Positions 1 through 64,000 of a stretch of 64,000 nt of DNA are shown here, piece by piece (positions within the stretch are counted from its first letter, which is position 1; the number at the start of each line of letters is the position of its first letter). The DNA is from Bifidobacterium callitrichos DSM 23973 (GTDB lineage Bacteria > Actinomycetota > Actinomycetes > Actinomycetales > Bifidobacteriaceae). Position numbers and translations under genes: made by a program. The stretch lies in NCBI RefSeq assembly GCF_000741175.1, contig NZ_JGYS01000003.1, forward strand, positions 1 to 64,000. The letters run 5' to 3'. The notes below the pieces were generated by a model that did no database searches, was not told the origin of the DNA, and saw nothing but the letters and a program-made list of their open reading frames with translations.

Positions 1-1018
1 CCAGCCGTGAGTGCATCATCCACGAGCACAGGCGGTGCAGGCGCGACCACGCCTCGCCTGGCGTGCGGCTGGTCTCGTAGATGTCCTGCAGGGTCTCGCG
101 TATCTGGCACGCCCGGCCGGTCTTCAGCCGCTGTTTCATGAGAGCGCGTTTGGTTTCCAACTGCAGTTCGCTCAGCCCGGACTCGTTGCGCAGCCACAGG
201 TACTTCGTCCTCTTCAGCAGCCCGTTGGAGCGTCCCTCGGCCTTCCGGACCTTGTCGACGGCCTCGTTGGCGTGCTTGACAACGTGGAACTTGTCGACGA
301 TCCGCTCCGCGTTGGGCAGGTATTCGCGGATGCCCTTCCGAAACCCCAGGCTCATGTCGCAGGTGACGAGCCGCACGTATCCGGGCACTCCGTTGTGCGC
401 CGTGAAGTCGTCGACGAACCGCTTCACCGTGGACGAGTCCTTGCCGGCCGTCACGTTGATCACGTCGTGCTCGACGAGGTCGGCGACCACCGTGATGTAG
501 TTGTGCCCCTTGCGGCTGGTCTCGTCGATGCCGATGGCCTCCACGCCCGTGTAGTCCTCGAGCCTGCGGGCCTCGTCCACGTAGTGCGCGATGAACCGCC
601 ACAGGCGGGTGTCGGTCTCGTCGACCTGCTCGGCGAGCGTGCTGACCGGCAGGTGGCGGGCCATCTCGACCGCCCACGCCTCGAACAGGAGCGTGAACCC
701 GCTGCCCGGCCTCGCCCACGGGACAGGCACGGTCCTCACGCCATGCTCCGGGCATGTCACGCGCGGCACGCCGGCATGGATGAACGCCTTGTACTGGAAG
801 AAGTTCAGATGCCTCCACACGCGCCCGCGCGTGTCATGCACCGGACATTCGTCCCGCCGGCACCCCGGCTCGGGGCAGCGGAACCGCGAGCCCGCCTCGA
901 AACCGATCCCGATGTGCAACTCCTGCCTGCCGTCGTCGGTGTCCCGGAAATCCACGGACTCGACCCTCCAAGGCTCCCGCAGCTGGAGCGCGGCCGTGAA
1001 CAAACGCGAGGTATCCAT
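1..1018 (-). CDS. ISL3-family transposase (C-terminal end outside window)
   Basis: The minus strand is open from an ATG at 1018 to the window edge, about 339 codons, beginning MDTSRLFTAALQLREPWRVE. It has the ISL3 layout: an N-terminal cysteine-containing segment (about residues 35-90: CPEPGCRRDECPVHD, then a VTCPEHG stretch) followed by a DDE-type core with IGIDETSRKGHNYITVV and VTCDMSLGFRKGIREYLP, then IVDKFHVVKHANEAVDKVRK. It would catalyse cut-and-paste movement of its own element. The reading frame shows no stop inside the window, so this copy may be intact, but its 3' end and both terminal inverted repeats could not be confirmed. It sits directly downstream of the tRNA-Arg gene on the same strand. 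Family assignment is from motif recognition. Confidence 0.85.
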   Translation of the reverse strand, partial: MDTSRLFTAALQLREPWRVESVDFRDTDDGRQELHIGIGFEAGSRFRCPEPGCRRDECPVHDTRGRVWRHLNFFQYKAFIHAGVPRVTCPEHGVRTVPVPWARPGSGFTLLFEAWAVEMARHLPVSTLAEQVDETDTRLWRFIAHYVDEARRLEDYTGVEAIGIDETSRKGHNYITVVADLVEHDVINVTAGKDSSTVKRFVDDFTAHNGVPGYVRLVTCDMSLGFRKGIREYLPNAERIVDKFHVVKHANEAVDKVRKAEGRSNGLLKRTKYLWLRNESGLSELQLETKRALMKQRLKTGRACQIRETLQDIYETSRTPGEAWSRLHRLCSWMMHSRL

Positions 1019-1100
1019 GCCTCCAACCTACCCGACAGACACCACACCGCACACCATCACCCACCACAAACAGCGAAAGGCCCAGAAAACACAAATAGAA

Positions 1101-1133
1101 AAACCCTCAGAATCGGCATGATTCCAAGGGTTT
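1101..1133 (-). terminator. Terminator after tRNA-Arg
   Basis: Arms at 1101-1114 and 1120-1133 (AAACCCTCAGAATC with GATTCCAAGGGTTT) form a stem with a 5-nt loop. Read on the minus strand the hairpin follows the tRNA 3' end by 6 nt and is followed by TTCTATTT, as expected for an intrinsic terminator. It also separates the tRNA from the transposase gene. Confidence 0.75.
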
Positions 1134-1139
1134 CACTAG

Positions 1140-1213
1140 TGACCCCGGCCGGACTCGAACCGGCGACCCAATGATTAGAAGTCAGTTGCTCTATCCAGCT
1201 GAGCTACGGGGCC
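1140..1213 (-). tRNA. tRNA-Arg (anticodon UCU)
   Basis: Read on the minus strand the sequence starts GGCCCCGTAGCTCAGCTGGA and folds into a full cloverleaf. The 7-bp acceptor stem pairs GGCCCCG with CGGGGTC (one G-U), the discriminator is A, the D arm is GCTC...GAGC, the anticodon stem-loop is CTGACTTCTAATCA giving anticodon TCT, and the T arm is CCGGTTCGAGTCCGG. No CCA is encoded at the 3' end, so it would be added after transcription. This tRNA decodes AGA/AGG, rare codons in a GC-rich genome. Confidence 0.95.
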
Positions 1214-1287
1214 AAACTCGTGACATTGTAATAGCCGGGGTGGAACGACACGAATCGGCGACCTACAGATCACCTACAGATTACAGG

Positions 1288-2157
1288 TCAGCTGCGGTAT
1301 TCACGGTCGGCGATCATGCGACCGGACTGGTCGAGCGCCGTGGAGAATCGACCGTAATCGGAAAGGATCACGCCCATGTACAGCATGTCGACGAGCGCGA
1401 TGTGGGCCACGCGCGAGAAGATCGCATTGCCGTAGATGGTCTGCGTACTCGAACCGGTGATCAGCGTGACGTCGGCGGACCCGGCAAGGGGCGAGCCGAT
1501 ATGGTTGGTCACGGCGATGGTACGGGCGCCGGCGGATTTGGCCAGACGCAACGCTTTGACGGTGTCCGCGGATGAGCCGGAATGCGAGAACGCAATGGCC
1601 ACATCCTGATCACGCAGGTGCCCCGCTCCGATCTGCTGCAGGTAGGCGTCCGTGTTGAGGCGACAATCGAGCCCCAGATACATCAGCTTGGTGAACAGAT
1701 CGGTAGCCGGGACCAGCGAGTTCTCGACACCATAGATATCAATGGCATGCGCGTCGGCCAGCAGCGCCGTCGCCTTGCGGAACGCCTTGACATCGAGGCA
1801 ACGACGAAGTTCCTCGATGAGCGAGGCGGCACCCGCAGCGGCCTTGGCCGGCACATCCTCGGGGCTGTCCCACGGGTTGAGGTCGAATCCTTCGAGCGGA
1901 TCGAACGTCACCTGATGTTCCGCCTCGGGATGGCGCAGCACGTATCGCAGTTCGCGATAGCCGCCGAAACCGAGTTTGCGCGAGAAGCGGATGACCGTGG
2001 GCTGGCTTACGTGCGTCGCCTCCGCGAGCTGGCCGACGGTCAATCCCGCCGCCTCCTCGATATGATCGCGGATGTAACGCGCAACGGCCCGTTCGGCCGG
2101 GCGAAGCGAAGGGTATACGTGATCGATACGCTCGCGGATTCCCACCGAAGACTGCAC
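1288..2157 (-). CDS. MurR/RpiR-family transcriptional regulator
   Basis: 289-residue protein with the RpiR two-domain layout. The N-terminal helix-turn-helix is about residues 1-77, including LTVGQLAEATHVSQPTVIRF. The C-terminal SIS sugar-phosphate-binding domain is about 120-260, including AIDIYGVENSL, IAFSHSGSSADTVKALRLA and ARTIAVTNHIGSPLAGSAD. Such proteins sense phosphosugars and control sugar or amino-sugar genes. The start is a GTG at 2157 preceded by an AGGAGA ribosome-binding site. No sugar gene adjoins it: the upstream neighbour is the DUF4143 ATPase and the downstream neighbour is the tRNA, so its target cannot be read from context. Confidence 0.88.
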   Translation of the reverse strand: MQSSVGIRERIDHVYPSLRPAERAVARYIRDHIEEAAGLTVGQLAEATHVSQPTVIRFSRKLGFGGYRELRYVLRHPEAEHQVTFDPLEGFDLNPWDSPEDVPAKAAAGAASLIEELRRCLDVKAFRKATALLADAHAIDIYGVENSLVPATDLFTKLMYLGLDCRLNTDAYLQQIGAGHLRDQDVAIAFSHSGSSADTVKALRLAKSAGARTIAVTNHIGSPLAGSADVTLITGSSTQTIYGNAIFSRVAHIALVDMLYMGVILSDYGRFSTALDQSGRMIADREYRS

Positions 2158-2316
2158 GGTCCCATCTCCTACAACGTCACGCCTATGATGCTCTACACTG
2201 TCGTAGCCTAACCGGAATGGGTGTGTCGACGGGTGATATCAGCCGACTTCCAAGTGAACCGTCCGTTAACTTTTCCGTGGGTCGACTACGTTCCGCATCT
2301 TGCGCCGCATCTTCCG

Positions 2317-3630
2317 TCATGCGTTCTCCATCAAGCCCGCCATATATATGGGTAGGTAGGTGACGGCCCCTTCCACGGAGACATTGCATGGGCCAAACAC
2401 GAGGCCAGTGCCGAGATGATATTCCGGACGCGCAAGCACATTATCCATGGCATGATGGCGCTTGTACGATTTGCCGGATTTCACCTCGATGGGCAGTACA
2501 CGATCGTTCCTGTCCTGAACCAGAAAGTCCAGTTCACCGAATCGCTTGCTGTTGTAGTAATACAGGTCAAACCCATGGGCATGCAATTCCTGTGCGACCG
2601 CGTTTTCATAGATGGACCCGTAGTTGACATCGGGATTGCCGTCGAGCACATCAAGCGCGGTTTTCTTCAGGAAGGAGCCGGTCAACAGACCAACATCATT
2701 GTAGAAGAACTTGAACAGGTTGCGCTCCTTGCTCATTTCCAACGGAACACACGGCTCATCGACGTTATACGCGGCTATCGCCACACCGGCGGCCTTCAGC
2801 CAATCGAAGTCAGCGGCCACGGTCTGGAACCGCAGCCCCTTGTCTACCTTCGCGAAGGTGAAACGCTTGTTGGGATTGTTGAGCTCGCTCGGCACCAGAT
2901 CGTAAATGCCTCTGATATGCAGACGATCCTCCCGCTTGGCATACTGGCTGATATCCCGACGATACTCACGCTTGATGTTCTCCTGAATCGTGCGAACGTC
3001 GGAGATGCTGCCATTGGCGACGAAGGAGTCGACCGCCGCCGGCATTCCCCCGATGACCAGATATTTGGCATACAGATCCATCAGCCGGTCATGAACGAAC
3101 CCATCCACCGGCTTTCTGCCGGCAAGACAGCCACGCAACATGTCGAACACGTTGCCCCCCACACCCTGAGACCAGCAGAATTCCTCGAAATCCAGCGGAT
3201 ACATGTCCAACTCGCTCAGATACCCCACAGGCACCGAACGCACATCCTCCAGTTCAACGCCGAGCAACGATCCCGACAACATATAGTCGAATCGACCGTC
3301 GTCCACCAGAAACTTGACCGCGGTAACCATTTCCCTGCACTGCTGGACCTCATCGAAGAACACAAGGGTCTTCCCCGGCACCAACGGAACGTCAACGGCC
3401 AGCTCCAGCCGCATCAACAAGTTCTCCACATCGCGCGGCTTGCTGAAGATGGAGACCAGCTCGGGATTCTCGATGAAGTTCAGCTCGGCGACATGCTCAT
3501 AATGCTTGCGGGCAAAGTAACGGATGATGTAGGTCTTGCCGGTCTGGCGAGCTCCCGTAATCAGCAACGCGGTGCGCTTGGGGGCGGATAGCCACGCCTC
3601 CATCCGGTTCTCCACTTTACGAGTCAGCAT
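2317..3630 (-). CDS. DUF4143-type AAA ATPase with nuclease-like C-terminus
   Basis: 437 residues. The N-terminal AAA_14 ATPase has Walker A LLITGARQTGKT (about 22-33) and Walker B TLVFFDEVQQC (about residue 90). The C-terminal DUF4143 part carries GELDFLVQD followed by VLPIEVKSGK, matching the D...ExK spacing of the PD-(D/E)XK nuclease fold. The ATG at 3630 follows a strong GGGAGG site. The biological role of these ATPases is unresolved; roles in DNA transactions, toxin-like behaviour or defence have been suggested only loosely. It appears complete and stands alone, in contrast to the decayed relative at 28.8-29.2 kb. Its promoter region contains four exactly spaced repeats (3697-3804). Its lysine/asparagine-richer composition and more A/T-containing codons differ from the neighbouring phn genes, which may mean transfer. 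Confidence 0.85.
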   Translation of the reverse strand: MLTRKVENRMEAWLSAPKRTALLITGARQTGKTYIIRYFARKHYEHVAELNFIENPELVSIFSKPRDVENLLMRLELAVDVPLVPGKTLVFFDEVQQCREMVTAVKFLVDDGRFDYMLSGSLLGVELEDVRSVPVGYLSELDMYPLDFEEFCWSQGVGGNVFDMLRGCLAGRKPVDGFVHDRLMDLYAKYLVIGGMPAAVDSFVANGSISDVRTIQENIKREYRRDISQYAKREDRLHIRGIYDLVPSELNNPNKRFTFAKVDKGLRFQTVAADFDWLKAAGVAIAAYNVDEPCVPLEMSKERNLFKFFYNDVGLLTGSFLKKTALDVLDGNPDVNYGSIYENAVAQELHAHGFDLYYYNSKRFGELDFLVQDRNDRVLPIEVKSGKSYKRHHAMDNVLARPEYHLGTGLVFGPCNVSVEGAVTYLPIYMAGLMENA

Positions 3631-3696
3631 GCATCCCTCCCACGCGATACGGACCGAAAACCAGTTGTCCCCGAACGTATCGACAACAGTGTGACT

Positions 3697-3804
3697 ACAT
3701 TTTCAAACCATTGAAACATGACGTCATTACATTTTCAAACTGATTTCATGTCGTTTATCTACATTTTCAAACCATAGAATCGTCCTAGAAGCACATTTTC
3801 AAAC
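3697..3804 (-). repeat. Four 12-bp direct repeats with exact 32-bp period upstream of the DUF4143 ATPase
   Basis: The plus-strand word ACATTTTCAAAC begins at 3697, 3729, 3761 and 3793, each copy exactly 32 bp after the last and separated by 20 unrelated bases. Read toward the ATPase gene it is GTTTGAAAATGT. The array ends about 66 bp before the ATG at 3630. Thirty-two bp is close to three DNA turns, so all copies face the same side of the helix. This fits an operator or nucleoprotein array better than a structured RNA. The unit is too short for a CRISPR repeat. Confidence 0.9.
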
Positions 3805-4349
3805 CCGTCATCCCGCGGGATCAATAGAACGGGACCGAAGCCGCGCCATCGCCATCGCGGAATAAGCCGCAGCCCGCGCCGACAAACAACCAAGAACTAC
3901 GTAGCAAAGCGTTCGTTGAGTCAAAAAAGACATCGCGAAACCGATTGTGACCGTGCTCACATGCACAATACGCACATCGCATCGCCCCAAAACTACGTGG
4001 ACTACATCCGCCACAGGTAGTTTCACTCGCTGTTCACCGTACTTTCAGTCCGATTTCCCCGGCATGCGGTAGAGCAGCGCCGAAACGGAACCATCATGGA
4101 AATTGCGCACGGCGGACGGGAACGACCGAACGGACACGACCGAACGCGGGGCGCAACGGCGAGCAGTCTCTAGCCGTGACAACACAGTGCTGACACACAG
4201 TGCATACCGCATAACTGAACAACAACTGAATATCGATCACGGCGAAGAACCCATGGGACCGATCAATCCGATCCGACCCCGCGGGAACGGAGCCACACCA
4301 TAGAGCGGACCCGAACAACGGGCCGCATGATGAGAGGCAGTCGAAGAAT
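3805..4349 (+). promoter_or_regulatory. Intergenic region and candidate promoter of the AEP operon
   Basis: No convincing gene lies here. AAACTAC and GTAGTTT form a spaced inverted repeat near 3991-4023. ACACAGTGC occurs twice (4182-4190, 4195-4203), the second copy overlapping CTGACA (4190-4195), which could be a -35 box with TAACTG (4212-4217) as the -10 box at 16-bp spacing. AACTGAATATCG (4224-4235) recurs at 8279-8290 before phnW, so both transcripts may share control. The start codon at 4350 has only a weak ribosome-binding site. Promoter boxes are inferred by eye. Confidence 0.4.
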
Positions 4350-5150
4350 ATGCTCGAATTGAAGAACATCACCAAGTCGTTCGGCGACACCCACGTCCTG
4401 AACGGCATCACCCTGGAACTCGACAACGGCAAGATCATGTCGATCCTCGGACCCTCCGGCGGCGGCAAGACCACGCTGCTCAACATCATCCTCGGCATCA
4501 CCGAGCCGACGAGCGGCAAGCTGATCTACAACGGCGAGGACCTGACCCACGTGCCGATGGAGAAGCGAGGCTTCAACATCGTGTTCCAGGACTACGCCCT
4601 CTTCCCGAACCTCACCGCCTACGAGAACATCACCTACGGCCTGCGTAACAATCCGGGCATCTCCTCCGAGAAGGAGATCAAGGAGATGATCTCCCTGCTC
4701 GGCCTCGAGGAGCACCTGAACAAGCACATCGACGAGCTCTCCGGCGGTCAGAAGCAGCGCGTGGCGCTCGCCCGCACGCTGGTGATGAAGCCGAAGCTGC
4801 TGCTCCTCGACGAGCCGCTGTCCGCTCTGGACGGCGTGATCAAGGAGTCCATCAAGGCCAAGATCAAGCAGATCGTCGAGCAGTACAACCTCACCACGAT
4901 CATGGTCACCCACGATCCGGAGGAGGCCTGCACGATGAGCGACAAGGTCCTCATCATCAACCAGGGCAAGGTCGCGCAGTACGACAGCCCGGAGAACATC
5001 ATCGAGCACCCGGCGTCCGACTTCGTGAAGAAGTTCATCCTCCACCAGCTCGAGGTCAAGCGCAACAACATCTACACCCTGTTCAACGAGGGCGATCAGG
5101 ACGCGGCCAAGGCCAACGCCCAGCTCGCCGCCGCAGGTCAGGAGGCCTGA
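4350..5150 (+). CDS. ABC transporter ATP-binding protein, probable 2-aminoethylphosphonate uptake
   Basis: 266 residues with the full ABC ATPase set: Walker A LGPSGGGKTTLL (about 34-45), Q-loop VFQDYALFPN, signature LSGGQKQRVALARTL, Walker B LLLLDEPLSALD and switch histidine MVTHDPEEA. It resembles the PotA/FbpC/PhnT group that pairs with type-I importers. It would couple ATP hydrolysis to the fused permease/binding protein that starts 5 bp after its stop. The AEP assignment rests on the downstream phnW and phnX genes, because ATPase sequence alone does not define the substrate. C-ending codons dominate, suggesting adaptation for high expression. Confidence 0.88.
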   Translation: MLELKNITKSFGDTHVLNGITLELDNGKIMSILGPSGGGKTTLLNIILGITEPTSGKLIYNGEDLTHVPMEKRGFNIVFQDYALFPNLTAYENITYGLRNNPGISSEKEIKEMISLLGLEEHLNKHIDELSGGQKQRVALARTLVMKPKLLLLDEPLSALDGVIKESIKAKIKQIVEQYNLTTIMVTHDPEEACTMSDKVLIINQGKVAQYDSPENIIEHPASDFVKKFILHQLEVKRNNIYTLFNEGDQDAAKANAQLAAAGQEA

Positions 5151-5155
5151 GACCC

Positions 5156-8023
5156 ATGTCGGCTGAATCCATCCAGGCGGGCAAGCAGCTGCCCAACATC
5201 CGCCCCGAGATCCACAACTACGAGGCCCGGCCGTCCAAGCCGAAGCAGACCGAGCTGTGGACCCTCCTCGTGATCGTGGCGGTGTGCTTCCTCGGCTTCC
5301 TCGTCGTGCCGATGATCCTCGTGATCATCCGCTCGTTCACCACCGCCGGCGGGGCCGCCACCCTCGAGAACTACACGACGATTCTCTCCCGGCCCGAATT
5401 CGGGCGGTCGATCACCAACTCGCTGACCGTGGCCGCGGTCTCCGCGCTCGTCGCCGTGATCCTCGCGTTCCTGCTGTCCTACACCATCAACTGCACGAAC
5501 GTGCCGCGCGGCCTCAAGAAGGCCATCGCCCTGCTCGCGCAGCTGCCGATGCTCCTGCCGACCATCACCTACGGCTTCGCGATCATCTACTCGTTCGGCA
5601 AGAACGGTCTGATCACGCAGCTCATCGGCCACCCGCTGTTCGACATCTACGGCTTCAACGGCCTGCTGATCGGCTACGTGATCTACACGCTGCCGACCTG
5701 CTTCCTGCTGATCAACAACAGCTTCCAGTTCGTCGACAAGAAATTCATCATCGTCTCCCACATCATGGGCGACAAGCCGATCACCACGTTCCTCAACACC
5801 GTGCTGCGCCCGCTGGTCGGCACGATGGCCGTCGCGTTCATCCAGTCGTTCTTCCTCGCGTTCACCGACTACGGTATTCCGACCTCCGTCGGCGGCGAGT
5901 ACGACGTGCTGGCCATGACGCTGTTCAACCAGATGCTCGGCTCGATCCCGAACTTCAACCGCGGCGCCGTGATCGCAGTGTTCATGCTCATCCCCTCGAT
6001 CATCTCGATCATCCTGATGACCGTGCTCGAGCGCTTCGCGATCCGCTACAAGCAGATCAGTCAGGTCGACCTGCCCAAGGGCAAGAAGCGCGACTGGATC
6101 TGCGGCATCCTATCCGTGGTAACCCTCGTGTGCGTGCTCTCCGTGTTCCTCGTGATCCTGCTCATCCCGTTCGTCCAGGAATGGCCTGACCACCTCGGCT
6201 TCACCTTCTCGCACATCGCGAACCTGTTCGTCGACTCCCAGCTGACGCAGGTGTTCGTCAACTCGCTGTACGTGGCCGCGATGACCGCCATCTTCGGATG
6301 CGTGTTCGTCTACGCCGCCGGCCTCGTGACCTCCCGCTCGAAGCTGCCCGGCTGGGCCCGCCGCTCGGTCGACGCGATCTCCGCGATCATCAACACGGTC
6401 CCGGGCATGGTGCTCGGCATCGCCTTCCTGTTCGCCTTCTCCGGCTCCCCGCTGCAGAATACGTTCTGGATCCTGATCATCGCGAACATCGTGCACTACT
6501 TCGCCACCCCGTACCAGATGATCAAGGACTCCCTGACCAAGATGAACGCGGGATGGGAGACCACCGCCAAGCTCATGGGCGACAACTGGATCAAGACACT
6601 GATCCGCGTGGTCACCCCGAACGCGTGGCCGACCCTGCTGCAGATCTTCGGCTACTACTTCGTCAACGCGATGGTCACGATCTCCGCGGTCGTGTTCCTC
6701 ACCGGCGCCCGCACGCAGGTCATCACCACGAAGATCTCCGCCCTGCAGCACATCGCCAAGTTCGACGACGTGTTCGTGCTCTCGCTGCTCATCCTCGTCG
6801 TCAACCTCGTGGTCAAGGGCCTGATCGCCCTGTTCACCCGCGACCGTTCCAAGGAGCGCGCGAAGGCGAAGGCCAAGGAACGCGCCGCCGTGAAGACCCC
6901 GCAGGTCGCAGCCTCGTTCAGTACCGTCAGGCCCAGCAGCCAGCTGACGACCGCAGCGGCCACCTTCCAGCTGCCGAACGACGGCAACCGCAAGGCCAAG
7001 GGCCTGCTCACCGGCATCGCCTCGGCGGTGTGCGTGGCGTTGCTCGTCACCTTCGGCGCGGTCTCGACCTCCGCGGCCGCAGCCGGCGGCAAGGTCGTCA
7101 TCTACACGAACGCCGACGAGGAGGCCGTCACCGCCTTCGAGCACGCGCTCGACGACAACGGCTACAAGGACCAGTACATCATCCAGGAGTTCGGCACCTC
7201 CGAGCTCGGCGGCAAGATGCTGGCCGAAGGCAAGGCCCTCGAGGCTGACATGCTGACGATGAGCTCCTACTACGTCGACTCCGCGCAGGAGCGCAACCAC
7301 ATGTTCGCGAACCTGACCGACGTGCACACCAAGCTGCTCGGCGACACGGAGAACTCGAAGGCCCCGGCCTACCGCTCCCCGACCACCGCGCAGGAGGGCG
7401 CCATCATCATCAACACCGAGGCCCTCAAGGCCGCCGGCGTCGAGGCCCCGAAGAGCTACGCGGACCTCGCCAAGCCCGAATACAAGGGACTCATCTCCGT
7501 GCCGGACATGGAGGGCTCCTCCACCGGCTGGCTGATGATTCAGGCCATCGTCGACGCCTACGGCACCGGCGAGAAGGGCAAGCAGATTCTCACCGACATC
7601 TACCGCAACGCCGGTCCGCACCTTGAACAGTCCGGCTCCGGCCCGCTCAAGGCCGTGCGCGCCAAGGAGGTGGCGATCGGCTTCGGCCTGCGCCACCAGG
7701 CGGTCGCGGACAAGAAGAAGGGCCTGCCGATCGACTACGTCGACCCGACCGAAGGCAACTACTCGCTCACCGAGTCGGTGGCCGTGCTCGACAAGGGCAA
7801 CGCCACCAACCCGAAGGCGCAGAAGATGGCCGGCATCATCATCGACAAGGGCCGCAAGGAGCTGCTCCAGACCTACCCGACCCCGCTGTACGAGGGCGAG
7901 AAGGCTCCTGCGAACGCCTCCAAGCGCTCCAAGTCGTTCCCCGAGCCGCTGACCGTCGACCTGCTCCAGCAGCATCAGGACTTCTCGTCCGAATGCAAGC
8001 GGATCGCGCAGGGCGAGGCGTAA
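5156..8023 (+). CDS. Fused ABC permease-permease-solute-binding protein for 2-aminoethylphosphonate
   Basis: One uninterrupted 955-residue reading frame carries three parts normally encoded separately. Residues about 35-300 and 320-565 are two type-I importer membrane domains. A charged linker follows (about 560-620, including SKERAKAKAKERA), then a hydrophobic segment (about 622-642) and a periplasmic-binding-protein domain (about 643-955). The latter starts KVVIYTNADEEAVTAFEHAL and contains SSYYVDSAQ and GSSTGWLMIQAIVDAYGTG, like iron/AEP/thiamine-type binding proteins. The hydrophobic segment would act as an uncleaved anchor, tethering the receptor outside the cell to its own channel. An AGGAGG site precedes the ATG at 5156. 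The ATPase gene is directly upstream; phnW and phnX follow after 358 bp. Substrate is inferred from those neighbours. Confidence 0.85.
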   Translation: MSAESIQAGKQLPNIRPEIHNYEARPSKPKQTELWTLLVIVAVCFLGFLVVPMILVIIRSFTTAGGAATLENYTTILSRPEFGRSITNSLTVAAVSALVAVILAFLLSYTINCTNVPRGLKKAIALLAQLPMLLPTITYGFAIIYSFGKNGLITQLIGHPLFDIYGFNGLLIGYVIYTLPTCFLLINNSFQFVDKKFIIVSHIMGDKPITTFLNTVLRPLVGTMAVAFIQSFFLAFTDYGIPTSVGGEYDVLAMTLFNQMLGSIPNFNRGAVIAVFMLIPSIISIILMTVLERFAIRYKQISQVDLPKGKKRDWICGILSVVTLVCVLSVFLVILLIPFVQEWPDHLGFTFSHIANLFVDSQLTQVFVNSLYVAAMTAIFGCVFVYAAGLVTSRSKLPGWARRSVDAISAIINTVPGMVLGIAFLFAFSGSPLQNTFWILIIANIVHYFATPYQMIKDSLTKMNAGWETTAKLMGDNWIKTLIRVVTPNAWPTLLQIFGYYFVNAMVTISAVVFLTGARTQVITTKISALQHIAKFDDVFVLSLLILVVNLVVKGLIALFTRDRSKERAKAKAKERAAVKTPQVAASFSTVRPSSQLTTAAATFQLPNDGNRKAKGLLTGIASAVCVALLVTFGAVSTSAAAAGGKVVIYTNADEEAVTAFEHALDDNGYKDQYIIQEFGTSELGGKMLAEGKALEADMLTMSSYYVDSAQERNHMFANLTDVHTKLLGDTENSKAPAYRSPTTAQEGAIIINTEALKAAGVEAPKSYADLAKPEYKGLISVPDMEGSSTGWLMIQAIVDAYGTGEKGKQILTDIYRNAGPHLEQSGSGPLKAVRAKEVAIGFGLRHQAVADKKKGLPIDYVDPTEGNYSLTESVAVLDKGNATNPKAQKMAGIIIDKGRKELLQTYPTPLYEGEKAPANASKRSKSFPEPLTVDLLQQHQDFSSECKRIAQGEA

Positions 8024-8381
8024 AGCGGACAGTCCGGTGGACTGTCCGTAGCCGAGCCCCGAGTGAGACGACAGTCGAACGAGGGCAGGATGACAGTCTC
8101 ACCGCAGGGCGAGTAAACGCAAAGCGAACGCAACTAGCAAACTAGATTCGACACTCCGCCCGCAGGGCGAAATCTACGTAGAAATTTTCAAAAACTCTCT
8201 TCGTGATTACACTCTGCGGGCGGAAGCCATATTCGGACACATTTTCAGCGCTTCAACGCTTCACAACCCAAGCTTCATAACTGAATATCGCAACAACCAA
8301 GACCACGACAAACTACGCCCCCGCTCCCCCGACTCCCACGCGAGAAGCGAAGGACATCGACAAGGAAAGGAAACCACCATC
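8024..8381 (+). promoter_or_regulatory. Leader with nested inverted repeats between transporter and phnW
   Basis: No gene is seen. A short hairpin, CGGACAGTCC-ggt-GGACTGTCCG, lies just after the transporter stop and may end or stabilise that transcript. Further on, CCGCCCGCAG (8156-8165) and CTGCGGGCGG (8214-8223) are perfect 10-bp arms around an A/T-rich 48-nt loop. CCGCAGGGCGA occurs near 8102 and again near 8161. AACTGAATATCG (8279-8290) repeats the word seen before the ATPase gene. This could be a separate promoter or an attenuating leader for phnWX. Confidence 0.45.
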
Positions 8382-9590
8382 ATGGCGAACGAATACAAGC
8401 TGCTGACCCCCGGCCCGCTGACCACCACCCGCACCGTCAAGGAGGAGATGCTCTTCGACCACTGCACGTGGGACGAGGACTACCAGCAGATCACCCAGAA
8501 GATCCGCCACCAGCTGCTCGAGCTCGCCCACGCCGACGACGGCGCCCACACCGTCGTGCTCATGCAGGGCTCCGGCACCTTCGGCGTCGAGAGCGTCCTG
8601 ACCTCCGTGATCGGCAAGGACGAGAAGGTCCTGCTGTGCACCAACGGCGCGTACGGCGACCGTCAGGTCAAGATCTGCGAGCACGCCGGCATCGCCTACA
8701 CGCAGTACGCCGAGCCGTACGACCGCATTCCGGACGCCGAGCGCGTGGCCGAGTACCTGGACGCCGACCCGTCCATCACCCACGTCTCTATGATCCACTC
8801 CGAGACCACCTCCGGTCTGCTCAACGACATCCAGGCCGTGGCCGCCGTCGCCAAGGCCCACAACTGCACGTTCATGGTCGACGCGATGAGCTCCTTCGGC
8901 GGCGTCGACATCCCGGTCGCCGACTGGGGCATCGACTTCCTCGTCTCCTCCGCCAACAAGTGCATTCAGGGCGTGCCTGGCTTCAGCTTCATCATTTGCG
9001 ACAAAGCCAAGCTTGAGGCCTCCAAGGGCAAGGCGCGCAGCCTCTCCCTCGACCTGTGGGATCAGTGGAACACCCTTGAGAAGGCCAACGGCAAGTGGCG
9101 CTACACCTCCCCCACCCACGTCGTGCTCGCCTTCTCCAAGGCCCTCGACGAGATGTTCGCCGAAGGCGGCATCCCCGCCCGCTCCGCCCGTTACGCCCTG
9201 AACAACCACCTGCTCATCGCCCGTATGAAGGCGCTCGGTTTCCGTGTGTTCCTCAAGCACCACCAGGGCCCGATCATCACCACGTTCCTCTACCCGGAGG
9301 GCACGCAGTTCGACTTCCACGACATGTACGAGTTCATCAAGGAGCGCGGCTACGCGATCTACCCGGGCAAGCTGACCGACGAGGAGACCTTCCGTCTCGG
9401 CAACATCGGCGAGATCTACACCGACGACATCGAGAAGGTCACCGAGCTGCTGGCCCTGTACATGGGCGAGCGCGGCCTGCTGGCCGCCGCCACCGGTCTC
9501 GATTCAGTGCCGGCCGCGATCGCCGCGATGGACGCCGCCGGCGAGCCGATCAAGGCCGCCGCCCCGGCGAACGTCAAGCTCACCGCCTGA
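8382..9590 (+). CDS. phnW: 2-aminoethylphosphonate--pyruvate transaminase
   Basis: 402-residue fold-type-I PLP aminotransferase. It opens with LLTPGPLTTTRTVKEEML, typical of PhnW. MQGSGTFGVESVL marks the cofactor region, VDAMSSFGGVDI the PLP aspartate, and VSSANKCIQGVPGFSF the Schiff-base lysine. It converts AEP plus pyruvate to phosphonoacetaldehyde plus alanine in the cytoplasm. The C-terminal tail (about the last 35 residues, alanine-rich) extends beyond the usual 360-370-residue length. phnX follows after 33 bp with its own AAGGAG site, so the two are probably co-transcribed. The PLP it needs could come from pdxS/pdxT about 3 kb away. Confidence 0.95.
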   Translation: MANEYKLLTPGPLTTTRTVKEEMLFDHCTWDEDYQQITQKIRHQLLELAHADDGAHTVVLMQGSGTFGVESVLTSVIGKDEKVLLCTNGAYGDRQVKICEHAGIAYTQYAEPYDRIPDAERVAEYLDADPSITHVSMIHSETTSGLLNDIQAVAAVAKAHNCTFMVDAMSSFGGVDIPVADWGIDFLVSSANKCIQGVPGFSFIICDKAKLEASKGKARSLSLDLWDQWNTLEKANGKWRYTSPTHVVLAFSKALDEMFAEGGIPARSARYALNNHLLIARMKALGFRVFLKHHQGPIITTFLYPEGTQFDFHDMYEFIKERGYAIYPGKLTDEETFRLGNIGEIYTDDIEKVTELLALYMGERGLLAAATGLDSVPAAIAAMDAAGEPIKAAAPANVKLTA

Positions 9591-9623
9591 TTCTTTCGAG
9601 TTCGTATTCAAGGAGATTCCATT

Positions 9624-10406
9624 ATGACCAAGCGTTTTGAGGCCGTTATCTTCGACTGGGCCGGCACCACCGTGGACTACGGCTGCTTCGCCCCCGTCAA
9701 GGCGTTCCAGGAGGCGTTCAAGGAGTTCGGCGTCGAGCCGACGATGGCCGAGACCCGCAAGCCGATGGGCATGCTCAAGCACGACCACATCGAGACCATG
9801 CTGCACATGGATCGCATCGCCCGCGCATGGGAGGACAAGCATGGCGCCGCCCCGACCGACGCCGACACCGACGCCGTGTGCGCGCACTTCGAGCCGAAGC
9901 TGCTGTCGATCCTCGACGGCTTCGCCGATCCAAAGCCGGGCGTGATCGACGCCGTCGCCGAGCTGCGCGCCGAAGGTCTCAAGATCGGTTCGACCACCGG
10001 CTACACCGACAGGATGATGGAGATCGTCGTGCCGAAGGCCGCCGAGAACGGCTACGCCCCGGACTTCTGGATCAGCCCGGACGGCACCAACGGCTTCGGC
10101 CGCCCCTACCCGTACATGGTCTTCAGGAACCTCGAGAAGCTCGGCGTGACCGATGTGCGCCGCGCGGTCAAGGTCGGCGACACGCTCTCCGACATCCGCG
10201 AAGGCAAGAACGCCGGCGTGTTCACGGTGGGCGTGACCGAAGGCAGCTCGCAGATGGCGCTGAGCCAGGACGAGTTCGAGGCGCTGTCCGATCAGGACAA
10301 GGCCAAGGCGCGCACCGCGGCCCGTGACGCGTTCGTCGCCGCCGGCGCGGACGCGGTCATCGACACGATGGCCGAGCTGCCGACCCTGCTCAAGCAGATC
10401 GCCTGA
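9624..10406 (+). CDS. phnX: Phosphonoacetaldehyde hydrolase
   Basis: 260-residue HAD-superfamily enzyme. The nucleophile motif IFDWAGTTVDYG lies near the N-terminus and has the PhnX-specific tryptophan. The cap-domain KPMGMLKHDHIETML includes the lysine that forms a Schiff base with the aldehyde. The later HAD motifs are GSTTGYTDRMM and VKVGDTLSDIREGKNAGV. It cleaves the C-P bond of phosphonoacetaldehyde to acetaldehyde and phosphate, completing AEP degradation. The ATG follows AAGGAGATTCCATT. A strong bidirectional hairpin follows its stop codon. Confidence 0.95.
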   Translation: MTKRFEAVIFDWAGTTVDYGCFAPVKAFQEAFKEFGVEPTMAETRKPMGMLKHDHIETMLHMDRIARAWEDKHGAAPTDADTDAVCAHFEPKLLSILDGFADPKPGVIDAVAELRAEGLKIGSTTGYTDRMMEIVVPKAAENGYAPDFWISPDGTNGFGRPYPYMVFRNLEKLGVTDVRRAVKVGDTLSDIREGKNAGVFTVGVTEGSSQMALSQDEFEALSDQDKAKARTAARDAFVAAGADAVIDTMAELPTLLKQIA

Positions 10407-10426
10407 ACATATCCGATATATGTCGA

Positions 10427-10473
10427 TGTAGCCTGAGACTCCCGGAGCATTCATCCGGGAGTCTCAGGCTACA
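10427..10473. terminator. 20-bp perfect hairpin between phnX and pdxR
   Basis: Arms 10427-10446 and 10454-10473 are perfect complements around a 7-nt loop. It stands between convergent genes and can serve both strands. The TAG stop codon of the pdxR-like gene lies inside the right arm. Confidence 0.8.
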
Positions 10474-12085
10474 TTGCGTTCAGCGATTCGCCGATCACTT
10501 GAATGCCCCTCTCCAGATCGGCCGCATCGGGGCGGACCATATTGAGGCGGATGTGGGCGTCGTCGCTCTCATCGACGTCGAAGACGCCGCCGGGCATGAA
10601 CGTAACACCCCTGGCACGGCACCGGCCGAGCAGGTCGAGCGCGCGCACGCCTCCGGGCAGAGTAGCCCATATGTAGTATCCGCCCTGCGGTCGCGTCCAG
10701 CGCATGTCGTGGGGCATGTACCGTTCCAGCGCATCGAGGATCACGTCCCGGCGCGTGCGGTATGCGGCCGCAAGGGACGCGACATGCCCCGCGATGCGCC
10801 CCTCCTTGAGTAGTTCCAGACAGATGCGCTGCGACGACGTGCTCGTATGCTGGTCGACCATACGTCGCAATGCCGCGAGTCGCGCGATGACATGCGGATC
10901 GGCCACGACCCATCCGGTGCGCAGTCCCGACGTGACGGTCTTGGAGAACGTGGACAGATACATCACATAGCCGGTGTTCTCCATGCCGGCGAGAGGGATG
11001 GGACGGGGACCCTGCCCGTACCACAGATCGCCGTACGCGTCATCCTCGACGATAAGGCACTGGTAACGTCGGGCCACGTCGACGAGCGTGCGTCGGCGTT
11101 CGATCGGCATCGTCGTGCCGGTGGGATTATGGAACGTGGGGATCGTGTAGATGAGTTTCGGATGGAATCGGGCGCAGTAGCCCTCCAGTAGGTCGGTGCG
11201 CATGCCGTGCCCGTCGACGGGTACGCCGATGATGCGCGCGTCCGCCGAACGGAAGGTCTGCAGCGCGGGAAAGAACGTGGATTGTTCGACGAGCACGCAG
11301 TCGCCGGGATTGACGAACGCACGCACGATCAGGTCGATGCCCTGTTCGGAGCCGGACAGGACCATGACGTTGCGCGCGTCGCAGCCGACGCCGCGATCGC
11401 GCATGTGTTTCGCAAGCAGGTCGCGCAGCTCGTCGAACCCCTCGATCGGGGATTCGGGCTGGCCGTCGAACTCGTGCGAGGAGAACGCCTCGAGACTCAC
11501 CGCGCGCAGCAGATCGTCGGGGATGTCGGCCGGATTCGGCGAGCCGGTGGCGAAGTCGATCGGATGCGGTCCGGTTCCGCCACCTCTACCGCCACTGCCG
11601 CTCCGCTGGGCGCGATCCGCCGCGGCGATGTCGTGGTAGGTGAACCGGTTGGAATAGTCGGAGAACAGGATCGACCACGGCGGTCGGATGATAGGCGGTT
11701 CGCCGGATGCGCTGCCGACATCGGCAACCGGATCGGCCGCCCGCGGCGACGCCGGACTTGCGGGCAGCGCAGTCGTACCGATGGCATCGACGGATGCGGG
11801 TGGAATGGATGCGGCCGTTGTGCCCGGTGCCACAGATACAGCAGGCGCAGCAGGCAGCACGAAGGTGCCCTTGCCAACCTTCGAGGCGATGAACCCCTCG
11901 TCCTTCAGCTGCTGGTACGCCTGCAGCACGGTGGTGCGATTGACCTCGAGGCGTGTTGCGAGCTCGCGTTCGGGCGGGAGCCGGTAGCCTTCGGCGAGCG
12001 CACCGGAGACGATCGACTCGCGCAGCTGGGCCGCAAGCTGCCGGTACATCGGCATGCCCGAATGCCGGTCAACGGTCAATCGCAT
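10469..12085 (-). CDS. MocR/PdxR-like regulator (GntR HTH fused to aminotransferase fold)
   Basis: 538 residues. The N-terminal winged HTH of GntR type (about 1-75) includes YRLPPERELATRLEVNRTTV and KVGKGTFVL. A low-complexity Ala/Pro/Ser/Gly linker of about 100 residues follows. The class-I aminotransferase-like domain (about 180-538) has the PLP lysine in MYLSTFSKTVTSGLRTGWVV. MocR proteins sense PLP and often activate pdxST. Here it is encoded just downstream of pdxS and pdxT on the same strand, whereas PdxR genes are often divergent from pdxST, so co-transcription or shared control is likely. The 187-bp gap upstream holds three phased palindromes. Confidence 0.88.
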   Translation of the reverse strand: MRLTVDRHSGMPMYRQLAAQLRESIVSGALAEGYRLPPERELATRLEVNRTTVLQAYQQLKDEGFIASKVGKGTFVLPAAPAVSVAPGTTAASIPPASVDAIGTTALPASPASPRAADPVADVGSASGEPPIIRPPWSILFSDYSNRFTYHDIAAADRAQRSGSGGRGGGTGPHPIDFATGSPNPADIPDDLLRAVSLEAFSSHEFDGQPESPIEGFDELRDLLAKHMRDRGVGCDARNVMVLSGSEQGIDLIVRAFVNPGDCVLVEQSTFFPALQTFRSADARIIGVPVDGHGMRTDLLEGYCARFHPKLIYTIPTFHNPTGTTMPIERRRTLVDVARRYQCLIVEDDAYGDLWYGQGPRPIPLAGMENTGYVMYLSTFSKTVTSGLRTGWVVADPHVIARLAALRRMVDQHTSTSSQRICLELLKEGRIAGHVASLAAAYRTRRDVILDALERYMPHDMRWTRPQGGYYIWATLPGGVRALDLLGRCRARGVTFMPGGVFDVDESDDAHIRLNMVRPDAADLERGIQVIGESLNAM

Positions 12086-12123
12086 CGCATCCCACCTTTC
12101 TGAATATCCGGTCTTCGCGCCAA

Positions 12124-12250
12124 CGTCCGTTCCTATAGGATCGGGCGAAATACCACCCCATTCGGGCCTCTATCACGTCCGATCCTATAGGAACGGATGA
12201 AACGAGGACCCCTCATCCCCGTTTTTCGTCCGTTCCTATAGGATCCGACG
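12124..12250. repeat. Three TCCTATAGGA palindromes upstream of the pdxR-like gene
   Basis: The 10-bp palindrome TCCTATAGGA occurs at 12131-12140, 12183-12192 and 12234-12243, spaced 52 and 51 bp (about five helical turns). Copies 1 and 3 sit in CCGTTCCTATAGGATC; copy 2 is the same sequence inverted. Copy 2 can therefore pair with copy 1 (arms 12130-12145 and 12179-12194) or with copy 3 to form two mutually exclusive long hairpins. Operator array, attenuator and transcript end are all possible readings. Confidence 0.85.
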
Positions 12251-12272
12251 AAATGGGGGATGGGGAACAGGG

Positions 12273-12911
12273 CTAGAGCGAGAGGAACAGCTCGTGGATG
12301 CGGGTGTCGTCGGTGAGTTCGGGGTGGAACGCGGTGGCGAGGATATTGCCCTGGCGCAAGGCCACCGGATGCCCGTCGACCTCCGTCTCGACCTGTGCCT
12401 CGGGGCCGACCGAGACGACGAAGGGCCCGCGGATGAACACGAGCGGGAATCCGGCGATGCGCTGCGGGTCGTCCGTGGCGCCGAAGTCGGCGGTCGTCTG
12501 GAAGCTGCCGAGCTGGCGGCCGTACGCGTTGCGGCGGACGACGGCGTCGAGCGCGCCGAAGTAGACGTTCGGATCGTTGTCGAGCTTCTTCGCGAGCAGG
12601 ATCATGCCGGCGCAGGTGCCGAACACCGGCTTGCCGGCCTTGATGTGCTCGGCGATCGGATCGAACAGGCCGGTCGAACGCAGCAGCTTGCCCTGCGTGG
12701 TGGATTCTCCGCCGGGCAGGATCACCCGGTCGATGGACTCGTCGAAGTCCTCGGCGGCGCGCAGGAGCTTCCACGGGGCACCGAGCCTGTCCAGTACGGC
12801 GGCGTGTTCGGCGAATGCGCCCTGAACGGCGAGGATGCCGGTCATGCCATGCTTCGCGTGTTCGGCGTCGTCGGACTCCTCCTTGGAGATGTATTCAACG
12901 GCTACGACCAT
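12273..12911 (-). CDS. pdxT: Pyridoxal 5'-phosphate synthase glutaminase subunit
   Basis: Class-I glutamine amidotransferase of 212 residues. It shows TGILAVQGAFAEHAAVL, the LPGGEST motif, the nucleophilic cysteine in GTCAGMILLAKKL and the catalytic histidine in ATAFHPELTDD. It supplies ammonia from glutamine to PdxS. The upstream ATG at 12911 gives a 22-residue extension before the usual MTGILAVQG start at 12845, so either start is possible. It begins 18 bp after pdxS, and the pdxR-like gene lies downstream. Confidence 0.93.
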   Translation of the reverse strand: MVVAVEYISKEESDDAEHAKHGMTGILAVQGAFAEHAAVLDRLGAPWKLLRAAEDFDESIDRVILPGGESTTQGKLLRSTGLFDPIAEHIKAGKPVFGTCAGMILLAKKLDNDPNVYFGALDAVVRRNAYGRQLGSFQTTADFGATDDPQRIAGFPLVFIRGPFVVSVGPEAQVETEVDGHPVALRQGNILATAFHPELTDDTRIHELFLSL

Positions 12912-12929
12912 GCTGTCTTCCGCTCCCCG

Positions 12930-13805
12930 TCACTCGCCTCGGGCGGCCATGATGGTCTTGATCTCGTCCTCGTTGATGCCGACCATGGCCTCGCCGAGGT
13001 TCTCGGAGAGCTTGGCGAGCAGGTCGGCGTCCTGCCAGTTGGCGGTCGCCTTGACGATGGCGGCGGCGCGCTTGGCCGGGTCGCCGGACTTGAAGATGCC
13101 GGAGCCGACGAACACGCCCTCGGCACCGAGCTCCATCATCAGGGCCGCGTCGGCCGGGGTGGCGACGCCGCCGGCGGCGAAGTTGACGACGGGCAGACGG
13201 CCGTTGTCGTGCACGTACTTGGCGAGGTCGTACGGCACGGCGAGCTGCTTGGCCTCCTCATATACCTCGTCGTCGCGCAGGGAGACGAGCTCGTGGATCT
13301 GCTTGTTCATCGTGCGCATGTGGCGCACGGCCTGAATCACGTCGCCGGTGCCGGGCTCGCCCTTGGTGCGGATCATCGCGGCGCCTTCGGCGATGCGGCG
13401 CAGGGCCTCACCGAGGTTCTTCGCGCCGCACACGAACGGCACGTCGAACTGGCGCTTGTCGATGTGGTAGACGTCGTCGGCCGGGGAGAGCACCTCGGAC
13501 TCGTCGATGTAGTCGATGTCGATGGCCTGCAGGATGCGGGCCTCTGCGATGTGTCCGATGCGTACCTTGGCCATGACCGGGATGGACACGGCCTCCTGGA
13601 TGCCCTTGATCATGGCCGGGTCGGACATGCGGCTCACGCCACCGGCGGCACGGATGTCGGCTGGGATGCGCTCGAGGGCCATGACGGCGCATGCGCCGGC
13701 GTCCTGGGCGACCTTCGCCTGTTCGGGCGTGGTCACGTCCATGATCACGCCGCCCTTGAGCATCTGGGCCAGATTACGATTGAGTTCCGCACGATCCTGC
13801 GTCAT
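12930..13805 (-). CDS. pdxS: Pyridoxal 5'-phosphate synthase lyase subunit
   Basis: About 291 residues of the highly conserved PdxS/SNZ family: [73 protein letters not shown] and [20 protein letters not shown]. As a dodecamer with PdxT it makes PLP from ribose 5-phosphate, glyceraldehyde 3-phosphate and ammonia. I chose the ATG at 13805 because AAGGGA lies just before it; an in-frame ATG at 13820 would add five residues but would put that site inside the gene. Confidence 0.96.
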
Positions 13806-13888
13806 GAGTGTTCCCTTCATGTGTGATAATGTGCGAACGACCGTTGGTTCGTTCCGTCGCGTTCATTATCGATCGCAGGACCATGCGG

Positions 13889-13915
13889 CCATCCAAGCCA
13901 GTCCAATTTGGATGG
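13889..13915. promoter_or_regulatory. Candidate operator upstream of pdxS
   Basis: CCATCCAA (13889-13896) and TTGGATGG (13908-13915) are a perfect 8-bp inverted repeat. Further CCAAT-type words lie on both sides, including CATCCAATCG near 13938. It sits about 85-110 bp before pdxS in the gap behind dnaG, so it could control pdxST. It does not match the TCCTATAGGA palindromes before the pdxR-like gene. Confidence 0.35.
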
Positions 13916-13965
13916 GGCCAATCGGCAAGTTCTTCACCCATCCAATCGCGATGCCGCCGTGCGCC

Positions 13966-16086
13966 TCAGCCGATGGTGCCGTAGACCTGGGCCTGAAGGT
14001 CCTTGCGGGAGGTTTCGAGCTTGGTGATCTCACCCAGCAGGGCGATCTTCTCCTCGCCGTCCGGAAGCATCGTCATGCGCCGGCGGGCGGCGCCGATGCG
14101 GCGCATCAGGCCCATGTCGAGCAGCTTGGCGAGCAGCTCGTTGGCATACTGCGTCTCGGCCTTGGTCGGCGGACGCAACTGGGCGTCGGCGGAATCGGCG
14201 TCACCCGACGTGTTGACGTTGCCCGACGCATCCGGGCCGGAACCAGCGCCCGCGCGTCCCGAGGGCGGCAGCGGAAGAGGCATCACGGCCAGCTCGTTGA
14301 TGACCGGTTCGAGCATCGGCCCGCCCGCCTTGGTCAGATTATGCATCCACAATCCCTGCGGAGTGTCGTTGGACGGCAATCCCCCGGCCGCGGCGATCGC
14401 CTGATACAGCGTGCGGAACACCGGCGTCATGAAGTTCGCGAGCGTCAGCGCGCCGAACCAGTTCGCGTCGATGGCGCGCGGCACCTGGATCAGCATCGCC
14501 ATGAACTGCTGTTCGGCGATGAACACCGCATCGTCGATACGGAAATACGTCTGCTCGGTCGCGTCGCGATGCTCGAGCTCACGCCGGCGGGCGGGATTGG
14601 CATACGGGTTCTCCCCCGGCTCGAGACGCGACTCCCCGCGTCCGAACGTTCCGGGTTGATCGCCGAACCTGCGGCGCTGCGCGTACGCATCGTCATCGCG
14701 CACGTGCAGCTGGCGGCGCGCCATGTTCACCTCGCGGCGCATCACGTCCAGATCCACGCCGATGCGACGCGTGGTCTTGCGCGTGTACATGTCGAGCAGC
14801 GAACGGTCCCGGATCTGCGCGACCAGCGGAGCCACCGCCTTGACCGCGCCCATCTGACCGGTCGTGTACGTGGTGTCGAACCGGCCGATCGCCGAGTCGA
14901 TGACGAAATCATACAGGGGCTTCGCATTCGCCACCAGCGAGCGCACCGCCTCGTCTCCGCGTTCGATGCGCAGATCGCACGGGTCGAGATTGTCGTCCGC
15001 GACGGCGACGAACGTCTGCGTGAGGAACGCCGAATCAAGGCCGAACGCATGCAGCGCCGCCTTCTGCCCGGCCGCGTCGCCGTCGAACGTGAACACGATG
15101 CGCGAGCTCAACGGCTGACCCTCGACCTTCAGCGGGCCGACCAGCTGGACCGCGCCGAGCGAATCGTCGGCGATCAGACGACGCACGATCTTCGCGTGTT
15201 CGGCGCCGAACGCGGTGCCGCAGGTCGCGATCGCCGTGTCGACCCCGGCCAGATGCATCGCCATCACATCCGTATAGCCCTCGACGATGACGACCTGACG
15301 CTTCTTGACGATCGCCTTCTTCGCCAGATCGATGCCGTACAGCACCTGCGTCTTGCGATAGAGCGCCGTATCCGGCGTGTTGATGTACTTCGCGGCGATC
15401 TGATCGTCCTCATACAGCTTGCGCGCGCCGAAGCCGAGCGTGCGTCCGGTCGAATCGCGGATCGGCCATGTGACGCGCCCGCGGAAGTAGTCGTAGATGC
15501 CGCGCTGGCCCTGACGGGCGAGCCCCGCGTCGAGCATCTCCTGCTGAGTGAATCCCTTCGATGCCAGATGGCGCACGAGATTGTCCCAGCCCTGCGGCGC
15601 GTAGCCGCAGCCGAAGCGCTCGCAGTCGGCCTGGCTGAACGTGCGGCCGCCGAGCAGCTTGCGGGCGGCGAGCGCCTCCTTGGTCATGATCTGCGAGACG
15701 AAGAAGCGCTGCGCCTCCTCGTTCGCCTCGATGAGACGGGCACGCTTCGAACCGGAATGCTCGGGCCTGCCGGTGCCGGAGTTCTCGTAGTGCAGTTCGA
15801 TGTGGTACTTGTCTGCGAGCAGCTGCACGGCCTCGCGGAAGTCGATGTTCTCCTGCTGTTCGACGAATTTGAACACGTCGCCGCCGAGTCCGCAGCCGAA
15901 GCAGTGCCATACGCCGAGCGCCGGGCGCACGTTGAAGCTGCCGGTCTTCTCGTCGTGGAACGGACACAGGCCGACGTAGTTGCCGGTGCCCGAGGGTTTC
16001 AGCGAGACGCTGGCCGATACGATGTCGTACAGGTCCGCGGCTGCGCGCACCTTCTCCACGTCTTCCTTCTTGATCATTCCGGCCAT
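13966..16086 (-). CDS. dnaG: DNA primase
   Basis: 706 residues. The N-terminal CHC2 zinc-binding domain (about 38-65) is visible as YVGLCPFHDEKTGSFNVRP and WHCFGCGLGGDVFKF. The primase core carries the TOPRIM motif VIVEGYTDVMAMH (about 268) and ends with FTFDGDAAGQKA. The variable C-terminal helicase-interaction region holds a Gly/Ser/Ala-rich low-complexity stretch. DnaG makes RNA primers at the replication fork. The dGTPase gene is upstream on the same strand, separated by the long hairpin at 16131-16219. Confidence 0.96.
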   Translation of the reverse strand: MAGMIKKEDVEKVRAAADLYDIVSASVSLKPSGTGNYVGLCPFHDEKTGSFNVRPALGVWHCFGCGLGGDVFKFVEQQENIDFREAVQLLADKYHIELHYENSGTGRPEHSGSKRARLIEANEEAQRFFVSQIMTKEALAARKLLGGRTFSQADCERFGCGYAPQGWDNLVRHLASKGFTQQEMLDAGLARQGQRGIYDYFRGRVTWPIRDSTGRTLGFGARKLYEDDQIAAKYINTPDTALYRKTQVLYGIDLAKKAIVKKRQVVIVEGYTDVMAMHLAGVDTAIATCGTAFGAEHAKIVRRLIADDSLGAVQLVGPLKVEGQPLSSRIVFTFDGDAAGQKAALHAFGLDSAFLTQTFVAVADDNLDPCDLRIERGDEAVRSLVANAKPLYDFVIDSAIGRFDTTYTTGQMGAVKAVAPLVAQIRDRSLLDMYTRKTTRRIGVDLDVMRREVNMARRQLHVRDDDAYAQRRRFGDQPGTFGRGESRLEPGENPYANPARRRELEHRDATEQTYFRIDDAVFIAEQQFMAMLIQVPRAIDANWFGALTLANFMTPVFRTLYQAIAAAGGLPSNDTPQGLWMHNLTKAGGPMLEPVINELAVMPLPLPPSGRAGAGSGPDASGNVNTSGDADSADAQLRPPTKAETQYANELLAKLLDMGLMRRIGAARRRMTMLPDGEEKIALLGEITKLETSRKDLQAQVYGTIG

Positions 16087-16130
16087 AGCTTCCTACCTTA
16101 CCTCACCGTAAGGCTTGGTTTCAGCCGGCC

Positions 16131-16219
16131 GGCGGGGGAGTGGGATATGCGATACACGACACACTCAAGGCCGTTTGGCCAAGCTTACAGTCGTGCATCG
16201 TATATCCCACTCCCCCGCC
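16131..16219 (-). other. Long hairpin with conserved tip, copy A (dgt-dnaG gap)
   Basis: Arms 16131-16160 and 16190-16219 match over 30 positions with two imperfections. On the minus strand the tip reads CTGTAAGCTTGGCCAAACGG then CCTTGAGTGTGTC, nearly the same as copies B, C and D. It follows the dGTPase stop codon by 20 bp and precedes dnaG. A partial copy of the tip (CCGTAAGGCTTGG) lies near 16106 on the plus strand. Confidence 0.85.
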
Positions 16220-16239
16220 TCATTTCCAGCGCAACGCCG

Positions 16240-17550
16240 TCAGCACAGGATCGAGTGGAGGGCGAGGGCGGAGGCGTCGGTGAGGGAGGCGACCTGGTCG
16301 ACGGCGACGCGCAGCCGTTCGTCGTCGTTGGAGGCCGAGTCCCAGTCCTCAAGGAACTGGCTTTCGAGCACGTCGGAGGGGCGGGGCGAGTCGGCCATGA
16401 GCACGTCGATCAGGTCCTCGACGATCCTGCGTTCCTCGATGTGCAGCGGTTCGTGCTCGCGTGGGGCCATCACGAAGTAGACGGCGATGCCCTTCAGGGC
16501 GACGATCTCGTATGCGGTGTCCTCGGGGATGACGACGCTGGCCGAATAGCGGGTCAGTGGCCCCGGACCGTAGGTGTCGCGCGTCACCTCCTCGACACTC
16601 CACGCGAATCTGCCGATGAGATCCGAGGTGATGTTCTTCAGCTGTGCGAGCGAGGAGCGTGAGCCGTTGAAGTGCATGGGGAACATGTCGAGGCGCTGCA
16701 GTCGGCGGAATGCGGCGAGCAGCAGGTCGGGATCCCACTTGTCGCCGTACCAGTCGCGCGTCGCCTCGACGATGCGGTCGAGCATGCGCGGATCGGTGAG
16801 GACGATCGGCTCAAACGCGCCGGTCGCGATCGCATCCTCCACGTCGTGCACGGAGTAGGCGATGTCGTCCGCGAGGTCCATGACCTGGCATTCCATCGGC
16901 TTGGTGGCTTCGGGGGCGTCGATCTTGAGCCACCGGAAGACGTCCATGTCGTCCGGGTAGACGCAGAACTTCGTGGGTTTGACGCCTTTGATTTTCGCGT
17001 ATTCGGCGGCCTGATCGAGCGTCCACGGATATTTGACGGCGGCGTCGAGCGAGGCTCGCGTAAGGTTCACTCCGGCGGATCGGCCGTCGGGGTGCATGAT
17101 CTTGGGTTCGAGCCGTGTGAGCAGTCTGAGGGTCTGCGCATTGCCTTCGAATCCGCCGATGTTGCGGGCGATGTCGGCGAGCGCCTTCTCGCCGTTGTGT
17201 CCGAAGGGCGGGTGTCCGAGGTCGTGGGCGAGGCAGGCGCAGTCGACGACGTCCGGATCGCAGCCGAGCAGTTTGCCGACCTGTCTGCCGATCTGGGCGA
17301 CTTCGAGCGTGTGCGTGAGCCGTGTGCGCGCGAAGTCGTCGGTGCCGGCGACGAGCACCTGGCTTTTGGCGCCGAGTCTTCTCAATGCCGACGAGTGGAT
17401 GAGTCGGGCGCGGTCGCGTTCGAACGCGGTGCGCGATTTCGATTTGGGCGGTTCGATCGCCCAGCGTTCCTCGTCGAAGGCGGTGTACCCCTCGCCGCTC
17501 AGGACCGCTTCCCCATCCAGCGTCGTTTCCATGCCTCCAGCATAGGGCAC
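16240..17550 (-). CDS. dgt: Deoxyguanosinetriphosphate triphosphohydrolase-like protein
   Basis: 436-residue HD-domain phosphohydrolase of the dGTPase family. The metal-binding residues are seen in LTHTLEVAQIGRQ, CLAHDLGHPPFGHNGE and DLADDIAYSVHDVED. It hydrolyses deoxynucleoside triphosphates to nucleoside and triphosphate, limiting dNTP pools. The GTG at 17550 has little ribosome-binding signal; the ATG at 17532 has GGAGG only one base away, so the true start is unsettled. The tandem 61-bp hairpin repeat lies immediately upstream and would be in its 5' leader. Confidence 0.9.
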   Translation of the reverse strand: MPYAGGMETTLDGEAVLSGEGYTAFDEERWAIEPPKSKSRTAFERDRARLIHSSALRRLGAKSQVLVAGTDDFARTRLTHTLEVAQIGRQVGKLLGCDPDVVDCACLAHDLGHPPFGHNGEKALADIARNIGGFEGNAQTLRLLTRLEPKIMHPDGRSAGVNLTRASLDAAVKYPWTLDQAAEYAKIKGVKPTKFCVYPDDMDVFRWLKIDAPEATKPMECQVMDLADDIAYSVHDVEDAIATGAFEPIVLTDPRMLDRIVEATRDWYGDKWDPDLLLAAFRRLQRLDMFPMHFNGSRSSLAQLKNITSDLIGRFAWSVEEVTRDTYGPGPLTRYSASVVIPEDTAYEIVALKGIAVYFVMAPREHEPLHIEERRIVEDLIDVLMADSPRPSDVLESQFLEDWDSASNDDERLRVAVDQVASLTDASALALHSILC

Positions 17551-17552
17551 CT

Positions 17553-17691
17553 CGGGAATTTGTGACGCTCACCAACAGTAAGCGTCACTTATTCCCGAGA
17601 TCCATGGGGACTTCGGGAATTTGTGACGCTCACGGATGGCCAGCGTCACCTTTTCCCGGGATCAACCTAAATCCCGGGAATTTGTGACGCT
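17553..17691. repeat. 61-bp tandem repeat of hairpins upstream of dgt
   Basis: CGGGAATTTGTGACGCT starts at 17553, 17614 and 17675, an exact 61-bp period. In the first two units it is followed, after 11 nt, by AGCGTCAC and then TTATTCCCG or CTTTTCCCG. Each therefore folds into a two-part hairpin (GTGACGCT/AGCGTCAC plus CGGGAA/TTCCCG). The third unit keeps only the left arm. The array begins 3 bp before the possible GTG start of dgt. Confidence 0.9.
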
Positions 17692-17755
17692 GAGAAGCAA
17701 CAGGGAGGAGATTAGGTGGGTTGAGGTGGGGAAATGGGGACGAGGACGAGGATAA

Positions 17756-17799
17756 AGATATTGGGCGCTAATGGTGGTTACCAATAGCGCCCAATATCT
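17756..17799. terminator. Terminator after the amino-acid permease gene
   Basis: Perfect 15-bp arms 17756-17770 (AGATATTGGGCGCTA) and 17785-17799 surround a loop that can itself pair (TGGT/ACCA). It follows the permease stop codon by about 8 bp on the minus strand. Confidence 0.75.
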
Positions 17800-17807
17800 G
17801 TTAATGG

Positions 17808-19271
17808 CTACTTAGCGGCGGCCTTGGCGGCCTTGGCGGACTTATCTACACCGTCCGCACCGTTGAGCTTGGAGCGCTTGCGGCTGTAGGCGAAGTAGAC
17901 CACGAGGCCGAGGCCGAACCAGATGGCGAAGCGCAGCCAGGTCTCCCAGTTGAGGCCGGCGATGAGGATGAAGCAGAAGATGATCGAGATGACCGGGGTG
18001 ACCGGCACGCCCGGGGCCTTGAAGCCGCGGTGCGCGTCGGGCGCGGTCTTGCGCATCCACAGGATGCCGGCGGAGACGATGATGAACGCGCTCAGCGTGC
18101 CGATGTTCACCAGCTCGAACAGCACGTTGATGTTGATGAAGCCTCCGGCGACGGCCGTGAGGATGCCGAAGAACCAGGTGCCCTTGAACGGGGTGCGGTA
18201 CTTCTCGTGCACGTGGCCGAAGAACTCCGGGAACAGTCCGTCGCGGCTCATCGCGTAGCAGATGCGGGACTGGCCGTACAGCTGGACGAGCATCACCGTG
18301 GTCATGCCGACGAGGGCGCCGAGGTTGACGATGAACGCCAGCCAGTTCATGCCAGTGGCGAGGATCACGCCGGCGACCGGCGCGTCGATGAACTTGGCGA
18401 ACTCCTTGTAGGGCACGATGCCGGTCATGATGAGCGTCATGATGATGTAGAGCACCGTCGAGATGCCGAGGGAGTAGAGGATGCCGCGGGGCAGGGTCTT
18501 GTTCGGGTTGACGGTCTCCTCGGCGGAGGAGGAGACGGCGTCGAAGCCGATGAAGCTGAAGAACACGATCGAGGCGGCGGGCACGATGCCGTACGGCTGC
18601 GTGGAGCCGGGCTGGAACGTGTAGATGCCATACGGGGAGAACGGCTTCCAGTTGGCCGGGTTGATGTACCACACGGTGCACACGATGAACAGGACGATGA
18701 TCACGAGCTTGATCATCACCATGATGTCGTTGGTGCGCTTGGTCTGGTTGATGCCGATCGACAGCACCCACGTGATGATGAGGACGATGACGAAGCCGGG
18801 CAGGTTGAAGTAGGTGGTGACGCCCGGCGTGGTGCCGTATGCGGCGGTCAGCTCGACCGGCAGATGCAGTCCGAACCCTTCAAGCAGCTTGTTGAAGTAT
18901 CCCGACCATCCGGCGGACACGGTGGCGGCCTGCAGCGCGTATTCGAGGATCAGATCCCAGCCGATGACGAACGCGATCAGTTCGCCGAACGCCAGATACG
19001 CGTAGGAGTAGGCGGAGCCGGAGACGGGGGCCATCGACGCGAACTCCGCGTAGCACAGGCCGGCGAAGCCGCAGCAGATCGCGGCGAGCAGGAACGACAC
19101 GGACAGGGCCGGGCCGGCGGTCAGAGCGCCTTTGCCGGTCAGCACGAAGATACCGGTGCCGATGATCGCGCCGATGCCGAGCATCGTCAGATCGAACGTG
19201 CGCATCGTACGCTTCAGAGGGGTGGATTCGGCGACAAGCTGATCCACCGTTTTCTTACGGAACAGATTCAT
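17808..19271 (-). CDS. APC-superfamily amino acid permease
   Basis: About 487 residues with some 12 hydrophobic segments. It has the cationic-amino-acid/YfnA-type signature: MLGIGAIIGTGIFVLTGKGA near residue 30, FAGLCYAEFASMAPVSGSAY, and IVFFSFIGFDAVSSSAEETV in the middle. It would import amino acids by proton-coupled transport at the cytoplasmic membrane; the substrate is not resolved. I place the start at the ATG at 19271 (MNLFRKKTVDQL), preceded by AGAGAAGA, rather than 21 codons upstream. The C-terminus is Lys/Ala-rich. It is divergent from alr and may be monocistronic, with its own terminator. Confidence 0.88.
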   Translation of the reverse strand: MNLFRKKTVDQLVAESTPLKRTMRTFDLTMLGIGAIIGTGIFVLTGKGALTAGPALSVSFLLAAICCGFAGLCYAEFASMAPVSGSAYSYAYLAFGELIAFVIGWDLILEYALQAATVSAGWSGYFNKLLEGFGLHLPVELTAAYGTTPGVTTYFNLPGFVIVLIITWVLSIGINQTKRTNDIMVMIKLVIIVLFIVCTVWYINPANWKPFSPYGIYTFQPGSTQPYGIVPAASIVFFSFIGFDAVSSSAEETVNPNKTLPRGILYSLGISTVLYIIMTLIMTGIVPYKEFAKFIDAPVAGVILATGMNWLAFIVNLGALVGMTTVMLVQLYGQSRICYAMSRDGLFPEFFGHVHEKYRTPFKGTWFFGILTAVAGGFININVLFELVNIGTLSAFIIVSAGILWMRKTAPDAHRGFKAPGVPVTPVISIIFCFILIAGLNWETWLRFAIWFGLGLVVYFAYSRKRSKLNGADGVDKSAKAAKAAAK

Positions 19272-19639
19272 GGTTCTTCTCTCATGAACTAGTGGAATGG
19301 GGCTTGGCCGGACGGAATTCCGGGACCCCGACACGCCTCAACGCCGGGAGTCTTGAATACGGTCGTCATTGTTGCCCCCGCATATTACGGGCGGGAAAAC
19401 GGCAAGCGAACCGTGTGAGAAGCGAGTATACGTCGGACCGGAGAGAACCATCGCACGCCGTCTCACCATGCGTTCACGATATGGACCACGCCGATCGGCG
19501 TCTTCCAGTCATCTCCATGCCGATCCATGCCGACCGACACCGCTCAACGCCCGTCCGACACCTCAATCCGGCGGCCCACAAGGCCGCAATGTGGTCTCCC
19601 CCACAGCCACGTCACACTGACGCGCCACAATAGGGCGTC
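19272..19639. promoter_or_regulatory. Divergent intergenic region, amino-acid permease and alr
   Basis: 368 bp without a convincing gene. A small dyad, CCCGC...GCGGG, surrounds the A/T-rich TAATAT near 19375-19395 and could lie in the permease promoter. CACAAT (19626-19631) lies eight bases before the alr ATG, so alr may be read from a leaderless or nearly leaderless transcript. No -35 box is clear for either gene. Confidence 0.35.
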
Positions 19640-21007
19640 ATGACTATCAACGCAGCGAATGCCGCTCCGGCAATCGAATTCAGCAACGAACAGGGCAGGG
19701 CCAACTACGCGGCCGCCCGCCGCCGCTACCCGGCGCAGGCCATCGTCGACATGAGGGCCCTGCGCGACAACATGGCGCATCTGGTGGACGTCGTGGGAGG
19801 CCCGAACTCCGGCACCGCCGTGATGGGCGTCGTCAAGGCCGACGCCTATGGCCACGGTCTGCTGCCCGCCGCCCTCGCCGCGCTGGCCGGCGGCGCCACG
19901 TGGCTCGGCACCGCGCAGTCGCACGAGGCGCTGCTGCTCAGGAAGCTCGGCATCGGCCCCGACCGCTGCCACATTCTCACCTGGGTCTACAACGGCACCG
20001 AAGTGCCGTTCGACGAGCTCATCGCTAATGACATCGACATCTCCGTCGGCTCGCTGCCGGGCATCGACCGGGTCGCCGAGGCCGCCCGCGCGCTCGGCAA
20101 GACGGCGCGCGTGCATGTGAAGGTCGATTCCGGCTTCGGACGCAACGGCTTCACCCCGGCCGGCTTCGACGCCGCGCTCGCCAAGCTCGTTCCGCTCGCC
20201 AAGGAGGGTGTGCTGCACATCGTGGGCCAGTGGAGCCACCTCGCCGTGGCCGATTCGCCGGACGTGCCGGAGTTCGTCGCCTCCACCGACCGTCAGATCG
20301 AGAACTTCAAGGACTTCACCCGCCGCATGGAGGCCGCGGGCATCGCCCCCGAGATCCGACATCTGGCGAACACCGCGGCGACGCTCGACCGTCCGGAGAT
20401 CCACTTCGAGCTGACGCGTCCGGGCATCGGTCTGTACGGCTACGAGCCGGACCCGGCGATGGGCACGCCGCGCGACTGGCATCTGACCCCGGCCATGCGT
20501 CTGCAGGCGCAGCTCGGCACCGTCAAGGACGTGGAGGCCGGTCACGGCATCTCCTACGGCCGCACCTATCTGACTCCGGACGACACGTCCACGGCGATCG
20601 TGCCGATCGGCTACGCGGACGGCATCCACCGCTCCGCCTCCGGATTCGACATGCAGGGTGCCAAGCATGTGGAGAAGCCCGGCGGTCCGGTGCGTGTGAT
20701 GACCGCCGAGGGCCCGAAGCTCTACCGCGTCTCCGGGCGTGTGTGCATGGACCAGTTCATCCTCGATCTGCATGGTTCGGCGGCCGCGCTCGGCGTGCAT
20801 GAGGGCGATACGGTCGAACTGTTCGGACCGGGCCGCGGCGAGGAGTTCGTCGAGCCGACCGCCGACGATTGGGCGCGCGCAGCCGACACGATCAGCTACG
20901 AGATCTTCACCTGCCTGAGGAACCGCATCCCGCGCCTGTATGAGCATGCCGCCGAGGTGCTGCCCGCGGACGATCTCGCCAAGCTCGATCCAACGAGCCT
21001 GCTGTAG
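19640..21007 (+). CDS. alr: Alanine racemase
   Basis: 455-residue fold-type-III PLP enzyme. The cofactor lysine is in MGVVKADAYGHGLLPAAL, and HVKVDSGFGRNGF is the barrel motif. GHGISYGRTYLTPDDTS carries the catalytic tyrosine. IPIGYADGIHRS and RVSGRVCMDQFILDL are the C-terminal signature. It makes D-alanine for peptidoglycan. An N-terminal extension of about 30 residues precedes the usual start of the fold. The acetyltransferase gene is convergent, with a 24-bp stem between them. Confidence 0.95.
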   Translation: MTINAANAAPAIEFSNEQGRANYAAARRRYPAQAIVDMRALRDNMAHLVDVVGGPNSGTAVMGVVKADAYGHGLLPAALAALAGGATWLGTAQSHEALLLRKLGIGPDRCHILTWVYNGTEVPFDELIANDIDISVGSLPGIDRVAEAARALGKTARVHVKVDSGFGRNGFTPAGFDAALAKLVPLAKEGVLHIVGQWSHLAVADSPDVPEFVASTDRQIENFKDFTRRMEAAGIAPEIRHLANTAATLDRPEIHFELTRPGIGLYGYEPDPAMGTPRDWHLTPAMRLQAQLGTVKDVEAGHGISYGRTYLTPDDTSTAIVPIGYADGIHRSASGFDMQGAKHVEKPGGPVRVMTAEGPKLYRVSGRVCMDQFILDLHGSAAALGVHEGDTVELFGPGRGEEFVEPTADDWARAADTISYEIFTCLRNRIPRLYEHAAEVLPADDLAKLDPTSLL

Positions 21008-21020
21008 GCGCGTACGCGGC

Positions 21021-21079
21021 CGAAACGCACTAGCCCCCTGCCGACCGATACGGTTTCGGCAGGGGGCTAGTGCGTTTCG
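21021..21079. terminator. 24-bp perfect hairpin between alr and the acetyltransferase gene
   Basis: Arms 21021-21044 and 21056-21079 are perfect complements with an 11-nt loop. The position between convergent stop codons fits a bidirectional terminator. Confidence 0.8.
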
Positions 21080-21093
21080 CCGGTCCGCTCACC

Positions 21094-21621
21094 TCACCAC
21101 TCGTGGCGCTGGTAGGCGATGCGGGTGGTGTCCGTCGTTCGGTCGATCAGCTGGATCAGCCCGCATCGGGCGAATCCGTTGGTCTCAAGCACATGCTGCA
21201 TGGCCCGGTTGTTGGGATGCGTGTCGGCGCGCACATTGCCGTAGTGCTTGAGCGCCCAGGCGATGCAGTCGCGCGCCGCGTGCTTGACCAGACCGGAGGC
21301 CGCGATGCGGTGGATGGTGACATAGGCGTCGTCGTCCAGCCAGGCTCCGTCGATGTGCTTGTAGGTGGGGTCCTCCCCCGGGCACAACGCGAACTGGGCA
21401 AGGATGCGCTCGTGTCCGTTCTGCGTGTCGACGAGCAGCATCGTGCGCTGGTTGGCGATGTCGTCCCTGATGACCTCCTCGTGCGGGAACGTGTTGCCCC
21501 ATTGCGTGGGATTGCCGTTGCGCGCCATCAGCTCGCGGGCGTGCGCGTAGATCTTGAGCATCTGCGGAAGATCGTGCATGGTCGCGTGGCGGAAGCGCCG
21601 GGAGGAGGTATTGGATACCAC
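21094..21621 (-). CDS. GNAT-family N-acetyltransferase
   Basis: 175 residues with a GNAT profile: FRHATMHDLPQMLKIYAHAR at the N-terminus, WLDDDAYVTIHRIAASGLVK in the strand that carries the acetyl-CoA site, and NVRADTHPNNRAMQHVLETN followed by GFARCGLI at the C-terminal end. It would transfer an acetyl group from acetyl-CoA to an unknown amine. No neighbour hints at the substrate. Confidence 0.8.
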   Translation of the reverse strand: MVSNTSSRRFRHATMHDLPQMLKIYAHARELMARNGNPTQWGNTFPHEEVIRDDIANQRTMLLVDTQNGHERILAQFALCPGEDPTYKHIDGAWLDDDAYVTIHRIAASGLVKHAARDCIAWALKHYGNVRADTHPNNRAMQHVLETNGFARCGLIQLIDRTTDTTRIAYQRHEW

Positions 21622-21734
21622 GATTCACCTCACGGTCGATTGGTCGGATTGGGTCGGTTGGAATGGTGACTGACGGGTTACGCTACCATGTCCGCCGCAC
21701 AAACCGGTGGCGTCCGTTTCGGTGCGTGGTCGTT

Positions 21735-22628
21735 TCAGTGCGTGGCGATCTCGTCGACCTTGGTGACATGTCCGCCGAACTGGGCTCGCAACGCGGTGAC
21801 GACCCTGAGGATGTCGTCGGCGCCGCCGCGCGAGGCCTGCCGCTGCCATAGGGCCGCGGCGGTGGTCGGGGTGGGCACGCCGAGCTCGAGCGCGGCCTCG
21901 ACCATCCACTTGGCCTCACCCGACTCGTTGGCGACGGCCGGCACGTCCTTCAATTCGGGATCGTTCCTAGTGGCGTTGTCGAGCAGGTCGAGCAGCCAGC
22001 TGGCCACCACGGATCCGGTGCGCCAAGAGGTCATCGTCTCGGCCGGGTTGGTCACGTATTCGCTGCGCAGCATCGTTGCGAAGCCTTCGCCGAACGCCTG
22101 CATCATGCCGTATTCGATGCCGTTGTGGACCATCTTGGCGAAATGTCCACCACCGACCGGGCCGGCGTGGACGAGGCCGAACTCGCCTTCGGGCTTGAGG
22201 CTCCTGAAGATCGGCAGGACGGTCTCGTAGTCCTTGTCGTCGCCGCCGATCATCAGCGCGTAGCCGCGTTCGGCGCCCCACACGCCGCCGGAGACGCCGC
22301 AATCGAGGAATCCGATGCCGCGCTTCGCGAGTGCGGCCGCGTGCTCGCGGTCCTCGGTGTACTTGGAGTTGCCGCCGTCGACGACGATGTCGCCGGGCTC
22401 GAGCAGTTCGCCCAGACGCGCGATCGTCGAATCGGTGGGGGCGCCGGCAGGCACCATCACCCATACGACGCGGGGCGCGTCGAGCGCGGCCACCAGAGCC
22501 TCGAGCGAATCGACGTCACGCCCGGAGTCGGGGTTCATGTCGTAGCCGACGATCTCGTGGCCGTCCTCCTTGAGACGCCTGACCATGTTGCCGCCCATAC
22601 GGCCGAGGCCGATCATACCCATCTGCAT
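21735..22628 (-). CDS. gnd: 6-phosphogluconate dehydrogenase, decarboxylating (short form)
   Basis: About 297 residues, the short YqeC/GndA-like form rather than the 470-residue enzyme. The N-terminal dinucleotide fold is MGMIGLGRMGGNMVRRL. The substrate signatures are VDGGNSKYTEDRE, DCGVSGGVWGAERGYALMIG and MVHNGIEYGMMQAFGEGF. It oxidises 6-phosphogluconate to ribulose 5-phosphate and carbon dioxide. The ATG at 22628 follows GGAAGG at good spacing; more upstream starts overlap gntK. It forms a minus-strand group with gntK and gntP. A 16-bp tandem duplication (21715-21730 and 21731-21746, CGTTTCRGTGCGTGG) covers its stop codon. Confidence 0.93.
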   Translation of the reverse strand: MQMGMIGLGRMGGNMVRRLKEDGHEIVGYDMNPDSGRDVDSLEALVAALDAPRVVWVMVPAGAPTDSTIARLGELLEPGDIVVDGGNSKYTEDREHAAALAKRGIGFLDCGVSGGVWGAERGYALMIGGDDKDYETVLPIFRSLKPEGEFGLVHAGPVGGGHFAKMVHNGIEYGMMQAFGEGFATMLRSEYVTNPAETMTSWRTGSVVASWLLDLLDNATRNDPELKDVPAVANESGEAKWMVEAALELGVPTPTTAAALWQRQASRGGADDILRVVTALRAQFGGHVTKVDEIATH

Positions 22629-22723
22629 TTCGGTTGCCTTCCTGTCCTGATTGCTGAGTCGTAGCGTTGGTGTTGCGATGTGATTGACGATGTACTGACG
22701 ACGCGTTGACGATGCCGACGGTC

Positions 22724-23302
22724 TCACAGGTGCAGCGCGCCCGCGACGGCGGCCGCCTCCTGCTCGGGGGTGCCCAGTCCGATGTGCGCGGCGACATGGA
22801 CCTCGTCGTCGCCCGGCTCTTCAAGGATGTCGAACTGGCTTTGGAGCATCTCCGGCTTCATGAAGTGGTTCTCGCGGGTGGACAGGCGTTCCATCACCTC
22901 GTCGAACGTGCCCTTCATGTAGACGAACACGACGCCCTTGCGGCGCAGTCGGTCGCGGTAGGCGCGCTTCAACGCGGAGCAGGTGACGACGGCGGGCTCG
23001 CCGGCGGCGATGCGCTCGTCGATCCACACGGCGAGGGTGTCGAGCCACGGCCAGCGGTCCTCGTCGGTGAGCGGGTGGCCGGCGGCCATCTTGTCGATGT
23101 TGGCCTGCGGGTGGAAGTCGTCGGCCTCGGCGTACTTCAGGCCGTAGTGGTCGACGAGATGCTCGGCGACGGTGGTCTTGCCGCAGCCGCACACGCCCAT
23201 GAGGACGATGATCGGCTTGGCGTGGCTGAAGTACTTGGCGGGGATGGTGTTCTCGACGATGATGCGCTCGGCGAGGGTGGGGGTGGCGGTTGCGGTGGTC
23301 AT
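22724..23302 (-). CDS. gntK: Gluconokinase
   Basis: 192 residues. The P-loop is VLMGVCGCGKTTVAEHLVDH, followed by ADDFHPQANIDKMAAGHPLT and DRWPWLDTLAVWI, typical of GntK. VTCSALKRAYRDRLR and ENHFMKPEMLQSQFDILEEP complete the family pattern. It phosphorylates gluconate to 6-phosphogluconate, which Gnd (next gene) oxidises. An N-terminal extension of about 28 residues precedes the usual start. Confidence 0.95.
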   Translation of the reverse strand: MTTATATPTLAERIIVENTIPAKYFSHAKPIIVLMGVCGCGKTTVAEHLVDHYGLKYAEADDFHPQANIDKMAAGHPLTDEDRWPWLDTLAVWIDERIAAGEPAVVTCSALKRAYRDRLRRKGVVFVYMKGTFDEVMERLSTRENHFMKPEMLQSQFDILEEPGDDEVHVAAHIGLGTPEQEAAAVAGALHL

Positions 23303-23351
23303 GGTGCGGTTCCTTTTGCGTGTGGAGGTTTCACGAAATACGGGGCAGGCG

Positions 23352-23400
23352 ACTACCCCTCAGACCCGCTTCGCGGGCCAGCTCCCCTGACAAGGGGAGC
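23352..23400. repeat. Intergenic double-hairpin repeat between gntP and gntK
   Basis: CCCGC-ttc-GCGGG (23365-23377) is followed by GCTCCCC-tgacaa-GGGGAGC (23381-23400). The overall pattern, CCCCTCAG..hairpin..AGCTCCCCTGACAAGGGGAGC, resembles a repeat I recall as recurring between genes in many gut bacteria. It may attenuate read-through from gntP into gntK. Confidence 0.6.
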
Positions 23401-23429
23401 CGAGGGCCTAGACGAAGCCGAATCGGGAG

Positions 23430-24866
23430 TCAGACAAGGGGCACGAAGATGCTGGCGATCATGACGAGGGCGAGCACGACGAGCGAGAGCAGGCATTCGA
23501 GGACGGTCCACGTCTTGAACGTCTCGCCGACCTCGAGGCCGAAGTACTCCTTGATGAGCCAGAATCCGGCGTCGTTGACGTGGGAGAGGAACACGGATCC
23601 GGCGCCGATCGCGATGACGAGCAGGGCGATGGCCGGGGCGGTCACGCCCATCTGGTCGACGACGGGGCCGAGGATGCCGGCGGTGGTGATGATCGCGACG
23701 GTGGCGGAGCCGGTGGCGACGCGCACGAACGCGGCGATGAGCCAAGCGACGAGGAAGATGGAGATCGAGGAGCTTTCGACGAACCTGCCGATGATGTCAC
23801 CGATGCCGGTGTCGACAAGGACGCCCTTGTAGCCGCCGCCGGCGCCGACGATGAGCAGAATGCCGGCGATCGGGGGAAGCGCGGCCTTGAGGGAGTCGTT
23901 GACGGCCTTCCAGGTCATGTGGGTGGCACGTCCGAGCACGAGCATCGCGAAGACCACGGCGACGGCGAGCGCGATGGCGGGCTTGCCGAAGAAGGCGAAG
24001 ACCTGCGCGTAGAGGGCGTCGGAGCCGGCCTGATCGGGGGCGGCGATCTCGAAGATCGCGTTGCCGAGCATGAGGATCGCGGGCATGAGGATGCACAGCA
24101 CGGACAGGGCGAACGGCGGCTTGGCGGTGACGGGGTTGCCGTCGGCGTCGACGCGGCCCTTGCCGGTCTCGAAGTTCTCGGGGGCGCCGACCGGCACCCA
24201 CTTGGCGGCGAACTTGGAGAAGAGCGGGCCGACGAGCGCGGCGGTGATCACGGCGATTGGCAGGCCGAACATCATGGTGACGCCTACGGAGCCGTTCTTG
24301 AAGCAGCTGAGCGCGGCGAGCGGGCCGGGCTGGGGCGGCATGCAGGCGTGCATGACGGACAGGCCGGCGAGGGTCGGGATGGCGACGCGCATGAGCGGCA
24401 GCTTGGAGCGACGGGTGATGAGGATGATGACGGGCACGAGCACGACGAGGCCGACCTCGAAGAACATGGGCAGGCCGATCAGGGCGCCGATCAGGGCCAT
24501 GGTCCACGGGATCATCTTCACGGAGGTCTTCGCCAGCAGCGTGTCGACGATGGAGTCGGCGGCGCCGGTGTCCATGAGCACGCGTCCGAGCATCGCGCCG
24601 AGGCCGACGAGGATGCCGACGGAGGCCATGGTGGAGCCGAAGGTGTCGGAGAAGCTTTCGACGGTGGCGACCGGTCCGTAGCCGGATCCGATGCCGACGA
24701 CCAGTGCGGAGATGAGCAGGGAGACGAACGGGTGCAGCTTGGCGACGGTGACCAGCAGGATCAGGACGACGATGCTGGCGACCACGCTGATGCCAAGCTG
24801 GGTGCCGTTGAGGTGCACCGCGGTATCAGCCGCCGTGTTGGCCGCCGCAAGAATCATGGTATTCAT
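23430..24866 (-). CDS. gntP: GntP-family gluconate:proton symporter
   Basis: 478 residues, about 12-14 hydrophobic segments, with the GntP-family motifs VGIGSGYGPVATVESFSDTF, GAMLGRVLMDTGAADSIVDT, HACMPPQPGPLAALSCF and a C-terminal VATGSATVAIITTAGILGPV. It would import gluconate or a related sugar acid across the cytoplasmic membrane. Together with gntK, gnd and the divergent GntR-type regulator it forms a gluconate utilisation locus. Confidence 0.92.
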   Translation of the reverse strand: MNTMILAAANTAADTAVHLNGTQLGISVVASIVVLILLVTVAKLHPFVSLLISALVVGIGSGYGPVATVESFSDTFGSTMASVGILVGLGAMLGRVLMDTGAADSIVDTLLAKTSVKMIPWTMALIGALIGLPMFFEVGLVVLVPVIILITRRSKLPLMRVAIPTLAGLSVMHACMPPQPGPLAALSCFKNGSVGVTMMFGLPIAVITAALVGPLFSKFAAKWVPVGAPENFETGKGRVDADGNPVTAKPPFALSVLCILMPAILMLGNAIFEIAAPDQAGSDALYAQVFAFFGKPAIALAVAVVFAMLVLGRATHMTWKAVNDSLKAALPPIAGILLIVGAGGGYKGVLVDTGIGDIIGRFVESSSISIFLVAWLIAAFVRVATGSATVAIITTAGILGPVVDQMGVTAPAIALLVIAIGAGSVFLSHVNDAGFWLIKEYFGLEVGETFKTWTVLECLLSLVVLALVMIASIFVPLV

Positions 24867-25012
24867 AATCCATCTCTTCTTTGAGTCGTTGTATTGGATG
24901 ACGAAACTCTGTCAACCAATCTGTTTTGTATGTTGATATTCAATATAACGCACCGTTTTGGATTACGCAATACGATTCAAAGACGGCGTGTCGAATATGT
25001 ATGCCATAACAC

Positions 25013-25035
25013 ATCGCATGTGCGATACTTGTCCT
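25013..25035 (+). promoter_or_regulatory. Promoter and operator of the gluconate regulator
   Basis: ATCGCA-tg-TGCGAT (25013-25026) is an inverted repeat overlapping GATACT (25024-25029), a good -10 box seven bases before the ATG at 25036. Transcription would start at or next to the start codon, giving a leaderless mRNA. No ribosome-binding site is visible, which fits. The palindrome over the -10 box suggests autoregulation. Confidence 0.45.
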
Positions 25036-25788
25036 ATGAATACGGAGAAGACGGAAGATACGGCGCGTACCGGTCAATACGCCGGGCAAAGTGACGAACG
25101 CCCGTTGCACGACCGGCTGCTGGACTGGTGGGGCATGGCGATCGTCGACGGCGACATCGCCCCGGGAGACCGGCTCCCCGACCCCGATCTCGGCGGCGAA
25201 AGCCCCTCGCGCACGGTCACGCGAGAGGCGACTCGCGTGCTGGAATCGATGGGACTGGTGAGCGTCAGGCGCAAGGCGGGCGCGACGGTCAACCCGATCC
25301 GGCAATGGAACATGTTCGACCCGCAGGTAATCCGCTGGCGCTTGGGCGGGAGGCACCGTCTGGACGCGCTGCACGAACTGTCGCAGCTTCGCTCGGCGGT
25401 CGAACCGCTGGCCGCGCGCCTCGCCGCCACGCATGCCACAAACGAGCAGTGGGCGGCCCTGACCGAGGCCGCGATCGGCATGGTCTCGCACGCGGACCGC
25501 GCCGACGAGCAGGAGTACCTCGACGCCGACAGCCTGTTCCACCGCACGCTCGTGGAGGCGAGCGGAAATCTGATGATCGCCGATCTGGGCGACGTCATCG
25601 TCGCCACGCTCGAAGGGCGCACGCATCACGAGCTGATGCCGAAGACCGCGAATCAGGAGGCGCTGGACCTGCACAGCGAGGTCGCGGCGCTGGTGCGCCG
25701 GGGCGACGGCGCGGGCGCCGAGGCGGCGATGCGGCGCATCGTCGACGAATCGGACGACGCCATCACGCGCATCGCCGAACGGGCGTAA
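25036..25788 (+). CDS. GntR/FadR-family regulator, probable gluconate repressor
   Basis: About 250 residues. The N-terminal winged HTH (about 15-85) includes IVDGDIAPGDRLPDPDLGGE and SRTVTREATRVLESMGLVSV. The C-terminal FCD-type ligand domain includes LHELSQLRSAVEPLAARLAA, DSLFHRTLVEASGNLMIADL and LHSEVAALVRRGDGAGAEAA. It is divergent from gntP with a 169-bp shared upstream region, which points to control of the gluconate genes. The ATG at 25036 was chosen because a -10 box lies just upstream; a longer frame from 24958 would cover that promoter. Confidence 0.88.
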   Translation: MNTEKTEDTARTGQYAGQSDERPLHDRLLDWWGMAIVDGDIAPGDRLPDPDLGGESPSRTVTREATRVLESMGLVSVRRKAGATVNPIRQWNMFDPQVIRWRLGGRHRLDALHELSQLRSAVEPLAARLAATHATNEQWAALTEAAIGMVSHADRADEQEYLDADSLFHRTLVEASGNLMIADLGDVIVATLEGRTHHELMPKTANQEALDLHSEVAALVRRGDGAGAEAAMRRIVDESDDAITRIAERA

Positions 25789-25803
25789 GTAAGTAGACCA
25801 ACG

Positions 25804-25884
25804 GGGCCGGATGAATGGGGGTGCTCGACCGTAGGCTTGGCCGAACGGCCTTGAGTGTGTCGAGCACACCCATTCATCCGGCCC
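25804..25884 (+). other. Long hairpin with conserved tip, copy B (between the gluconate regulator and luxS)
   Basis: Arms 25804-25828 and 25860-25884 pair over 25 bp with one mismatch. The tip on the plus strand reads CCGTAGGCTTGGCCGAACGG followed by CCTTGAGTGTG. It lies between convergent genes. The arms share no sequence with those of copies A, C and D. Confidence 0.88.
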
Positions 25885-25899
25885 AACCAACCGTAAGGC

Positions 25900-26403
25900 T
25901 CAGACGACCTTGCGGACGAAGGGGTCGGAGCTGATGCCCTTGGCGAGGATGTCCTTGCACCACTCCTTCGCGGTGAACAGGCTGTGGTCGCGGTAGTTGC
26001 CGCAGCTTTCGATCGTCGTGGCGGGGACGTCGTCCCACGTGGCCTTGTAGGCGATGAACTCGAGCGATTCCTTCAGCGCCTTGGCGACCTCCTCGGTGGG
26101 GTGCTCGCCCCAGGTGAGCAGGTGGAAGCCGGTGCGGCAGCCGAACGGCGAGCAGTCGATGTAGCCGTCGATACGCTCGCGCAGCAGCACGGCGATCGTG
26201 TGCTCGATCGTGTGCAGGCCCGCGGTCGGGATCGCGTTCTCGTTCGGCTGCACGAGACGCAGGTCGTAGTTGGAGATCACATCGCCATGCGGCCCCTTCT
26301 CCGTGTCGATGTAGCGCACGTACGGCGCCTTGACCTTCGTGTGATCCAGCTGGAAGCTCTCGACGACGGGCTTCGTCGGCTTTTCGTTCGTTTCCTCAAC
26401 CAT
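25900..26403 (-). CDS. luxS: S-ribosylhomocysteine lyase (autoinducer-2 synthesis)
   Basis: 167 residues. The iron-binding HxxEH is in [17 protein letters not shown] and the catalytic cysteine in [18 protein letters not shown]-terminal [11 protein letters not shown] supplies further active-site residues. It cleaves S-ribosylhomocysteine to homocysteine and the AI-2 precursor DPD, completing methyl-cycle detoxification. The ATG at 26403 has GGAGGA seven bases upstream; the open frame continues far beyond but there overlaps the divergent gene and has no homology. Confidence 0.96.
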
Positions 26404-26529
26404 GTGTCGTCCTCCATAGGTGTTCATTGGAATGACGGATACCATAATAGGACGTGGTTCTTCATGCGGGAGGACAACGCGCATGCGCAAGAACGACGCG
26501 GGAAGAACACAGGGAAGGAAAGGGATCAT

Positions 26530-27723
26530 ATGCGTTTCTGCACGAACTGCGGTCACAGTCTTGAACCCGGAACGAGATTCTGCACGAACTGCGGCACGCC
26601 GATTGCTCAGATGACTCCCGCCGGGTCGTCCGCAGCAGCTCAGCCGGAGCCCACGCCGATTCAACCGACGATTCAACCGGTACCGACACCGGCACCGACG
26701 AGGGGAACGTCGCAGGATCGTCCGGTGCCCGATCCCCCGCAGGCTTCCCCCGCACCCGCGTCCGGTCCTTCGCCTTCGCCGGTGCCGGCTCCCACGCCGA
26801 GCGCCACGACACGGTCCAGGACGAACCGGATATGGATCATCGTCGTGGCCGCGATCGCCGCCGTGGCGATCGTCGCGGCGCTCGTGTTCGCGTTCGTCAT
26901 CAAGCCGGACTTCCTGACCGGCTCGACCCCGACCAATCAGACCACCGAACAATCGAACACGGCCGATTCGGACAAGTCCGAAGCCGATTCCGCAACCAAA
27001 TCCGACACCGACGCGAAGGCCAAGACGACGAAGCCCAACTCGAAGTCGCTGTCGTCGATCACCGACAAGTACTCCTCCACCGACGTGTCGGTCTCGGCGA
27101 TGTTCCTCGGCGACGGCACCTCGTCGGCCGACACGTCCTATTCGGAAAAGGACGTGGCCAACACGGCCGCCGCACGCACGAAGTTCGTCTCCGCAGGCCT
27201 GTACCTGCCCGTCTATCTCGCCGCACGGTCGAACGGTGGCGATTCCCTCACCGAGGCCCAGACGATGATGTCCACGATGGACAATGCGGCCGCCAATCAG
27301 GCGATCGCCGACTTCGGCGGCTTCGAGGCGGTCAACCTGTGGCTCAAGCAGCACGGATACGCCGACACCACGCTGGACCGCAACTTCGGCGACGTGCAGG
27401 CCAGCAACGCCGGCTACGAGAACACCAGCTCCACGTTCGACGCCGTACGCATGCTCGCCGCGGTGGATGCGGCCGGGGTGTCCGACCTCATGAACGTCGA
27501 CGTCGCAGCCGAAGGCGTCGCGATTCCATCCGACATGACCATCCACGCACATCGCGGACAGGGCATCAAGAACACGTGGAACTACTTCGCGGTCGTCACC
27601 ACACCGCACGGCAAGGCGGCGGTCGCGCTCGCCACGCAGAATCAGGGCAAGGGCACGGCGGCGCAGATCATGAGCGACGTCCTCGCCGACATCGACCAGC
27701 AGCTCGCCAAGGCGGACGAGTGA
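26530..27723 (+). CDS. Zinc-ribbon membrane protein with degenerate beta-lactamase-like domain
   Basis: 397 residues. An N-terminal zinc ribbon ([20 protein letters not shown], Cys4, 7, 18 and 21) is followed by a Pro-rich linker and one membrane segment (about 101-125, [20 protein letters not shown]). A Ser/Thr/Asp/Lys-rich stretch leads to an extracellular domain (about 185-395). That domain aligns by eye with the enzyme encoded next. SLIK there corresponds to SAGL here (no catalytic lysine), SSNDAAN to MDNAAAN, and the KTG motif is not evident. I infer a non-catalytic, possibly ligand-binding relative. GGAAGGAAAGGG precedes the ATG at 26530. The stop overlaps the next start (TGATG), so the two are probably co-translated. 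Confidence 0.75.
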
Positions 27724-28931
27724 TGGGCGGACGCCGCTGCGCGCGCAGTGCATCCTCTCGTAGACGTCGTGGACGGTCACACGCCGCGCGGAGTCGCACG
27801 CCGATCGCAGCCGTCATCGTGGCAGCGGTGCTGCTGGTCGCCGTACTCGCCGGGATCATCGCGTATCCGCGCGTGACGGGCGTGGCAGGCGGCGCAGCGG
27901 ATGACCCCGGCCGAAATCAGACCACGTCATCGACGACGAAACACACCACGGACGGCGACATGACAGGTACGGGTGACGGGACCGACAAAGCCGAAACGGC
28001 CGCACCGGACCCGGATGCGGCGCGCATCGATGCGGTGAGACAGACGATCGAATCGACCGTCGCACAGTATCCGGGCGACTGGTCCGTGTACGCGCTCGAC
28101 CTCGGCAGCGGGCGGGACACGGCGATCAACGACAAACCGCTGGTCGCGGCGTCGCTGATCAAGCTGTACATCATGCTCACGGTGTTCGATCGTCTCGAGC
28201 ACGGGACGATCGCCGACAACGCGACGATCGACGCGAACCTGCAGCAGATGATCACGGTCAGTTCGAACGATGCGGCCAATCGGCTGCTCGCCGTCATCGG
28301 CGGCAAGGGCGGGACCACGGCCGCGATCGCGACCGTCACCGACACCGCCGTACGGTACGGCTTCTCCGGCACGAAGGAGCTGCGCGCACTGACAGGCGCC
28401 GCATCGGGCAACGCCGTCGAGAACTGGACGTCGGCGCGCGACTGCGGGACGTTCCTCGCCAAGGTTTATCGGGGCGAACTGGTGTCGGCGAACGCGAGCA
28501 AACGGATGGTCGACCTGCTGCTTGGACAGACGCGACGCACGAAGATCCCGGCGGGCGTGCCCGCCGGCGTGCAGGTGGCGAACAAGACCGGCGAACTGGC
28601 TGCAGTGCAGAACGACGTCGCGATCGTCTACGGTGCCCGCCCATACGTGATCGCCGTGATGACGAACGACGTCGACGAATCCGCCGCCACGAACATCACC
28701 ACCCTCTCCGCGAACGTGTACCAAGCGTTCGAGGGGCGAGACAGCAGAGGCTGGCGGACGGACGCGACGTCAGCCGACCAACCGTCCGAGATCGGTGATG
28801 CCGATGACCTGACCGTGGCTGGTCGCAAAGGACTCGTCTCCCCCGTAGACCACGAAACGGTTGTCCACGGGCAGACCGAAATCCGGTGCGAGATCCTCGA
28901 GAATCTCGAACGATTTCGGATTGAACGATGA
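27723..28931 (+). CDS. Membrane-anchored class-A beta-lactamase-like serine hydrolase
   Basis: 402 residues. A basic N-terminus ([13 protein letters not shown]) and one membrane segment (about 26-48) suggest N-in topology with the enzyme outside. A Thr/Asp/Gly-rich linker follows. The hydrolase domain (about 85-338) has all three class-A marks: SLIK (about 144-147), SND (about 180) and KTG (about 288, [15 protein letters not shown]). It could act on beta-lactams or on cell-wall peptides. From about residue 338 on, some 64 residues read antisense to the DUF4143 remnant and look unlike the fold, so the original C-terminus was probably near 28735. Confidence 0.78.
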
Positions 28932-29210
28932 CGAGGACTTGACCTCGACAGCATACAGCGGCCGCCCGCCCTTCTCGATGATCAGGTCGATCTCCTTCTT
29001 GTTGCTGTCACGCCAGTAGAACAGCTTCGGTTCCCTGCCGAGCGCCTGATATCGTTTGACGATCTCGACCACGACCATGTTCTCATAGAGGTTGCCGCGA
29101 TATTGACTGGTGAACAGTTGATCGGCCGATTCCATGCCCACAAGCTGGCCGCCAACCCGGTGTCATAGAAGGCTATTCGCAGGCATATCGCCGACGGACG
29201 CAAGTTCGGC
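28770..29210 (-). pseudogene. Decayed DUF4143 ATPase (C-terminal remnant, frameshifted)
   Basis: An open frame from 29141 encodes GMESADQLFTSQYRGNLYEN, then KKEIDLIIEKGG and [10 protein letters not shown], the nuclease-like end of a DUF4143 protein. Just upstream the text continues in another frame as IAFYDTGLAASL, the segment that normally precedes it. One missing base in TTGTGGGC (about 29127-29140) would explain the switch. The ATPase half is absent: only about 50 bp separate the remnant from the upstream repeats at 29263-29297. This indicates an internal deletion followed by a frameshift. It overlaps the 3' end of the beta-lactamase-like gene by about 160 bp. Confidence 0.8.
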
Positions 29211-29262
29211 TCAAAGCCCTTGGAATCATTGCGTTCTCCCCCATCGACACATGCGTAATCGG

Positions 29263-29297
29263 CGATTTACATAAGTCGTAACCCACGATTTGCATAA
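29263..29297 (-). repeat. Pair of 23-bp-spaced repeats upstream of the DUF4143 remnant
   Basis: CGATTTACATAA (29263-29274) and CGATTTGCATAA (29286-29297) are spaced 23 bp, with part of the flanks (GTAATCGG, GTAACCCA) also alike. They lie where the lost start of the DUF4143 gene would have been. The intact DUF4143 gene at 2.3-3.6 kb also has phased A/T-rich repeats upstream, though of different sequence. Confidence 0.65.
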
Positions 29298-29352
29298 ACT
29301 GTAGTGATCTGCATCACATATTTTGCCGATGATGCCTCGACCATCGCCGCGT

Positions 29353-31395
29353 TCAGCACTTTGCGGCATTGAACGCGGCGATCTCCTCCATGAAACGCTT
29401 GCCGTACTGGCCGAGCTTGCGCTCGCCCACGCCGTTGACGGCGAGGAACTGGGCGTCGGTGACTGGCCTGATGCGCGCCATGTCACGCAGAGTGCGGTCG
29501 GAGAAGACGATGTACGGCGGTTTGCCGATCTCCTGCGCGATCGTACGTCGCAACGCACGCAGACGCTCGAACAGCGCGTCCTCCTCGTCGTTCGGCACGT
29601 AGGCGTCCACATCCGCGGACCCACTCGTGCCGGAGGCACCGTAGACGGTCGAATCCGGCGTGCCGGCGCCGCCGATGCCGGAGGCGACGCGGCGGACGGG
29701 ACGCCCCGCTCCCCCGATGCCATCCGACGAACGGTCGGTCTTACGGTCCACACGCTTGATCTCATAGCGGAACCCGGGTGCGACGGTCTCCGCCGCTCGG
29801 CGTCCGAACTTCACGATCGGCAGACGCCCCGCATCGATGTACAGGAACCCGTCGGTGGCCATCTGACTCAGCACGTCGCGGATGCGCGCCTCGGGCACGT
29901 CCCTGAGCATGCCGAACGTGGGCATGCTCTGCGGGTTGAGCCACGCGAGATCCTGCGCCTGCGAACCGCGCAGGATCCTGACGATCTTGCCGGAGCCGAC
30001 GCGCTGGTCGACGTCGTGCACACACTGGCTGATCGCCCGGGCCACGGCGGACACGTCGATGGTGGTGAACGTGCGCTCGCAGTTCGCGCACGCCCCGCAT
30101 TTGACGGGCTTGCCGGACGCCGACACACCACCATTCGCACCCGCGACCGGCCCGTCCTCCTGCCCGAAGTAGCGGGTCATGTAGCGGTGCAGGCACTCGG
30201 TGGTGCGGCAGTAGCCGATCATCCCGTCGAGCAGGCGCCGGCGGTTGCGCCGCGCGATCTCCTGTTCCTCGGGCGTCATGCGCTCGTTCTCGTTGTCGTT
30301 GTCGAGCAGGCGCCGGCGCGTGACGATGTCCGACTCGTTCCACAGCAGCGTGCACCGGCTGGGTTCGCCGTCGCGCCCCGCACGACCGGCCTCCTGATAG
30401 TACGCCTCGATCGACTCGGGCATGTTGTGGTGGATGACATATCGCACGTTCGACTTGTCGATGCCCATGCCGAACGCGTTGGTGGCGACGACGACCTGCA
30501 CCCGGTCGGTGACGAAGTCGCGTTGCGCGGCGGCGCGCACGTCGGCGCTCATGCCGCCGTGATAGGCGACGGCGAGACGCCCGGCCGACGCCACTCCCCC
30601 GGTCGCACCCGCGAGTTTCGCCGGCACCGCACGGTTCAGCGTGTCGGCGAGCGCCTCGGTCTCCTTGCGCGTGGAGCAGTACACGATGCCGGACTCCTGC
30701 GCATGCGCGGCGATATAGTCGGCGATCCACGCGGCCTTGCGTTTGCCCTCCATCATGATGACGTCGAAGTAGAGGTTGGGCCGGTCGAAGCCGGTGACGG
30801 TGACCTGCGGCGAACGCAGCCCCAGAAGGTTCACGACGTCGTAGCGCACCTTCTCGGTGGCGGTGGCGGTGAACGCGCCGACGATCGGACGGCGCGGCAG
30901 GGAGGCGATGAACTCACCGATCGACAGGTACGAGGAGCGGAAGTCCTGTCCCCATTGGGAGACGCAGTGCGCCTCGTCGACGGCCACGAGCGAGATCGGC
31001 GTGGACGAGGCGAAGTTCCTGAATCGCTGCGTCTCCAGGCGCTCCGGCGCGACGTAGAGGAGTTTGACCCGGCCTGCGGCGGCCTGTGCAAGCACCATCG
31101 ACTGCTCGTCGGGGGCCTGCGTGCCGTTGATGAACGCGGCGGGCAGGCCTATGTCGTTCAGAGCGTCGACCTGGTCCTGCATCAGGGAGATGAGCGGCGA
31201 GATGACGACGGTGACGCCGGGCAGGAGCACGGCCGGGATCTGGTAGCACACCGATTTGCCGGCGCCGGTGGGCATGACGGCGAGTACGTCCCGCCCGCCG
31301 AGCAGCGCGTTCACCACGGCGGTCTGCCCGGGGCGGAACGATTCGTAGCCGAAGTATCGTTTGAGCGCGTCGAGCGCCGCCGTGGGTTCAGTCAT
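29353..31395 (-). CDS. recQ: ATP-dependent DNA helicase RecQ
   Basis: 680 residues with the RecQ order. Helicase domain: Walker A VMPTGAGKSVCYQIP at about 40-54, DEAH box LVAVDEAHCVSQWGQDFRSS, then AFGMGIDKSNVRYVIHHNMP and YYQEAGRAGRDGEPS. RecQ-C zinc domain: cysteines in TECLHRYM and CGACANCERTF. HRDC domain at the C-terminus: FERLRALRRTIAQEIGKPPY to NGVGERKLGQYGKRFMEEI. It unwinds 3'-to-5' in recombination repair. The section between zinc and HRDC domains is a Gly/Ser-rich linker. Confidence 0.95.
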   Translation of the reverse strand: MTEPTAALDALKRYFGYESFRPGQTAVVNALLGGRDVLAVMPTGAGKSVCYQIPAVLLPGVTVVISPLISLMQDQVDALNDIGLPAAFINGTQAPDEQSMVLAQAAAGRVKLLYVAPERLETQRFRNFASSTPISLVAVDEAHCVSQWGQDFRSSYLSIGEFIASLPRRPIVGAFTATATEKVRYDVVNLLGLRSPQVTVTGFDRPNLYFDVIMMEGKRKAAWIADYIAAHAQESGIVYCSTRKETEALADTLNRAVPAKLAGATGGVASAGRLAVAYHGGMSADVRAAAQRDFVTDRVQVVVATNAFGMGIDKSNVRYVIHHNMPESIEAYYQEAGRAGRDGEPSRCTLLWNESDIVTRRRLLDNDNENERMTPEEQEIARRNRRRLLDGMIGYCRTTECLHRYMTRYFGQEDGPVAGANGGVSASGKPVKCGACANCERTFTTIDVSAVARAISQCVHDVDQRVGSGKIVRILRGSQAQDLAWLNPQSMPTFGMLRDVPEARIRDVLSQMATDGFLYIDAGRLPIVKFGRRAAETVAPGFRYEIKRVDRKTDRSSDGIGGAGRPVRRVASGIGGAGTPDSTVYGASGTSGSADVDAYVPNDEEDALFERLRALRRTIAQEIGKPPYIVFSDRTLRDMARIRPVTDAQFLAVNGVGERKLGQYGKRFMEEIAAFNAAKC

Positions 31396-31441
31396 GCTTC
31401 CAGTGTAGAAGCAGGTGGAAGCAGGGCGCTCCGCCGGCGTC

Positions 31442-32626
31442 TCAGAGCGCCTTGAAGGCCTGGTCGAGGTCGGCGATGAGGTCGTCCGCGTTCTCCAGCC
31501 CCACGGAGATGCGGATCAGGTTGGCGGGCACCTGCAGGGTGGTGCCGGCCACGGAGGCGTGGGTCATGGCGGCGGGCACTTCGATGAGGCTTTCGACGCC
31601 GCCGAGCGATTCGGCCAGCGTGAAGATGCGGGTGTGGTCGACGAAGCGCTTGGCCGCCTCGCCTCCGGCGGCGAGCTGCACGGAGACGACGCCGCCGAAT
31701 CCGCCGTGCATCTGACGTGCGGCGATCTCGTGGCCGGGGTGGGATTCGAGGCCCGGGTACCAGACGCGCTCCACCACGTCGGACGGCTGGGATTCGAGCC
31801 ATTGGGCGATCTTCAGCGCGTTGGCGGAGTGGCGTTCGACGCGCAGGGCGAGGGTCTTGAGGCCCCTGATGTCGAGCCAGGAGTCGAACGGGGAGGGCAC
31901 GGCGCCGGCGGCGTTCTGCAGGAAGGCGACCTCGTCGCGCACCTCGGCGTCGTTCAAGACGACGGCGCCGCCGACCACGTCGGAGTGGCCGCCGATGTAC
32001 TTGGTGGTCGAGTAGACGACCGCGTCGGCGCCCTCGCCCAGCGGATGCTGGAGCGCGGGCGAGGCGAACGTGTTGTCGACGACGACCTTGGTGCCGTACT
32101 TGTGCGCGATCTCGGCCGTCAGAGCGATGTCGGTGATGTTGAGCAGCGGGTTGGACGGGGTCTCGACCCACACGTACGCGTAGTGCTTGGCGGCGAGCGC
32201 CTCCTCGACGGCCTTCGCATCGGTGATGTCGACCACGTCGAGGCCGACGCCCCACGGCACGAACACCTTGGCGAGCAGTCGGTAGGTGCCGCCGTACACG
32301 TCGTTGCCGAGCAGGATGCTGTCGCCGGGCTTCAGGGTGGAGCGCAGCAGCACGTCGATGGCGGCGAGTCCGGAGGAGAAGGAGAGCGCGTACTTGGCAC
32401 CTTCGACGGCGGCGAGCTGCTCGTCGAAGCTGGTGCGCGTGGGGTTGATGGAGCGCGAGTAGTCGTGTCCGCCGCGAAGGCCCAGCACGCCGTCCTGCTT
32501 GAACGTGGAGGTGGCGTAGATCGGCGTGACGACGGCGCCGGTGGTGGGGTCGGGCTCCTGGCCGGCGTGGATGGCGCGGGTGGCGATGTCGGCTGCGGCG
32601 AACTGGGCGTTGTATTCGGCGGACAT
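31442..32626 (-). CDS. metB: Cystathionine gamma-synthase/lyase
   Basis: 394 residues of the Cys/Met-metabolism PLP family. It shows ATRAIHAGQEPDPTTGAVVT, YSRSINPTRTSFDEQLAAVE, ALSFSSGLAAIDVLL and the cofactor lysine in AVVYSTTKYIGGHSDVVGG. ETPSNPLLNITDI is also typical. It would form cystathionine from activated homoserine, or cleave it to cysteine; the two activities cannot be told apart by sequence here. It lies 149 bp after the CBS-like gene on the same strand, giving a transsulfuration pair. luxS, about 5 kb away, supplies homocysteine. Confidence 0.9.
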   Translation of the reverse strand: MSAEYNAQFAAADIATRAIHAGQEPDPTTGAVVTPIYATSTFKQDGVLGLRGGHDYSRSINPTRTSFDEQLAAVEGAKYALSFSSGLAAIDVLLRSTLKPGDSILLGNDVYGGTYRLLAKVFVPWGVGLDVVDITDAKAVEEALAAKHYAYVWVETPSNPLLNITDIALTAEIAHKYGTKVVVDNTFASPALQHPLGEGADAVVYSTTKYIGGHSDVVGGAVVLNDAEVRDEVAFLQNAAGAVPSPFDSWLDIRGLKTLALRVERHSANALKIAQWLESQPSDVVERVWYPGLESHPGHEIAARQMHGGFGGVVSVQLAAGGEAAKRFVDHTRIFTLAESLGGVESLIEVPAAMTHASVAGTTLQVPANLIRISVGLENADDLIADLDQAFKAL

Positions 32627-32775
32627 GGTGATTGGTTCCTTTCGGTGTGGTGCGCTTGGGCTTATGAGTGGATTTTGGGTACGTTGTCGAGGGTATGGCA
32701 GTGGCCGGCGCGCATGGCGCCGGTCGGTATCGGTGTTGGTGATGACCGGTTATCCGGTCGGTTATGGGCGGAAGG

Positions 32776-33798
32776 TCACAGGTACTGTTCGGCGAGCGAC
32801 GGGCGGGTGGTGCGTTCGACGATGTCGCCGTAGCCGTTGGCGCGCATCCAGTCGTCGTTGAAGATCTTCTCCAGATAGCTGCGGCCGGAGTCGGGGGCGA
32901 GGACGACGACGAGCTGGTCGGCGCCGAGGTCGTGTTCCTTCGCGTACTTGATCGCGCTGACGACGGCCATGCCGGAGGAGCCGCCGACGAGCAGCGCCTC
33001 CTCGGCGGCGAGCCTGCGGGTCATCTCGAACGCCTCGGCGTCGTTCGCCTTGACGATCTCGTCGGGGATGGAGCGGTCGTAGGCCTTCGGGTAGAAGTCC
33101 TCGCCCACGCCCTCGATGTCGTACTGGTGGACGTCGGCGAGGCTGGGTGCGGAGTAGATCGAGCCCTCCGGGTCGGATCCGACGACGACGACGCGGCCGT
33201 CGGAGGCCTCCTTCAGATATTTGCCGGTGCCGGAGATCGTGCCGCCGGTGCCGATGCCGGCGACGAAGTGCGTGACCTTGCCGTCGGTCGCCTCCCAGAT
33301 CTCGGGGCCGGTGGTCGCGTAGTGGCTGGCGGGACCGTTCGGGTTGTCGTACTGGTTGGGGCGGAATCCGCCGGGGATCGACTTGGCGAGTCGTTCGGCG
33401 ACCTGGTAGTAGGAGCGCGGGTCGTCGGGGCCGGCGTCGGTGGGGGTGACGACGACTTCGGCGCCGTACGCGCGCAGCACGGCGCGCTTGGATTCGGAGA
33501 CCTTGTCCGGCAGGGTGAAGATCGTGCGGTAGCCGCGCTGCTGGGCCACCATCGCAAGTCCCACTCCGGTGTTGCCGGACGTGGGTTCGACGATGACGCC
33601 GCCGGGCTTGAGTTCGCCGGAGCGTTCGGCCGCGTCGATGATGCGCGCGGCGATGCGGTCCTTGGACGAGCCGCCCGGGTTCATGTATTCGATCTTGACC
33701 GCGATGGTGGCGTTGACGCCCTCCTCGGCGGGGATGTGGTTGAGCTTGACGAGCGGGGTGTTGCCGATGAGCTCCGCGGTGCTGTTGGCGATGGTCAT
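32776..33798 (-). CDS. Cystathionine beta-synthase / cysteine synthase-like PLP enzyme
   Basis: 340 residues, fold-type-II PLP enzyme without CBS regulatory domains. It starts STAELIGNTPLVKLNHI. The PLP lysine is in MNPGGSSKDRIAARII, followed by EPTSGNTGVGLAMVAQQRGY and the phosphate-binding VAGIGTGGTISGTGKYL. GSDPEGSIYS is more like cystathionine beta-synthases than plain O-acetylserine sulfhydrylases. With the next gene (metB-like) it can move sulfur between homocysteine and cysteine. The ATG at 33798 was chosen because the fold starts there; the frame is open another 108 codons upstream with no recognisable protein. Confidence 0.88.
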   Translation of the reverse strand: MTIANSTAELIGNTPLVKLNHIPAEEGVNATIAVKIEYMNPGGSSKDRIAARIIDAAERSGELKPGGVIVEPTSGNTGVGLAMVAQQRGYRTIFTLPDKVSESKRAVLRAYGAEVVVTPTDAGPDDPRSYYQVAERLAKSIPGGFRPNQYDNPNGPASHYATTGPEIWEATDGKVTHFVAGIGTGGTISGTGKYLKEASDGRVVVVGSDPEGSIYSAPSLADVHQYDIEGVGEDFYPKAYDRSIPDEIVKANDAEAFEMTRRLAAEEALLVGGSSGMAVVSAIKYAKEHDLGADQLVVVLAPDSGRSYLEKIFNDDWMRANGYGDIVERTTRPSLAEQYL

Positions 33799-34343
33799 GT
33801 TCGTCTCTTTCCTTGTGGTTCGGGTGGGTTGTCGGTTGGTTGGTGATGGATTGGATGGAAGCCATGCGACGATGCCGTGTCGCGGACCGACGTTCCCCGA
33901 CGAAAGGAAAGTGACGAGATTGATTGCGTTCGATGCGGTGCGATTCCGTATCCGGTGATCGCATCCGGTGTTTTCCGATGATGCCGGTGTTCCGGGCCGT
34001 TCGCCGGATGCGTGATCCGTGGATGCCCGTATGCCCTGTCGCTCATTGGTCTGCCCCGAAGACCCGGTTATCGATACCCCCAACGTACCAATAGCCTTGT
34101 GCGACTGAAAACCGCTGCGCACGAATCGAGGTGAAATGCGGCTACGCCGCGCCCGAATGCCCTATCTCAAGTTATGCGTCACTGACCGTTCGCCCGGGGG
34201 CGTCGGTTAGCGACAACAACACAAGATAATCTGCATGTCTCACACGATACCACCCTCATCGGCGAGGGCGTGTCGCGCGGGGCCCGCACAGTCCGCATTG
34301 TGGACAGGGATGATACCTGTTGCCATGTCTCTCCCCGGCCGGC
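33799..34343 (-). promoter_or_regulatory. Long untranslated region upstream of the transsulfuration pair
   Basis: About 545 bp with no recognised gene. The word CTATCTCAAGTTAT lies near 34162-34175 and TATCGATAAC near 34068-34077; the latter could be part of a -10 region, but no promoter is clear. An 83-codon frame (34046-33795) ends with TGA overlapping the ATG of the next gene; it is His/Pro/Arg-rich, lacks cysteine codons and may be chance. I recognise no known riboswitch here. Confidence 0.3.
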
Positions 34344-35219
34344 CTACAGCGAGGCGGCTTCGATGAGGCGACGGGTGTAGTCGGATTCAGGGGCGTCAAG
34401 GACCCGCTCAGTGGGTCCGGTCTCGATCGCACGCCCCTCGTTGAGGACGAGGATGCGGTCGGCGATGTGCCGTACGACGCCGAGATCATGCGAGACGATG
34501 ATCAGCGCGGGGCGCTCGCCGTCCACTCCCTCGCCGGCGAGGATCGACTGGAGGGTCTCGAGGATCTGCACGCGCGCGGCCACGTCGATGGCGCTCATCG
34601 GCTCGTCGGTGAGGATCACCTTCGGCTCGTTGACGATGGCGCGGGCGATGGCGACGCGCTGCGCCTGCCCGCCGGACAGGTCGCACGGGTAGCGGTTCAG
34701 GAACATGCGCGGGTCAAGGCCGACGCGGGCCAGCGCCTGCACGGTCTTGCCGGCGACCTCGTCGAACGCGTAGCCGAGCGCCTTGCGCCGCAGCCACAGC
34801 GGTTCGGACACCGACCGTTCGACGGTCCAACGCGGATCGAGCGACCCGTACGGGTCCTGGAAGACGATCGACGATTCGGCACGCAACGCACGCATGCCCG
34901 CCGAACCGCGTTCGACCGCGGACCCACGGTAGAGGATCTCGCCGGAGTCGGCCGTGTCGAGCCCCAGCATGACGCGCGTGAGCGTGGTCTTGCCCGATCC
35001 GGATGCGCCGATCACGGCGAGGCACTCCCCCGCATGCACCTCGGCGGACACGTCGAACAGCACCTGCCGGCGCGTTCTGGGCGCGAACAGCCCACGGTGC
35101 ATGGCACGGTCGACGAACGACGTGTCGATGTGTCGTGCGGCGAGCAGCGGCTGCGACGGTTCAGTCGACCGCGGCGTTGCCGTTGCGTCTGCGGCGTTCA
35201 TAACGTTCATGGCGTTCAT
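34344..35219 (-). CDS. Peptide-type ABC transporter ATP-binding protein (OppF/DppF-like)
   Basis: 291 residues. Walker A CLAVIGASGSGKTTLTRVML, Q-loop VFQDPYGSLDPRWTV, signature LSGGQAQRVAIARAIV, Walker B VILTDEPMSAIDVAAR and IIVSHDLGVVRHIADRILVL are all present. QDP(Y/F)GSLDPR is typical of OppF/DppF. It shares a 4-bp ATGA overlap with the oppD-like gene and is the last gene of the minus-strand transporter run. It energises the importer together with OppD. Confidence 0.9.
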   Translation of the reverse strand: MNAMNVMNAADATATPRSTEPSQPLLAARHIDTSFVDRAMHRGLFAPRTRRQVLFDVSAEVHAGECLAVIGASGSGKTTLTRVMLGLDTADSGEILYRGSAVERGSAGMRALRAESSIVFQDPYGSLDPRWTVERSVSEPLWLRRKALGYAFDEVAGKTVQALARVGLDPRMFLNRYPCDLSGGQAQRVAIARAIVNEPKVILTDEPMSAIDVAARVQILETLQSILAGEGVDGERPALIIVSHDLGVVRHIADRILVLNEGRAIETGPTERVLDAPESDYTRRLIEAASL

Positions 35220-36106
35220 GACTGTGCGACTCCCCCTTCATCGGCACGCGACGTGTCGCCGGCATGCAGCGTCAGCCTGCGCGCGGCCGTGACGAGCTCG
35301 CGAGCGGGCGCCGTTTCGGGCGCGGCGAGCAGATCGGCCGTATTCCCCGATTCGACGATACGCCCCTCGTCCAACACGTAGCAGCGTGTGGTGGCGCGCG
35401 AGAGCACGGCGAAGTCGTGGGTGATGAACAGCATCGAGGCGCCCGCGTCGTCGACGAGCGAGACGAGCAGGTCGACGATCTGGCGTTGCGTGATCGAGTC
35501 AAGCGCCGTGGTGGGCTCGTCCGCGATGATGAAGCGCGGCGAGGTGATCAGCGCCGTCGCGATGCCGACGCGCTGGCGCTGTCCGCCCGACAGCTCGTGC
35601 GGCCGCTTGTTCAGCACGTCGTCGGACAATCCGACCTTGCCGAGCATCGCCCTGACACGCTCGGCGCGTTCCGAGGCCGTGAGGTCGTAGTGCAGCCGCA
35701 GCGGCAGCGCGATCTGCCGCGCGACGGTCATCACCGGGTTCAGCGCCCGAGCCGGATTCTGGAACACCGTCCCCACATACCGCCCGCGCAGGTCGGCCAA
35801 CGTCCGCTCGTCCGCATAGGAGGCCGGAGCCGAGTCGCCGCCATTACCCTCGCCACTCGCACTCCCAAGGATCGCCGCATCCCCCATCGAAATCCCGCCG
35901 CACAGCGAAGCGCCCTGCGGCAACAACCCCAGCAAGGCCTTGGCGATCATCGATTTGCCCGACCCGGACGCCCCGATCAGCCCGACGCGCTCCCCATCGC
36001 CGATGGTCAGATCGACCCCATGCACGATCTCGACGCCACCAAGGTCGACTTTCAACCCACGGACAGAAACACTCATCGAACACCTCCCCCGAGGCACAAG
36101 CAGCAA
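35216..36106 (-). CDS. Peptide-type ABC transporter ATP-binding protein (OppD/DppD-like)
   Basis: 296 residues. Walker A RVGLIGASGSGKSMIAKAL, Q-loop VFQNPARALNPVMTV, signature LSGGQRQRVGIATALI, Walker B FIIADEPTTALDSITQRQIV and FITHDFAVLSRATTRCYVL. The Q-loop with NPVMTV is typical of OppD/DppD. It pairs with the overlapping OppF-like ATPase. The long hairpin C stands between it and the upstream permease gene. Confidence 0.9.
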   Translation of the reverse strand: MLLVPRGRCSMSVSVRGLKVDLGGVEIVHGVDLTIGDGERVGLIGASGSGKSMIAKALLGLLPQGASLCGGISMGDAAILGSASGEGNGGDSAPASYADERTLADLRGRYVGTVFQNPARALNPVMTVARQIALPLRLHYDLTASERAERVRAMLGKVGLSDDVLNKRPHELSGGQRQRVGIATALITSPRFIIADEPTTALDSITQRQIVDLLVSLVDDAGASMLFITHDFAVLSRATTRCYVLDEGRIVESGNTADLLAAPETAPARELVTAARRLTLHAGDTSRADEGGVAQS

Positions 36107-36129
36107 ACGCGACGAACACCCCCAACGGA

Positions 36130-36215
36130 GGGGTGAGGCGGGTACGCCGTACTGGACCGTAGGCTTGGCCGAGCGGCCTTGAGCGCGTCCAGTACGGCGT
36201 TAGCCGGCTCACCCC
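36130..36215 (+). other. Long hairpin with conserved tip, copy C (oppC-oppD gap)
   Basis: Arms 36130-36155 and 36188-36215 pair along most of their length, with a few mismatches near the middle. The plus-strand tip reads CCGTAGGCTTGGCCGAGCGG then CCTTGAGCGCG. It lies inside a minus-strand operon with the tip in the opposite orientation. Arm sequences are unrelated to the other copies. Confidence 0.85.
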
Positions 36216-36255
36216 GGACGCAACGCAAACGAATCGCACAAATGACCATCGAAAA

Positions 36256-37137
36256 CTAAGCCTCCCGCAGCAGAGGATTGGCGACCGGATCGCCCGCATC
36301 GCGCAGGGCGTCGCCGAACAGGTTCAACGCGATGACGACGAGCGTGACCACCAATCCCGGCCACAGCACCGTCAGCGGAAACACGTTGATGAGCTTGACC
36401 GATGTGGAGAGCGAATGCCCCCAGCTGGGCACGCCCGCGCCGACGCCGACGCCGAGATACGTGAGCCCCGCTTCGGCCAGTACCGAGGTTCCGGCGGACA
36501 TCGACAGCTGCACCGCCAGCACCGGCGTGATGTTCGGCACGATGTGCTGCACGAGCACGCGCAGGCCGCCCGCCCCGTTCGCCCGCGCCGATTCGACGTA
36601 CTGCGACCGCGCGGCGAGCAGGGCGGCGGGCCGGGCCACGCGCGCGAGGTTCAACCCGTAGGCGATCGAGCATGCGCCGACGACGACCGCCGCGGACGCG
36701 CCGAACGGCACGGCGAGCAGCAGGGCGATGAGCACGGTCGGAATGGAGATGAGCGCGTCGACGACGGCGACCGATACGGAGGCGAGCGCCGTGGATCGCG
36801 CGACCATGAGGCCGACGAGCAGCAGTCCCAGCGCGGCGGAGCCGATCACGGTGAGGCCGGCGATCACGAGGTTGGTACGCGAGCCGGCCATGAGCCAGCT
36901 CAGCACGTCGGCGCCGGTGCCGTCGGTGCCAAGCCAATGGTCGGCGGACGGCGCGGCCCAGACGTGGTAGCCGTCGGTGGCGAGCAGCGGGAGCGGCGTC
37001 CAGAACAACGAGACGAGCGCGACGAGCGCCCAGAGGGCGAGCACGACGAGCGCGTATCGTCCGGTGCCGCTCGACCACATGGTGTCAAGGATGACTCGAG
37101 CGCGGCGCGCCGGAGTCGGTTTGGTCACGGCCATCAC
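36256..37137 (-). CDS. Peptide-type ABC transporter permease (OppC/DppC-like)
   Basis: 293 residues, about six membrane segments, with the OppC-type N-terminus (WAAPSADHWLGTDGTGADVL) and the EAA-like loop LLAARSQYVESARANGAGGL followed by RVLVQHIVPNITPVLAVQLS. It forms one half of the translocation channel. Its start overlaps the oppB-like stop by 4 bp (37134-37137), so the two permeases are translationally coupled. Confidence 0.9.
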   Translation of the reverse strand: MMAVTKPTPARRARVILDTMWSSGTGRYALVVLALWALVALVSLFWTPLPLLATDGYHVWAAPSADHWLGTDGTGADVLSWLMAGSRTNLVIAGLTVIGSAALGLLLVGLMVARSTALASVSVAVVDALISIPTVLIALLLAVPFGASAAVVVGACSIAYGLNLARVARPAALLAARSQYVESARANGAGGLRVLVQHIVPNITPVLAVQLSMSAGTSVLAEAGLTYLGVGVGAGVPSWGHSLSTSVKLINVFPLTVLWPGLVVTLVVIALNLFGDALRDAGDPVANPLLREA

Positions 37138-38102
37138 TCCTCCTCTCCCGCGGCAAGTCGCGGATCGAGCGCCCGATGCGTCAGGTCGACGATCAGTCCC
37201 AGAATCAGGAAGAACGCGGCGAGCAGGAACAGCTCGCTTTCAACGGCGACAAGATCGCGGTTGCCGACGTCGCCGACGAGCAGCGCGCCGAGCCCGGGCA
37301 GGGCGAACAGGTTCTCGATGACCATGACGCCGGTGATCATCGACGCGAACGTCAATCCCACGACCGAGACGAGCTGCGGGGTCGCGAGGCGCAGTCCCAC
37401 CTGGAGCATCGCCTGTGTGCGGGTCATGCCGCAGGCCATCGCCATGTCGACCGGACCGCCATCGGAGGCGATGTCGTCGAGCGCGGAACGCGTGTAGCGC
37501 ATGATGCCGGCCGCCGCGACGAAGCCAGTGGCGAGCGCAGGTAGGATCAGCGAGGCGAACGCGCGGACGGGATCGCCCGACCAGCCATCGGCGGGGAATC
37601 CCTGCGAGGGGAACAGACCGATCAATCCGACACCGCGGCCGAACAGCAGGAGCAGCAGCAGGCCGCTCCACAGGGCGGGCACCGCGCCGCCCGCTATGGC
37701 GAGCACGCGCAGGAACCCGCGCAGCCGGGGCGAACGGGCGATGGACGCGGCGCAGCCGAGCGGCAGCCCGACGGCGAGCGCGACCACGAGGCTCATGACG
37801 ATCAGCGGGAACGTGATGGCCGCGCGGCGGCCGACCTGCGCTGCGACGGATCGCCCGGTCAGCGCGGACATGCCGAGGTCGCCGTGCAGCAGTCCGCCCG
37901 CCCAGTCGAGGTACTGGACGGTGTAGGGCCGGTCGAGCCCGAATTCGGCGCGCAGTTCGGCCACACGCGAGGCTGAGGCGTTGGTGCCCGCCATGACGAC
38001 GGCCACATCGCCCGGCAGGATGCGCAGCGCCGCGAACACGAGCATCGACACCCCGACCAGCGCCGCCGCAAACAGCAGCAGCCGCTTCACCAAGAACCGC
38101 AT
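37134..38102 (-). CDS. Peptide-type ABC transporter permease (OppB/DppB-like)
   Basis: 322 residues. It has the OppB-type first segment MRFLVKRLLLFAAALVGVSM and LRILPGDVAVVMAG, and the periplasmic stretch GLDRPYTVQYLDWAGGLLHG. The EAA loop region reads YTRSALDDIASDGGPVDMAM followed by ACGMTRTQAM. It heterodimerises with the OppC-like permease. It follows the substrate-binding-protein gene, separated by long hairpin D. Confidence 0.9.
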   Translation of the reverse strand: MRFLVKRLLLFAAALVGVSMLVFAALRILPGDVAVVMAGTNASASRVAELRAEFGLDRPYTVQYLDWAGGLLHGDLGMSALTGRSVAAQVGRRAAITFPLIVMSLVVALAVGLPLGCAASIARSPRLRGFLRVLAIAGGAVPALWSGLLLLLLFGRGVGLIGLFPSQGFPADGWSGDPVRAFASLILPALATGFVAAAGIMRYTRSALDDIASDGGPVDMAMACGMTRTQAMLQVGLRLATPQLVSVVGLTFASMITGVMVIENLFALPGLGALLVGDVGNRDLVAVESELFLLAAFFLILGLIVDLTHRALDPRLAAGEEE

Positions 38103-38143
38103 AAGGATTCCTTTCGCTAACGCAACATGCTCGTCGGAAGTGA

Positions 38144-38231
38144 GCGGGAGATGACAATTCCCCGTTCAGGACCGTAGGACTTGGCCGAGCGGCCCGGAGC
38201 GTGTCCGGAATGGGGAATCGTCATCTCCCGC
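38144..38231 (+). other. Long hairpin with conserved tip, copy D (oppA-oppB gap)
   Basis: Arms 38144-38171 and 38204-38231 pair over 28 positions with about three mismatches. The plus-strand tip reads CCGTAGGACTTGGCCGAGCG then GCCCGGAGCGTG, the most diverged tip of the four. It separates the binding-protein gene from the permeases and could limit downstream expression. Confidence 0.85.
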
Positions 38232-38272
38232 GACCACCGCACTACTCGGTACCGATCAAAGGTAAGACGTCG

Positions 38273-39961
38273 TCACTTCACTGGCGTGTAGGTGACCTGC
38301 CACAACGGCAGCACGGTCTGGGAGAGGTTCTCCGGGTATCCGGAGACGCCCTTGGCGTAGGCCTGCGTCACCCTCCAGCTGAACAGCCAGTCGGCGGGCG
38401 CATCCTCGGAGACGATCTTCGCGGCCTGGGCGAGGTACTTGGACGCCTCGTCGTCGGAGGTCGCGGCGAGCGCCTTCGCGTAGAGGTCCTGCACCTCTTT
38501 GGAGTCGTAGTGGTAGTAGTAGCTTGGCGTGGCCCACTTGTAGAAGTCGTGGCTTTCGGCGTGGTCGACGAGCGAGAGGTCGTAGTCACCGTTGGTGTGC
38601 ACGTCCTGCAGCCAGGTGGAGAATTCGACGTAGTTGATCTTCAGGTCGATGCCGATGGGCTTCAGCTGGCTCTTGAGCTGGTCGCCGAGTTCGGTGCCGT
38701 ACACGTTCGCGTAGGTGAGGGTGAGTTGAAGCGGCTTGGACTCGGAGTAGCCTGCCTCGGCCATGAGCTGCTTGGCCTTGGCCTCGTCGTGCGGGTACAG
38801 GTCGGTCAGGTCCTCGTAGCCGGGGTCGACCTTGGGGATCGGGCCGCCGAGCGGGGAGTCGACGCCGCCGCGGGAGGCGATGATCTGCTGGTGGTCGATG
38901 CCGTAGCGGATGGCCTGGCGCACGCGCTTGTCGGTGAGCTTCGGATTGGTCATGTTGAACGCGAGGACGAACTTGTCGGAGCCGTCGCCCTCCTTGACGA
39001 CGTAGTTGGAGTCCTTGCGGAACGGTTCGGCGAGGGTGGCGGTGATCGGAGAGAGCACCTGCACGTCGCCGCTCTTGAGCGCGTTGATCCCGGCGTTGTC
39101 ATCGGGCAGGAAGCGGATGATCACGTTCTCGGTCTTCGCCTTGTGTTCGGTTCCCCAGTATTTCGGGTTGGCTTTGAACACGATCTTGTCGCTCGGGTCG
39201 AACGAGGAGACGGTGTACGGGCCGGAGCCGAGGGCGCCGGTCTTCTCGTCCCACGTGCCGTCCTTGTCGTAGACGAGTCCGGGGCGGCCGGTCAGGTACC
39301 ACAGCATGTTGGAGTCGGGCGCGGAGAGGGTGATCTTCACTGTCTTCGAGTCGACGGCCTCGGCCTTGTCGAGGTTCTTGACCTGATCGTAGTTGTAGTA
39401 CTTGTTCGCCTTGAGCTCGTTGATGGACCAGGCGACGTCGTCGGCGTCGAGCGCGTCGCCGTTGGAGAAGGTCATGTGCTCGTTCAGGTGGAACGTGTAG
39501 GTCAGGCCGTCGTCGGAGATCTCCCAGCTCTTGGCGAGTCCGGGGTGGACCTTGTTGTCGGAGCCGCGCGAGACGAGGCTTTCGTACACGTTGCCGATGA
39601 GGATCTGCTCGAGCGCGGATCCGGACTGGTGTCGGATGTCGAGGTTGACGGGCGCGAGCTTCAGGCCGATGGAGACGGTGTCGGCCTGCTTGGCCGCGGC
39701 GGTGCCGCCTGTGCTCGCCGAACCGTTCCCGCCGTTCTGCTTGTTGGTGAAGAACGCGTTGACGCCGACGACGAGCGCGCTGACTACGATGACCGCGATC
39801 AGCGACCACAGCCACCACTTCGGACCTTTGCCATTGCCGCTGCGGCCGGCGCGATTGCCGCCTTTGGGGGTCTTCGCGCGGGCGTTGAGGCTCGCGTCGG
39901 TGCTTGCCGTACTGGTACTGGTTGCGCCGGCTTCGCCGTGCACACCATTGTTCTGGGACAT
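38273..39961 (-). CDS. Peptide-type ABC transporter substrate-binding protein with N-terminal membrane anchor
   Basis: About 562 residues of the OppA/DppA (SBP family 5) type: NVYESLVSRGSDNKVHPGLA, SWEISDDGLTYTFHLNEHMT, GPYTVSSFDPSDKIVFKANP and RQAIRYGIDHQQIIASRGG. It would bind oligopeptides or similar ligands outside the cell. Unusually there is no lipobox cysteine: a 48-residue basic, Gly/Asn-rich, presumably cytoplasmic tail precedes one membrane helix (about 49-71, WWLWSLIAVIVVSALVVGVN). I chose the ATG at 39961 (MSQNNGVHGE), which follows GGGAGAGA. Confidence 0.88.
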   Translation of the reverse strand: MSQNNGVHGEAGATSTSTASTDASLNARAKTPKGGNRAGRSGNGKGPKWWLWSLIAVIVVSALVVGVNAFFTNKQNGGNGSASTGGTAAAKQADTVSIGLKLAPVNLDIRHQSGSALEQILIGNVYESLVSRGSDNKVHPGLAKSWEISDDGLTYTFHLNEHMTFSNGDALDADDVAWSINELKANKYYNYDQVKNLDKAEAVDSKTVKITLSAPDSNMLWYLTGRPGLVYDKDGTWDEKTGALGSGPYTVSSFDPSDKIVFKANPKYWGTEHKAKTENVIIRFLPDDNAGINALKSGDVQVLSPITATLAEPFRKDSNYVVKEGDGSDKFVLAFNMTNPKLTDKRVRQAIRYGIDHQQIIASRGGVDSPLGGPIPKVDPGYEDLTDLYPHDEAKAKQLMAEAGYSESKPLQLTLTYANVYGTELGDQLKSQLKPIGIDLKINYVEFSTWLQDVHTNGDYDLSLVDHAESHDFYKWATPSYYYHYDSKEVQDLYAKALAATSDDEASKYLAQAAKIVSEDAPADWLFSWRVTQAYAKGVSGYPENLSQTVLPLWQVTYTPVK

Positions 39962-40133
39962 GTTCTCTCCCTGTTCGGCTCGTTCGGGCATGCTTGCGCG
40001 TCCCGGATCGATGCCGATTCAATATGTGGTTATGAGTTTGATTATGTGCGGTTGACCGCCCATGGAAGGGTCGATCACCGCGTGCCATTATAGACCCACC
40101 AATGAGCATCCTCATCAATCACGAAACAACGAA

Positions 40134-40156
40134 GGCCAGCCCTCGATGGGCTGGCC
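40134..40156 (-). terminator. Terminator after def
   Basis: GGCCAGCCC (40134-40142) and GGGCTGGCC (40148-40156) form a 9-bp stem with a 5-nt loop. On the minus strand it follows the def stop codon by about 50 bp and is followed by TTCGTTGTTT. Confidence 0.7.
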
Positions 40157-40204
40157 TGTTGCAGTGCACGGCATTCGTCTCCCCCACCCGGCGGAGCCGG
40201 TGGC

Positions 40205-40858
40205 TTACAGTTCGAAGCCGAGTTCCTCGGCGGCTTCGGTGGGGACCGGATCCTCGGCCCAGAAGTCCTCGAGGTTCTCGTTGGTGGCGAGGGAGCGGAT
40301 CTCCGCCTTGTCGATGTACAGCTCACCGCTCAGATGGTCGGTCTCGTGCTGGAAGATGCGGGCCGGCCAGCCGTGCAGGCGCTCCTTGTGGTGCTTGCCG
40401 TCCTCGTCGTCCCATTCGGCATCGACGTCAAGCCAGCGCCTGCGCACCGCCTGATAGCCGTCGAAGCTCAGACACCCCTCGTAGAAGCTGGCGGTCTTCT
40501 CCCCCACCGGCGTGTACTTCGGGTTGATGATCACATGGAACGGGAATTCGGCGATCTCGCGAGGATCGTCCTCGTCGTCGCGCACATGGTCCTCGACGAC
40601 GGCGAGCGCGAGCCCCAAGCCGATCTGCGTGGCGGCGAGGCCGACGCCGGGCGCTTCGAGCATGGTGGTGTGCATCGTGTCGATGAGCTTGGCGAGGGTG
40701 TGCTTGGACAGCTGGCCGTCGTAGGCGGCGGTTTGCTGGCGCAGCACCGGCTCGCCGGCCTGCACGATCGGCAGGATCTTCTCCTTGCCGCCGGTCTTGA
40801 TGAGCTGTTCGACGTCTCGGTTGAGCTCGATGTCGACTTTCGTGTTCTTCCCGAACAT
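40205..40858 (-). CDS. def: Peptide deformylase
   Basis: 217 residues. The three family motifs are EAPGVGLAATQIGLG, YEGCLSFDGYQAV and the metal site IFQHETDHLSGELYID. It removes the formyl group from nascent proteins. An N-terminal extension of about 30 residues (KNTKVDIELNRDVEQLIKTG) lengthens it relative to typical 170-190-residue enzymes. It follows glmM by 67 bp on the same strand. Confidence 0.95.
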   Translation of the reverse strand: MFGKNTKVDIELNRDVEQLIKTGGKEKILPIVQAGEPVLRQQTAAYDGQLSKHTLAKLIDTMHTTMLEAPGVGLAATQIGLGLALAVVEDHVRDDEDDPREIAEFPFHVIINPKYTPVGEKTASFYEGCLSFDGYQAVRRRWLDVDAEWDDEDGKHHKERLHGWPARIFQHETDHLSGELYIDKAEIRSLATNENLEDFWAEDPVPTEAAEELGFEL

Positions 40859-40925
40859 GTGGCTGGGTTCCTCCGTGGGATTCCGTGTGATTCGTGGGTT
40901 GGCTGGGCTTGGGATTGGCTGGCTG

Positions 40926-42311
40926 CTACAGGGCGAGCTCGTCGGCGACGACCTTGGCGAGGCGCGCGCAGACCTCGTCGGCCTGCTCCTGCGTGGCGGC
41001 CTCGGCCATGACGCGCACGAGTGGCTCGGTGCCGGAGGGGCGCAGCAGCACGCGGCCGGTGTCGCCGAGGAGCTTCGACTCCTTCTCGACGGCGGCCTGC
41101 ACCTTGGCGTTGGTGGTGGCGGCCATCTTGTCGACGTTCGGCACGTTGACGAGGGTCTGCGGCAGCTGCGGGAAGTCGGCGGCGAGCTGCTTCAAGCTCT
41201 TGCCGGAGCGGACGACCTCGTTGCACAGGGTCAGTGCGGTCAGAGTGCCGTCGCCGGTGGTGGCGAACTCGCGGTTGATGACGTGGCCGGACTGCTCGCC
41301 GCCCAGCGTGTAGCCGCCTCGCAGCATCTCCTCGAGCACGTAGCGGTCGCCGACCGCGGTCTGCACGGTCTTGATGCCCATGTCCTTCAGGGCGAGCTTG
41401 AGGCCCAGATTGCTCATCACGGTGACGACGAGCGTGTTGTCGGCGAGCTTGCCGGCCTCCTTCTTGGCGCGTGCGAGGATGCCCATGATCTGATCGCCGT
41501 TGACCATGTTGCCGTCCTCGTCCACGGCGAGGCAGCGGTCGGCGTCGCCGTCGAACGCGACGCCCATCACCGCATCGGTGGCCTTGACCATGGCCTGCAG
41601 CTGCTCGGGGTGGGTGGAGCCGGCGTGCTTGTTGATGTTGTATCCGTCCGGGGAGGCGTTGATGACCATGACCTCGGCGCCGGCGCGGCGCAGCGCCTCG
41701 GGGGCGACGACGGAGGTGGCGCCGTTGGCGCAGTCGGCCACGATCTTCAAGCCCTTCAGGGGCTTGGGTTGGGTCTTGTCCGGGTTGATCGGGGCGATGG
41801 TGGAGACCAGGTGATCGATGTACAGGTTGGTGGCGGTGACGGTGTCGTGGCTGACACGGCCGACGCCGGCGCCGGTGGGACGATCCCAGTCCTGGCCGAG
41901 CACGGCCTCGATCTCGTCCTCCTTGGCGTCGGGCAGCTTGAAGCCGCCGCGTGCGAAGAACTTGATGCCGTTGTCGGGCATCGGGTTGTGGGAGGCGGAG
42001 ATCACGGCGCCCATCTCGACGTTGAGCACGGAGGTCAGGTAGGCGACGCCCGGCGTCGGGATGATGCCCGCGTCGATCACGTCGAAGCCGCCGGCGGACA
42101 TGCCCGCGGCCAGTGCGGAGGCGAGGAAGTCGCCGGACACGCGCGTGTCACGACCGACGAGGGCGCGGCGGCGGCCCTCCGGCTGGTTGTCCTGCGTTCC
42201 CGCGTCACCGAGCACGCGCACGGCGGCATCGCCCAGATCGAGCGCGAGACGCGCGGTCAGATCACGATTCGCGAGACCTCGAACACCATCGGTTCCAAAC
42301 ATCTTCGGCAT
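40926..42311 (-). CDS. glmM: Phosphoglucosamine mutase
   Basis: 461 residues. It opens MPKMFGTDGVRGLANRDLTA. The phosphoserine loop is GAVISASHNPMPDNGIKFF, the metal-binding loop VAFDGDADRCLAVDEDG, the sugar loop GGEQSGHVINREFATTGDG and the phosphate loop LLRPSGTEPLVRVMAEA. It converts glucosamine 6-phosphate to glucosamine 1-phosphate for UDP-GlcNAc and peptidoglycan synthesis. Confidence 0.95.
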   Translation of the reverse strand: MPKMFGTDGVRGLANRDLTARLALDLGDAAVRVLGDAGTQDNQPEGRRRALVGRDTRVSGDFLASALAAGMSAGGFDVIDAGIIPTPGVAYLTSVLNVEMGAVISASHNPMPDNGIKFFARGGFKLPDAKEDEIEAVLGQDWDRPTGAGVGRVSHDTVTATNLYIDHLVSTIAPINPDKTQPKPLKGLKIVADCANGATSVVAPEALRRAGAEVMVINASPDGYNINKHAGSTHPEQLQAMVKATDAVMGVAFDGDADRCLAVDEDGNMVNGDQIMGILARAKKEAGKLADNTLVVTVMSNLGLKLALKDMGIKTVQTAVGDRYVLEEMLRGGYTLGGEQSGHVINREFATTGDGTLTALTLCNEVVRSGKSLKQLAADFPQLPQTLVNVPNVDKMAATTNAKVQAAVEKESKLLGDTGRVLLRPSGTEPLVRVMAEAATQEQADEVCARLAKVVADELAL

Positions 42312-42485
42312 AGTTGCTCAACATCCTTATCATCGATCGATCGAAGACGACGCGTCCGCCCTCACTGAGCCGGACGACGCAACGCCCCGTTACCGACCAC
42401 CATGGTAATCGGCGCGTCACGCGAACGCACGCCGACACGGAATAATGTCCGATTCGGCCACATTCGCGCATGATCAGGCGCCCCG

Positions 42486-43304
42486 TCACCGGTACGTCTT
42501 CAGAGCGAGGTCGACGGTGAGGATGACGCCGGCGATGGCGGCCGCCCAACGCATCGCGTTCGCGGGGATGCGGCGTGTGATGGGCGGGGCGATGCAGCCG
42601 CCGACGAAGCAGCCGACGCACAGCATGATCGCGGCCGGCCAGTCGACCACTCCCCTCGCGATGAACACGACGGACGCGGTGATGTTCGCGCCCGTGCCGA
42701 TCAGGGTCTTCAGCGCGTTGATCCTGTGGAACGGGCCGATGTCCGCGGCGTCGAGCACGGCGAGCGAGACCGTGCCCGCGCCGGCGCCGAAATAGCCGGA
42801 ATACACGGCGACGCCTGCGGTGGCGGGCCATACCCACCACGCGTCGCGATTCATCGGCTGCACCGGCCGTTCAGCCGATCCCGTCAGCTGCGCGACCGCG
42901 GTTTTCGCGGCCGCCCGGGCCTGTATGCGTCCGCGCGGGTTGAACGCGATGAGGAGTGAGGAGAACAGGATCAGTGCCGGCGCGGCGAACTCGAACACCT
43001 TCTCGTCGAGTTCGAGCAGCAGGAACGCACCGGCGACACCGCCGAGCGCACCGATGACCATGTAGACCGCGACGCGCGCCGCCTGTCCCTTGAGTTCGCG
43101 CTGCGCCCCGACCACTCCGCCGATGCCGGTGCCGATCACGCCGACCGTGTTCGAGGCGTTGGCGAGGACCGGAGGGATGCCGAGCGCAAGCAATGCGGGA
43201 TACGAGACGAGCGACGAGGCGCCCACCGCATACCCGACGAATCCGGCGCCGATGCCGGCAAACATGATCAGCAGCAACGTGACGATCGAGAATCCCGCGA
43301 CCAT
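42486..43304 (-). CDS. TauE/SafE-family membrane transporter
   Basis: 272 residues with about eight hydrophobic segments and the two-repeat TauE/SafE pattern: GIGAGFVGYAVGASSLVSYP with ALLALGIPPVLANASNTVGV in the first half, SGYFGAGAGTVSLAVLDAAD and NALKTLIGTGANITASVVF in the second. Family members export sulfite, sulfoacetate or other small organic anions; the substrate here is unknown. Spacing of 174 bp to glmM gives no clear operon. Confidence 0.85.
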   Translation of the reverse strand: MVAGFSIVTLLLIMFAGIGAGFVGYAVGASSLVSYPALLALGIPPVLANASNTVGVIGTGIGGVVGAQRELKGQAARVAVYMVIGALGGVAGAFLLLELDEKVFEFAAPALILFSSLLIAFNPRGRIQARAAAKTAVAQLTGSAERPVQPMNRDAWWVWPATAGVAVYSGYFGAGAGTVSLAVLDAADIGPFHRINALKTLIGTGANITASVVFIARGVVDWPAAIMLCVGCFVGGCIAPPITRRIPANAMRWAAAIAGVILTVDLALKTYR

Positions 43305-43741
43305 ACCACAACATCCTTCCGGTCAGGGGGATCGACGGTCTATCCGGTCCGGGATATCCACCCCATTGCCGGCTCGATTCCTAACGTTTTCCTAACGGTC
43401 GTGAGTGAGAATACCCCGATTCCAGCGGCCTGTGACGGTTCTCTTGCCATGTGGACGGATTCACCGTACGTTCCCGGTGGCCATAGGCAAGCCGGCCCCG
43501 TTCGACGTACGCTGACTGCCGCTCACCGTACGTCGAACGGGGCCATCACACACAGACCCCCCGAAATCGTACGGCCACTCGAGGTGAGCATACGATTTCG
43601 GGGGGTCAGATCCCTATCGCCACGGGGGACGCACGCTGGCGGGATCTCAGCGTACGTTCCACGTGGCGACCCATTCCATGGTCATCGAGAACGTACGCCG
43701 AGTGCCGGGCACGCCAAGCGCATCAACGGATCGTCAACGGG
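43305..43741. repeat. Cluster of hairpins sharing CGTACG between pepN and the TauE gene
   Basis: Three hairpins follow each other in this 437-bp gap. Hairpin 1 has perfect 18-bp arms at 43494-43511 and 43527-43544. Hairpin 2 has 18-bp arms at 43556-43573 and 43589-43606 with one mismatch. Hairpin 3 has GCGTACGTTC (43650-43659) and GAACGTACGC (43689-43698). CGTACG occurs in or next to each. CGTACGTTCC is also found at 43464-43473, followed like hairpin 3 by a GTGGC word. No gene is seen. Confidence 0.8.
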
Positions 43742-46351
43742 TCACAGGGATTCGTTGTACTTACGGACCTTGAGGGTGCGCTTCGAGGAGTACACGTTCT
43801 CCAGAATGATGCGGCGCAGGGCCGCGTCGGCGTCCTCGTGGCCGGCCAGCCAGGATTCGCCGAGCGAAACCAGCTCGGCCGGATCGGCGTAGCCCGGGTA
43901 GAGGCCCTCGAGCAGCGCCTCGGCCATGTGGAAGGTCTTGTTCTTCCAGATCCAGTCGACGGTCTCGAAGTACTTGGCGGCATACGGGGCGGCCAGATCG
44001 GGGCGCGGGGTCGCGGCGAATCCGCGGGCCACGGCCTCAAGCTGGCTGTTGGTCAGATCGGCGTTGTTGAGCGCCTGATCCCACGCCCACGCCTTCGCTT
44101 CGGCGGTGCCCTTGACGGCGCGCGCACCGTAGGCGAACTCGCGGTTCTCCGTGGTCTCCTTCTTCTTGAGCTGGGCGTCGATATCGGCGTCGTCGTACTC
44201 GTTGACGGAGGCGAGGGCGTTGACGATCGTCCACGTGAAGTTGTTGTCGATCTCGAGGCCTTCGAGGCTCACGGAGCCGTCGAGCAGGCCGCGGGCGTTG
44301 GCAGCGAACGCGGCATCGCCCTCCTCGCCGTATCCGAGGTAGGCGGTGGCGAGCTGGAACTGGCTGTCGGAGCCGGCCTCGGCCGCACCCGCAAGCTTCC
44401 ACAGCTCGGCGGCCACGTGCTTCAGCACCTCGTCACGGCGGTCGGCGGCCACATAGTGGTGCGCGGTGGTGGACATGCAGGCCAGCGCGTAGCGGAACGT
44501 GGTGGACTCGGTCTCGGTGGCGAGCAGGCGCAGCGTCAGGTCGACGAAGCGCTCGGCCGGGAACTCCCCGTCGCGGGTCATGTCCCAGAAGGCCAGCCAG
44601 ATCACGGCGCGGGCGAGCGCATCGTCGAAGTCGGGCAGACGCTGCTCGGCGAATGCCAGCGAGTTGGCGTCGAAGCGGATCTTCGTGTAGGTCAGGTCCT
44701 CGTCGTTGATGAGCAGCAGGGCCGGGCGCGGCTTGCCGGCGGCCGCCGTGACGGCGGTGCTCTCGCCGTCCACGTCGAGCTCGAGGCGGTCGGTGCGCAC
44801 GATGCGTCCGGTCTTCCCGTCCTCGTTGTAGAAGCCGAGGGCGAGGCGGTGCGGACGCAGGACCGGGTGATCGGCGGGCGCGCTCTGGACGAGCGTGAGC
44901 GAGGCGATGGTGCCGTCGCCGTTCTCCTCGAGCTCCGGCGTGATCGTGTTGATGCCGGATTCCTCGAGCCACTTGGCGCTCCACGCATTGAGATCACGGC
45001 CGGAGGTGAGCTCCAGCTCGGCAAGCAGGTCGCCCAGCGTCGCGTTGGAGTACGCGTGCTTGTTGAGGTAGTTGTGGATGCCCTGGAAGAACCTCTCACG
45101 GCCCACGTAGAACACGAGCTGCTTCAACACGGAGGCGCCCTTGGCGTAGGTGATGCCGTCGAAGTTCACGTACGTGTCGTTGAGATCGTTGATCGGAGCG
45201 ACGATCGGATGCGTGGTGGGCAGCTGGTCCTGCCTCAATGCCCAGCTCTTCTCGCCGGAGCAGAACGTGGCCCACGCGTCGTGCCATTCGGTGGCCTCGG
45301 CGGTGGCGAGCGTGGAGGTGAACTCGGCGAAGGACTCGTTGAGCCACAGGTCGTTCCACCACTTCATCGTCACGTAGTCGCCGAACCACATGTGGGCGAG
45401 CTCGTGCAGGACGGTGACGACGCGGCGCTCGGCCAGGGCGTCGGTCACCTTGGACTCGAAGACGTAGGAGTCGCGGATCGTGACCATGCCGATGTTCTCC
45501 ATCGCGCCCGCGTTGTACTCGGGCACGTAGATCTGATCGAACTTGGCGTACGGGTAGGGCACGCCCCACGTCTTGGCGTAGAACGCGAAGCCCTTCTTGG
45601 TGATGTCGAACAGATAGTCGACGTCCTTGGCGAAGGCGTCGGCGACGGCCTGACGGCAGTACTGGGCCATCGGGATCGTGCGGCCGTCCTCGTTGCGGTA
45701 CTCGGTGTGCCATTCGGCGTACGGGCCGGCGCAGATGGCGGTCAGGTAGGAGCTCATCACCGGAGTCGGGTCGAAGGACCACAGGCGCGTGGTCTCGGCC
45801 GGCTTGGCCTCGAGCGTGCCCTCGGCGGTCAGACGGTCGTCGTCCTCGACGGACGCAGCCGGCATGTTGGAGGTGACGATCCAGCTCTTCGGGGCGAGCA
45901 CCTTGAAGTCGAAGGTGGCCTTGAGGTCGGGCTGGTCGAACACGGCGTACACGCGGCGGGCGTCCGGCACCTCGAACTGGGAGTAGAGGTACACGTTGCC
46001 GTCGGACGGGTCGACGGAGCGGTGCAGGCCCTCGCCGGTGTTGGAGTAGCGGCACAGCGCCTTGACCGAGACCTCGTTCTTGGTCTTCAGACCGGTCAGC
46101 TCGATGCGGTTGTCGACGAAGGCCTCGGACGGGTCGAGCCTCTGGCCGTTGAGGACGATCTCGCTCACCTCGTCGGCGATCAGGTCGAGGAAGGTGGACG
46201 AGCCCGGCTGCGCGTTGAAGCAGATCAGGACGTCCGAACCGAAGGTCTTCGCTCCGACGGTCAGATCGAGGTTCACATGGTAGTGGATGGGCGCTTCGAC
46301 GACGGCCTTGCGGGCCTCGGCCTCGATGCGGGTCAGATTCGCTCCGGGCAT
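43742..46351 (-). CDS. pepN: Aminopeptidase N (M1 family)
   Basis: 869 residues. The substrate motif GAMEN is in YNAGAMENIGMVTIRDS (about 280), and the zinc site HExxH-x18-E is in VLHELAHMWFGDYVTMKWWN followed by DLWLNESFAEF (about 315-340). The rest is the ERAP1-like helical C-terminus. It removes N-terminal amino acids from peptides in the cytoplasm. The ATG at 46351 (MPGANLTRIEAEA) has AAGGAG six bases upstream; a TTG start 24 bp upstream would place that site inside the gene. Confidence 0.95.
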   Translation of the reverse strand: MPGANLTRIEAEARKAVVEAPIHYHVNLDLTVGAKTFGSDVLICFNAQPGSSTFLDLIADEVSEIVLNGQRLDPSEAFVDNRIELTGLKTKNEVSVKALCRYSNTGEGLHRSVDPSDGNVYLYSQFEVPDARRVYAVFDQPDLKATFDFKVLAPKSWIVTSNMPAASVEDDDRLTAEGTLEAKPAETTRLWSFDPTPVMSSYLTAICAGPYAEWHTEYRNEDGRTIPMAQYCRQAVADAFAKDVDYLFDITKKGFAFYAKTWGVPYPYAKFDQIYVPEYNAGAMENIGMVTIRDSYVFESKVTDALAERRVVTVLHELAHMWFGDYVTMKWWNDLWLNESFAEFTSTLATAEATEWHDAWATFCSGEKSWALRQDQLPTTHPIVAPINDLNDTYVNFDGITYAKGASVLKQLVFYVGRERFFQGIHNYLNKHAYSNATLGDLLAELELTSGRDLNAWSAKWLEESGINTITPELEENGDGTIASLTLVQSAPADHPVLRPHRLALGFYNEDGKTGRIVRTDRLELDVDGESTAVTAAAGKPRPALLLINDEDLTYTKIRFDANSLAFAEQRLPDFDDALARAVIWLAFWDMTRDGEFPAERFVDLTLRLLATETESTTFRYALACMSTTAHHYVAADRRDEVLKHVAAELWKLAGAAEAGSDSQFQLATAYLGYGEEGDAAFAANARGLLDGSVSLEGLEIDNNFTWTIVNALASVNEYDDADIDAQLKKKETTENREFAYGARAVKGTAEAKAWAWDQALNNADLTNSQLEAVARGFAATPRPDLAAPYAAKYFETVDWIWKNKTFHMAEALLEGLYPGYADPAELVSLGESWLAGHEDADAALRRIILENVYSSKRTLKVRKYNESL

Positions 46352-46376
46352 GTATTGCTCCTTATACATGAACAAG

Positions 46377-46402
46377 GCTCCCCCTTGATAAGGAGGGGGA
46401 GC
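46377..46402. terminator. Hairpin in the rnj-pepN gap
   Basis: GCTCCCCC (46377-46384) and GGGGGAGC (46395-46402) form an 8-bp stem. The T-run (GGTTTTTA) lies on the plus-strand side, so it is a better terminator for plus-strand transcripts than for rnj. It sits about 25 bp before the pepN ATG and could affect its translation. Confidence 0.5.
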
Positions 46403-46461
46403 TGGTTTTTACGTGGAATGGTGTGAGGGATGGGACTCGGCGTCTACGACCGTCTTGACGA

Positions 46462-48408
46462 CTACTGGGCGTCGACGTCGGTGGCGATGTCGGCCACGAC
46501 CGGCACGATCATCGGCTTGCGCTTGAGCTGGCGGGCGATCCATCCGCCGAGCGTGCGACGCATGATCTGCTGCAGCTTGTACGTGTCGGTGGTGCCCTGC
46601 ATCATCGCGTCGTTGAGCTGCTCGACGATCTGGTGACGGACCTTGTCGAACTCGCTCTCGTCCTCGGCCACGGCGTTCAGGTAGATCTTCGGGCCGGAGA
46701 CCACGTCGCGTGCATCGGTGTCGACCACGACGAACGCGGAGACGAAGCCCTCGGTGCCGAGGATGCGGCGCTTCTCGAGCTCCTCGTCGGTCAGTTCGCC
46801 GACCGAATCACCGTCGACGTACACGTAGCCGCACGGCACGGAGCCGACGACCGCGGCCTTGCCGTGGTAGAGGTCGACGACGTCGCCGTCCTCGGCGAGG
46901 ACCACGTTCTGCGGGTCCACGCCGGTCTTGACGGCCAGCAGGCCGTTGGCCACGAGGTGGCGGTTCTCGCCGTGGATCGGCATCGCGCACTTGGGCTTGA
47001 CGATGTTGTACATGTACAGCAGCTCGCCCTCATTGCAGTGGCCGGACACGTGCACGGCCGCGTTGTCGCGGTTGACGACCTTGGCGCCGAGCTGCACGAG
47101 CTTGTTGATGACCTTGTAGACGCCGTGCTCGTTGCCCGGGATCAGGGAGCTGGCGAGGATGACGGTGTCGAACTCGTTGATGTGGATGTCGCGGTGGTTG
47201 CCGTCGGCGATGCGGCCGAGGGCGGCCATCGGCTCGCCCTGCGAACCGGTGCACATGTAGACGAGCTTGTCGTCCTGGATGTCGTTGGCCTGCTTCAGGT
47301 CCACGACGGTGCCCTCCGGGATGTGCAGGTATCCGAGGTCGGCTGCGATGGACATGTTGCGCACCATCGAACGGCCGACGAAGACGACCTTGCGTCCGTA
47401 CTTGTGGGCGGTGTCGACGACCTGCTGCACGCGGTGGACGTGGCTGGAGAAGCTCGCGACGATGATCTTGCGGGTGGCCTGCGCGAACGCCTGATCGAGC
47501 GCCGGACCGATGGAGGTCTCCGGCTTGACGAAGCCCGGCACCTCGGCGTTCGTGGAATCCATCATGAGCAGATCCACGCCCTTCTCGCCGATCTTGCCGA
47601 ACTCGACCAGATCGGTGATCTTGTGGTCGAGCGGCAGCTGGTCGAGCTTGATGTCGCCGGTGTCGATGAGGGAACCGGCCGGGGTCTTCACGTGCACGGC
47701 GAGCGCATCGGGGATGGAGTGGGTGACGGTGACGAACTCGAGCTCGAAGGGGCCGACCTTGAGCTTGTCACGGCCCTGGACCTCCACCTTGGTGGGGTTC
47801 TGGTGATGTTCCTTGCACTTCGCGTCGACGAAGGCGAGGGTGAGCTTGGAGCCGATCAGCGGGATGTCCGGACGGAGCTTCAACAGGTACGGCACGCCGC
47901 CGATGTGATCCTCGTGGCCGTGCGTCAGCACTAGCGCCTCGACCTGGTCGAGCCGGTCCTTGATGTAGCTGAAATCGGGCAGGATAAGGTCGACGCCCGG
48001 CTGCTCCTCCTCCGGGAAGAGCACGCCGCAGTCGATGAGCAGCAGGTGACCGTTGTATTCGATCACGTTCATGTTGCGGCCGATTTCGCCCAGACCGCCG
48101 AGCGGCGTGATGCGCATCGAACCCTTGCGGTACTTCGGCGGGGCGATGAGCACCGCATCCTGCTGGGGCGCGGTGGCCTGAGTGCCGACGTTCTGGCGGC
48201 GGGAGCGGGACGCGCCGGAGGCGCCACGCGAACGGCTGCCGTTGGAACGGCTCCTGCCTCGCGTGTTGGAGGCGGAACGGCCGGACGTACGTGCGGCGGA
48301 GGTGCGGCCCGAAGCCGCGCGGCCGGCGCCGCGGCGGCGGGAACCGGAGGATTTCCTGGCGCCCTTGGCGGCGCCTTCATTGGTATTGCTGGTTTGTTCT
48401 TGTGCCAT
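46462..48408 (-). CDS. rnj: Ribonuclease J
   Basis: 648 residues. A basic Arg/Ser/Gly-rich N-terminal extension of about 85 residues (with GSRRRGAGRAASGRTSAART) is followed by a metallo-beta-lactamase/beta-CASP core. Its metal site is ALVLTHGHEDHIGGVPYLL (about 164), later VSGHCNEGELLYMYNIVKP and MPIHGENRHLVANGL. It is a 5'-3' exo- and endoribonuclease for mRNA decay and rRNA maturation. Actinobacterial enzymes have similar basic extensions. The gene order dapB-dapA-rnj is typical for the phylum. Confidence 0.95.
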   Translation of the reverse strand: MAQEQTSNTNEGAAKGARKSSGSRRRGAGRAASGRTSAARTSGRSASNTRGRSRSNGSRSRGASGASRSRRQNVGTQATAPQQDAVLIAPPKYRKGSMRITPLGGLGEIGRNMNVIEYNGHLLLIDCGVLFPEEEQPGVDLILPDFSYIKDRLDQVEALVLTHGHEDHIGGVPYLLKLRPDIPLIGSKLTLAFVDAKCKEHHQNPTKVEVQGRDKLKVGPFELEFVTVTHSIPDALAVHVKTPAGSLIDTGDIKLDQLPLDHKITDLVEFGKIGEKGVDLLMMDSTNAEVPGFVKPETSIGPALDQAFAQATRKIIVASFSSHVHRVQQVVDTAHKYGRKVVFVGRSMVRNMSIAADLGYLHIPEGTVVDLKQANDIQDDKLVYMCTGSQGEPMAALGRIADGNHRDIHINEFDTVILASSLIPGNEHGVYKVINKLVQLGAKVVNRDNAAVHVSGHCNEGELLYMYNIVKPKCAMPIHGENRHLVANGLLAVKTGVDPQNVVLAEDGDVVDLYHGKAAVVGSVPCGYVYVDGDSVGELTDEELEKRRILGTEGFVSAFVVVDTDARDVVSGPKIYLNAVAEDESEFDKVRHQIVEQLNDAMMQGTTDTYKLQQIMRRTLGGWIARQLKRKPMIVPVVADIATDVDAQ

Positions 48409-48477
48409 GACTTTCTTGTATTTCCTGTATGTACTTCGGTGCCCCCGCGCTCTCGCGGAGGCGACGTGTGGAGCGCC

Positions 48478-49383
48478 TTACAGCAGTCCGGCCGCGTGCA
48501 TGCCGGCCCTGGCCTTCTCGATCTGGGCCTCGTCCGGTCCGATGTTCGGCAGACGCATGGTGGTGGAGTCGAGGATGCCGCGCACCTTGAGCGCGGCCTT
48601 GGCCATGACGGCCTGATAGCCGTCGCCGTTCAGGGCGTGAACCAGCGGGGCGAGCTGGTTGGCGAGGCGCTGGGCCTCGTGGATGTCGCCGCGGTCGAAC
48701 GCCTCGACGAGCTGGCGCATCGGGTGGGCCGCTGCATGCGCGATGACGGAGATGATGCCCACCGCGCCGATGGACAGGAACGGCAGGAACAGGCCGTCGT
48801 CGCCCGAGTACCAGGCGAGTCCGGTGCGCTGCTGCTTCTCGACGGCCGCTGCGAGGTCGCCGGTGGCGTCCTTGACCGCCACGACGTGTTCGAGCGCCGC
48901 GAGACGGTCGTAGGTCTCGACCTTGACCTTCAGTCCGGTGCGGCCGGGCACGTCGTAGACGATGATCGGCTTGTCGGTGCTCTCGTCGACGGCCCTGTAG
49001 TGGCCGACGACGCCGTCCTGCGAGGGGCGGGAGTAGTACGGCATGACGACGAGCACCGCATCGGCGCCCGCCTCCTGGGTCTGTTCGACCATGCGCACGG
49101 TGTGCGCGGTGTCGTTGGAGCCGGCGCCGGAGATCACCGGCACGTCCACGACCTCCTTGACCGCACGGACGAGATCGACCTTCTCCTCCATGTGGGTGAC
49201 GGGCGATTCGCCGGTGGTACCGTTGACCACCAGGCCATCGGCCCCATCCGCGACCAACTGTTTGGCGAGTTTCTGCGCCGCCTCGTAGTCGACCTCGCCG
49301 TTGGATTTCATGGGGGTGATCATGGCGGGAAGGATGCGCCCGAACGGGGCAGGATTCAGCAGATGCATATCGCTCTCAGTCAT
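48478..49383 (-). CDS. dapA: 4-hydroxy-tetrahydrodipicolinate synthase
   Basis: 301 residues, TIM-barrel aldolase. GLVVNGTTGESPVTHMEEK contains the Thr-Thr motif, AVLVVMPYYSRPSQDGVVGH the catalytic tyrosine and HVVAVKDATGDLAAAVE the Schiff-base lysine. It condenses pyruvate and aspartate semialdehyde in lysine/diaminopimelate synthesis. It lies between dapB (118 bp upstream) and rnj (69 bp downstream). Confidence 0.95.
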   Translation of the reverse strand: MTESDMHLLNPAPFGRILPAMITPMKSNGEVDYEAAQKLAKQLVADGADGLVVNGTTGESPVTHMEEKVDLVRAVKEVVDVPVISGAGSNDTAHTVRMVEQTQEAGADAVLVVMPYYSRPSQDGVVGHYRAVDESTDKPIIVYDVPGRTGLKVKVETYDRLAALEHVVAVKDATGDLAAAVEKQQRTGLAWYSGDDGLFLPFLSIGAVGIISVIAHAAAHPMRQLVEAFDRGDIHEAQRLANQLAPLVHALNGDGYQAVMAKAALKVRGILDSTTMRLPNIGPDEAQIEKARAGMHAAGLL

Positions 49384-49501
49384 ATCGCTTACCGTACTTC
49401 GCGTTGTGGACGCCTATTGTTAACTCTCGACGTCGTCGCCCGGACGACGTGACGTCGGCCTTGCGGCCCCGTGTCCCTACGGCCCTACAGGCTCGCAGGG
49501 C

Positions 49502-50257
49502 TCACAGGTCGAGGAAGTTGTCGAGGCCGACGGTCAGCCCGGCGGGGGCGTCGGAGGCCACCTTGCGCACGGCGAGCAGCACGCCGGGCATGAAGGAGCC
49601 GCGGTCGAAGCTGTCGGCGCGGATCACGAGCTGCTCGCCGGCGTTGCCGAAGAGCACCTCCTCGTGCGCGTTGAGGCCGCGCAGGCGCACGGCGTGCACG
49701 TGGATGCCGTCGACGACCTGGCCGCGCGAGCCGCCGTCGGTCTGGGTGTTGTCCGGAACCGGGCCGAGGCCGGCTGCCCTGCGTGCGGCGGCGATGCCCT
49801 GCGCGGTGTGGATGGCGGTGCCGGAGGGGGCGTCCACCTTGTTCGGATGATGCATCTCGATGATCTCCACGGATTCGAAATACCTCGCGGCCTGCGTGGC
49901 GAAGTGGTCGGCGAGGACGGCGGAGATCGCGAAGTTCGGCGCGATGAACACCTTCTGGCTCTCGGGCCTCGGACCGGCGGCGATGGCTCCACGCACCTGA
50001 TCGAGCTTCTCCTCGGTCCAGCCGGTGGTGCCGACGACCACGTCGACGCCCTGAGCGATGAGGGCGAGCACGTTCGTCAGGCTCACGGCCGGCACGGTGA
50101 ACTCGACGACCACGTCGGTGTTCTCCGGCGTGATGGCGGTCAGGTCGTCGCCCGCGTCAAGCGCCAGCGCCAGCTGCATGCCGTCCGCTCCGCTGACCGC
50201 CTCGACGACGTGCGATCCCATGCGTCCCTTGGCTCCAACAACCGAAACCCTGATCAT
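49502..50257 (-). CDS. dapB: 4-hydroxy-tetrahydrodipicolinate reductase
   Basis: 251 residues starting MIRVSVVGAKGRMGSHVVEA, the NAD(P)H-binding motif. VVVGTTGWTEEKLDQVR and the catalytic EIIEMHHPNKVDAPSGTA are present. It produces tetrahydrodipicolinate for DAP and lysine. The start at 50257 was chosen by family N-terminus; the frame is open 73 codons further but there overlaps the helicase gene in another frame. Confidence 0.95.
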   Translation of the reverse strand: MIRVSVVGAKGRMGSHVVEAVSGADGMQLALALDAGDDLTAITPENTDVVVEFTVPAVSLTNVLALIAQGVDVVVGTTGWTEEKLDQVRGAIAAGPRPESQKVFIAPNFAISAVLADHFATQAARYFESVEIIEMHHPNKVDAPSGTAIHTAQGIAAARRAAGLGPVPDNTQTDGGSRGQVVDGIHVHAVRLRGLNAHEEVLFGNAGEQLVIRADSFDRGSFMPGVLLAVRKVASDAPAGLTVGLDNFLDL

Positions 50258-50306
50258 GCCTGCATTCCCTTCTGTTCGGACGTCCGTTTCCTTTTTCTCG
50301 AGACTA

Positions 50307-53300
50307 TCATCCGAGCAGCCCCAGAAGATCGTCGCGGCTGAGTGTGGAGATCGTCGCCGGCGCGGCCGCGGCGAGCGCCTCGGCGTCGGTGAACCGGCGC
50401 GCCAGCTCGCTTTTGCTGTGCTGCAGGTCGAGGATCCGCTCCTCGATGGTGTCCTTGGCGACGATCCGGTACACATCCACGTCCCGACGCTGTCCGATGC
50501 GATGGGCGCGATCGGTGGCCTGATCCTGCGCCGCGGCGTTCCACCATGGGTCGGCGTGGATGACGACGCTCGCGCCCACGAGGTTCAGTCCCGTGTTGCC
50601 CGCCTTCAGGGAGATGAGGAAGACCGGAGTGTCGTCCGCGTTGAAGCGGTCGACCAGCTCGAGCCGCCTGCGCTTCGGGGTCGAACCGGTGATCGTGTAG
50701 TAGGCGACGTCGTCCCGGTCGAGACGGGCGGCGATCAGGTCCAGGAAGCTCGTGAACTGGGAGAAGACGAGCGCCTTCTTGCCTTCGGACATGCAACTGG
50801 AGATGAGCTCCTCGATGGCGGCGAGCTTGGCGGAATGGTCCTTCGCGTTCGCATAGAGCAGACGCGGATCGCAGCAGATCTGCCTCAGCTTCATGAGTTC
50901 GGCGAGGATCTGGATCCGGGAGGTGTTGAAGTCGGCGTCCGCGCTGTGTTCGAGCTGCTGGCGCAGACGCTGCTCGTGCGCGGCGTACAGTCTGCGCTGC
51001 TCGCCCTCCAGCTGCACGGTGACGGTGGTTTCGATCTTGTCCGGCAGATCGGTGAGGACCTGCGCCTTGAGACGGCGTTTGATGAACACGCCGACGAGCG
51101 CCTGCAGCCGGTGCGCGACCCGCTCCCCTTCCGGGTTGACCTCGGCGGCGGCGCGGCCCTCGGCCGTGGATCGGTCGGCGGCACGCGCGTTGGAGATCGG
51201 CAGTTCGTAGCGTTCGTGGAATCGCCGGTAGGAGCCAAGGAGCCCCGGCATGAGGAAGTCGAAGATGCTCCACAGTTCGCTCAGACGGTTCTCGATGGGC
51301 GTGCCGGTCAGGGCGAAGCGATGCTCGGCGTCGATCGCCTTGACGGCCTTGGCGATCTTCGTGGTGTGGTTCTTGATGACCTGCGCCTCGTCGAGCGCCA
51401 TCACGTCGAAGCGTACGTCCTTGTAGTCGTCGACGTCGCGACGCAGCAGATCGTACGAGGTGATGAGCACGGAGCCCTTGCCGACGCACCGCGCGATGGC
51501 GTCGCGACGCTCGGCCTTCGTGCCCGCTACGGCCACGACGTCGACCCCGGGCGCGAATTTGGAGAATTCCGCCACCCAGTTGTAGACGAGCGATGCCGGG
51601 CACACGATGAGCGAGGGCGCGGGTTGGGCTGCGCCGGAGACATCAGCGGCGGTGTCGTCGACGGCGGTGTCGTCATGCGCGTCCAACAACGAAAGCAGCA
51701 GGGCAATCAGCTGCACGGACTTGCCCAGACCCATCTCGTCGGCGAGGATGCCGCCGAATCCCTTGTCGCACAGGGTGCGCAGCCACCTGAATCCCTCCAC
51801 CTGATAGGGGCGCAGCACGTGGGCGAGCTCGTTCGGCACCGCATAACGGCTGGGATCGATGGTCTTCAGCTCGTCCACGTAGCGCATGAACGACGGCTCC
51901 TTGCGCACGCCCTCGCCGGCGAGCTCCCCGTCGAGCAGGAACGCCTGCATGCCGGGCAGGGTGACGGGTCCGTCATTGAGCTCCGATTCGTCGAGATCGA
52001 GGTCGGCGGCGACCCTGTCGAGCGCATCGAGCTTCGCGCCGCGCAGGTCGACGAACGTGCCGTCCTTCAGCCGGTGGAAACGCTGTCTGCGGCGGTATGA
52101 GGCGAGGAGCGCACCCACCTCGTCGGGCGGCACCTCGTCGGCGATCGGCGAGATCTCCACGAGATTCGACCTGATCGCGAGCCCCACGGTCACGCTCGGC
52201 GGCTTCGGCGCGAGCAGACGGTCGAAGGCGGGCGTCGTGAACACCCTGCCCATAGCGCGCAGGGCGGGCAGGCCCTCGTCGAACAGGGCGATGATGCGCA
52301 TGGTCTCGTCTCGTCCGATGAACGCCGGGTCCGCACTCGAGGGAATCGCGAAATACGTGCGCACCAGGTCGAGCATCGCGCGTTCGGCGGCGAAATCATG
52401 TCCGGCGCCGACCATCGGCGTCGCGCCGGCGATGAAGTCTCCCCCGCGCTGGGGCACGATCGTCGTCTCGCGATCACCGTAGCGGGCCTTCGCCACGCAG
52501 GTGATGCCCTTGTCGTCGCGGTCGAGGTAGAACTCGGGCTCGCATTCGACGGGGCGCAGAAGTTCGATCTCGCGTGGCACGTCCCCGGCGCTCATCAGGC
52601 CCGCGTCGACGAGGCGGGGCATCAGCGTGCGCGCGAACAGCGGCGCGTCGTCGAACGCGACGATCTCGCCGTTCGGATCCTCGCCACAGACCACGGGAAG
52701 CAGGTCAGCGAACGGTTCGAGCGGCTTCGGACAGCGGACGAACCGGTATCCGACGGCGCTGATGCGCATGGTGGAATGCGCCCGGCTCGTCAGCATGGTA
52801 TTGCGCAGCGCACGACGACCATGCGCGTCGGCGGGTGGCATGAGCAGCCATACGCCGTCGTCCCCGGCGATCGTCGTCTCAATCGGAGGACGCCCGTGCA
52901 ACGAGTAGCCGTCGACGCCGCCATCGCCGTTGATGCGGGTCATCGAGACGACGGGCATCGCGTCCGGGCCCTCGCCGTTGACCGGCACATAGACCGGAGA
53001 CCGGTTGAACCATTCGTCGAGCACCAGTCCGATGCGCGTGTTGTCGGAGCCGGCAGCATCGGGGGCGGCGGCCACGATGTCGAGCAGTCGCGCGGTCTCC
53101 GATTCGGCGAGCGGCAGATGCCGGTCGATGCGCACCGATCCCAGAGCGCCGTATCGCACATCCTGCAGGTCGACGGCCCGACGCACGTCCTCGATGCGGT
53201 TCAGGAAGCCGAGCATCGCGCGCGAACGCGAGTCGAGCATCGCCGGCGTATGCGTGAACGCGAGCTTCTGCCCGTAGGCGCGGTAGCTCGACAGCCGCAT

Positions 53301-54023
53301 GTCGTCAAGCAGGGTGGAGATCGATTTGAGCACGTACATGGCGCCTTCGACGCCGATGCGGAACTCAACGCTCCACCGCCCGTCGAGATAGCTCAGGATG
53401 GGAGCGAGCATGACCGAACCGGGGACGACCTTCGGTTGCGACGCACGGCCGCGCCCGTCCGACGTACCGGCGTTGATCATCGATTCGCGGCGTCTGGCGC
53501 GACGAGCCTGATCATCCTGCTCGTCGAGCTGCTGCATCGCCGCGAGCAGCCGACGCGACGACGAGATGGACTGCGGCGCTCCGAAACCGTCGAAACGATC
53601 CGGATCGTTGATGAACGCGATCACGAGGGCCGCCATATGCTTGCAGATATCGTAGCCGCGCGCGTATGCGGGACAGGTGCATCCGCCGCCGCTGATCTCA
53701 CCGGTGTCGGCGTTGAAGTAGACATTGACCGTATACCTGCTGGACGGGCTGGACGTGCCTCTGATCCGCCCGGTTATGGTCGCCGATCCGGTGCGCGCGT
53801 CCAACGTGTAGTCGAGGGAATCCATCATCGAGACGGCGTGGTCCGCGATCGAGCGGGCGCGGGCGAGCACGGCCGGCGAGGTGTCGTGCCGCAGCGACGT
53901 GTACAGCGGCAATCCCACCGCACCGCCCCGCGGCGCTCCGAACGAGGGGCCGGACATGGCGGGATCGCCGTCGTCGAAACCGTCGGGGGATCCCGACACG
54001 CGGCCGAATACGCTCAAGCCCAT
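50307..54023 (-). CDS. SWIM zinc finger and SNF2-family DEAD/DEAH helicase
   Basis: About 1238 residues. The N-terminal SWIM finger (about 110-130) is GGGCTCPAYARGYDICKHMA. A long middle region (about 200-700) has no motif I recognise. The SNF2 ATPase follows: ILADEMGLGKSVQLIALLLS (about 764), FDVMALDEAQVIKNHTT (Walker B), FALTGTPIENRLSELWSIFD, and the C-terminal lobe with HADPWWNAAAQDQATDRAHR then IGQRRDVDVYRIVAKDTIEE. Such RapA/HepA-like proteins remodel RNA polymerase or DNA complexes. The ATG at 54023 follows GAAGGGG; a GTG at 54062 is weaker. It is divergent from coaBC. Confidence 0.9.
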   Translation of the reverse strand: MGLSVFGRVSGSPDGFDDGDPAMSGPSFGAPRGGAVGLPLYTSLRHDTSPAVLARARSIADHAVSMMDSLDYTLDARTGSATITGRIRGTSSPSSRYTVNVYFNADTGEISGGGCTCPAYARGYDICKHMAALVIAFINDPDRFDGFGAPQSISSSRRLLAAMQQLDEQDDQARRARRRESMINAGTSDGRGRASQPKVVPGSVMLAPILSYLDGRWSVEFRIGVEGAMYVLKSISTLLDDMRLSSYRAYGQKLAFTHTPAMLDSRSRAMLGFLNRIEDVRRAVDLQDVRYGALGSVRIDRHLPLAESETARLLDIVAAAPDAAGSDNTRIGLVLDEWFNRSPVYVPVNGEGPDAMPVVSMTRINGDGGVDGYSLHGRPPIETTIAGDDGVWLLMPPADAHGRRALRNTMLTSRAHSTMRISAVGYRFVRCPKPLEPFADLLPVVCGEDPNGEIVAFDDAPLFARTLMPRLVDAGLMSAGDVPREIELLRPVECEPEFYLDRDDKGITCVAKARYGDRETTIVPQRGGDFIAGATPMVGAGHDFAAERAMLDLVRTYFAIPSSADPAFIGRDETMRIIALFDEGLPALRAMGRVFTTPAFDRLLAPKPPSVTVGLAIRSNLVEISPIADEVPPDEVGALLASYRRRQRFHRLKDGTFVDLRGAKLDALDRVAADLDLDESELNDGPVTLPGMQAFLLDGELAGEGVRKEPSFMRYVDELKTIDPSRYAVPNELAHVLRPYQVEGFRWLRTLCDKGFGGILADEMGLGKSVQLIALLLSLLDAHDDTAVDDTAADVSGAAQPAPSLIVCPASLVYNWVAEFSKFAPGVDVVAVAGTKAERRDAIARCVGKGSVLITSYDLLRRDVDDYKDVRFDVMALDEAQVIKNHTTKIAKAVKAIDAEHRFALTGTPIENRLSELWSIFDFLMPGLLGSYRRFHERYELPISNARAADRSTAEGRAAAEVNPEGERVAHRLQALVGVFIKRRLKAQVLTDLPDKIETTVTVQLEGEQRRLYAAHEQRLRQQLEHSADADFNTSRIQILAELMKLRQICCDPRLLYANAKDHSAKLAAIEELISSCMSEGKKALVFSQFTSFLDLIAARLDRDDVAYYTITGSTPKRRRLELVDRFNADDTPVFLISLKAGNTGLNLVGASVVIHADPWWNAAAQDQATDRAHRIGQRRDVDVYRIVAKDTIEERILDLQHSKSELARRFTDAEALAAAAPATISTLSRDDLLGLLG

Positions 54024-54218
54024 TGCATCCCCTTCCCGCCATGGTCCTTTCCGTTCCGCCACGGTCCATCATCGCCATTGTAGTGACGACTTGCCACCGC
54101 CGACGTGACCTCGCGGCTATACTGGGGCATCGGCGCCGATGGAAGGTCCGCGGCGACCGGCCATGCATGGAGGCATCGGCATACGCGTACCCGGCGAAAA
54201 CCGGGGCGGGAGGCGGTT

Positions 54219-55583
54219 ATGGCACATATTCTTCTGGGGGTCACCGGCAGTATCGCCGCGTTCAAGTCCTGTCATCTGGCATCCGACTGGACGAAGGCCG
54301 GGCACACGGTCCGCGTGATCGAGACGGCCGCGGCCGAACGGTTCGTCACCCCGCTGACGTTCACGTCGCTGACCGGCGAGCGCACACGTACGACGATGTT
54401 CCCCTCCCCCGCCGCCGGTGACGCCCTTGGCGACGTGGTCGCCAATCCGGCCACGCGCGAGACGATCAACCATGTGCGCGACGCCGAATGGGCGGACATG
54501 CTCGTCGTGGCGCCGGCGAGCGCGGATGCGATCGCCCGCATCGCCGCGGGGATGGCCGACGACACGCTCACCGCCACGGTCCTCGCCTACGAGGGGCCGA
54601 AGGCGTTGTGTCCGGCGATGAACGTGCACATGTACGCCAATCCCGTCACGCAGCGCAATCTCGACGTCTGCCGATCGCTCGGATGGACCGTCGTCGAGCC
54701 GGGCGAGGGGGAGCTTGCGTGCGGCGACGTGGGTCGCGGGCGCATGGCCGAACCGGAAGAGATCGAACGGGCGGTCGCCGGACTGCTGTCCGACGGGGAT
54801 GCGACGGTCGCGGCAGACGCATCGGACGAGACTACCGGTACGCCCGATGCGTCGGACACCGTCGACGCATTCTCCGACTCGATCGCTTCGCAGCCGCTCA
54901 GGGGTCTTACCGTGCTGGTCACGGCGGGGCCCACGCAGGAGCCGCTCGATCCGGTGCGCTACCTGACGAACCATTCGACCGGCAAGATGGGGTACGCGAT
55001 CGCCGAGGCGGCCGCCGAGCTGGGTGCGAAGGTCACGCTCGTCTCCGGACCGGTCTCGCTTGAGCCCCCGCAGGGTGTCGACGTGGTGCGAGTCACCACG
55101 GCCGAGGACATGTTCGAGGCGGTGTCGGAAACGTTCGCCGCGGCGGACATCACGGTGATGGCCGCGGCCGTGGGCGACTTCCGCGTCGAGCGGATCGCCC
55201 AGCAGAAGATCAAGAAGGACGGACGAGATTCGATCACCCTCAATCTCGTGTCGAATCCGGACATCCTCGCATGGGCCGGCGGACGCAAGCGCGACGACGG
55301 ATCGCAGATCCTGTGCGGCTTCGCGATGGAGACGGAGCATCTGATCGCCAACGCGGCGAAAAAGCTCGCAGCGAAGCACTGCGACATGCTGGTGGCGAAC
55401 AATCTGCGCGAGGAGGGCGCCGGTTTCGCGACGGACACGAACATCGTGACCGTGCTGACCCCCGGCACGAGCGATCCGAAGACCCCGCAGATCGAACACT
55501 GGAACAAGATGGACAAGATCGTGCTGGCCAAGCGGCTGATGCTGCGGCTCGCCGCCATGCACCGTCAGTCGGACGCGGCATAG
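54219..55583 (+). CDS. coaBC: Bifunctional phosphopantothenoylcysteine decarboxylase/synthetase
   Basis: 454 residues. The N-terminal CoaC flavoprotein (MAHILLGVTGSIAAFKSCHL, then LCPAMNVHMYANPVTQRNL at about 132) and C-terminal CoaB (LVTAGPTQEPLDPVRYLTNH then STGKMGYAIAEAAAELGAKV) are both intact. An Asp/Thr-rich linker of about 35 residues joins them and is longer than usual. It catalyses two successive steps in coenzyme A synthesis. The ATG at 54219 follows GGGAGG. coaX is 99 bp downstream. Confidence 0.94.
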   Translation: MAHILLGVTGSIAAFKSCHLASDWTKAGHTVRVIETAAAERFVTPLTFTSLTGERTRTTMFPSPAAGDALGDVVANPATRETINHVRDAEWADMLVVAPASADAIARIAAGMADDTLTATVLAYEGPKALCPAMNVHMYANPVTQRNLDVCRSLGWTVVEPGEGELACGDVGRGRMAEPEEIERAVAGLLSDGDATVAADASDETTGTPDASDTVDAFSDSIASQPLRGLTVLVTAGPTQEPLDPVRYLTNHSTGKMGYAIAEAAAELGAKVTLVSGPVSLEPPQGVDVVRVTTAEDMFEAVSETFAAADITVMAAAVGDFRVERIAQQKIKKDGRDSITLNLVSNPDILAWAGGRKRDDGSQILCGFAMETEHLIANAAKKLAAKHCDMLVANNLREEGAGFATDTNIVTVLTPGTSDPKTPQIEHWNKMDKIVLAKRLMLRLAAMHRQSDAA

Positions 55584-55682
55584 CGCGTCTGGCGGCTCGG
55601 CGGCTCATAGGCACGGCTTACGGAACACATTCAATACGCACTCAATACACACGCAATACACACGCGACACAAGGAGCAACCC

Positions 55683-56450
55683 ATGCTGATGGCGGTCGAT
55701 ATCGGCAACACGAACATCGTGATCGGTTTTCTGGAGGACGGACGCATCGTCGGCACGTACCGCATCACCACGAAGGCGACGCACACGTCCGACGAGTACG
55801 GTCTCATGATCACGCAGTTCCTGGAACTCGGGGGCTATACGGCGCGCGACGTGGACGACGTGATCGTCTGCTCGGTGGTGCCGAAGGTCATGTACTCGTT
55901 CCGCTCGTCGATCATCAAGTTCCTCGGCTTCGAGCCTATGGTGGTCGGCCCGGGCATCAAGACCGGCATGAACATCCGTCTCGACGATCCGAAGACCCTG
56001 GGTTCGGACTGCCTCGCGGACTGCGCCGGCGCCTACCACACGTACGGCGGTCCGGTGCTCGTGGCCGATTTCGGCACGGCGACGACGTTCAACTACGTGG
56101 ATGCGACCGGCACGATCGTCTCCGGGTACATCACGACCGGCATCCGCACCGGCGCCGAGGCGCTGTGGGGGCAGACCGCACAGCTGCCCGAGGTGGAGAT
56201 CACGCGTCCGAAATCGATCCTCGCGACGAACACGCGCACTGCCATGCAGGCGGGCCTGTACTACACGTTCCTCGGCGGCGTGGAGTACACGATCGCCCAG
56301 TTCCGCAAGGAGATCGGCGAGCCGTTCCAGGTGATCGCGACCGGAGGCCTCGGCCGCGTGTTCCAGAACGACACCGACATGATCGACGTGTACGATCCGG
56401 ATCTGATCTTCAAGGGCATGGCGTACATCTACTCGCGCAACGTGCGGTGA
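55683..56450 (+). CDS. coaX: Type III pantothenate kinase
   Basis: 255 residues of the ASKHA fold. MLMAVDIGNTNIVIGFLEDG is the N-terminal phosphate motif, GPVLVADFGTATTFNYVD the second, and VIATGGLGRVFQNDTD the adenosine motif. It phosphorylates pantothenate, feeding CoaBC, and is probably co-transcribed with it. AAGGAG precedes the ATG. The spacer contains short imperfect repeats of CAATACACAC. The convergent lipoprotein gene ends 9 bp after its stop with no visible terminator. Confidence 0.93.
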   Translation: MLMAVDIGNTNIVIGFLEDGRIVGTYRITTKATHTSDEYGLMITQFLELGGYTARDVDDVIVCSVVPKVMYSFRSSIIKFLGFEPMVVGPGIKTGMNIRLDDPKTLGSDCLADCAGAYHTYGGPVLVADFGTATTFNYVDATGTIVSGYITTGIRTGAEALWGQTAQLPEVEITRPKSILATNTRTAMQAGLYYTFLGGVEYTIAQFRKEIGEPFQVIATGGLGRVFQNDTDMIDVYDPDLIFKGMAYIYSRNVR

Positions 56451-56459
56451 CGATACGCG

Positions 56460-57887
56460 TCAGCGGATCGTGAAGCCCTGGTTGACGCCGTACTCCTTCA
56501 GGTCCGCCTGCCATGCGGCGATGCCCGATGAGAGGCTCACCTTCGGGGTGGGCCGCTCGATCGGCTTGAGGGCGTTGCCGTCCGCGTCGGTCATGCCGGC
56601 CTTGATGTCCCGCTGACGCTTCAGATACGACTGCCAGGCGCTGCCCCACTTGTACGCCTTGCCGACGGTGGAGCGGAAGTCGCTGCGCGCGTACACCTCG
56701 AAGGGTAGATACTGGTATCCGACCGACACGTTCTCGGCCGCGTCGGCGAGCACTCGGTTGAACTGCTGCCCGCCGAAGTAGGGGATGTCGATGCCGTTCG
56801 TGTTGCGGATCGTGGTCTTGTCGAGGAACGTCTCGCTGGAGAGCGTCTCCAGATCGGCGGGGAACGCGCCGCCGTCGACACGCGTGTCGATGCCGTCGCG
56901 ACTATGCGTGACGTAGTCGACGAACCGGTAGGCGGCCCGCGGCTTGCGTGTGGATTGGAGCACGGCCATCGCCGATCCGCCGTTCTCGGCGTTGGTCGTC
57001 CGACCGTCGGCCGTGGGCATCGGCGCCACCCGCCACAGGCCCGCGGTGCCGAGCGCATTGGCCATCAGCATCGACGGCATCCACGCGCCGGAGAACACGG
57101 AGGCGACGGTTCCGGTGCTCAGTGCCCGCTTCCAGCCGTTCGACCAGGTGGCGCTCCGGGTGTCGATCAGTCCCTCGTCGATCATCCGCTGCCAGAACTT
57201 CGTGAATCTCCTCGTACCCTCGTCGCCGTCAAGGGAGATGGTGACGGTCTTGCCGTCGGGGCTGGTGTGGAACGGCTCGCCGCCGGCAAGCCAGATCATC
57301 GCCGCGTAGAAGCTGGCGTCGCCCGAATCGGCGGCGATGTACACGCCGATGTCCTTGAGCTTCTTCGCCGCCTCGTAGTAGTCGTCCCATGTCCTGATCC
57401 GCGAGGCGTCGACGCCGACCTGATCGAAGACGTCCTTGTTGTAGAAGAACGCCATCGGGCCGGAATCCATCGGCAGGCCGTACACGCGTCCCGCCAGCTG
57501 CACGCTCGACCACGTGCCGGGCGAGTAGAAGTTCGCGTAGTCGTCGCCTACGTAGTCGGAGATGTCGAGCAGCTGGCCGGAGACCGCGTACTGCAGCAGC
57601 GCGAAGTATTCGATCTGCGCCACGTCGGGCATGCCGTAGCCGTCCTGGATCGCGGTGTTGAGGTTCTCGTAGCCGGAGATGTTCTTCAGATCGACGACCA
57701 CGTCGGGGTTGTCGCGCTCGAAGTCGTCGACCACCTCGCCCATGTTCGGCTCCCAGCTCCACACGGTGATGTGGGTGCGCGTGTCGGCCGCCTGACCGCA
57801 GGAGGCGAGCGAAACCGTCATGACGAGTGCCGTCAGCGCGACGGCGATGCGTCTGAAACCCCCGTTGAAGCCGATTCTCAAACCCAT
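56460..57887 (-). CDS. MalE-like sugar-binding lipoprotein (paralogue 1)
   Basis: About 475 residues with a lipoprotein signal (ALVMTVSLASCGQ, lipidated Cys about 30). The family-1 binding-protein fold includes THITVWSWEPNMGEVVDDFE, VYGLPMDSGPMAFFYNKDVF and NAENGGSAMAVLQSTRKPRA. It is closely related to the proteins encoded at 58247 and 63484. It carries an extra stretch of about 40 residues near the C-terminus (DIKAGMTDADGNALKPIERP). No permease or ATPase adjoins it, so it may be an orphan receptor using a shared transporter. Confidence 0.88.
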   Translation of the reverse strand: MGLRIGFNGGFRRIAVALTALVMTVSLASCGQAADTRTHITVWSWEPNMGEVVDDFERDNPDVVVDLKNISGYENLNTAIQDGYGMPDVAQIEYFALLQYAVSGQLLDISDYVGDDYANFYSPGTWSSVQLAGRVYGLPMDSGPMAFFYNKDVFDQVGVDASRIRTWDDYYEAAKKLKDIGVYIAADSGDASFYAAMIWLAGGEPFHTSPDGKTVTISLDGDEGTRRFTKFWQRMIDEGLIDTRSATWSNGWKRALSTGTVASVFSGAWMPSMLMANALGTAGLWRVAPMPTADGRTTNAENGGSAMAVLQSTRKPRAAYRFVDYVTHSRDGIDTRVDGGAFPADLETLSSETFLDKTTIRNTNGIDIPYFGGQQFNRVLADAAENVSVGYQYLPFEVYARSDFRSTVGKAYKWGSAWQSYLKRQRDIKAGMTDADGNALKPIERPTPKVSLSSGIAAWQADLKEYGVNQGFTIR

Positions 57888-58246
57888 GTGCCGCGTCTCC
57901 CTACGCATTCGTGATGTCATCTCGTCGCCCGCTGTCGCCCGTGCCGTACTCTCCCGCCTCACGGAGGAACGGACGGCAGGCGCAATGGTCACGAGTGTAC
58001 TCGTCCTCCTGTGACGAGAGCGTGTGAAGCCGTACGACGACGCCGCACGACGATTTGGCGGACACCAAACACCCGGACACCGATGCGTGCGTAAGAGGCC
58101 GCCGGACGGCACGAAGGCCCCGCCGCACAATGCGACGGAGCCTTCGTGTGATTGGTTATTGCGGTTTGCGGGACATCGCCCTTCCGGGCGAAGCTGCTAT
58201 CATCCGGCCAGCTGGCGGCCGGTCTGATGATCGGATATCCGGGCGA
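57888..58246. terminator. Gap between two lipoprotein genes with terminator hairpins
   Basis: A stem with arms spanning 58112-58146 (CGAAGGC...GCCTTCG ends) and a second hairpin, TCGCCC-ttcc-GGGCGA (58176-58191), follow the stop codon of the paralogue-2 gene on the minus strand. The remaining about 220 bp show nothing clear beyond the paralogue-1 leader. Confidence 0.55.
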
Positions 58247-59599
58247 TCACTTGACGGTGAAACCCTGATCCTTGCCGTAGTCCTGCAGGGCCTTCTGCCA
58301 GGCCGCCACGCCGTCGGCCAGCTTCTGATCGCCGGTGTAGGACTTGCCGACGTAGTCGCCGAAGATGGTGCGGGCCTTGACCTCGAAGGGCAGGAACTGG
58401 TATCCGGTGGACACGTTCTCCGCGGCCTGGGCCAGAACCTCGTTGTACTTCTGTCCGCCGAAGTAGTCGACGTCCTCGCCGTCGGCGTTCTTCACCGTGG
58501 TGGCGTTCTTGAAGGAATCGGATTCCATGGAGGCCTTGTCGGCCGGGAAGGCGCCGCCGGCCACACGGGTGGCCACGCCATCGCCGTGGTTCGCGTACTC
58601 GATGAACTTGTACGCGGCGTCAGCCTTCTTGGAGCTGGCGAGCACGGCCAGCGAGGAGCCGCCGTTCTCGGCGTTGGTGGCGGAGCCGTCAGCGGTCGGC
58701 ATCTGGGCGACGCGCCACTTGCCGGCGCCCGCAGCAGCGGAGTTCGCGAGGTTGGCCGGCATCCAGGCGCCGGTCAGCAGGGAGGCGATGGTGCCGTCGA
58801 CCATGCCCTTGAACCAGTCCTCGGACCAGCCGGCGGTCTTGGTGTCGAGCAGGCCCTCGTCGAGCATCTTCTGCCAGTAGGTGTTGAACTTCTGGACGTT
58901 CTCGTCGCCGGTGAGGTTGATGGTCACCTCGGAGCCGTCGGACGAGGTCTTGAACGGCTGTCCGCCGGCGAGCCAGGTCATCGAGTCGTAGAAGCCGGCG
59001 TCACCGGTGTCGGAGGTGATGTAGTAGTTGTCGCCGAGGGCGTGGATCTTCTTGGCGGCCTCGTAGTAGTCGTCCCACGTCTTGATCTGGGTGGCGTCGA
59101 CGCCGGCCTTGTCGAAGACCTCCTTGTTGTAGAAGAAGGCCATCGGGCCGGAGTCCATCGGCAGGCCGTAGACCTTGCCGGCGAACTGCACGGAGGCCCA
59201 CGGGCCGGGGGTGTAGAAGTCCTCGTAGCCGGAGGTCTTGTCGGTGATGTCGAGCAGGTTGCCCTTGATGGCGTACTGCGGGATCGCGTAGTACTCGACC
59301 TGGGCGACGTCCGGGGCGCCGGAGCCTGCCTCGATGGCGTTGTCCAGCTGCGTGTACTCCTTGGTGTTGGTGCCGACGTTCTTCAAGTCGACCTTGATGC
59401 CGGTCTCCTTTTCGAAGTCCTTGGCGACCTGGGTCAGCGTGGGCTCCCAAGCCCACACGGTGATCTCCTGGACGTCCTTCTCCTGAGCCGGCTGGCTGCT
59501 GCTGTTCGAGTTGCTGTCGGAACCGCACGCGGCGACGCTGACGAGCATGGCGATCGCACCGGTGAGCGCGACGGCCTTCTTGGCGTTGGTGAACTTCAT
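58247..59599 (-). CDS. MalE-like sugar-binding lipoprotein (paralogue 2)
   Basis: 450 residues with lipobox AMLVSVAACGSDS (Cys25) and a Ser/Asn linker. The binding-protein domain shows EITVWAWEPTLTQVAKDFEK, GAPDVAQVEYYAIPQYAIKG, VYGLPMDSGPMAFFYNKEVF and NAENGGSSLAVLASSKKADA. It would capture an oligosaccharide outside the membrane. The ATG at 59599 follows GGAAGGAGC. Its upstream region carries palindromes that suit LacI-type control. No permease gene accompanies it. Confidence 0.9.
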   Translation of the reverse strand: MKFTNAKKAVALTGAIAMLVSVAACGSDSNSNSSSQPAQEKDVQEITVWAWEPTLTQVAKDFEKETGIKVDLKNVGTNTKEYTQLDNAIEAGSGAPDVAQVEYYAIPQYAIKGNLLDITDKTSGYEDFYTPGPWASVQFAGKVYGLPMDSGPMAFFYNKEVFDKAGVDATQIKTWDDYYEAAKKIHALGDNYYITSDTGDAGFYDSMTWLAGGQPFKTSSDGSEVTINLTGDENVQKFNTYWQKMLDEGLLDTKTAGWSEDWFKGMVDGTIASLLTGAWMPANLANSAAAGAGKWRVAQMPTADGSATNAENGGSSLAVLASSKKADAAYKFIEYANHGDGVATRVAGGAFPADKASMESDSFKNATTVKNADGEDVDYFGGQKYNEVLAQAAENVSTGYQFLPFEVKARTIFGDYVGKSYTGDQKLADGVAAWQKALQDYGKDQGFTVK

Positions 59600-59689
59600 C
59601 GTCCTGATTGCTCCTTCCTTCAGTCGCCATTCGACGACTGTCGATGTTTCCCGCAACCACGGTCCCATCACGTTCTTCCTCGTAGTGAT

Positions 59690-59768
59690 GCTATCGAAAA
59701 CAATTTGCTCTGTTTCCGATAGCGCGAACCAGCGTATTCCGCCGCTTCGCGGGTATGGTTGCGATAAC
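59690..59768 (-). promoter_or_regulatory. Candidate LacI-type operators upstream of lipoprotein paralogue 2
   Basis: GCTATCG (59690-59696) and CGATAGC (59717-59723) are perfect inverted arms; inside them AAAACA and TGTTT extend the dyad. TGCGATAAC at 59760-59768 recurs at 60230-60238, where it is part of a palindrome. These words lie in the promoter region of the lipoprotein gene, so LacI-family control is plausible. Confidence 0.5.
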
Positions 59769-59977
59769 ATGATTCATTATACACAGATTCGCACGACACG
59801 CCACTCGCCCACGCGGCCCGCGCGAAGTTCATGCCCCATACCGAGAACAAACCCTCGCCGCCCGACCACCCCACACGCAGCGCCGCCGACACCCGGCGCG
59901 TGGCAAAGCACCCCCAACACAGCCAACAGAACAACCGACATCCCGACACATCGCACAATTGACACCGCCTCAGCCAT

Positions 59978-60121
59978 GCCGCCCGGCCACACCACTTCAA
60001 CCATGCGCCCAGCTATGCCCCGGCGGTGCCGTCCAGCTGTGCCGCCCGGCCACACCGCCTCAGTCATGCCGCCCGGTCACACCGCCTCAGTCATGCCGCC
60101 CGGTCACGCCCCGGCTGTGCC
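59978..60121. repeat. 27-bp GC-rich tandem repeat in the lipoprotein-lacI gap
   Basis: Units of 27 bp beginning GCCGCCCGG start at 59978, 60041, 60068 and 60095; the last three are directly adjacent and differ at few positions until the final unit diverges. A 36-bp diverged stretch separates the first unit from the second. The period is a multiple of three, and one plus-strand frame gives repeats of MPPGHTASV, but that frame has no credible start. Confidence 0.8.
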
Positions 60122-60371
60122 GCTCAACGCATTTTTCGGCGATTTTTGCATTGAGCGGCACGACGATACGTCATTACCACCTCACCGCCTTTTTGACATC
60201 TTGTCAAAACGGCCATTTTCCAACGATCCTGCGATAACCGGTATCGCAAGGGCCGCCACCGCCGCCGATCTGTCTGCCGCTCAACGCGAAAAAACACCAA
60301 AATCGCGTTGAGCGGCACGGTTTTCTGCCACTCAACGAACGTCAACCGATTGACATGTGCTGAGTGGCAGA
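60117..60371. promoter_or_regulatory. Palindrome-rich region upstream of the LacI gene
   Basis: Five dyads lie close together. Hairpin 1 has GTGCCGCTCAACGCA at 60117-60131 with 60147-60161. TTTTGACA-tct-TGTCAAAA is at 60191-60209. TGCGATA-accgg-TATCGCA is at 60230-60248. Hairpin 2 has TGCCGCTCAACGCG at 60275-60288 with 60304-60317. Hairpin 3 has TCTGCCACTCA at 60324-60334 with 60361-60371. The hairpins share TGCC(G/A)CTCA. The two shorter palindromes look like protein-binding operators. Confidence 0.6.
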
Positions 60372-60544
60372 CCCATCACGTCTCCGCCCCCGATCGCCGT
60401 GTTGGACCCTACGGGACCGGACGTTTTCACAACCCCACAAGCCCCGTAGCGTCGGAACCTGCAGAATCGAACGCAATGGAACACATAAAAAGGGTGGAAG
60501 TGCAGGCGAGACCGTCCCGAACGGAACCAGATAGACTGGAAGCC

Positions 60545-61756
60545 ATGTCAGTCAGCAGCCACAGGAACGGCAGAACGACCATCACGATGGCCGACGTGGC
60601 CCGCAAGGCCGGGGTGTCGGTCGCCTCGGTGTCCAACTACCTCAACAAGCGCCCGTATATGAGCGATGCGATGCGCACGCGCATCGAGACCGCCATCGCC
60701 GACCTTGGCTATCAGATCAACTCATCCGCGCGCAATCTCAGGTCCGGTCGCACCAGACTGCTCAAGCTCGTCATCCCCGATCTGCGTCAGGTATATTTCG
60801 CCGATCTCGCCGAGGACATTCTCACCGAGGCGCGCACGCACGGCTACGGCGTCATCGTCGAATCAACGTCCAACCACCGCGAGAACGAACTCGCCAGCAT
60901 TGCATCCATGGGCACGCACCCCGCGGACGGACTCATCCTCAGCCCCCTGATGATGACCCGCGACGACATTCCCCTGCTCAACGGCACCTACCCGCTGGTC
61001 ATGCTGGGCGAGCGTCTGTTCGGCGTGGATGCGCCGCATGTGCTCATCCGCAACCGCGAAGGGGCGTATATGGCCACGACCCACCTCATCGAAGACGGAT
61101 GCCGGCGCATCGCCGTCATCGGAGCCGTACCACCCGCAAACGAATCGAACTCAGACGTAGATGGTCCGACATCGGACGTCACGGCACCGACACCACCGGA
61201 TGCCACGACGCACTCGACAAGTTCATCCCATTCATCGACACCGATCGGAAGCCTCTCCGCCTCGATCTCCTCGACCAGCCCTTGCACAGACCCGCCGACG
61301 CAGTCCTCGTCCGGCGACCTGCGCACGCGCGGCCACTGCGCGGCACTCGCGGACCATGGCATGAACTGCGACCCGCGACTGCTCATCGAAACCGACGGAT
61401 GGGACAGCATCGACGGATTCGAGGCGGTCGGCAGGATGCTGGATGACGGTCTCGATTTCGATGCGGTGTTCGCGCTCAACGACACGCTCGCATGGGGCGC
61501 GCTGCGATGCCTGCGCGAGCGCGGCGTCGACGTGCCGGGAGCCGTGCGCGTGGTCGGATTCGACAACATCGACGAATCGCGATACATGGCACCGTCACTG
61601 ACGACGGTCGACCCGGGACGCACCGATATCGCACGGCTCGCCGTCGAGTCGACCATCGCCCAGATCAGGGACGGCAGGCGCGCGCCGGCGAAGCGGATCG
61701 AAGCGCCATGCCGGCTGGTCTGCCGCGAATCCTCACCGCAGGGCGTCACGCCGTGA
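60545..61756 (+). CDS. LacI-family transcriptional regulator with low-complexity insertion
   Basis: 403 residues from the ATG at 60545, which follows GGAAG. The LacI HTH (about 17-60) is TITMADVARKAGVSVASVSN followed by YLNKRPYMSD. The sugar-binding domain shows VIPDLRQVYFADLAEDILTE, ADGLILSPLMMTRDDIPLL, DAVFALNDTLAWGALRCLRE and VRVVGFDNIDESRYMAPSLT. Unusually, about 60 Ser/Thr/Pro/Asp-rich residues (about 198-258) split the effector domain between IAVIGAVPPANE and RTRGHCAALADHG. It probably controls the adjacent arabinofuranosidase and lipoprotein genes. Its stop overlaps the convergent gene's stop by 11 bp. Confidence 0.88.
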   Translation: MSVSSHRNGRTTITMADVARKAGVSVASVSNYLNKRPYMSDAMRTRIETAIADLGYQINSSARNLRSGRTRLLKLVIPDLRQVYFADLAEDILTEARTHGYGVIVESTSNHRENELASIASMGTHPADGLILSPLMMTRDDIPLLNGTYPLVMLGERLFGVDAPHVLIRNREGAYMATTHLIEDGCRRIAVIGAVPPANESNSDVDGPTSDVTAPTPPDATTHSTSSSHSSTPIGSLSASISSTSPCTDPPTQSSSGDLRTRGHCAALADHGMNCDPRLLIETDGWDSIDGFEAVGRMLDDGLDFDAVFALNDTLAWGALRCLRERGVDVPGAVRVVGFDNIDESRYMAPSLTTVDPGRTDIARLAVESTIAQIRDGRRAPAKRIEAPCRLVCRESSPQGVTP

Positions 61757-63347
61757 AACGGATCGCGACCCAGGAGACCTGCGGCAGGTCGACGTCGATC
61801 ACGGTACCGTTCGCCGTCATATCGAGCGGCTGCGGCGTGACCGCATCCGGCTCGGCGGCGGTGTTGGTGCGGTAGATGTCGTCATCGTGCAGGATCTCGG
61901 CATGCGTCACCTTCACGCAAGCGCCGCCGATCTCGCCCTCAGCCTTAGCCGCGGAAGATTCCCCGGCAACACCCGGCAGCGAGCTCAGGTCGATCGACAC
62001 GTCATGCGCGTGCGAGGCGTCGCGGTTCACGATCAGCACCAGTCCCTCACGGGACTCACGATTCCAGGTGACGACCGCGTCGACCGCCTTCACATCGCCG
62101 TAGGCTTCCGTATGGATGAGCGGCGAGTCGATCTGCGGCGCATAGGCGTCGCCCTTCGCATGATGCGCGGCCTCGGCGAACGGGTAGAACGTGGTCTGAC
62201 GCCATGCGGGGCCGTTCGGTTCGGCCATGATCGGCGCGATGACGTTGACCAGCTGGGCGCGGGAGGCGGAACGCACGCGATCGCAATGCTTGAGTAGCGT
62301 GATCATCAGCGACCCCTCCACCACCGCATCGGCGGCCGAGTACACGTCCTCCAGCAGATGCGGCGCCTTCGGCCACGGCTCGTGATGCAGCCCCTCGCCG
62401 GCGGCCGCCTTCCACGCCGCCTCCTGCTCGTTCCACGCGTCCGAATACCACACGCCCCACTCATCGAAGCTCAGGGCGATGTCGCGGTCGCCGTGGTTCG
62501 CCTCGCGCGCCTCGTCGGCGCAGGCGGCGACCGTATCGATGAACGTCGTCATGTCCTCGGCAGCTGCGAGGAACTCCTGCATCTGCTCCCGCGATCGGGT
62601 CTTGTGACCGTGATCGAAGTAGTAGGCGTGCGCGGACACGAAGTCGAGATACTGGTAGGCGCGGGTGAGCACGGTCCTCTCCCATGTGCCGAACGTGGGC
62701 ATGTGCGCGCTGGACGAGCCGCATGCCACCAGTTCCAGCCCCGATTCGGCGAGCTTCATCGCATGCGCGGTCTTCTCCACCGCGTCCGCGTACTCGTCCG
62801 GGGTCATGTGGCCGACCTGCCAGGGGCCGTCCATCTCGTTGCCGATGCACCACATCCTCACATCCATCGGCTCGGGGATGCCGTTGGCCACGCGTCGGTC
62901 CGCGAGTTCGGTGCCCGGCGCGCCGTTGACGTATTCGAGCTCGTCGAGCGCGGCCTTGAGCCCGCGTGTGCCCATGTTGACGGCGAGCATGATCTCGGTG
63001 CCGGCCTTGAGGCTCCAGCGATGGAAGTCGTCGATGCCGATCTCGTTGGTCTCGGTCTGGTGCCATGCGAGGTCGCGCCTGACCGGACGTTGCTCGCGCG
63101 GGCCGGTGCCGTCCTCCCAGTTGTAGTTGGACACGAAGTTGCCGCCCGGGTAGCGCACGCAGGTGACGCCGAGCTCCCGTACGAGGTCGAGCACGTCCTC
63201 GCGGAATCCGTCCTCGTCGGCGCTCGGATGACCAGGTTCGTAGATGCCGCCGTACACGCAGCGGCCAAGATGCTCGACGAACGAGCCGAACAGACGCTCC
63301 GGTACGTCCGCGACCCGCCGCAGCGATCCGATGGTGGTATCGCCCAT
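61746..63347 (-). CDS. Alpha-L-arabinofuranosidase, GH51
   Basis: 533 residues without a signal peptide, so cytoplasmic. The family-51 marks are FGSFVEHLGRCVYGGIYEPG at the N-terminus, GVTCVRYPGGNFVSNYNWED, the acid/base glutamate in WCIGNEMDGPWQVGH (about 166) and the nucleophile glutamate in LSFDEWGVWYSDAW (about 295). It releases arabinose from arabino-oligosaccharides after uptake. The ATG at 63347 follows GGAAGGA. It is divergent from the third lipoprotein gene and convergent with lacI, giving an arabinoside-use cluster. Confidence 0.94.
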   Translation of the reverse strand: MGDTTIGSLRRVADVPERLFGSFVEHLGRCVYGGIYEPGHPSADEDGFREDVLDLVRELGVTCVRYPGGNFVSNYNWEDGTGPREQRPVRRDLAWHQTETNEIGIDDFHRWSLKAGTEIMLAVNMGTRGLKAALDELEYVNGAPGTELADRRVANGIPEPMDVRMWCIGNEMDGPWQVGHMTPDEYADAVEKTAHAMKLAESGLELVACGSSSAHMPTFGTWERTVLTRAYQYLDFVSAHAYYFDHGHKTRSREQMQEFLAAAEDMTTFIDTVAACADEAREANHGDRDIALSFDEWGVWYSDAWNEQEAAWKAAAGEGLHHEPWPKAPHLLEDVYSAADAVVEGSLMITLLKHCDRVRSASRAQLVNVIAPIMAEPNGPAWRQTTFYPFAEAAHHAKGDAYAPQIDSPLIHTEAYGDVKAVDAVVTWNRESREGLVLIVNRDASHAHDVSIDLSSLPGVAGESSAAKAEGEIGGACVKVTHAEILHDDDIYRTNTAAEPDAVTPQPLDMTANGTVIDVDLPQVSWVAIRFTA

Positions 63348-63361
63348 GATAAGTCCTTCCC

Positions 63362-63483
63362 CACGGGTCTTCACAACCCGTGTTTGCGTAACCATATGCT
63401 ATGTGCTATGGTAGTACTTGAAACGATACAAGACTTGGAAGACCAAGTCCAATCGTTCTTCAATAAGGAAGGATACAAGGACG
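63362..63483. promoter_or_regulatory. Divergent control region of the GH51 and lipoprotein-3 genes
   Basis: CACGGGT...ACCCGTG (63363-63381) lies in the GH51 leader. ACCATA-n10-TATGGT (63391-63412) is a symmetric dyad midway between the genes. AACGAT (63422-63427) and ATCGTT (63452-63457) bracket GACTTGG-aaga-CCAAGTC (63432-63449), a nested 36-bp dyad in the lipoprotein leader. AAGGAAGGA precedes the ATG at 63484. The dyads suit a LacI-type repressor. Confidence 0.5.
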
Positions 63484-64000
63484 ATGAAGTTCACAGCCAT
63501 GAAGAAGACGGTGGCCCTCGCCGGCGCCGCCGCGATGCTCGTCAGCGTTGCCGCCTGCGGAGGCAGCTCCAACACCGGTTCGAGCAGCACCGGATCCAGC
63601 TCCGACAAGAAGATCGAACTGACGGTCTGGTCCTGGGATTCCACGCTGCCGCGTACGGTCGAGGGCTTCGAGAAGGCCAACCCGAACATCAAGGTGAAGG
63701 TTACCAACGCCGGCACCAACAAGGACGAGTACAACGCGCTCTCCAACGCCATCGAAGGCGGCTCCGGCGCTCCGGACATCGCGCAGATCGAGTACTACGC
63801 GCTGCCCGAATACGTGATCCGCGGCTACCTCGAGAACCTGTCCGACTACGGCGCATCCGACTTCTCCGACTTCTACACGCCCGGCACCTGGGCGTCCGTC
63901 AACATCAACGACGGCGTCTACGCCCTGCCGATGGATTCCGGCCCGATGGCGTGGTTCTACAACAAGGAGGTCTTCGACAAGGCCGGCGTCGACGCGACTC
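63484..64000 (+). CDS. MalE-like sugar-binding lipoprotein (paralogue 3, 3' end outside window)
   Basis: The first 172 codons are in the window. The signal MKFTAMKKTVALAGAAAMLV ends in SVAACGG (Cys25), almost the same as paralogue 2. The mature part has LTVWSWDSTLPRTVEGFEKA, GAPDIAQIEYYALPEYVIRG and VYALPMDSGPMAWFYNKEVF. It is a sugar-binding lipoprotein for an ABC importer; its permease genes would be expected beyond the window edge. The GH51 neighbour suggests arabino-oligosaccharides as ligand. Confidence 0.9.
   Translation, partial: MKFTAMKKTVALAGAAAMLVSVAACGGSSNTGSSSTGSSSDKKIELTVWSWDSTLPRTVEGFEKANPNIKVKVTNAGTNKDEYNALSNAIEGGSGAPDIAQIEYYALPEYVIRGYLENLSDYGASDFSDFYTPGTWASVNINDGVYALPMDSGPMAWFYNKEVFDKAGVDAT

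Follow-up and report, generated by a model that had tools for sequence, protein, structure and literature searches.

We report a family of hairpins, about 87 to 90 nt long, with a nearly constant folded tip (about 29 nt, range 27 to 30) and arms whose sequence is largely free. The family extends beyond the genus Bifidobacterium, and its behavior is that of a mobile palindrome not described before. Because copies lie in frame within genes of unrelated ultra-small bacteria and are scattered through Bifidobacterium genomes, we read the hairpin as a small palindrome of mobile DNA, recognized via its folded tip, a reading whose chances we consider about even.

RESULTS

Four hairpins in the window carry the same tip

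The window is the whole stretch of DNA analyzed, 64 kb in length. A sequence-only reading had placed four long hairpins with a common tip in it, and all four were confirmed at their positions. The tip, CTTGGCCRANCGGCCNNGAGYG, occurs four times in the window, each time exactly and each time at one of these hairpins. No match with at most one mismatch to CTTGGCCRANCGGCCNNGAGYG was obtained in 100 shuffles. The other long hairpins, near 10426, 21021, and 43494, had been said to lack the tip, and indeed none of the three gave a match.

Copy A (16131..16219, minus strand) lies between dnaG (13969-16086, minus) and a gene for an HD-domain phosphohydrolase (16243-17550, minus). Its 29-nt tip (16161..16189, minus) is of type 1 and consists of the blocks GTAAG, CTTGGCC, AAAC, GGCC, and TTGAGTG. 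Copy B (25804..25884, plus strand), with a 29-nt type 1 tip at 25830..25858 (plus), is located between two convergent genes, one for a GntR/FCD regulator (24958-25788, plus) and one with a LuxS domain (25900-27780, minus). Copies C and D are found within the same ABC transporter operon, antisense to it. Copy C (36130..36215, plus) is flanked by the ATPase gene (35216-36106, minus) and a permease gene (36256-37137, minus), and its 29-nt tip (36158..36186, plus) has a GARC loop with G (GAGC). Copy D (38144..38231, plus), between a permease gene (37134-38102, minus) and the gene for a solute-binding protein (38273-39991, minus), has a 30-nt tip of type 2 (38173..38202, plus), with an extra A and CGGAGCG. 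The tip strand is minus for copy A and plus for the other three. RNA folding of the four tip strands gave z-scores of -11.5, -9.3, -7.8, and -8.3.

The tip has a conserved fold on one strand

The tip folds into a 4-bp stem (GGCC/GGCC or GGGC/GCCC) closed by an RARC loop, together with a CUU/GAG helix with a 2-nt bulge. The purine of the loop covaried with a 3' pyrimidine in the tip (GC in 43 cases, AU in 29, and another combination in 1). The tip stem was exchanged between CG (49 cases) and GC (10 cases) and was never broken, in an alignment fitted to the model. Mismatches were asymmetric between the strands: G.T was counted 83 times versus 30 for A.C, and A.G 79 times versus 20 for C.T, leaving out copies that failed a pairing filter, 6 of the 91 from bifidobacteria and 26 of the 46 from other hosts. 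These mismatch types show which strand folds, namely the one with the tip. When the window and 18 loci were compared with Rfam at the curated threshold, only tRNAs were matched and no family for the hairpin was found; with a relaxed threshold, copy C matched only microRNA precursors, far under the curated threshold.

The arms are largely free in sequence and keep their pairing

The arms had been described as unrelated to one another. Their sequence is largely free, but not to the point of being wholly unrelated: a weak profile is common to them. In the window, the 5' arms of the four copies had a mean of 15.7 of 29 bases in common, compared with 8.5 after shuffling, and none of 2,000 shuffles reached as high a value. 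Across 28 copies, the outer 26 bases of the arms were 44% identical versus 29% when shuffled, with tips nearly constant. In the window's genome, the nearest pair of arms had about 46 of 58 bases in common (with the arms taken one base off, including one tip base), and no recent duplicate of a hairpin was found there.

The length of the arms was exactly 29 bp in 64 of 103 bifidobacterial copies. The pairing score was 20.9 for a copy's own arms and 4.5 for arms taken from different copies (141 copies). Twelve of the 141 scored below 10, including three chance matches (L091, L094, and L136) and also genuine members that contain tandem G.A pairs. Between orthologs, 8 paired changes were observed in the arms versus 0.9 expected, and the pair was kept in 6 of the 8; this count covers 13 ortholog pairs, after 4 of 17 (L005, L007, L024, and L026) had been filtered out for low identity or poor pairing. 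One of the two explanations offered by the sequence-only reading was a structured motif, recognized by a dedicated protein, with arms under compensatory change. Own-arm pairing, paired changes, and tip covariation bear out the structure and the compensation; the dedicated protein is putative.

The family spreads over several phyla and into coding regions

A search of the genus for further copies was positive in 55 of 112 Bifidobacterium genomes, with 383 matches versus 3 in the control, and 28 exact copies were counted in the window's genome. Among the matches listed, the tip was also found on other arms in Saccharibacteria, other Patescibacteria, and one Gudongella. The distribution over phyla was patchy in model-based genome surveys, whose counts are lower bounds since about 20 candidates were scored per genome under strict filters. 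Rickettsia was not among the matches listed in a scan of named genomes. No viral contig had the hairpin tip, and 12 phage and 9 plasmid records gave partial, chance-like matches, none of which covered 80% of the query.

Of the 46 copies from Patescibacteria and Gudongella, 15 were in frame within genes called by our own codon model, in both orientations, with 8 sense copies within translated genes of Patescibacteria. Thirteen of the 15 in-frame cases were checked against protein families or structures, and the copies in QueA and TsaD were compared with solved structures. In these genes, the hairpin is an added segment. Separately, three bifidobacterial copies were called intragenic (L034, L117, and L120), and a cruder first calling added L002 and L003; all of these are doubtful.

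Whole hairpins are present or absent in bifidobacteria

The other explanation offered was a small mobile tip that enters existing palindromes. In bifidobacteria, this was contradicted at six sites where the whole hairpin is found in one species and missing from its relative: the site without a tip was also without arms. These absent sites could be losses. At the syntenic sites of B. rousetti, copies A, B, and D were absent, and the copy C hairpin was present with changed arms. When the six sites were read for a target-site duplication, a 6-nt direct repeat was seen at copy B only, and the others had no clear one. CGTAAG stands on either side of copy B in the window and occurs once in B. rousetti, a pattern that a deletion between short repeats would explain as well. 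In related genomes, the tip was flipped while the flanks were kept (L019/L192 and L056/L246).

The mobile-tip idea was partly revived in Saccharibacteria. Three copies in one genome, G201 (L271, L272, and L274), have the tip and the inner arm in common (27 of 28 bases) and only 6 to 13 of 24 bases of the outer arm. Such differing outer arms in otherwise identical copies are not predicted by simple copying of the whole hairpin. In 14 of 45 Saccharibacteria copies, the palindrome continued past 29 nt in a way specific to the locus, versus 10% with swapped flanks; the corresponding values for the bifidobacterial set were 2 of 52 copies and 5.5%. Another genome, G196, has near-identical copies at different loci (L257 and L258), with L241, L244, and L247 as relatives.

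Bifidobacterial copies lie just past antisense stop codons

Among 133 bifidobacterial copies, the distance from the 3' base to the stop codon of an antisense neighbor had a median of 32 nt, with 71% within 45 nt (n = 75), compared with a median of 129 nt and 20% within 45 nt for a sense neighbor (n = 69). Divergent gaps were rare (7 of these copies), and both neighbors were antisense for 39 bifidobacterial copies. Of the distinct close pairs of hairpins, 13 of 14 were in the order minus then plus; no common motif was seen by eye in the gaps between paired hairpins. No such orientation rule was seen in nonbifidobacterial copies. In 103 bifidobacterial copies, the arms were followed by a GGCCACC-like consensus and not directly by the T-run expected of an intrinsic terminator.

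Search for partner genes

No mobilizing protein was found. The Y1/RAYT transposase (PF01797) was rejected as a partner: the three bifidobacterial genomes tested among the carriers (G000, G072, and B. rousetti) all lacked it, and elsewhere it was not enriched, as 8 of the 21 other carriers (8 of 24 distinct ones overall) and 3 of 10 noncarriers had it. A reverse transcriptase was also rejected (13 of 24 distinct carriers versus 2 of 10 noncarriers; P = 0.13); it is missing from the window's genome. These counts treat G068 and G210 as one genome, judging from their identical coordinates. Twenty reverse transcriptase regions were scanned for the tip: 19 were empty, and the single match, L335, is the known copy L258. 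By their motifs, the reverse transcriptases of the carriers look like several kinds. Clustering of neighboring genes gave a largest cluster that spans 34 loci and includes the ABC ATPase adjoining copy C.

DISCUSSION

If the hairpin is a mobile palindrome, a trans-acting factor would read the single-stranded tip. Some lineages would copy the whole hairpin, and at least one the tip with the inner arms. After copying, the arms would drift in pairs through compensation or hairpin-templated correction, and the tip could flip through inversion across the arms. The putative factor, an ssDNA or RNA intermediate, and a route between phyla are hypothetical parts of this model, and the placement of bifidobacterial copies just past antisense stop codons is not accounted for by it. 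Going further, we tentatively suggest a new class of mobile element, a possibility we hold to be somewhat doubtful. Its heritable identity would lie in about 29 nt of folded single strand, read by a horizontally shared putative factor, with the arms only as a paired ruler of free sequence; it would spread in Actinomycetota, Patescibacteria, and at least one member of Bacillota, inserting at the ends of genes and, in frame, within essential ones.

The main rival to the mobile palindrome is a cis-acting structured RNA: tip-strand transcripts would fold into a long hairpin with a protein-bound tip, and the element would stop or protect transcripts where genes end, among them antisense ones heading into the 3' ends of genes. 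The strand-specific fold with covariation, the nearness of antisense stop codons relative to sense ones, the rarity of divergent gaps, and the order within close pairs all argue for it. However, 8 sense copies lie within translated genes, the arms have no following T-run, presence varies between close species, and the orientation rule is missing outside bifidobacteria. Moreover, the 39 copies with antisense genes on both sides leave no transcript of the annotated type to read the tip strand, and we consider this explanation rather unlikely.

Less probable still is a mobile unit of tip and short inner arms, which would enter a palindrome or build one by inverted target copying, so that the outer arms are the locus's own. 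The inner and outer arms of the three G201 copies and the Saccharibacteria extensions fit this, as does a bifidobacterial site (L024/L179) where tip and flanks are kept and arms differ, but the six present/absent sites, the lack of extension past 29 nt in the bifidobacterial set, and the weak arm profile are against it. It is highly improbable that the hairpin is an ancient binding site, perhaps of a nucleoid or supercoiling protein, which is inherited vertically, is disappearing, and is currently immobile: insertion in frame in conserved genes, near-identical copies at different loci, and patchy spread over phyla all oppose this, even though the copies of the window's genome have arms that are old compared with their tips, and 17 comparable ortholog pairs are common to that genome and B. 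rousetti.

Small palindromic repeats are usually recognized by their conserved arms and tend to stay within one group. A family with identity in the tip only is missed by ordinary repeat finders, and similar families may therefore be common and unseen. The present family offers a direct route to asking how such repeats spread and what keeps a palindrome palindromic. Its insertions explain puzzling extra loops in essential Saccharibacteria proteins and are relevant to annotation and structural work.

REP/BIME elements are intergenic palindromes near gene ends, single or in close, oppositely oriented pairs, and in REP elements a small hairpin is preceded on its 5' side by a GTAG-like tetranucleotide. 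Our hairpins are likewise intergenic palindromes at gene ends, some in close opposed pairs. Unlike in the REP/RAYT system, the arms are free and the palindrome is not conserved between copies (44% arm identity in 28 copies), the bifidobacterial carriers tested are without the Y1 transposase, and some copies are inside genes. REP/BIME elements are described in PMC2817692. TIGR arrays were rejected for their different architecture. ERIC, RU, RUP, and CIR are short noncoding repeats able to form stem-loops, and some of them are joined in frame with genes (PMC2229807). The hairpins resemble these MITE-like repeats in being short, stem-loop forming, and partly in frame in genes, but neither terminal repeats of a parent transposon nor a regular target duplication was seen at the six sites read. 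In nematomorph mitochondria, palindromes are kept within functional coding genes and their arms encode conserved parts of the protein; the abstract of PMC6649704 names no common tip for them, whereas the present hairpin is an added segment. Rickettsia palindromic elements, of about 100 to 150 bp, form long stem-loops and occur as in-frame fusions in many conserved protein genes (PMC2229807). Compared by description, they share with our family the in-frame insertion of a palindromic hairpin in protein genes (15 of 46 nonbifidobacterial copies here), but in our family only the tip is conserved, the arms are free, and the hosts come from several phyla.

Occurrence of the hairpin family

All four hairpins lie where the sequence-only reading placed them: copy A at 16131..16219 on the minus strand, and copies B (25804..25884), C (36130..36215) and D (38144..38231) on the plus strand. 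The common tip was found as claimed, with four matches to a 22-nt pattern in the window, all at these hairpins; none of 100 shuffles matched it with one mismatch allowed. RNA folding gave the four hairpins z-scores of -7.8 to -11.5. In every copy, the tip strand was the more stable of the two strands, with a margin of 2.5 to 7.2 kcal/mol. Copies C and D, both within an ABC transporter operon, are oriented antisense to its genes. Adjoining copy A, ACCGTAAGGCTTGG at 16106-16119 (plus strand) resembles the 5' half of another tip. The window also contains three copies of a TTCCTATAGGA-centred repeat, mutually inverted or direct, at 12124-12259, and two adjacent hairpins at 17551-17692 that have CCGGGAATTTGTGACGCT-like arms in common.

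The genome of the window has 28 exact copies of the tip pattern and 36 covariance-model matches at E ≤ 0.1. Further copies in Bifidobacterium, on which the earlier proposal of a family depended, were plentiful: 55 of 112 genomes of the genus contained the exact pattern, with 0 to 51 matches per genome and 383 summed, versus 3 for the reversed control. Across the Bifidobacteriaceae, it occurred in 61 of 189 genomes and 4 of 16 genera. Scanning named genomes gave at least 110 stretches with the tip pattern; among the matches listed, 60 belonged by title to Bifidobacterium or Bifidobacteriaceae, 31 to Candidatus Saccharibacteria, and 19 to others, including Peregrinibacteria, Parcubacteria, Kaiserbacteria, Nomurabacteria, Paceibacterota, bacterial MAGs, and a Gudongella. 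Three of these 19, in Paenibacillus, Deltaproteobacteria, and Pseudomonas, have unpaired flanks and look like chance matches. With one mismatch allowed, 21 non-bifidobacterial carriers had 1 to 27 places each. In surveys sampled from whole phyla, the family was found in 6 of 286 genomes for the phylum of G201, a saccharibacterial carrier (two of the six being seeds), in 1 of 296 for the window's phylum (the window's own genome), and in 1 of 299 for that of Gudongella (Gudongella itself). It is therefore rare at the phylum scale. No tip pattern was found in viral contigs.

Structure and change of arms and tip

Each arm pair proved self-consistent, as had been proposed, with a mean pairing score of 20.9 for a copy's own arms versus 4.5 between different copies (141 copies). 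The claim that the arms are unrelated did not hold: the four 5' arms share 15.7 of 29 bases versus 8.5 in shuffles, and arm identity over 28 copies was 44% versus 29% when shuffled. The stem was exactly 29 bp in 64 of the 103 bifidobacterial copies (out of 111) that passed the pairing filter, and the loop was most often 29 nt (92 of 141 copies). In an alignment of 74 copies (73 distinct), the arms were paired in 79% of cells, with both-side changes at 13 of 13 columns; the tip stems, being fixed by the search pattern, were invariant. Covariation was seen between two positions free in that pattern, a purine in the loop and a pyrimidine on the 3' side (GC, 43; AU, 29; other, 1). In a second, model-found set, whose alignment leans to the model, a tip stem pair was exchanged (CG, 49; GC, 10) and never broken.

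Thirteen of 17 ortholog pairs with Bifidobacterium rousetti, a close relative, passed the filter, and in these 4.8% of arm sites and 1.6% of tip sites differed. The suggested compensatory change in the arms was supported by 8 double changes, versus 0.9 expected if independent, 6 of which keep the pair, alongside 20 single changes. In one pair dropped by the filter (L024/L179), the tip and flanks were kept and the arms were widely different.

Tip-strand arm mismatches, counted in the 105 of 137 copies passing the filter, were biased toward G.T over A.C (83 versus 30; binomial P = 6e-7) and A.G over C.T (79 versus 20; P = 2e-9). The tip strand is thus the strand kept foldable; judged from sequence, it could act as RNA or as single-stranded DNA.

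Extra conserved internal-loop motifs, CTCCGAACGAGGG with CCCGAGCTGAGGAG and GGGTGGCCGA with TCGGACAGGACCC, were seen within the arms in two carrier lineages (L056, L152, L246, and L259 in one; L262, L263, and L268 in another). Six saccharibacterial copies (L036, L092, L110, L123, L127, and L130) have a TATAAT-like box shortly 3' of the 3' arm.

Absence, inversion, and copying

Presence or absence of the tip with the arms kept had been raised as something to seek in orthologous gaps; at the six present/absent sites read, the whole hairpin was missing, arms included. Copies A, B, and D and a further copy, L010, were missing entirely from syntenic B. rousetti stretches, two B. rousetti copies were missing from the window, and copy C was common to both species. 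CGTAAG flanks copy B on both sides in the window and is single in B. rousetti, a pattern consistent either with an insertion that brought a duplication or with a deletion between short repeats; the remaining present/absent sites in this comparison were not clean. At kept flanks, the tip has opposite orientations in L019/L192 and in L056/L246, an outcome that recombination or strand switching involving the two arms would produce.

Among 20 copies taken from one carrier genome, G196, L257 and L258, at different loci, are nearly identical across the hairpin and some 45 nt of the flank 5' to it, and L241, L244, and L247 are related to them. In G201, L271, L272, and L274 have the tip and inner arms in common (27 of 28 bases) and do not share the outer arms (6, 7, and 13 of 24 bases). 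Locus-specific pairing past 29 nt occurred in 14 of 45 saccharibacterial copies versus 10% with swapped flanks; the bifidobacterial set showed no excess (2 of 52 versus 5.5%). The copied unit may therefore vary by lineage, as the entire hairpin in some and as the tip plus inner arms in others. No recent duplicate pair was seen in the window's genome.

A second repeat, which has a GGACAGTCC..TGGACTGTCC hairpin, stands alone in the window at 8027-8047; in three genomes it sits inside the tip loop of a family member, as an insert of either orientation (85-nt inserts in L028 and L042; the rousetti site of L017 in L208).

Copies within protein genes

Fifteen of 46 non-bifidobacterial copies lie in frame within called genes, 8 sense and 7 antisense. 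A check against protein families or structures covered these copies apart from L086 and L143. QueA has 35 residues at the insert versus 4 in a solved relative, and TsaD has 40 versus about 6 in a relative. Ten further copies were matched to gyrase A (the insert placed before the domain), topoisomerase I (twice), MnmA, alanyl-tRNA synthetase, UvrC, Tgt, an FtsJ-like methyltransferase, a class I tRNA synthetase, and a diacylglycerol-kinase-like protein. Among the best 120 of 7999 QueA homologs, 103 were parsable at the loop: 20 had a tip-encoded peptide (12 type 1 sense, 4 type 2 sense, and 4 antisense), 17 a short form of 28-29 residues, and 66 other sequence. Different recurrent inserts without the tip were present in this loop in several homologs (P0007, P0009, P0013, P0018, P0022, and others), so the loop may also host other families of palindromes or repeats.

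Placement and interpretation

We favor, at what we judge to be an even chance, the reading that the family is a mobile palindrome and that its folded tip is the feature recognised. A lineage-dependent copied unit counts against the simplest form of this reading and lowers its odds. The main rival holds that the hairpins function in RNA, and its best argument is the polarity of their placement in bifidobacteria, which we could not derive from a mobile-DNA model. Among 133 bifidobacterial copies, the median distance was 32 nt from the 3' base to the stop codon of an antisense neighbor (n = 75) and 129 nt from the 5' base to that of a sense neighbor (n = 69). Taking the tip strand as plus, both neighbors were antisense in 39, both sense in 33, convergent in 27, and divergent in 7, the rest being incomplete; close hairpin pairs ran minus then plus in 13 of 14 distinct pairs. 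No orientation rule was seen in the 46 non-bifidobacterial copies.

Relation to known systems

No published report of such an element was found in the open-access literature searched, a scope outside which most subscription papers fall. The family does not fit REP/RAYT: no Y1 transposase was found in the three bifidobacterial carriers tested, and the palindrome is not conserved between copies. Rickettsia palindromic elements are alike in working within protein genes, but the hairpin family differs in conserving the tip only and is not assigned to them here.
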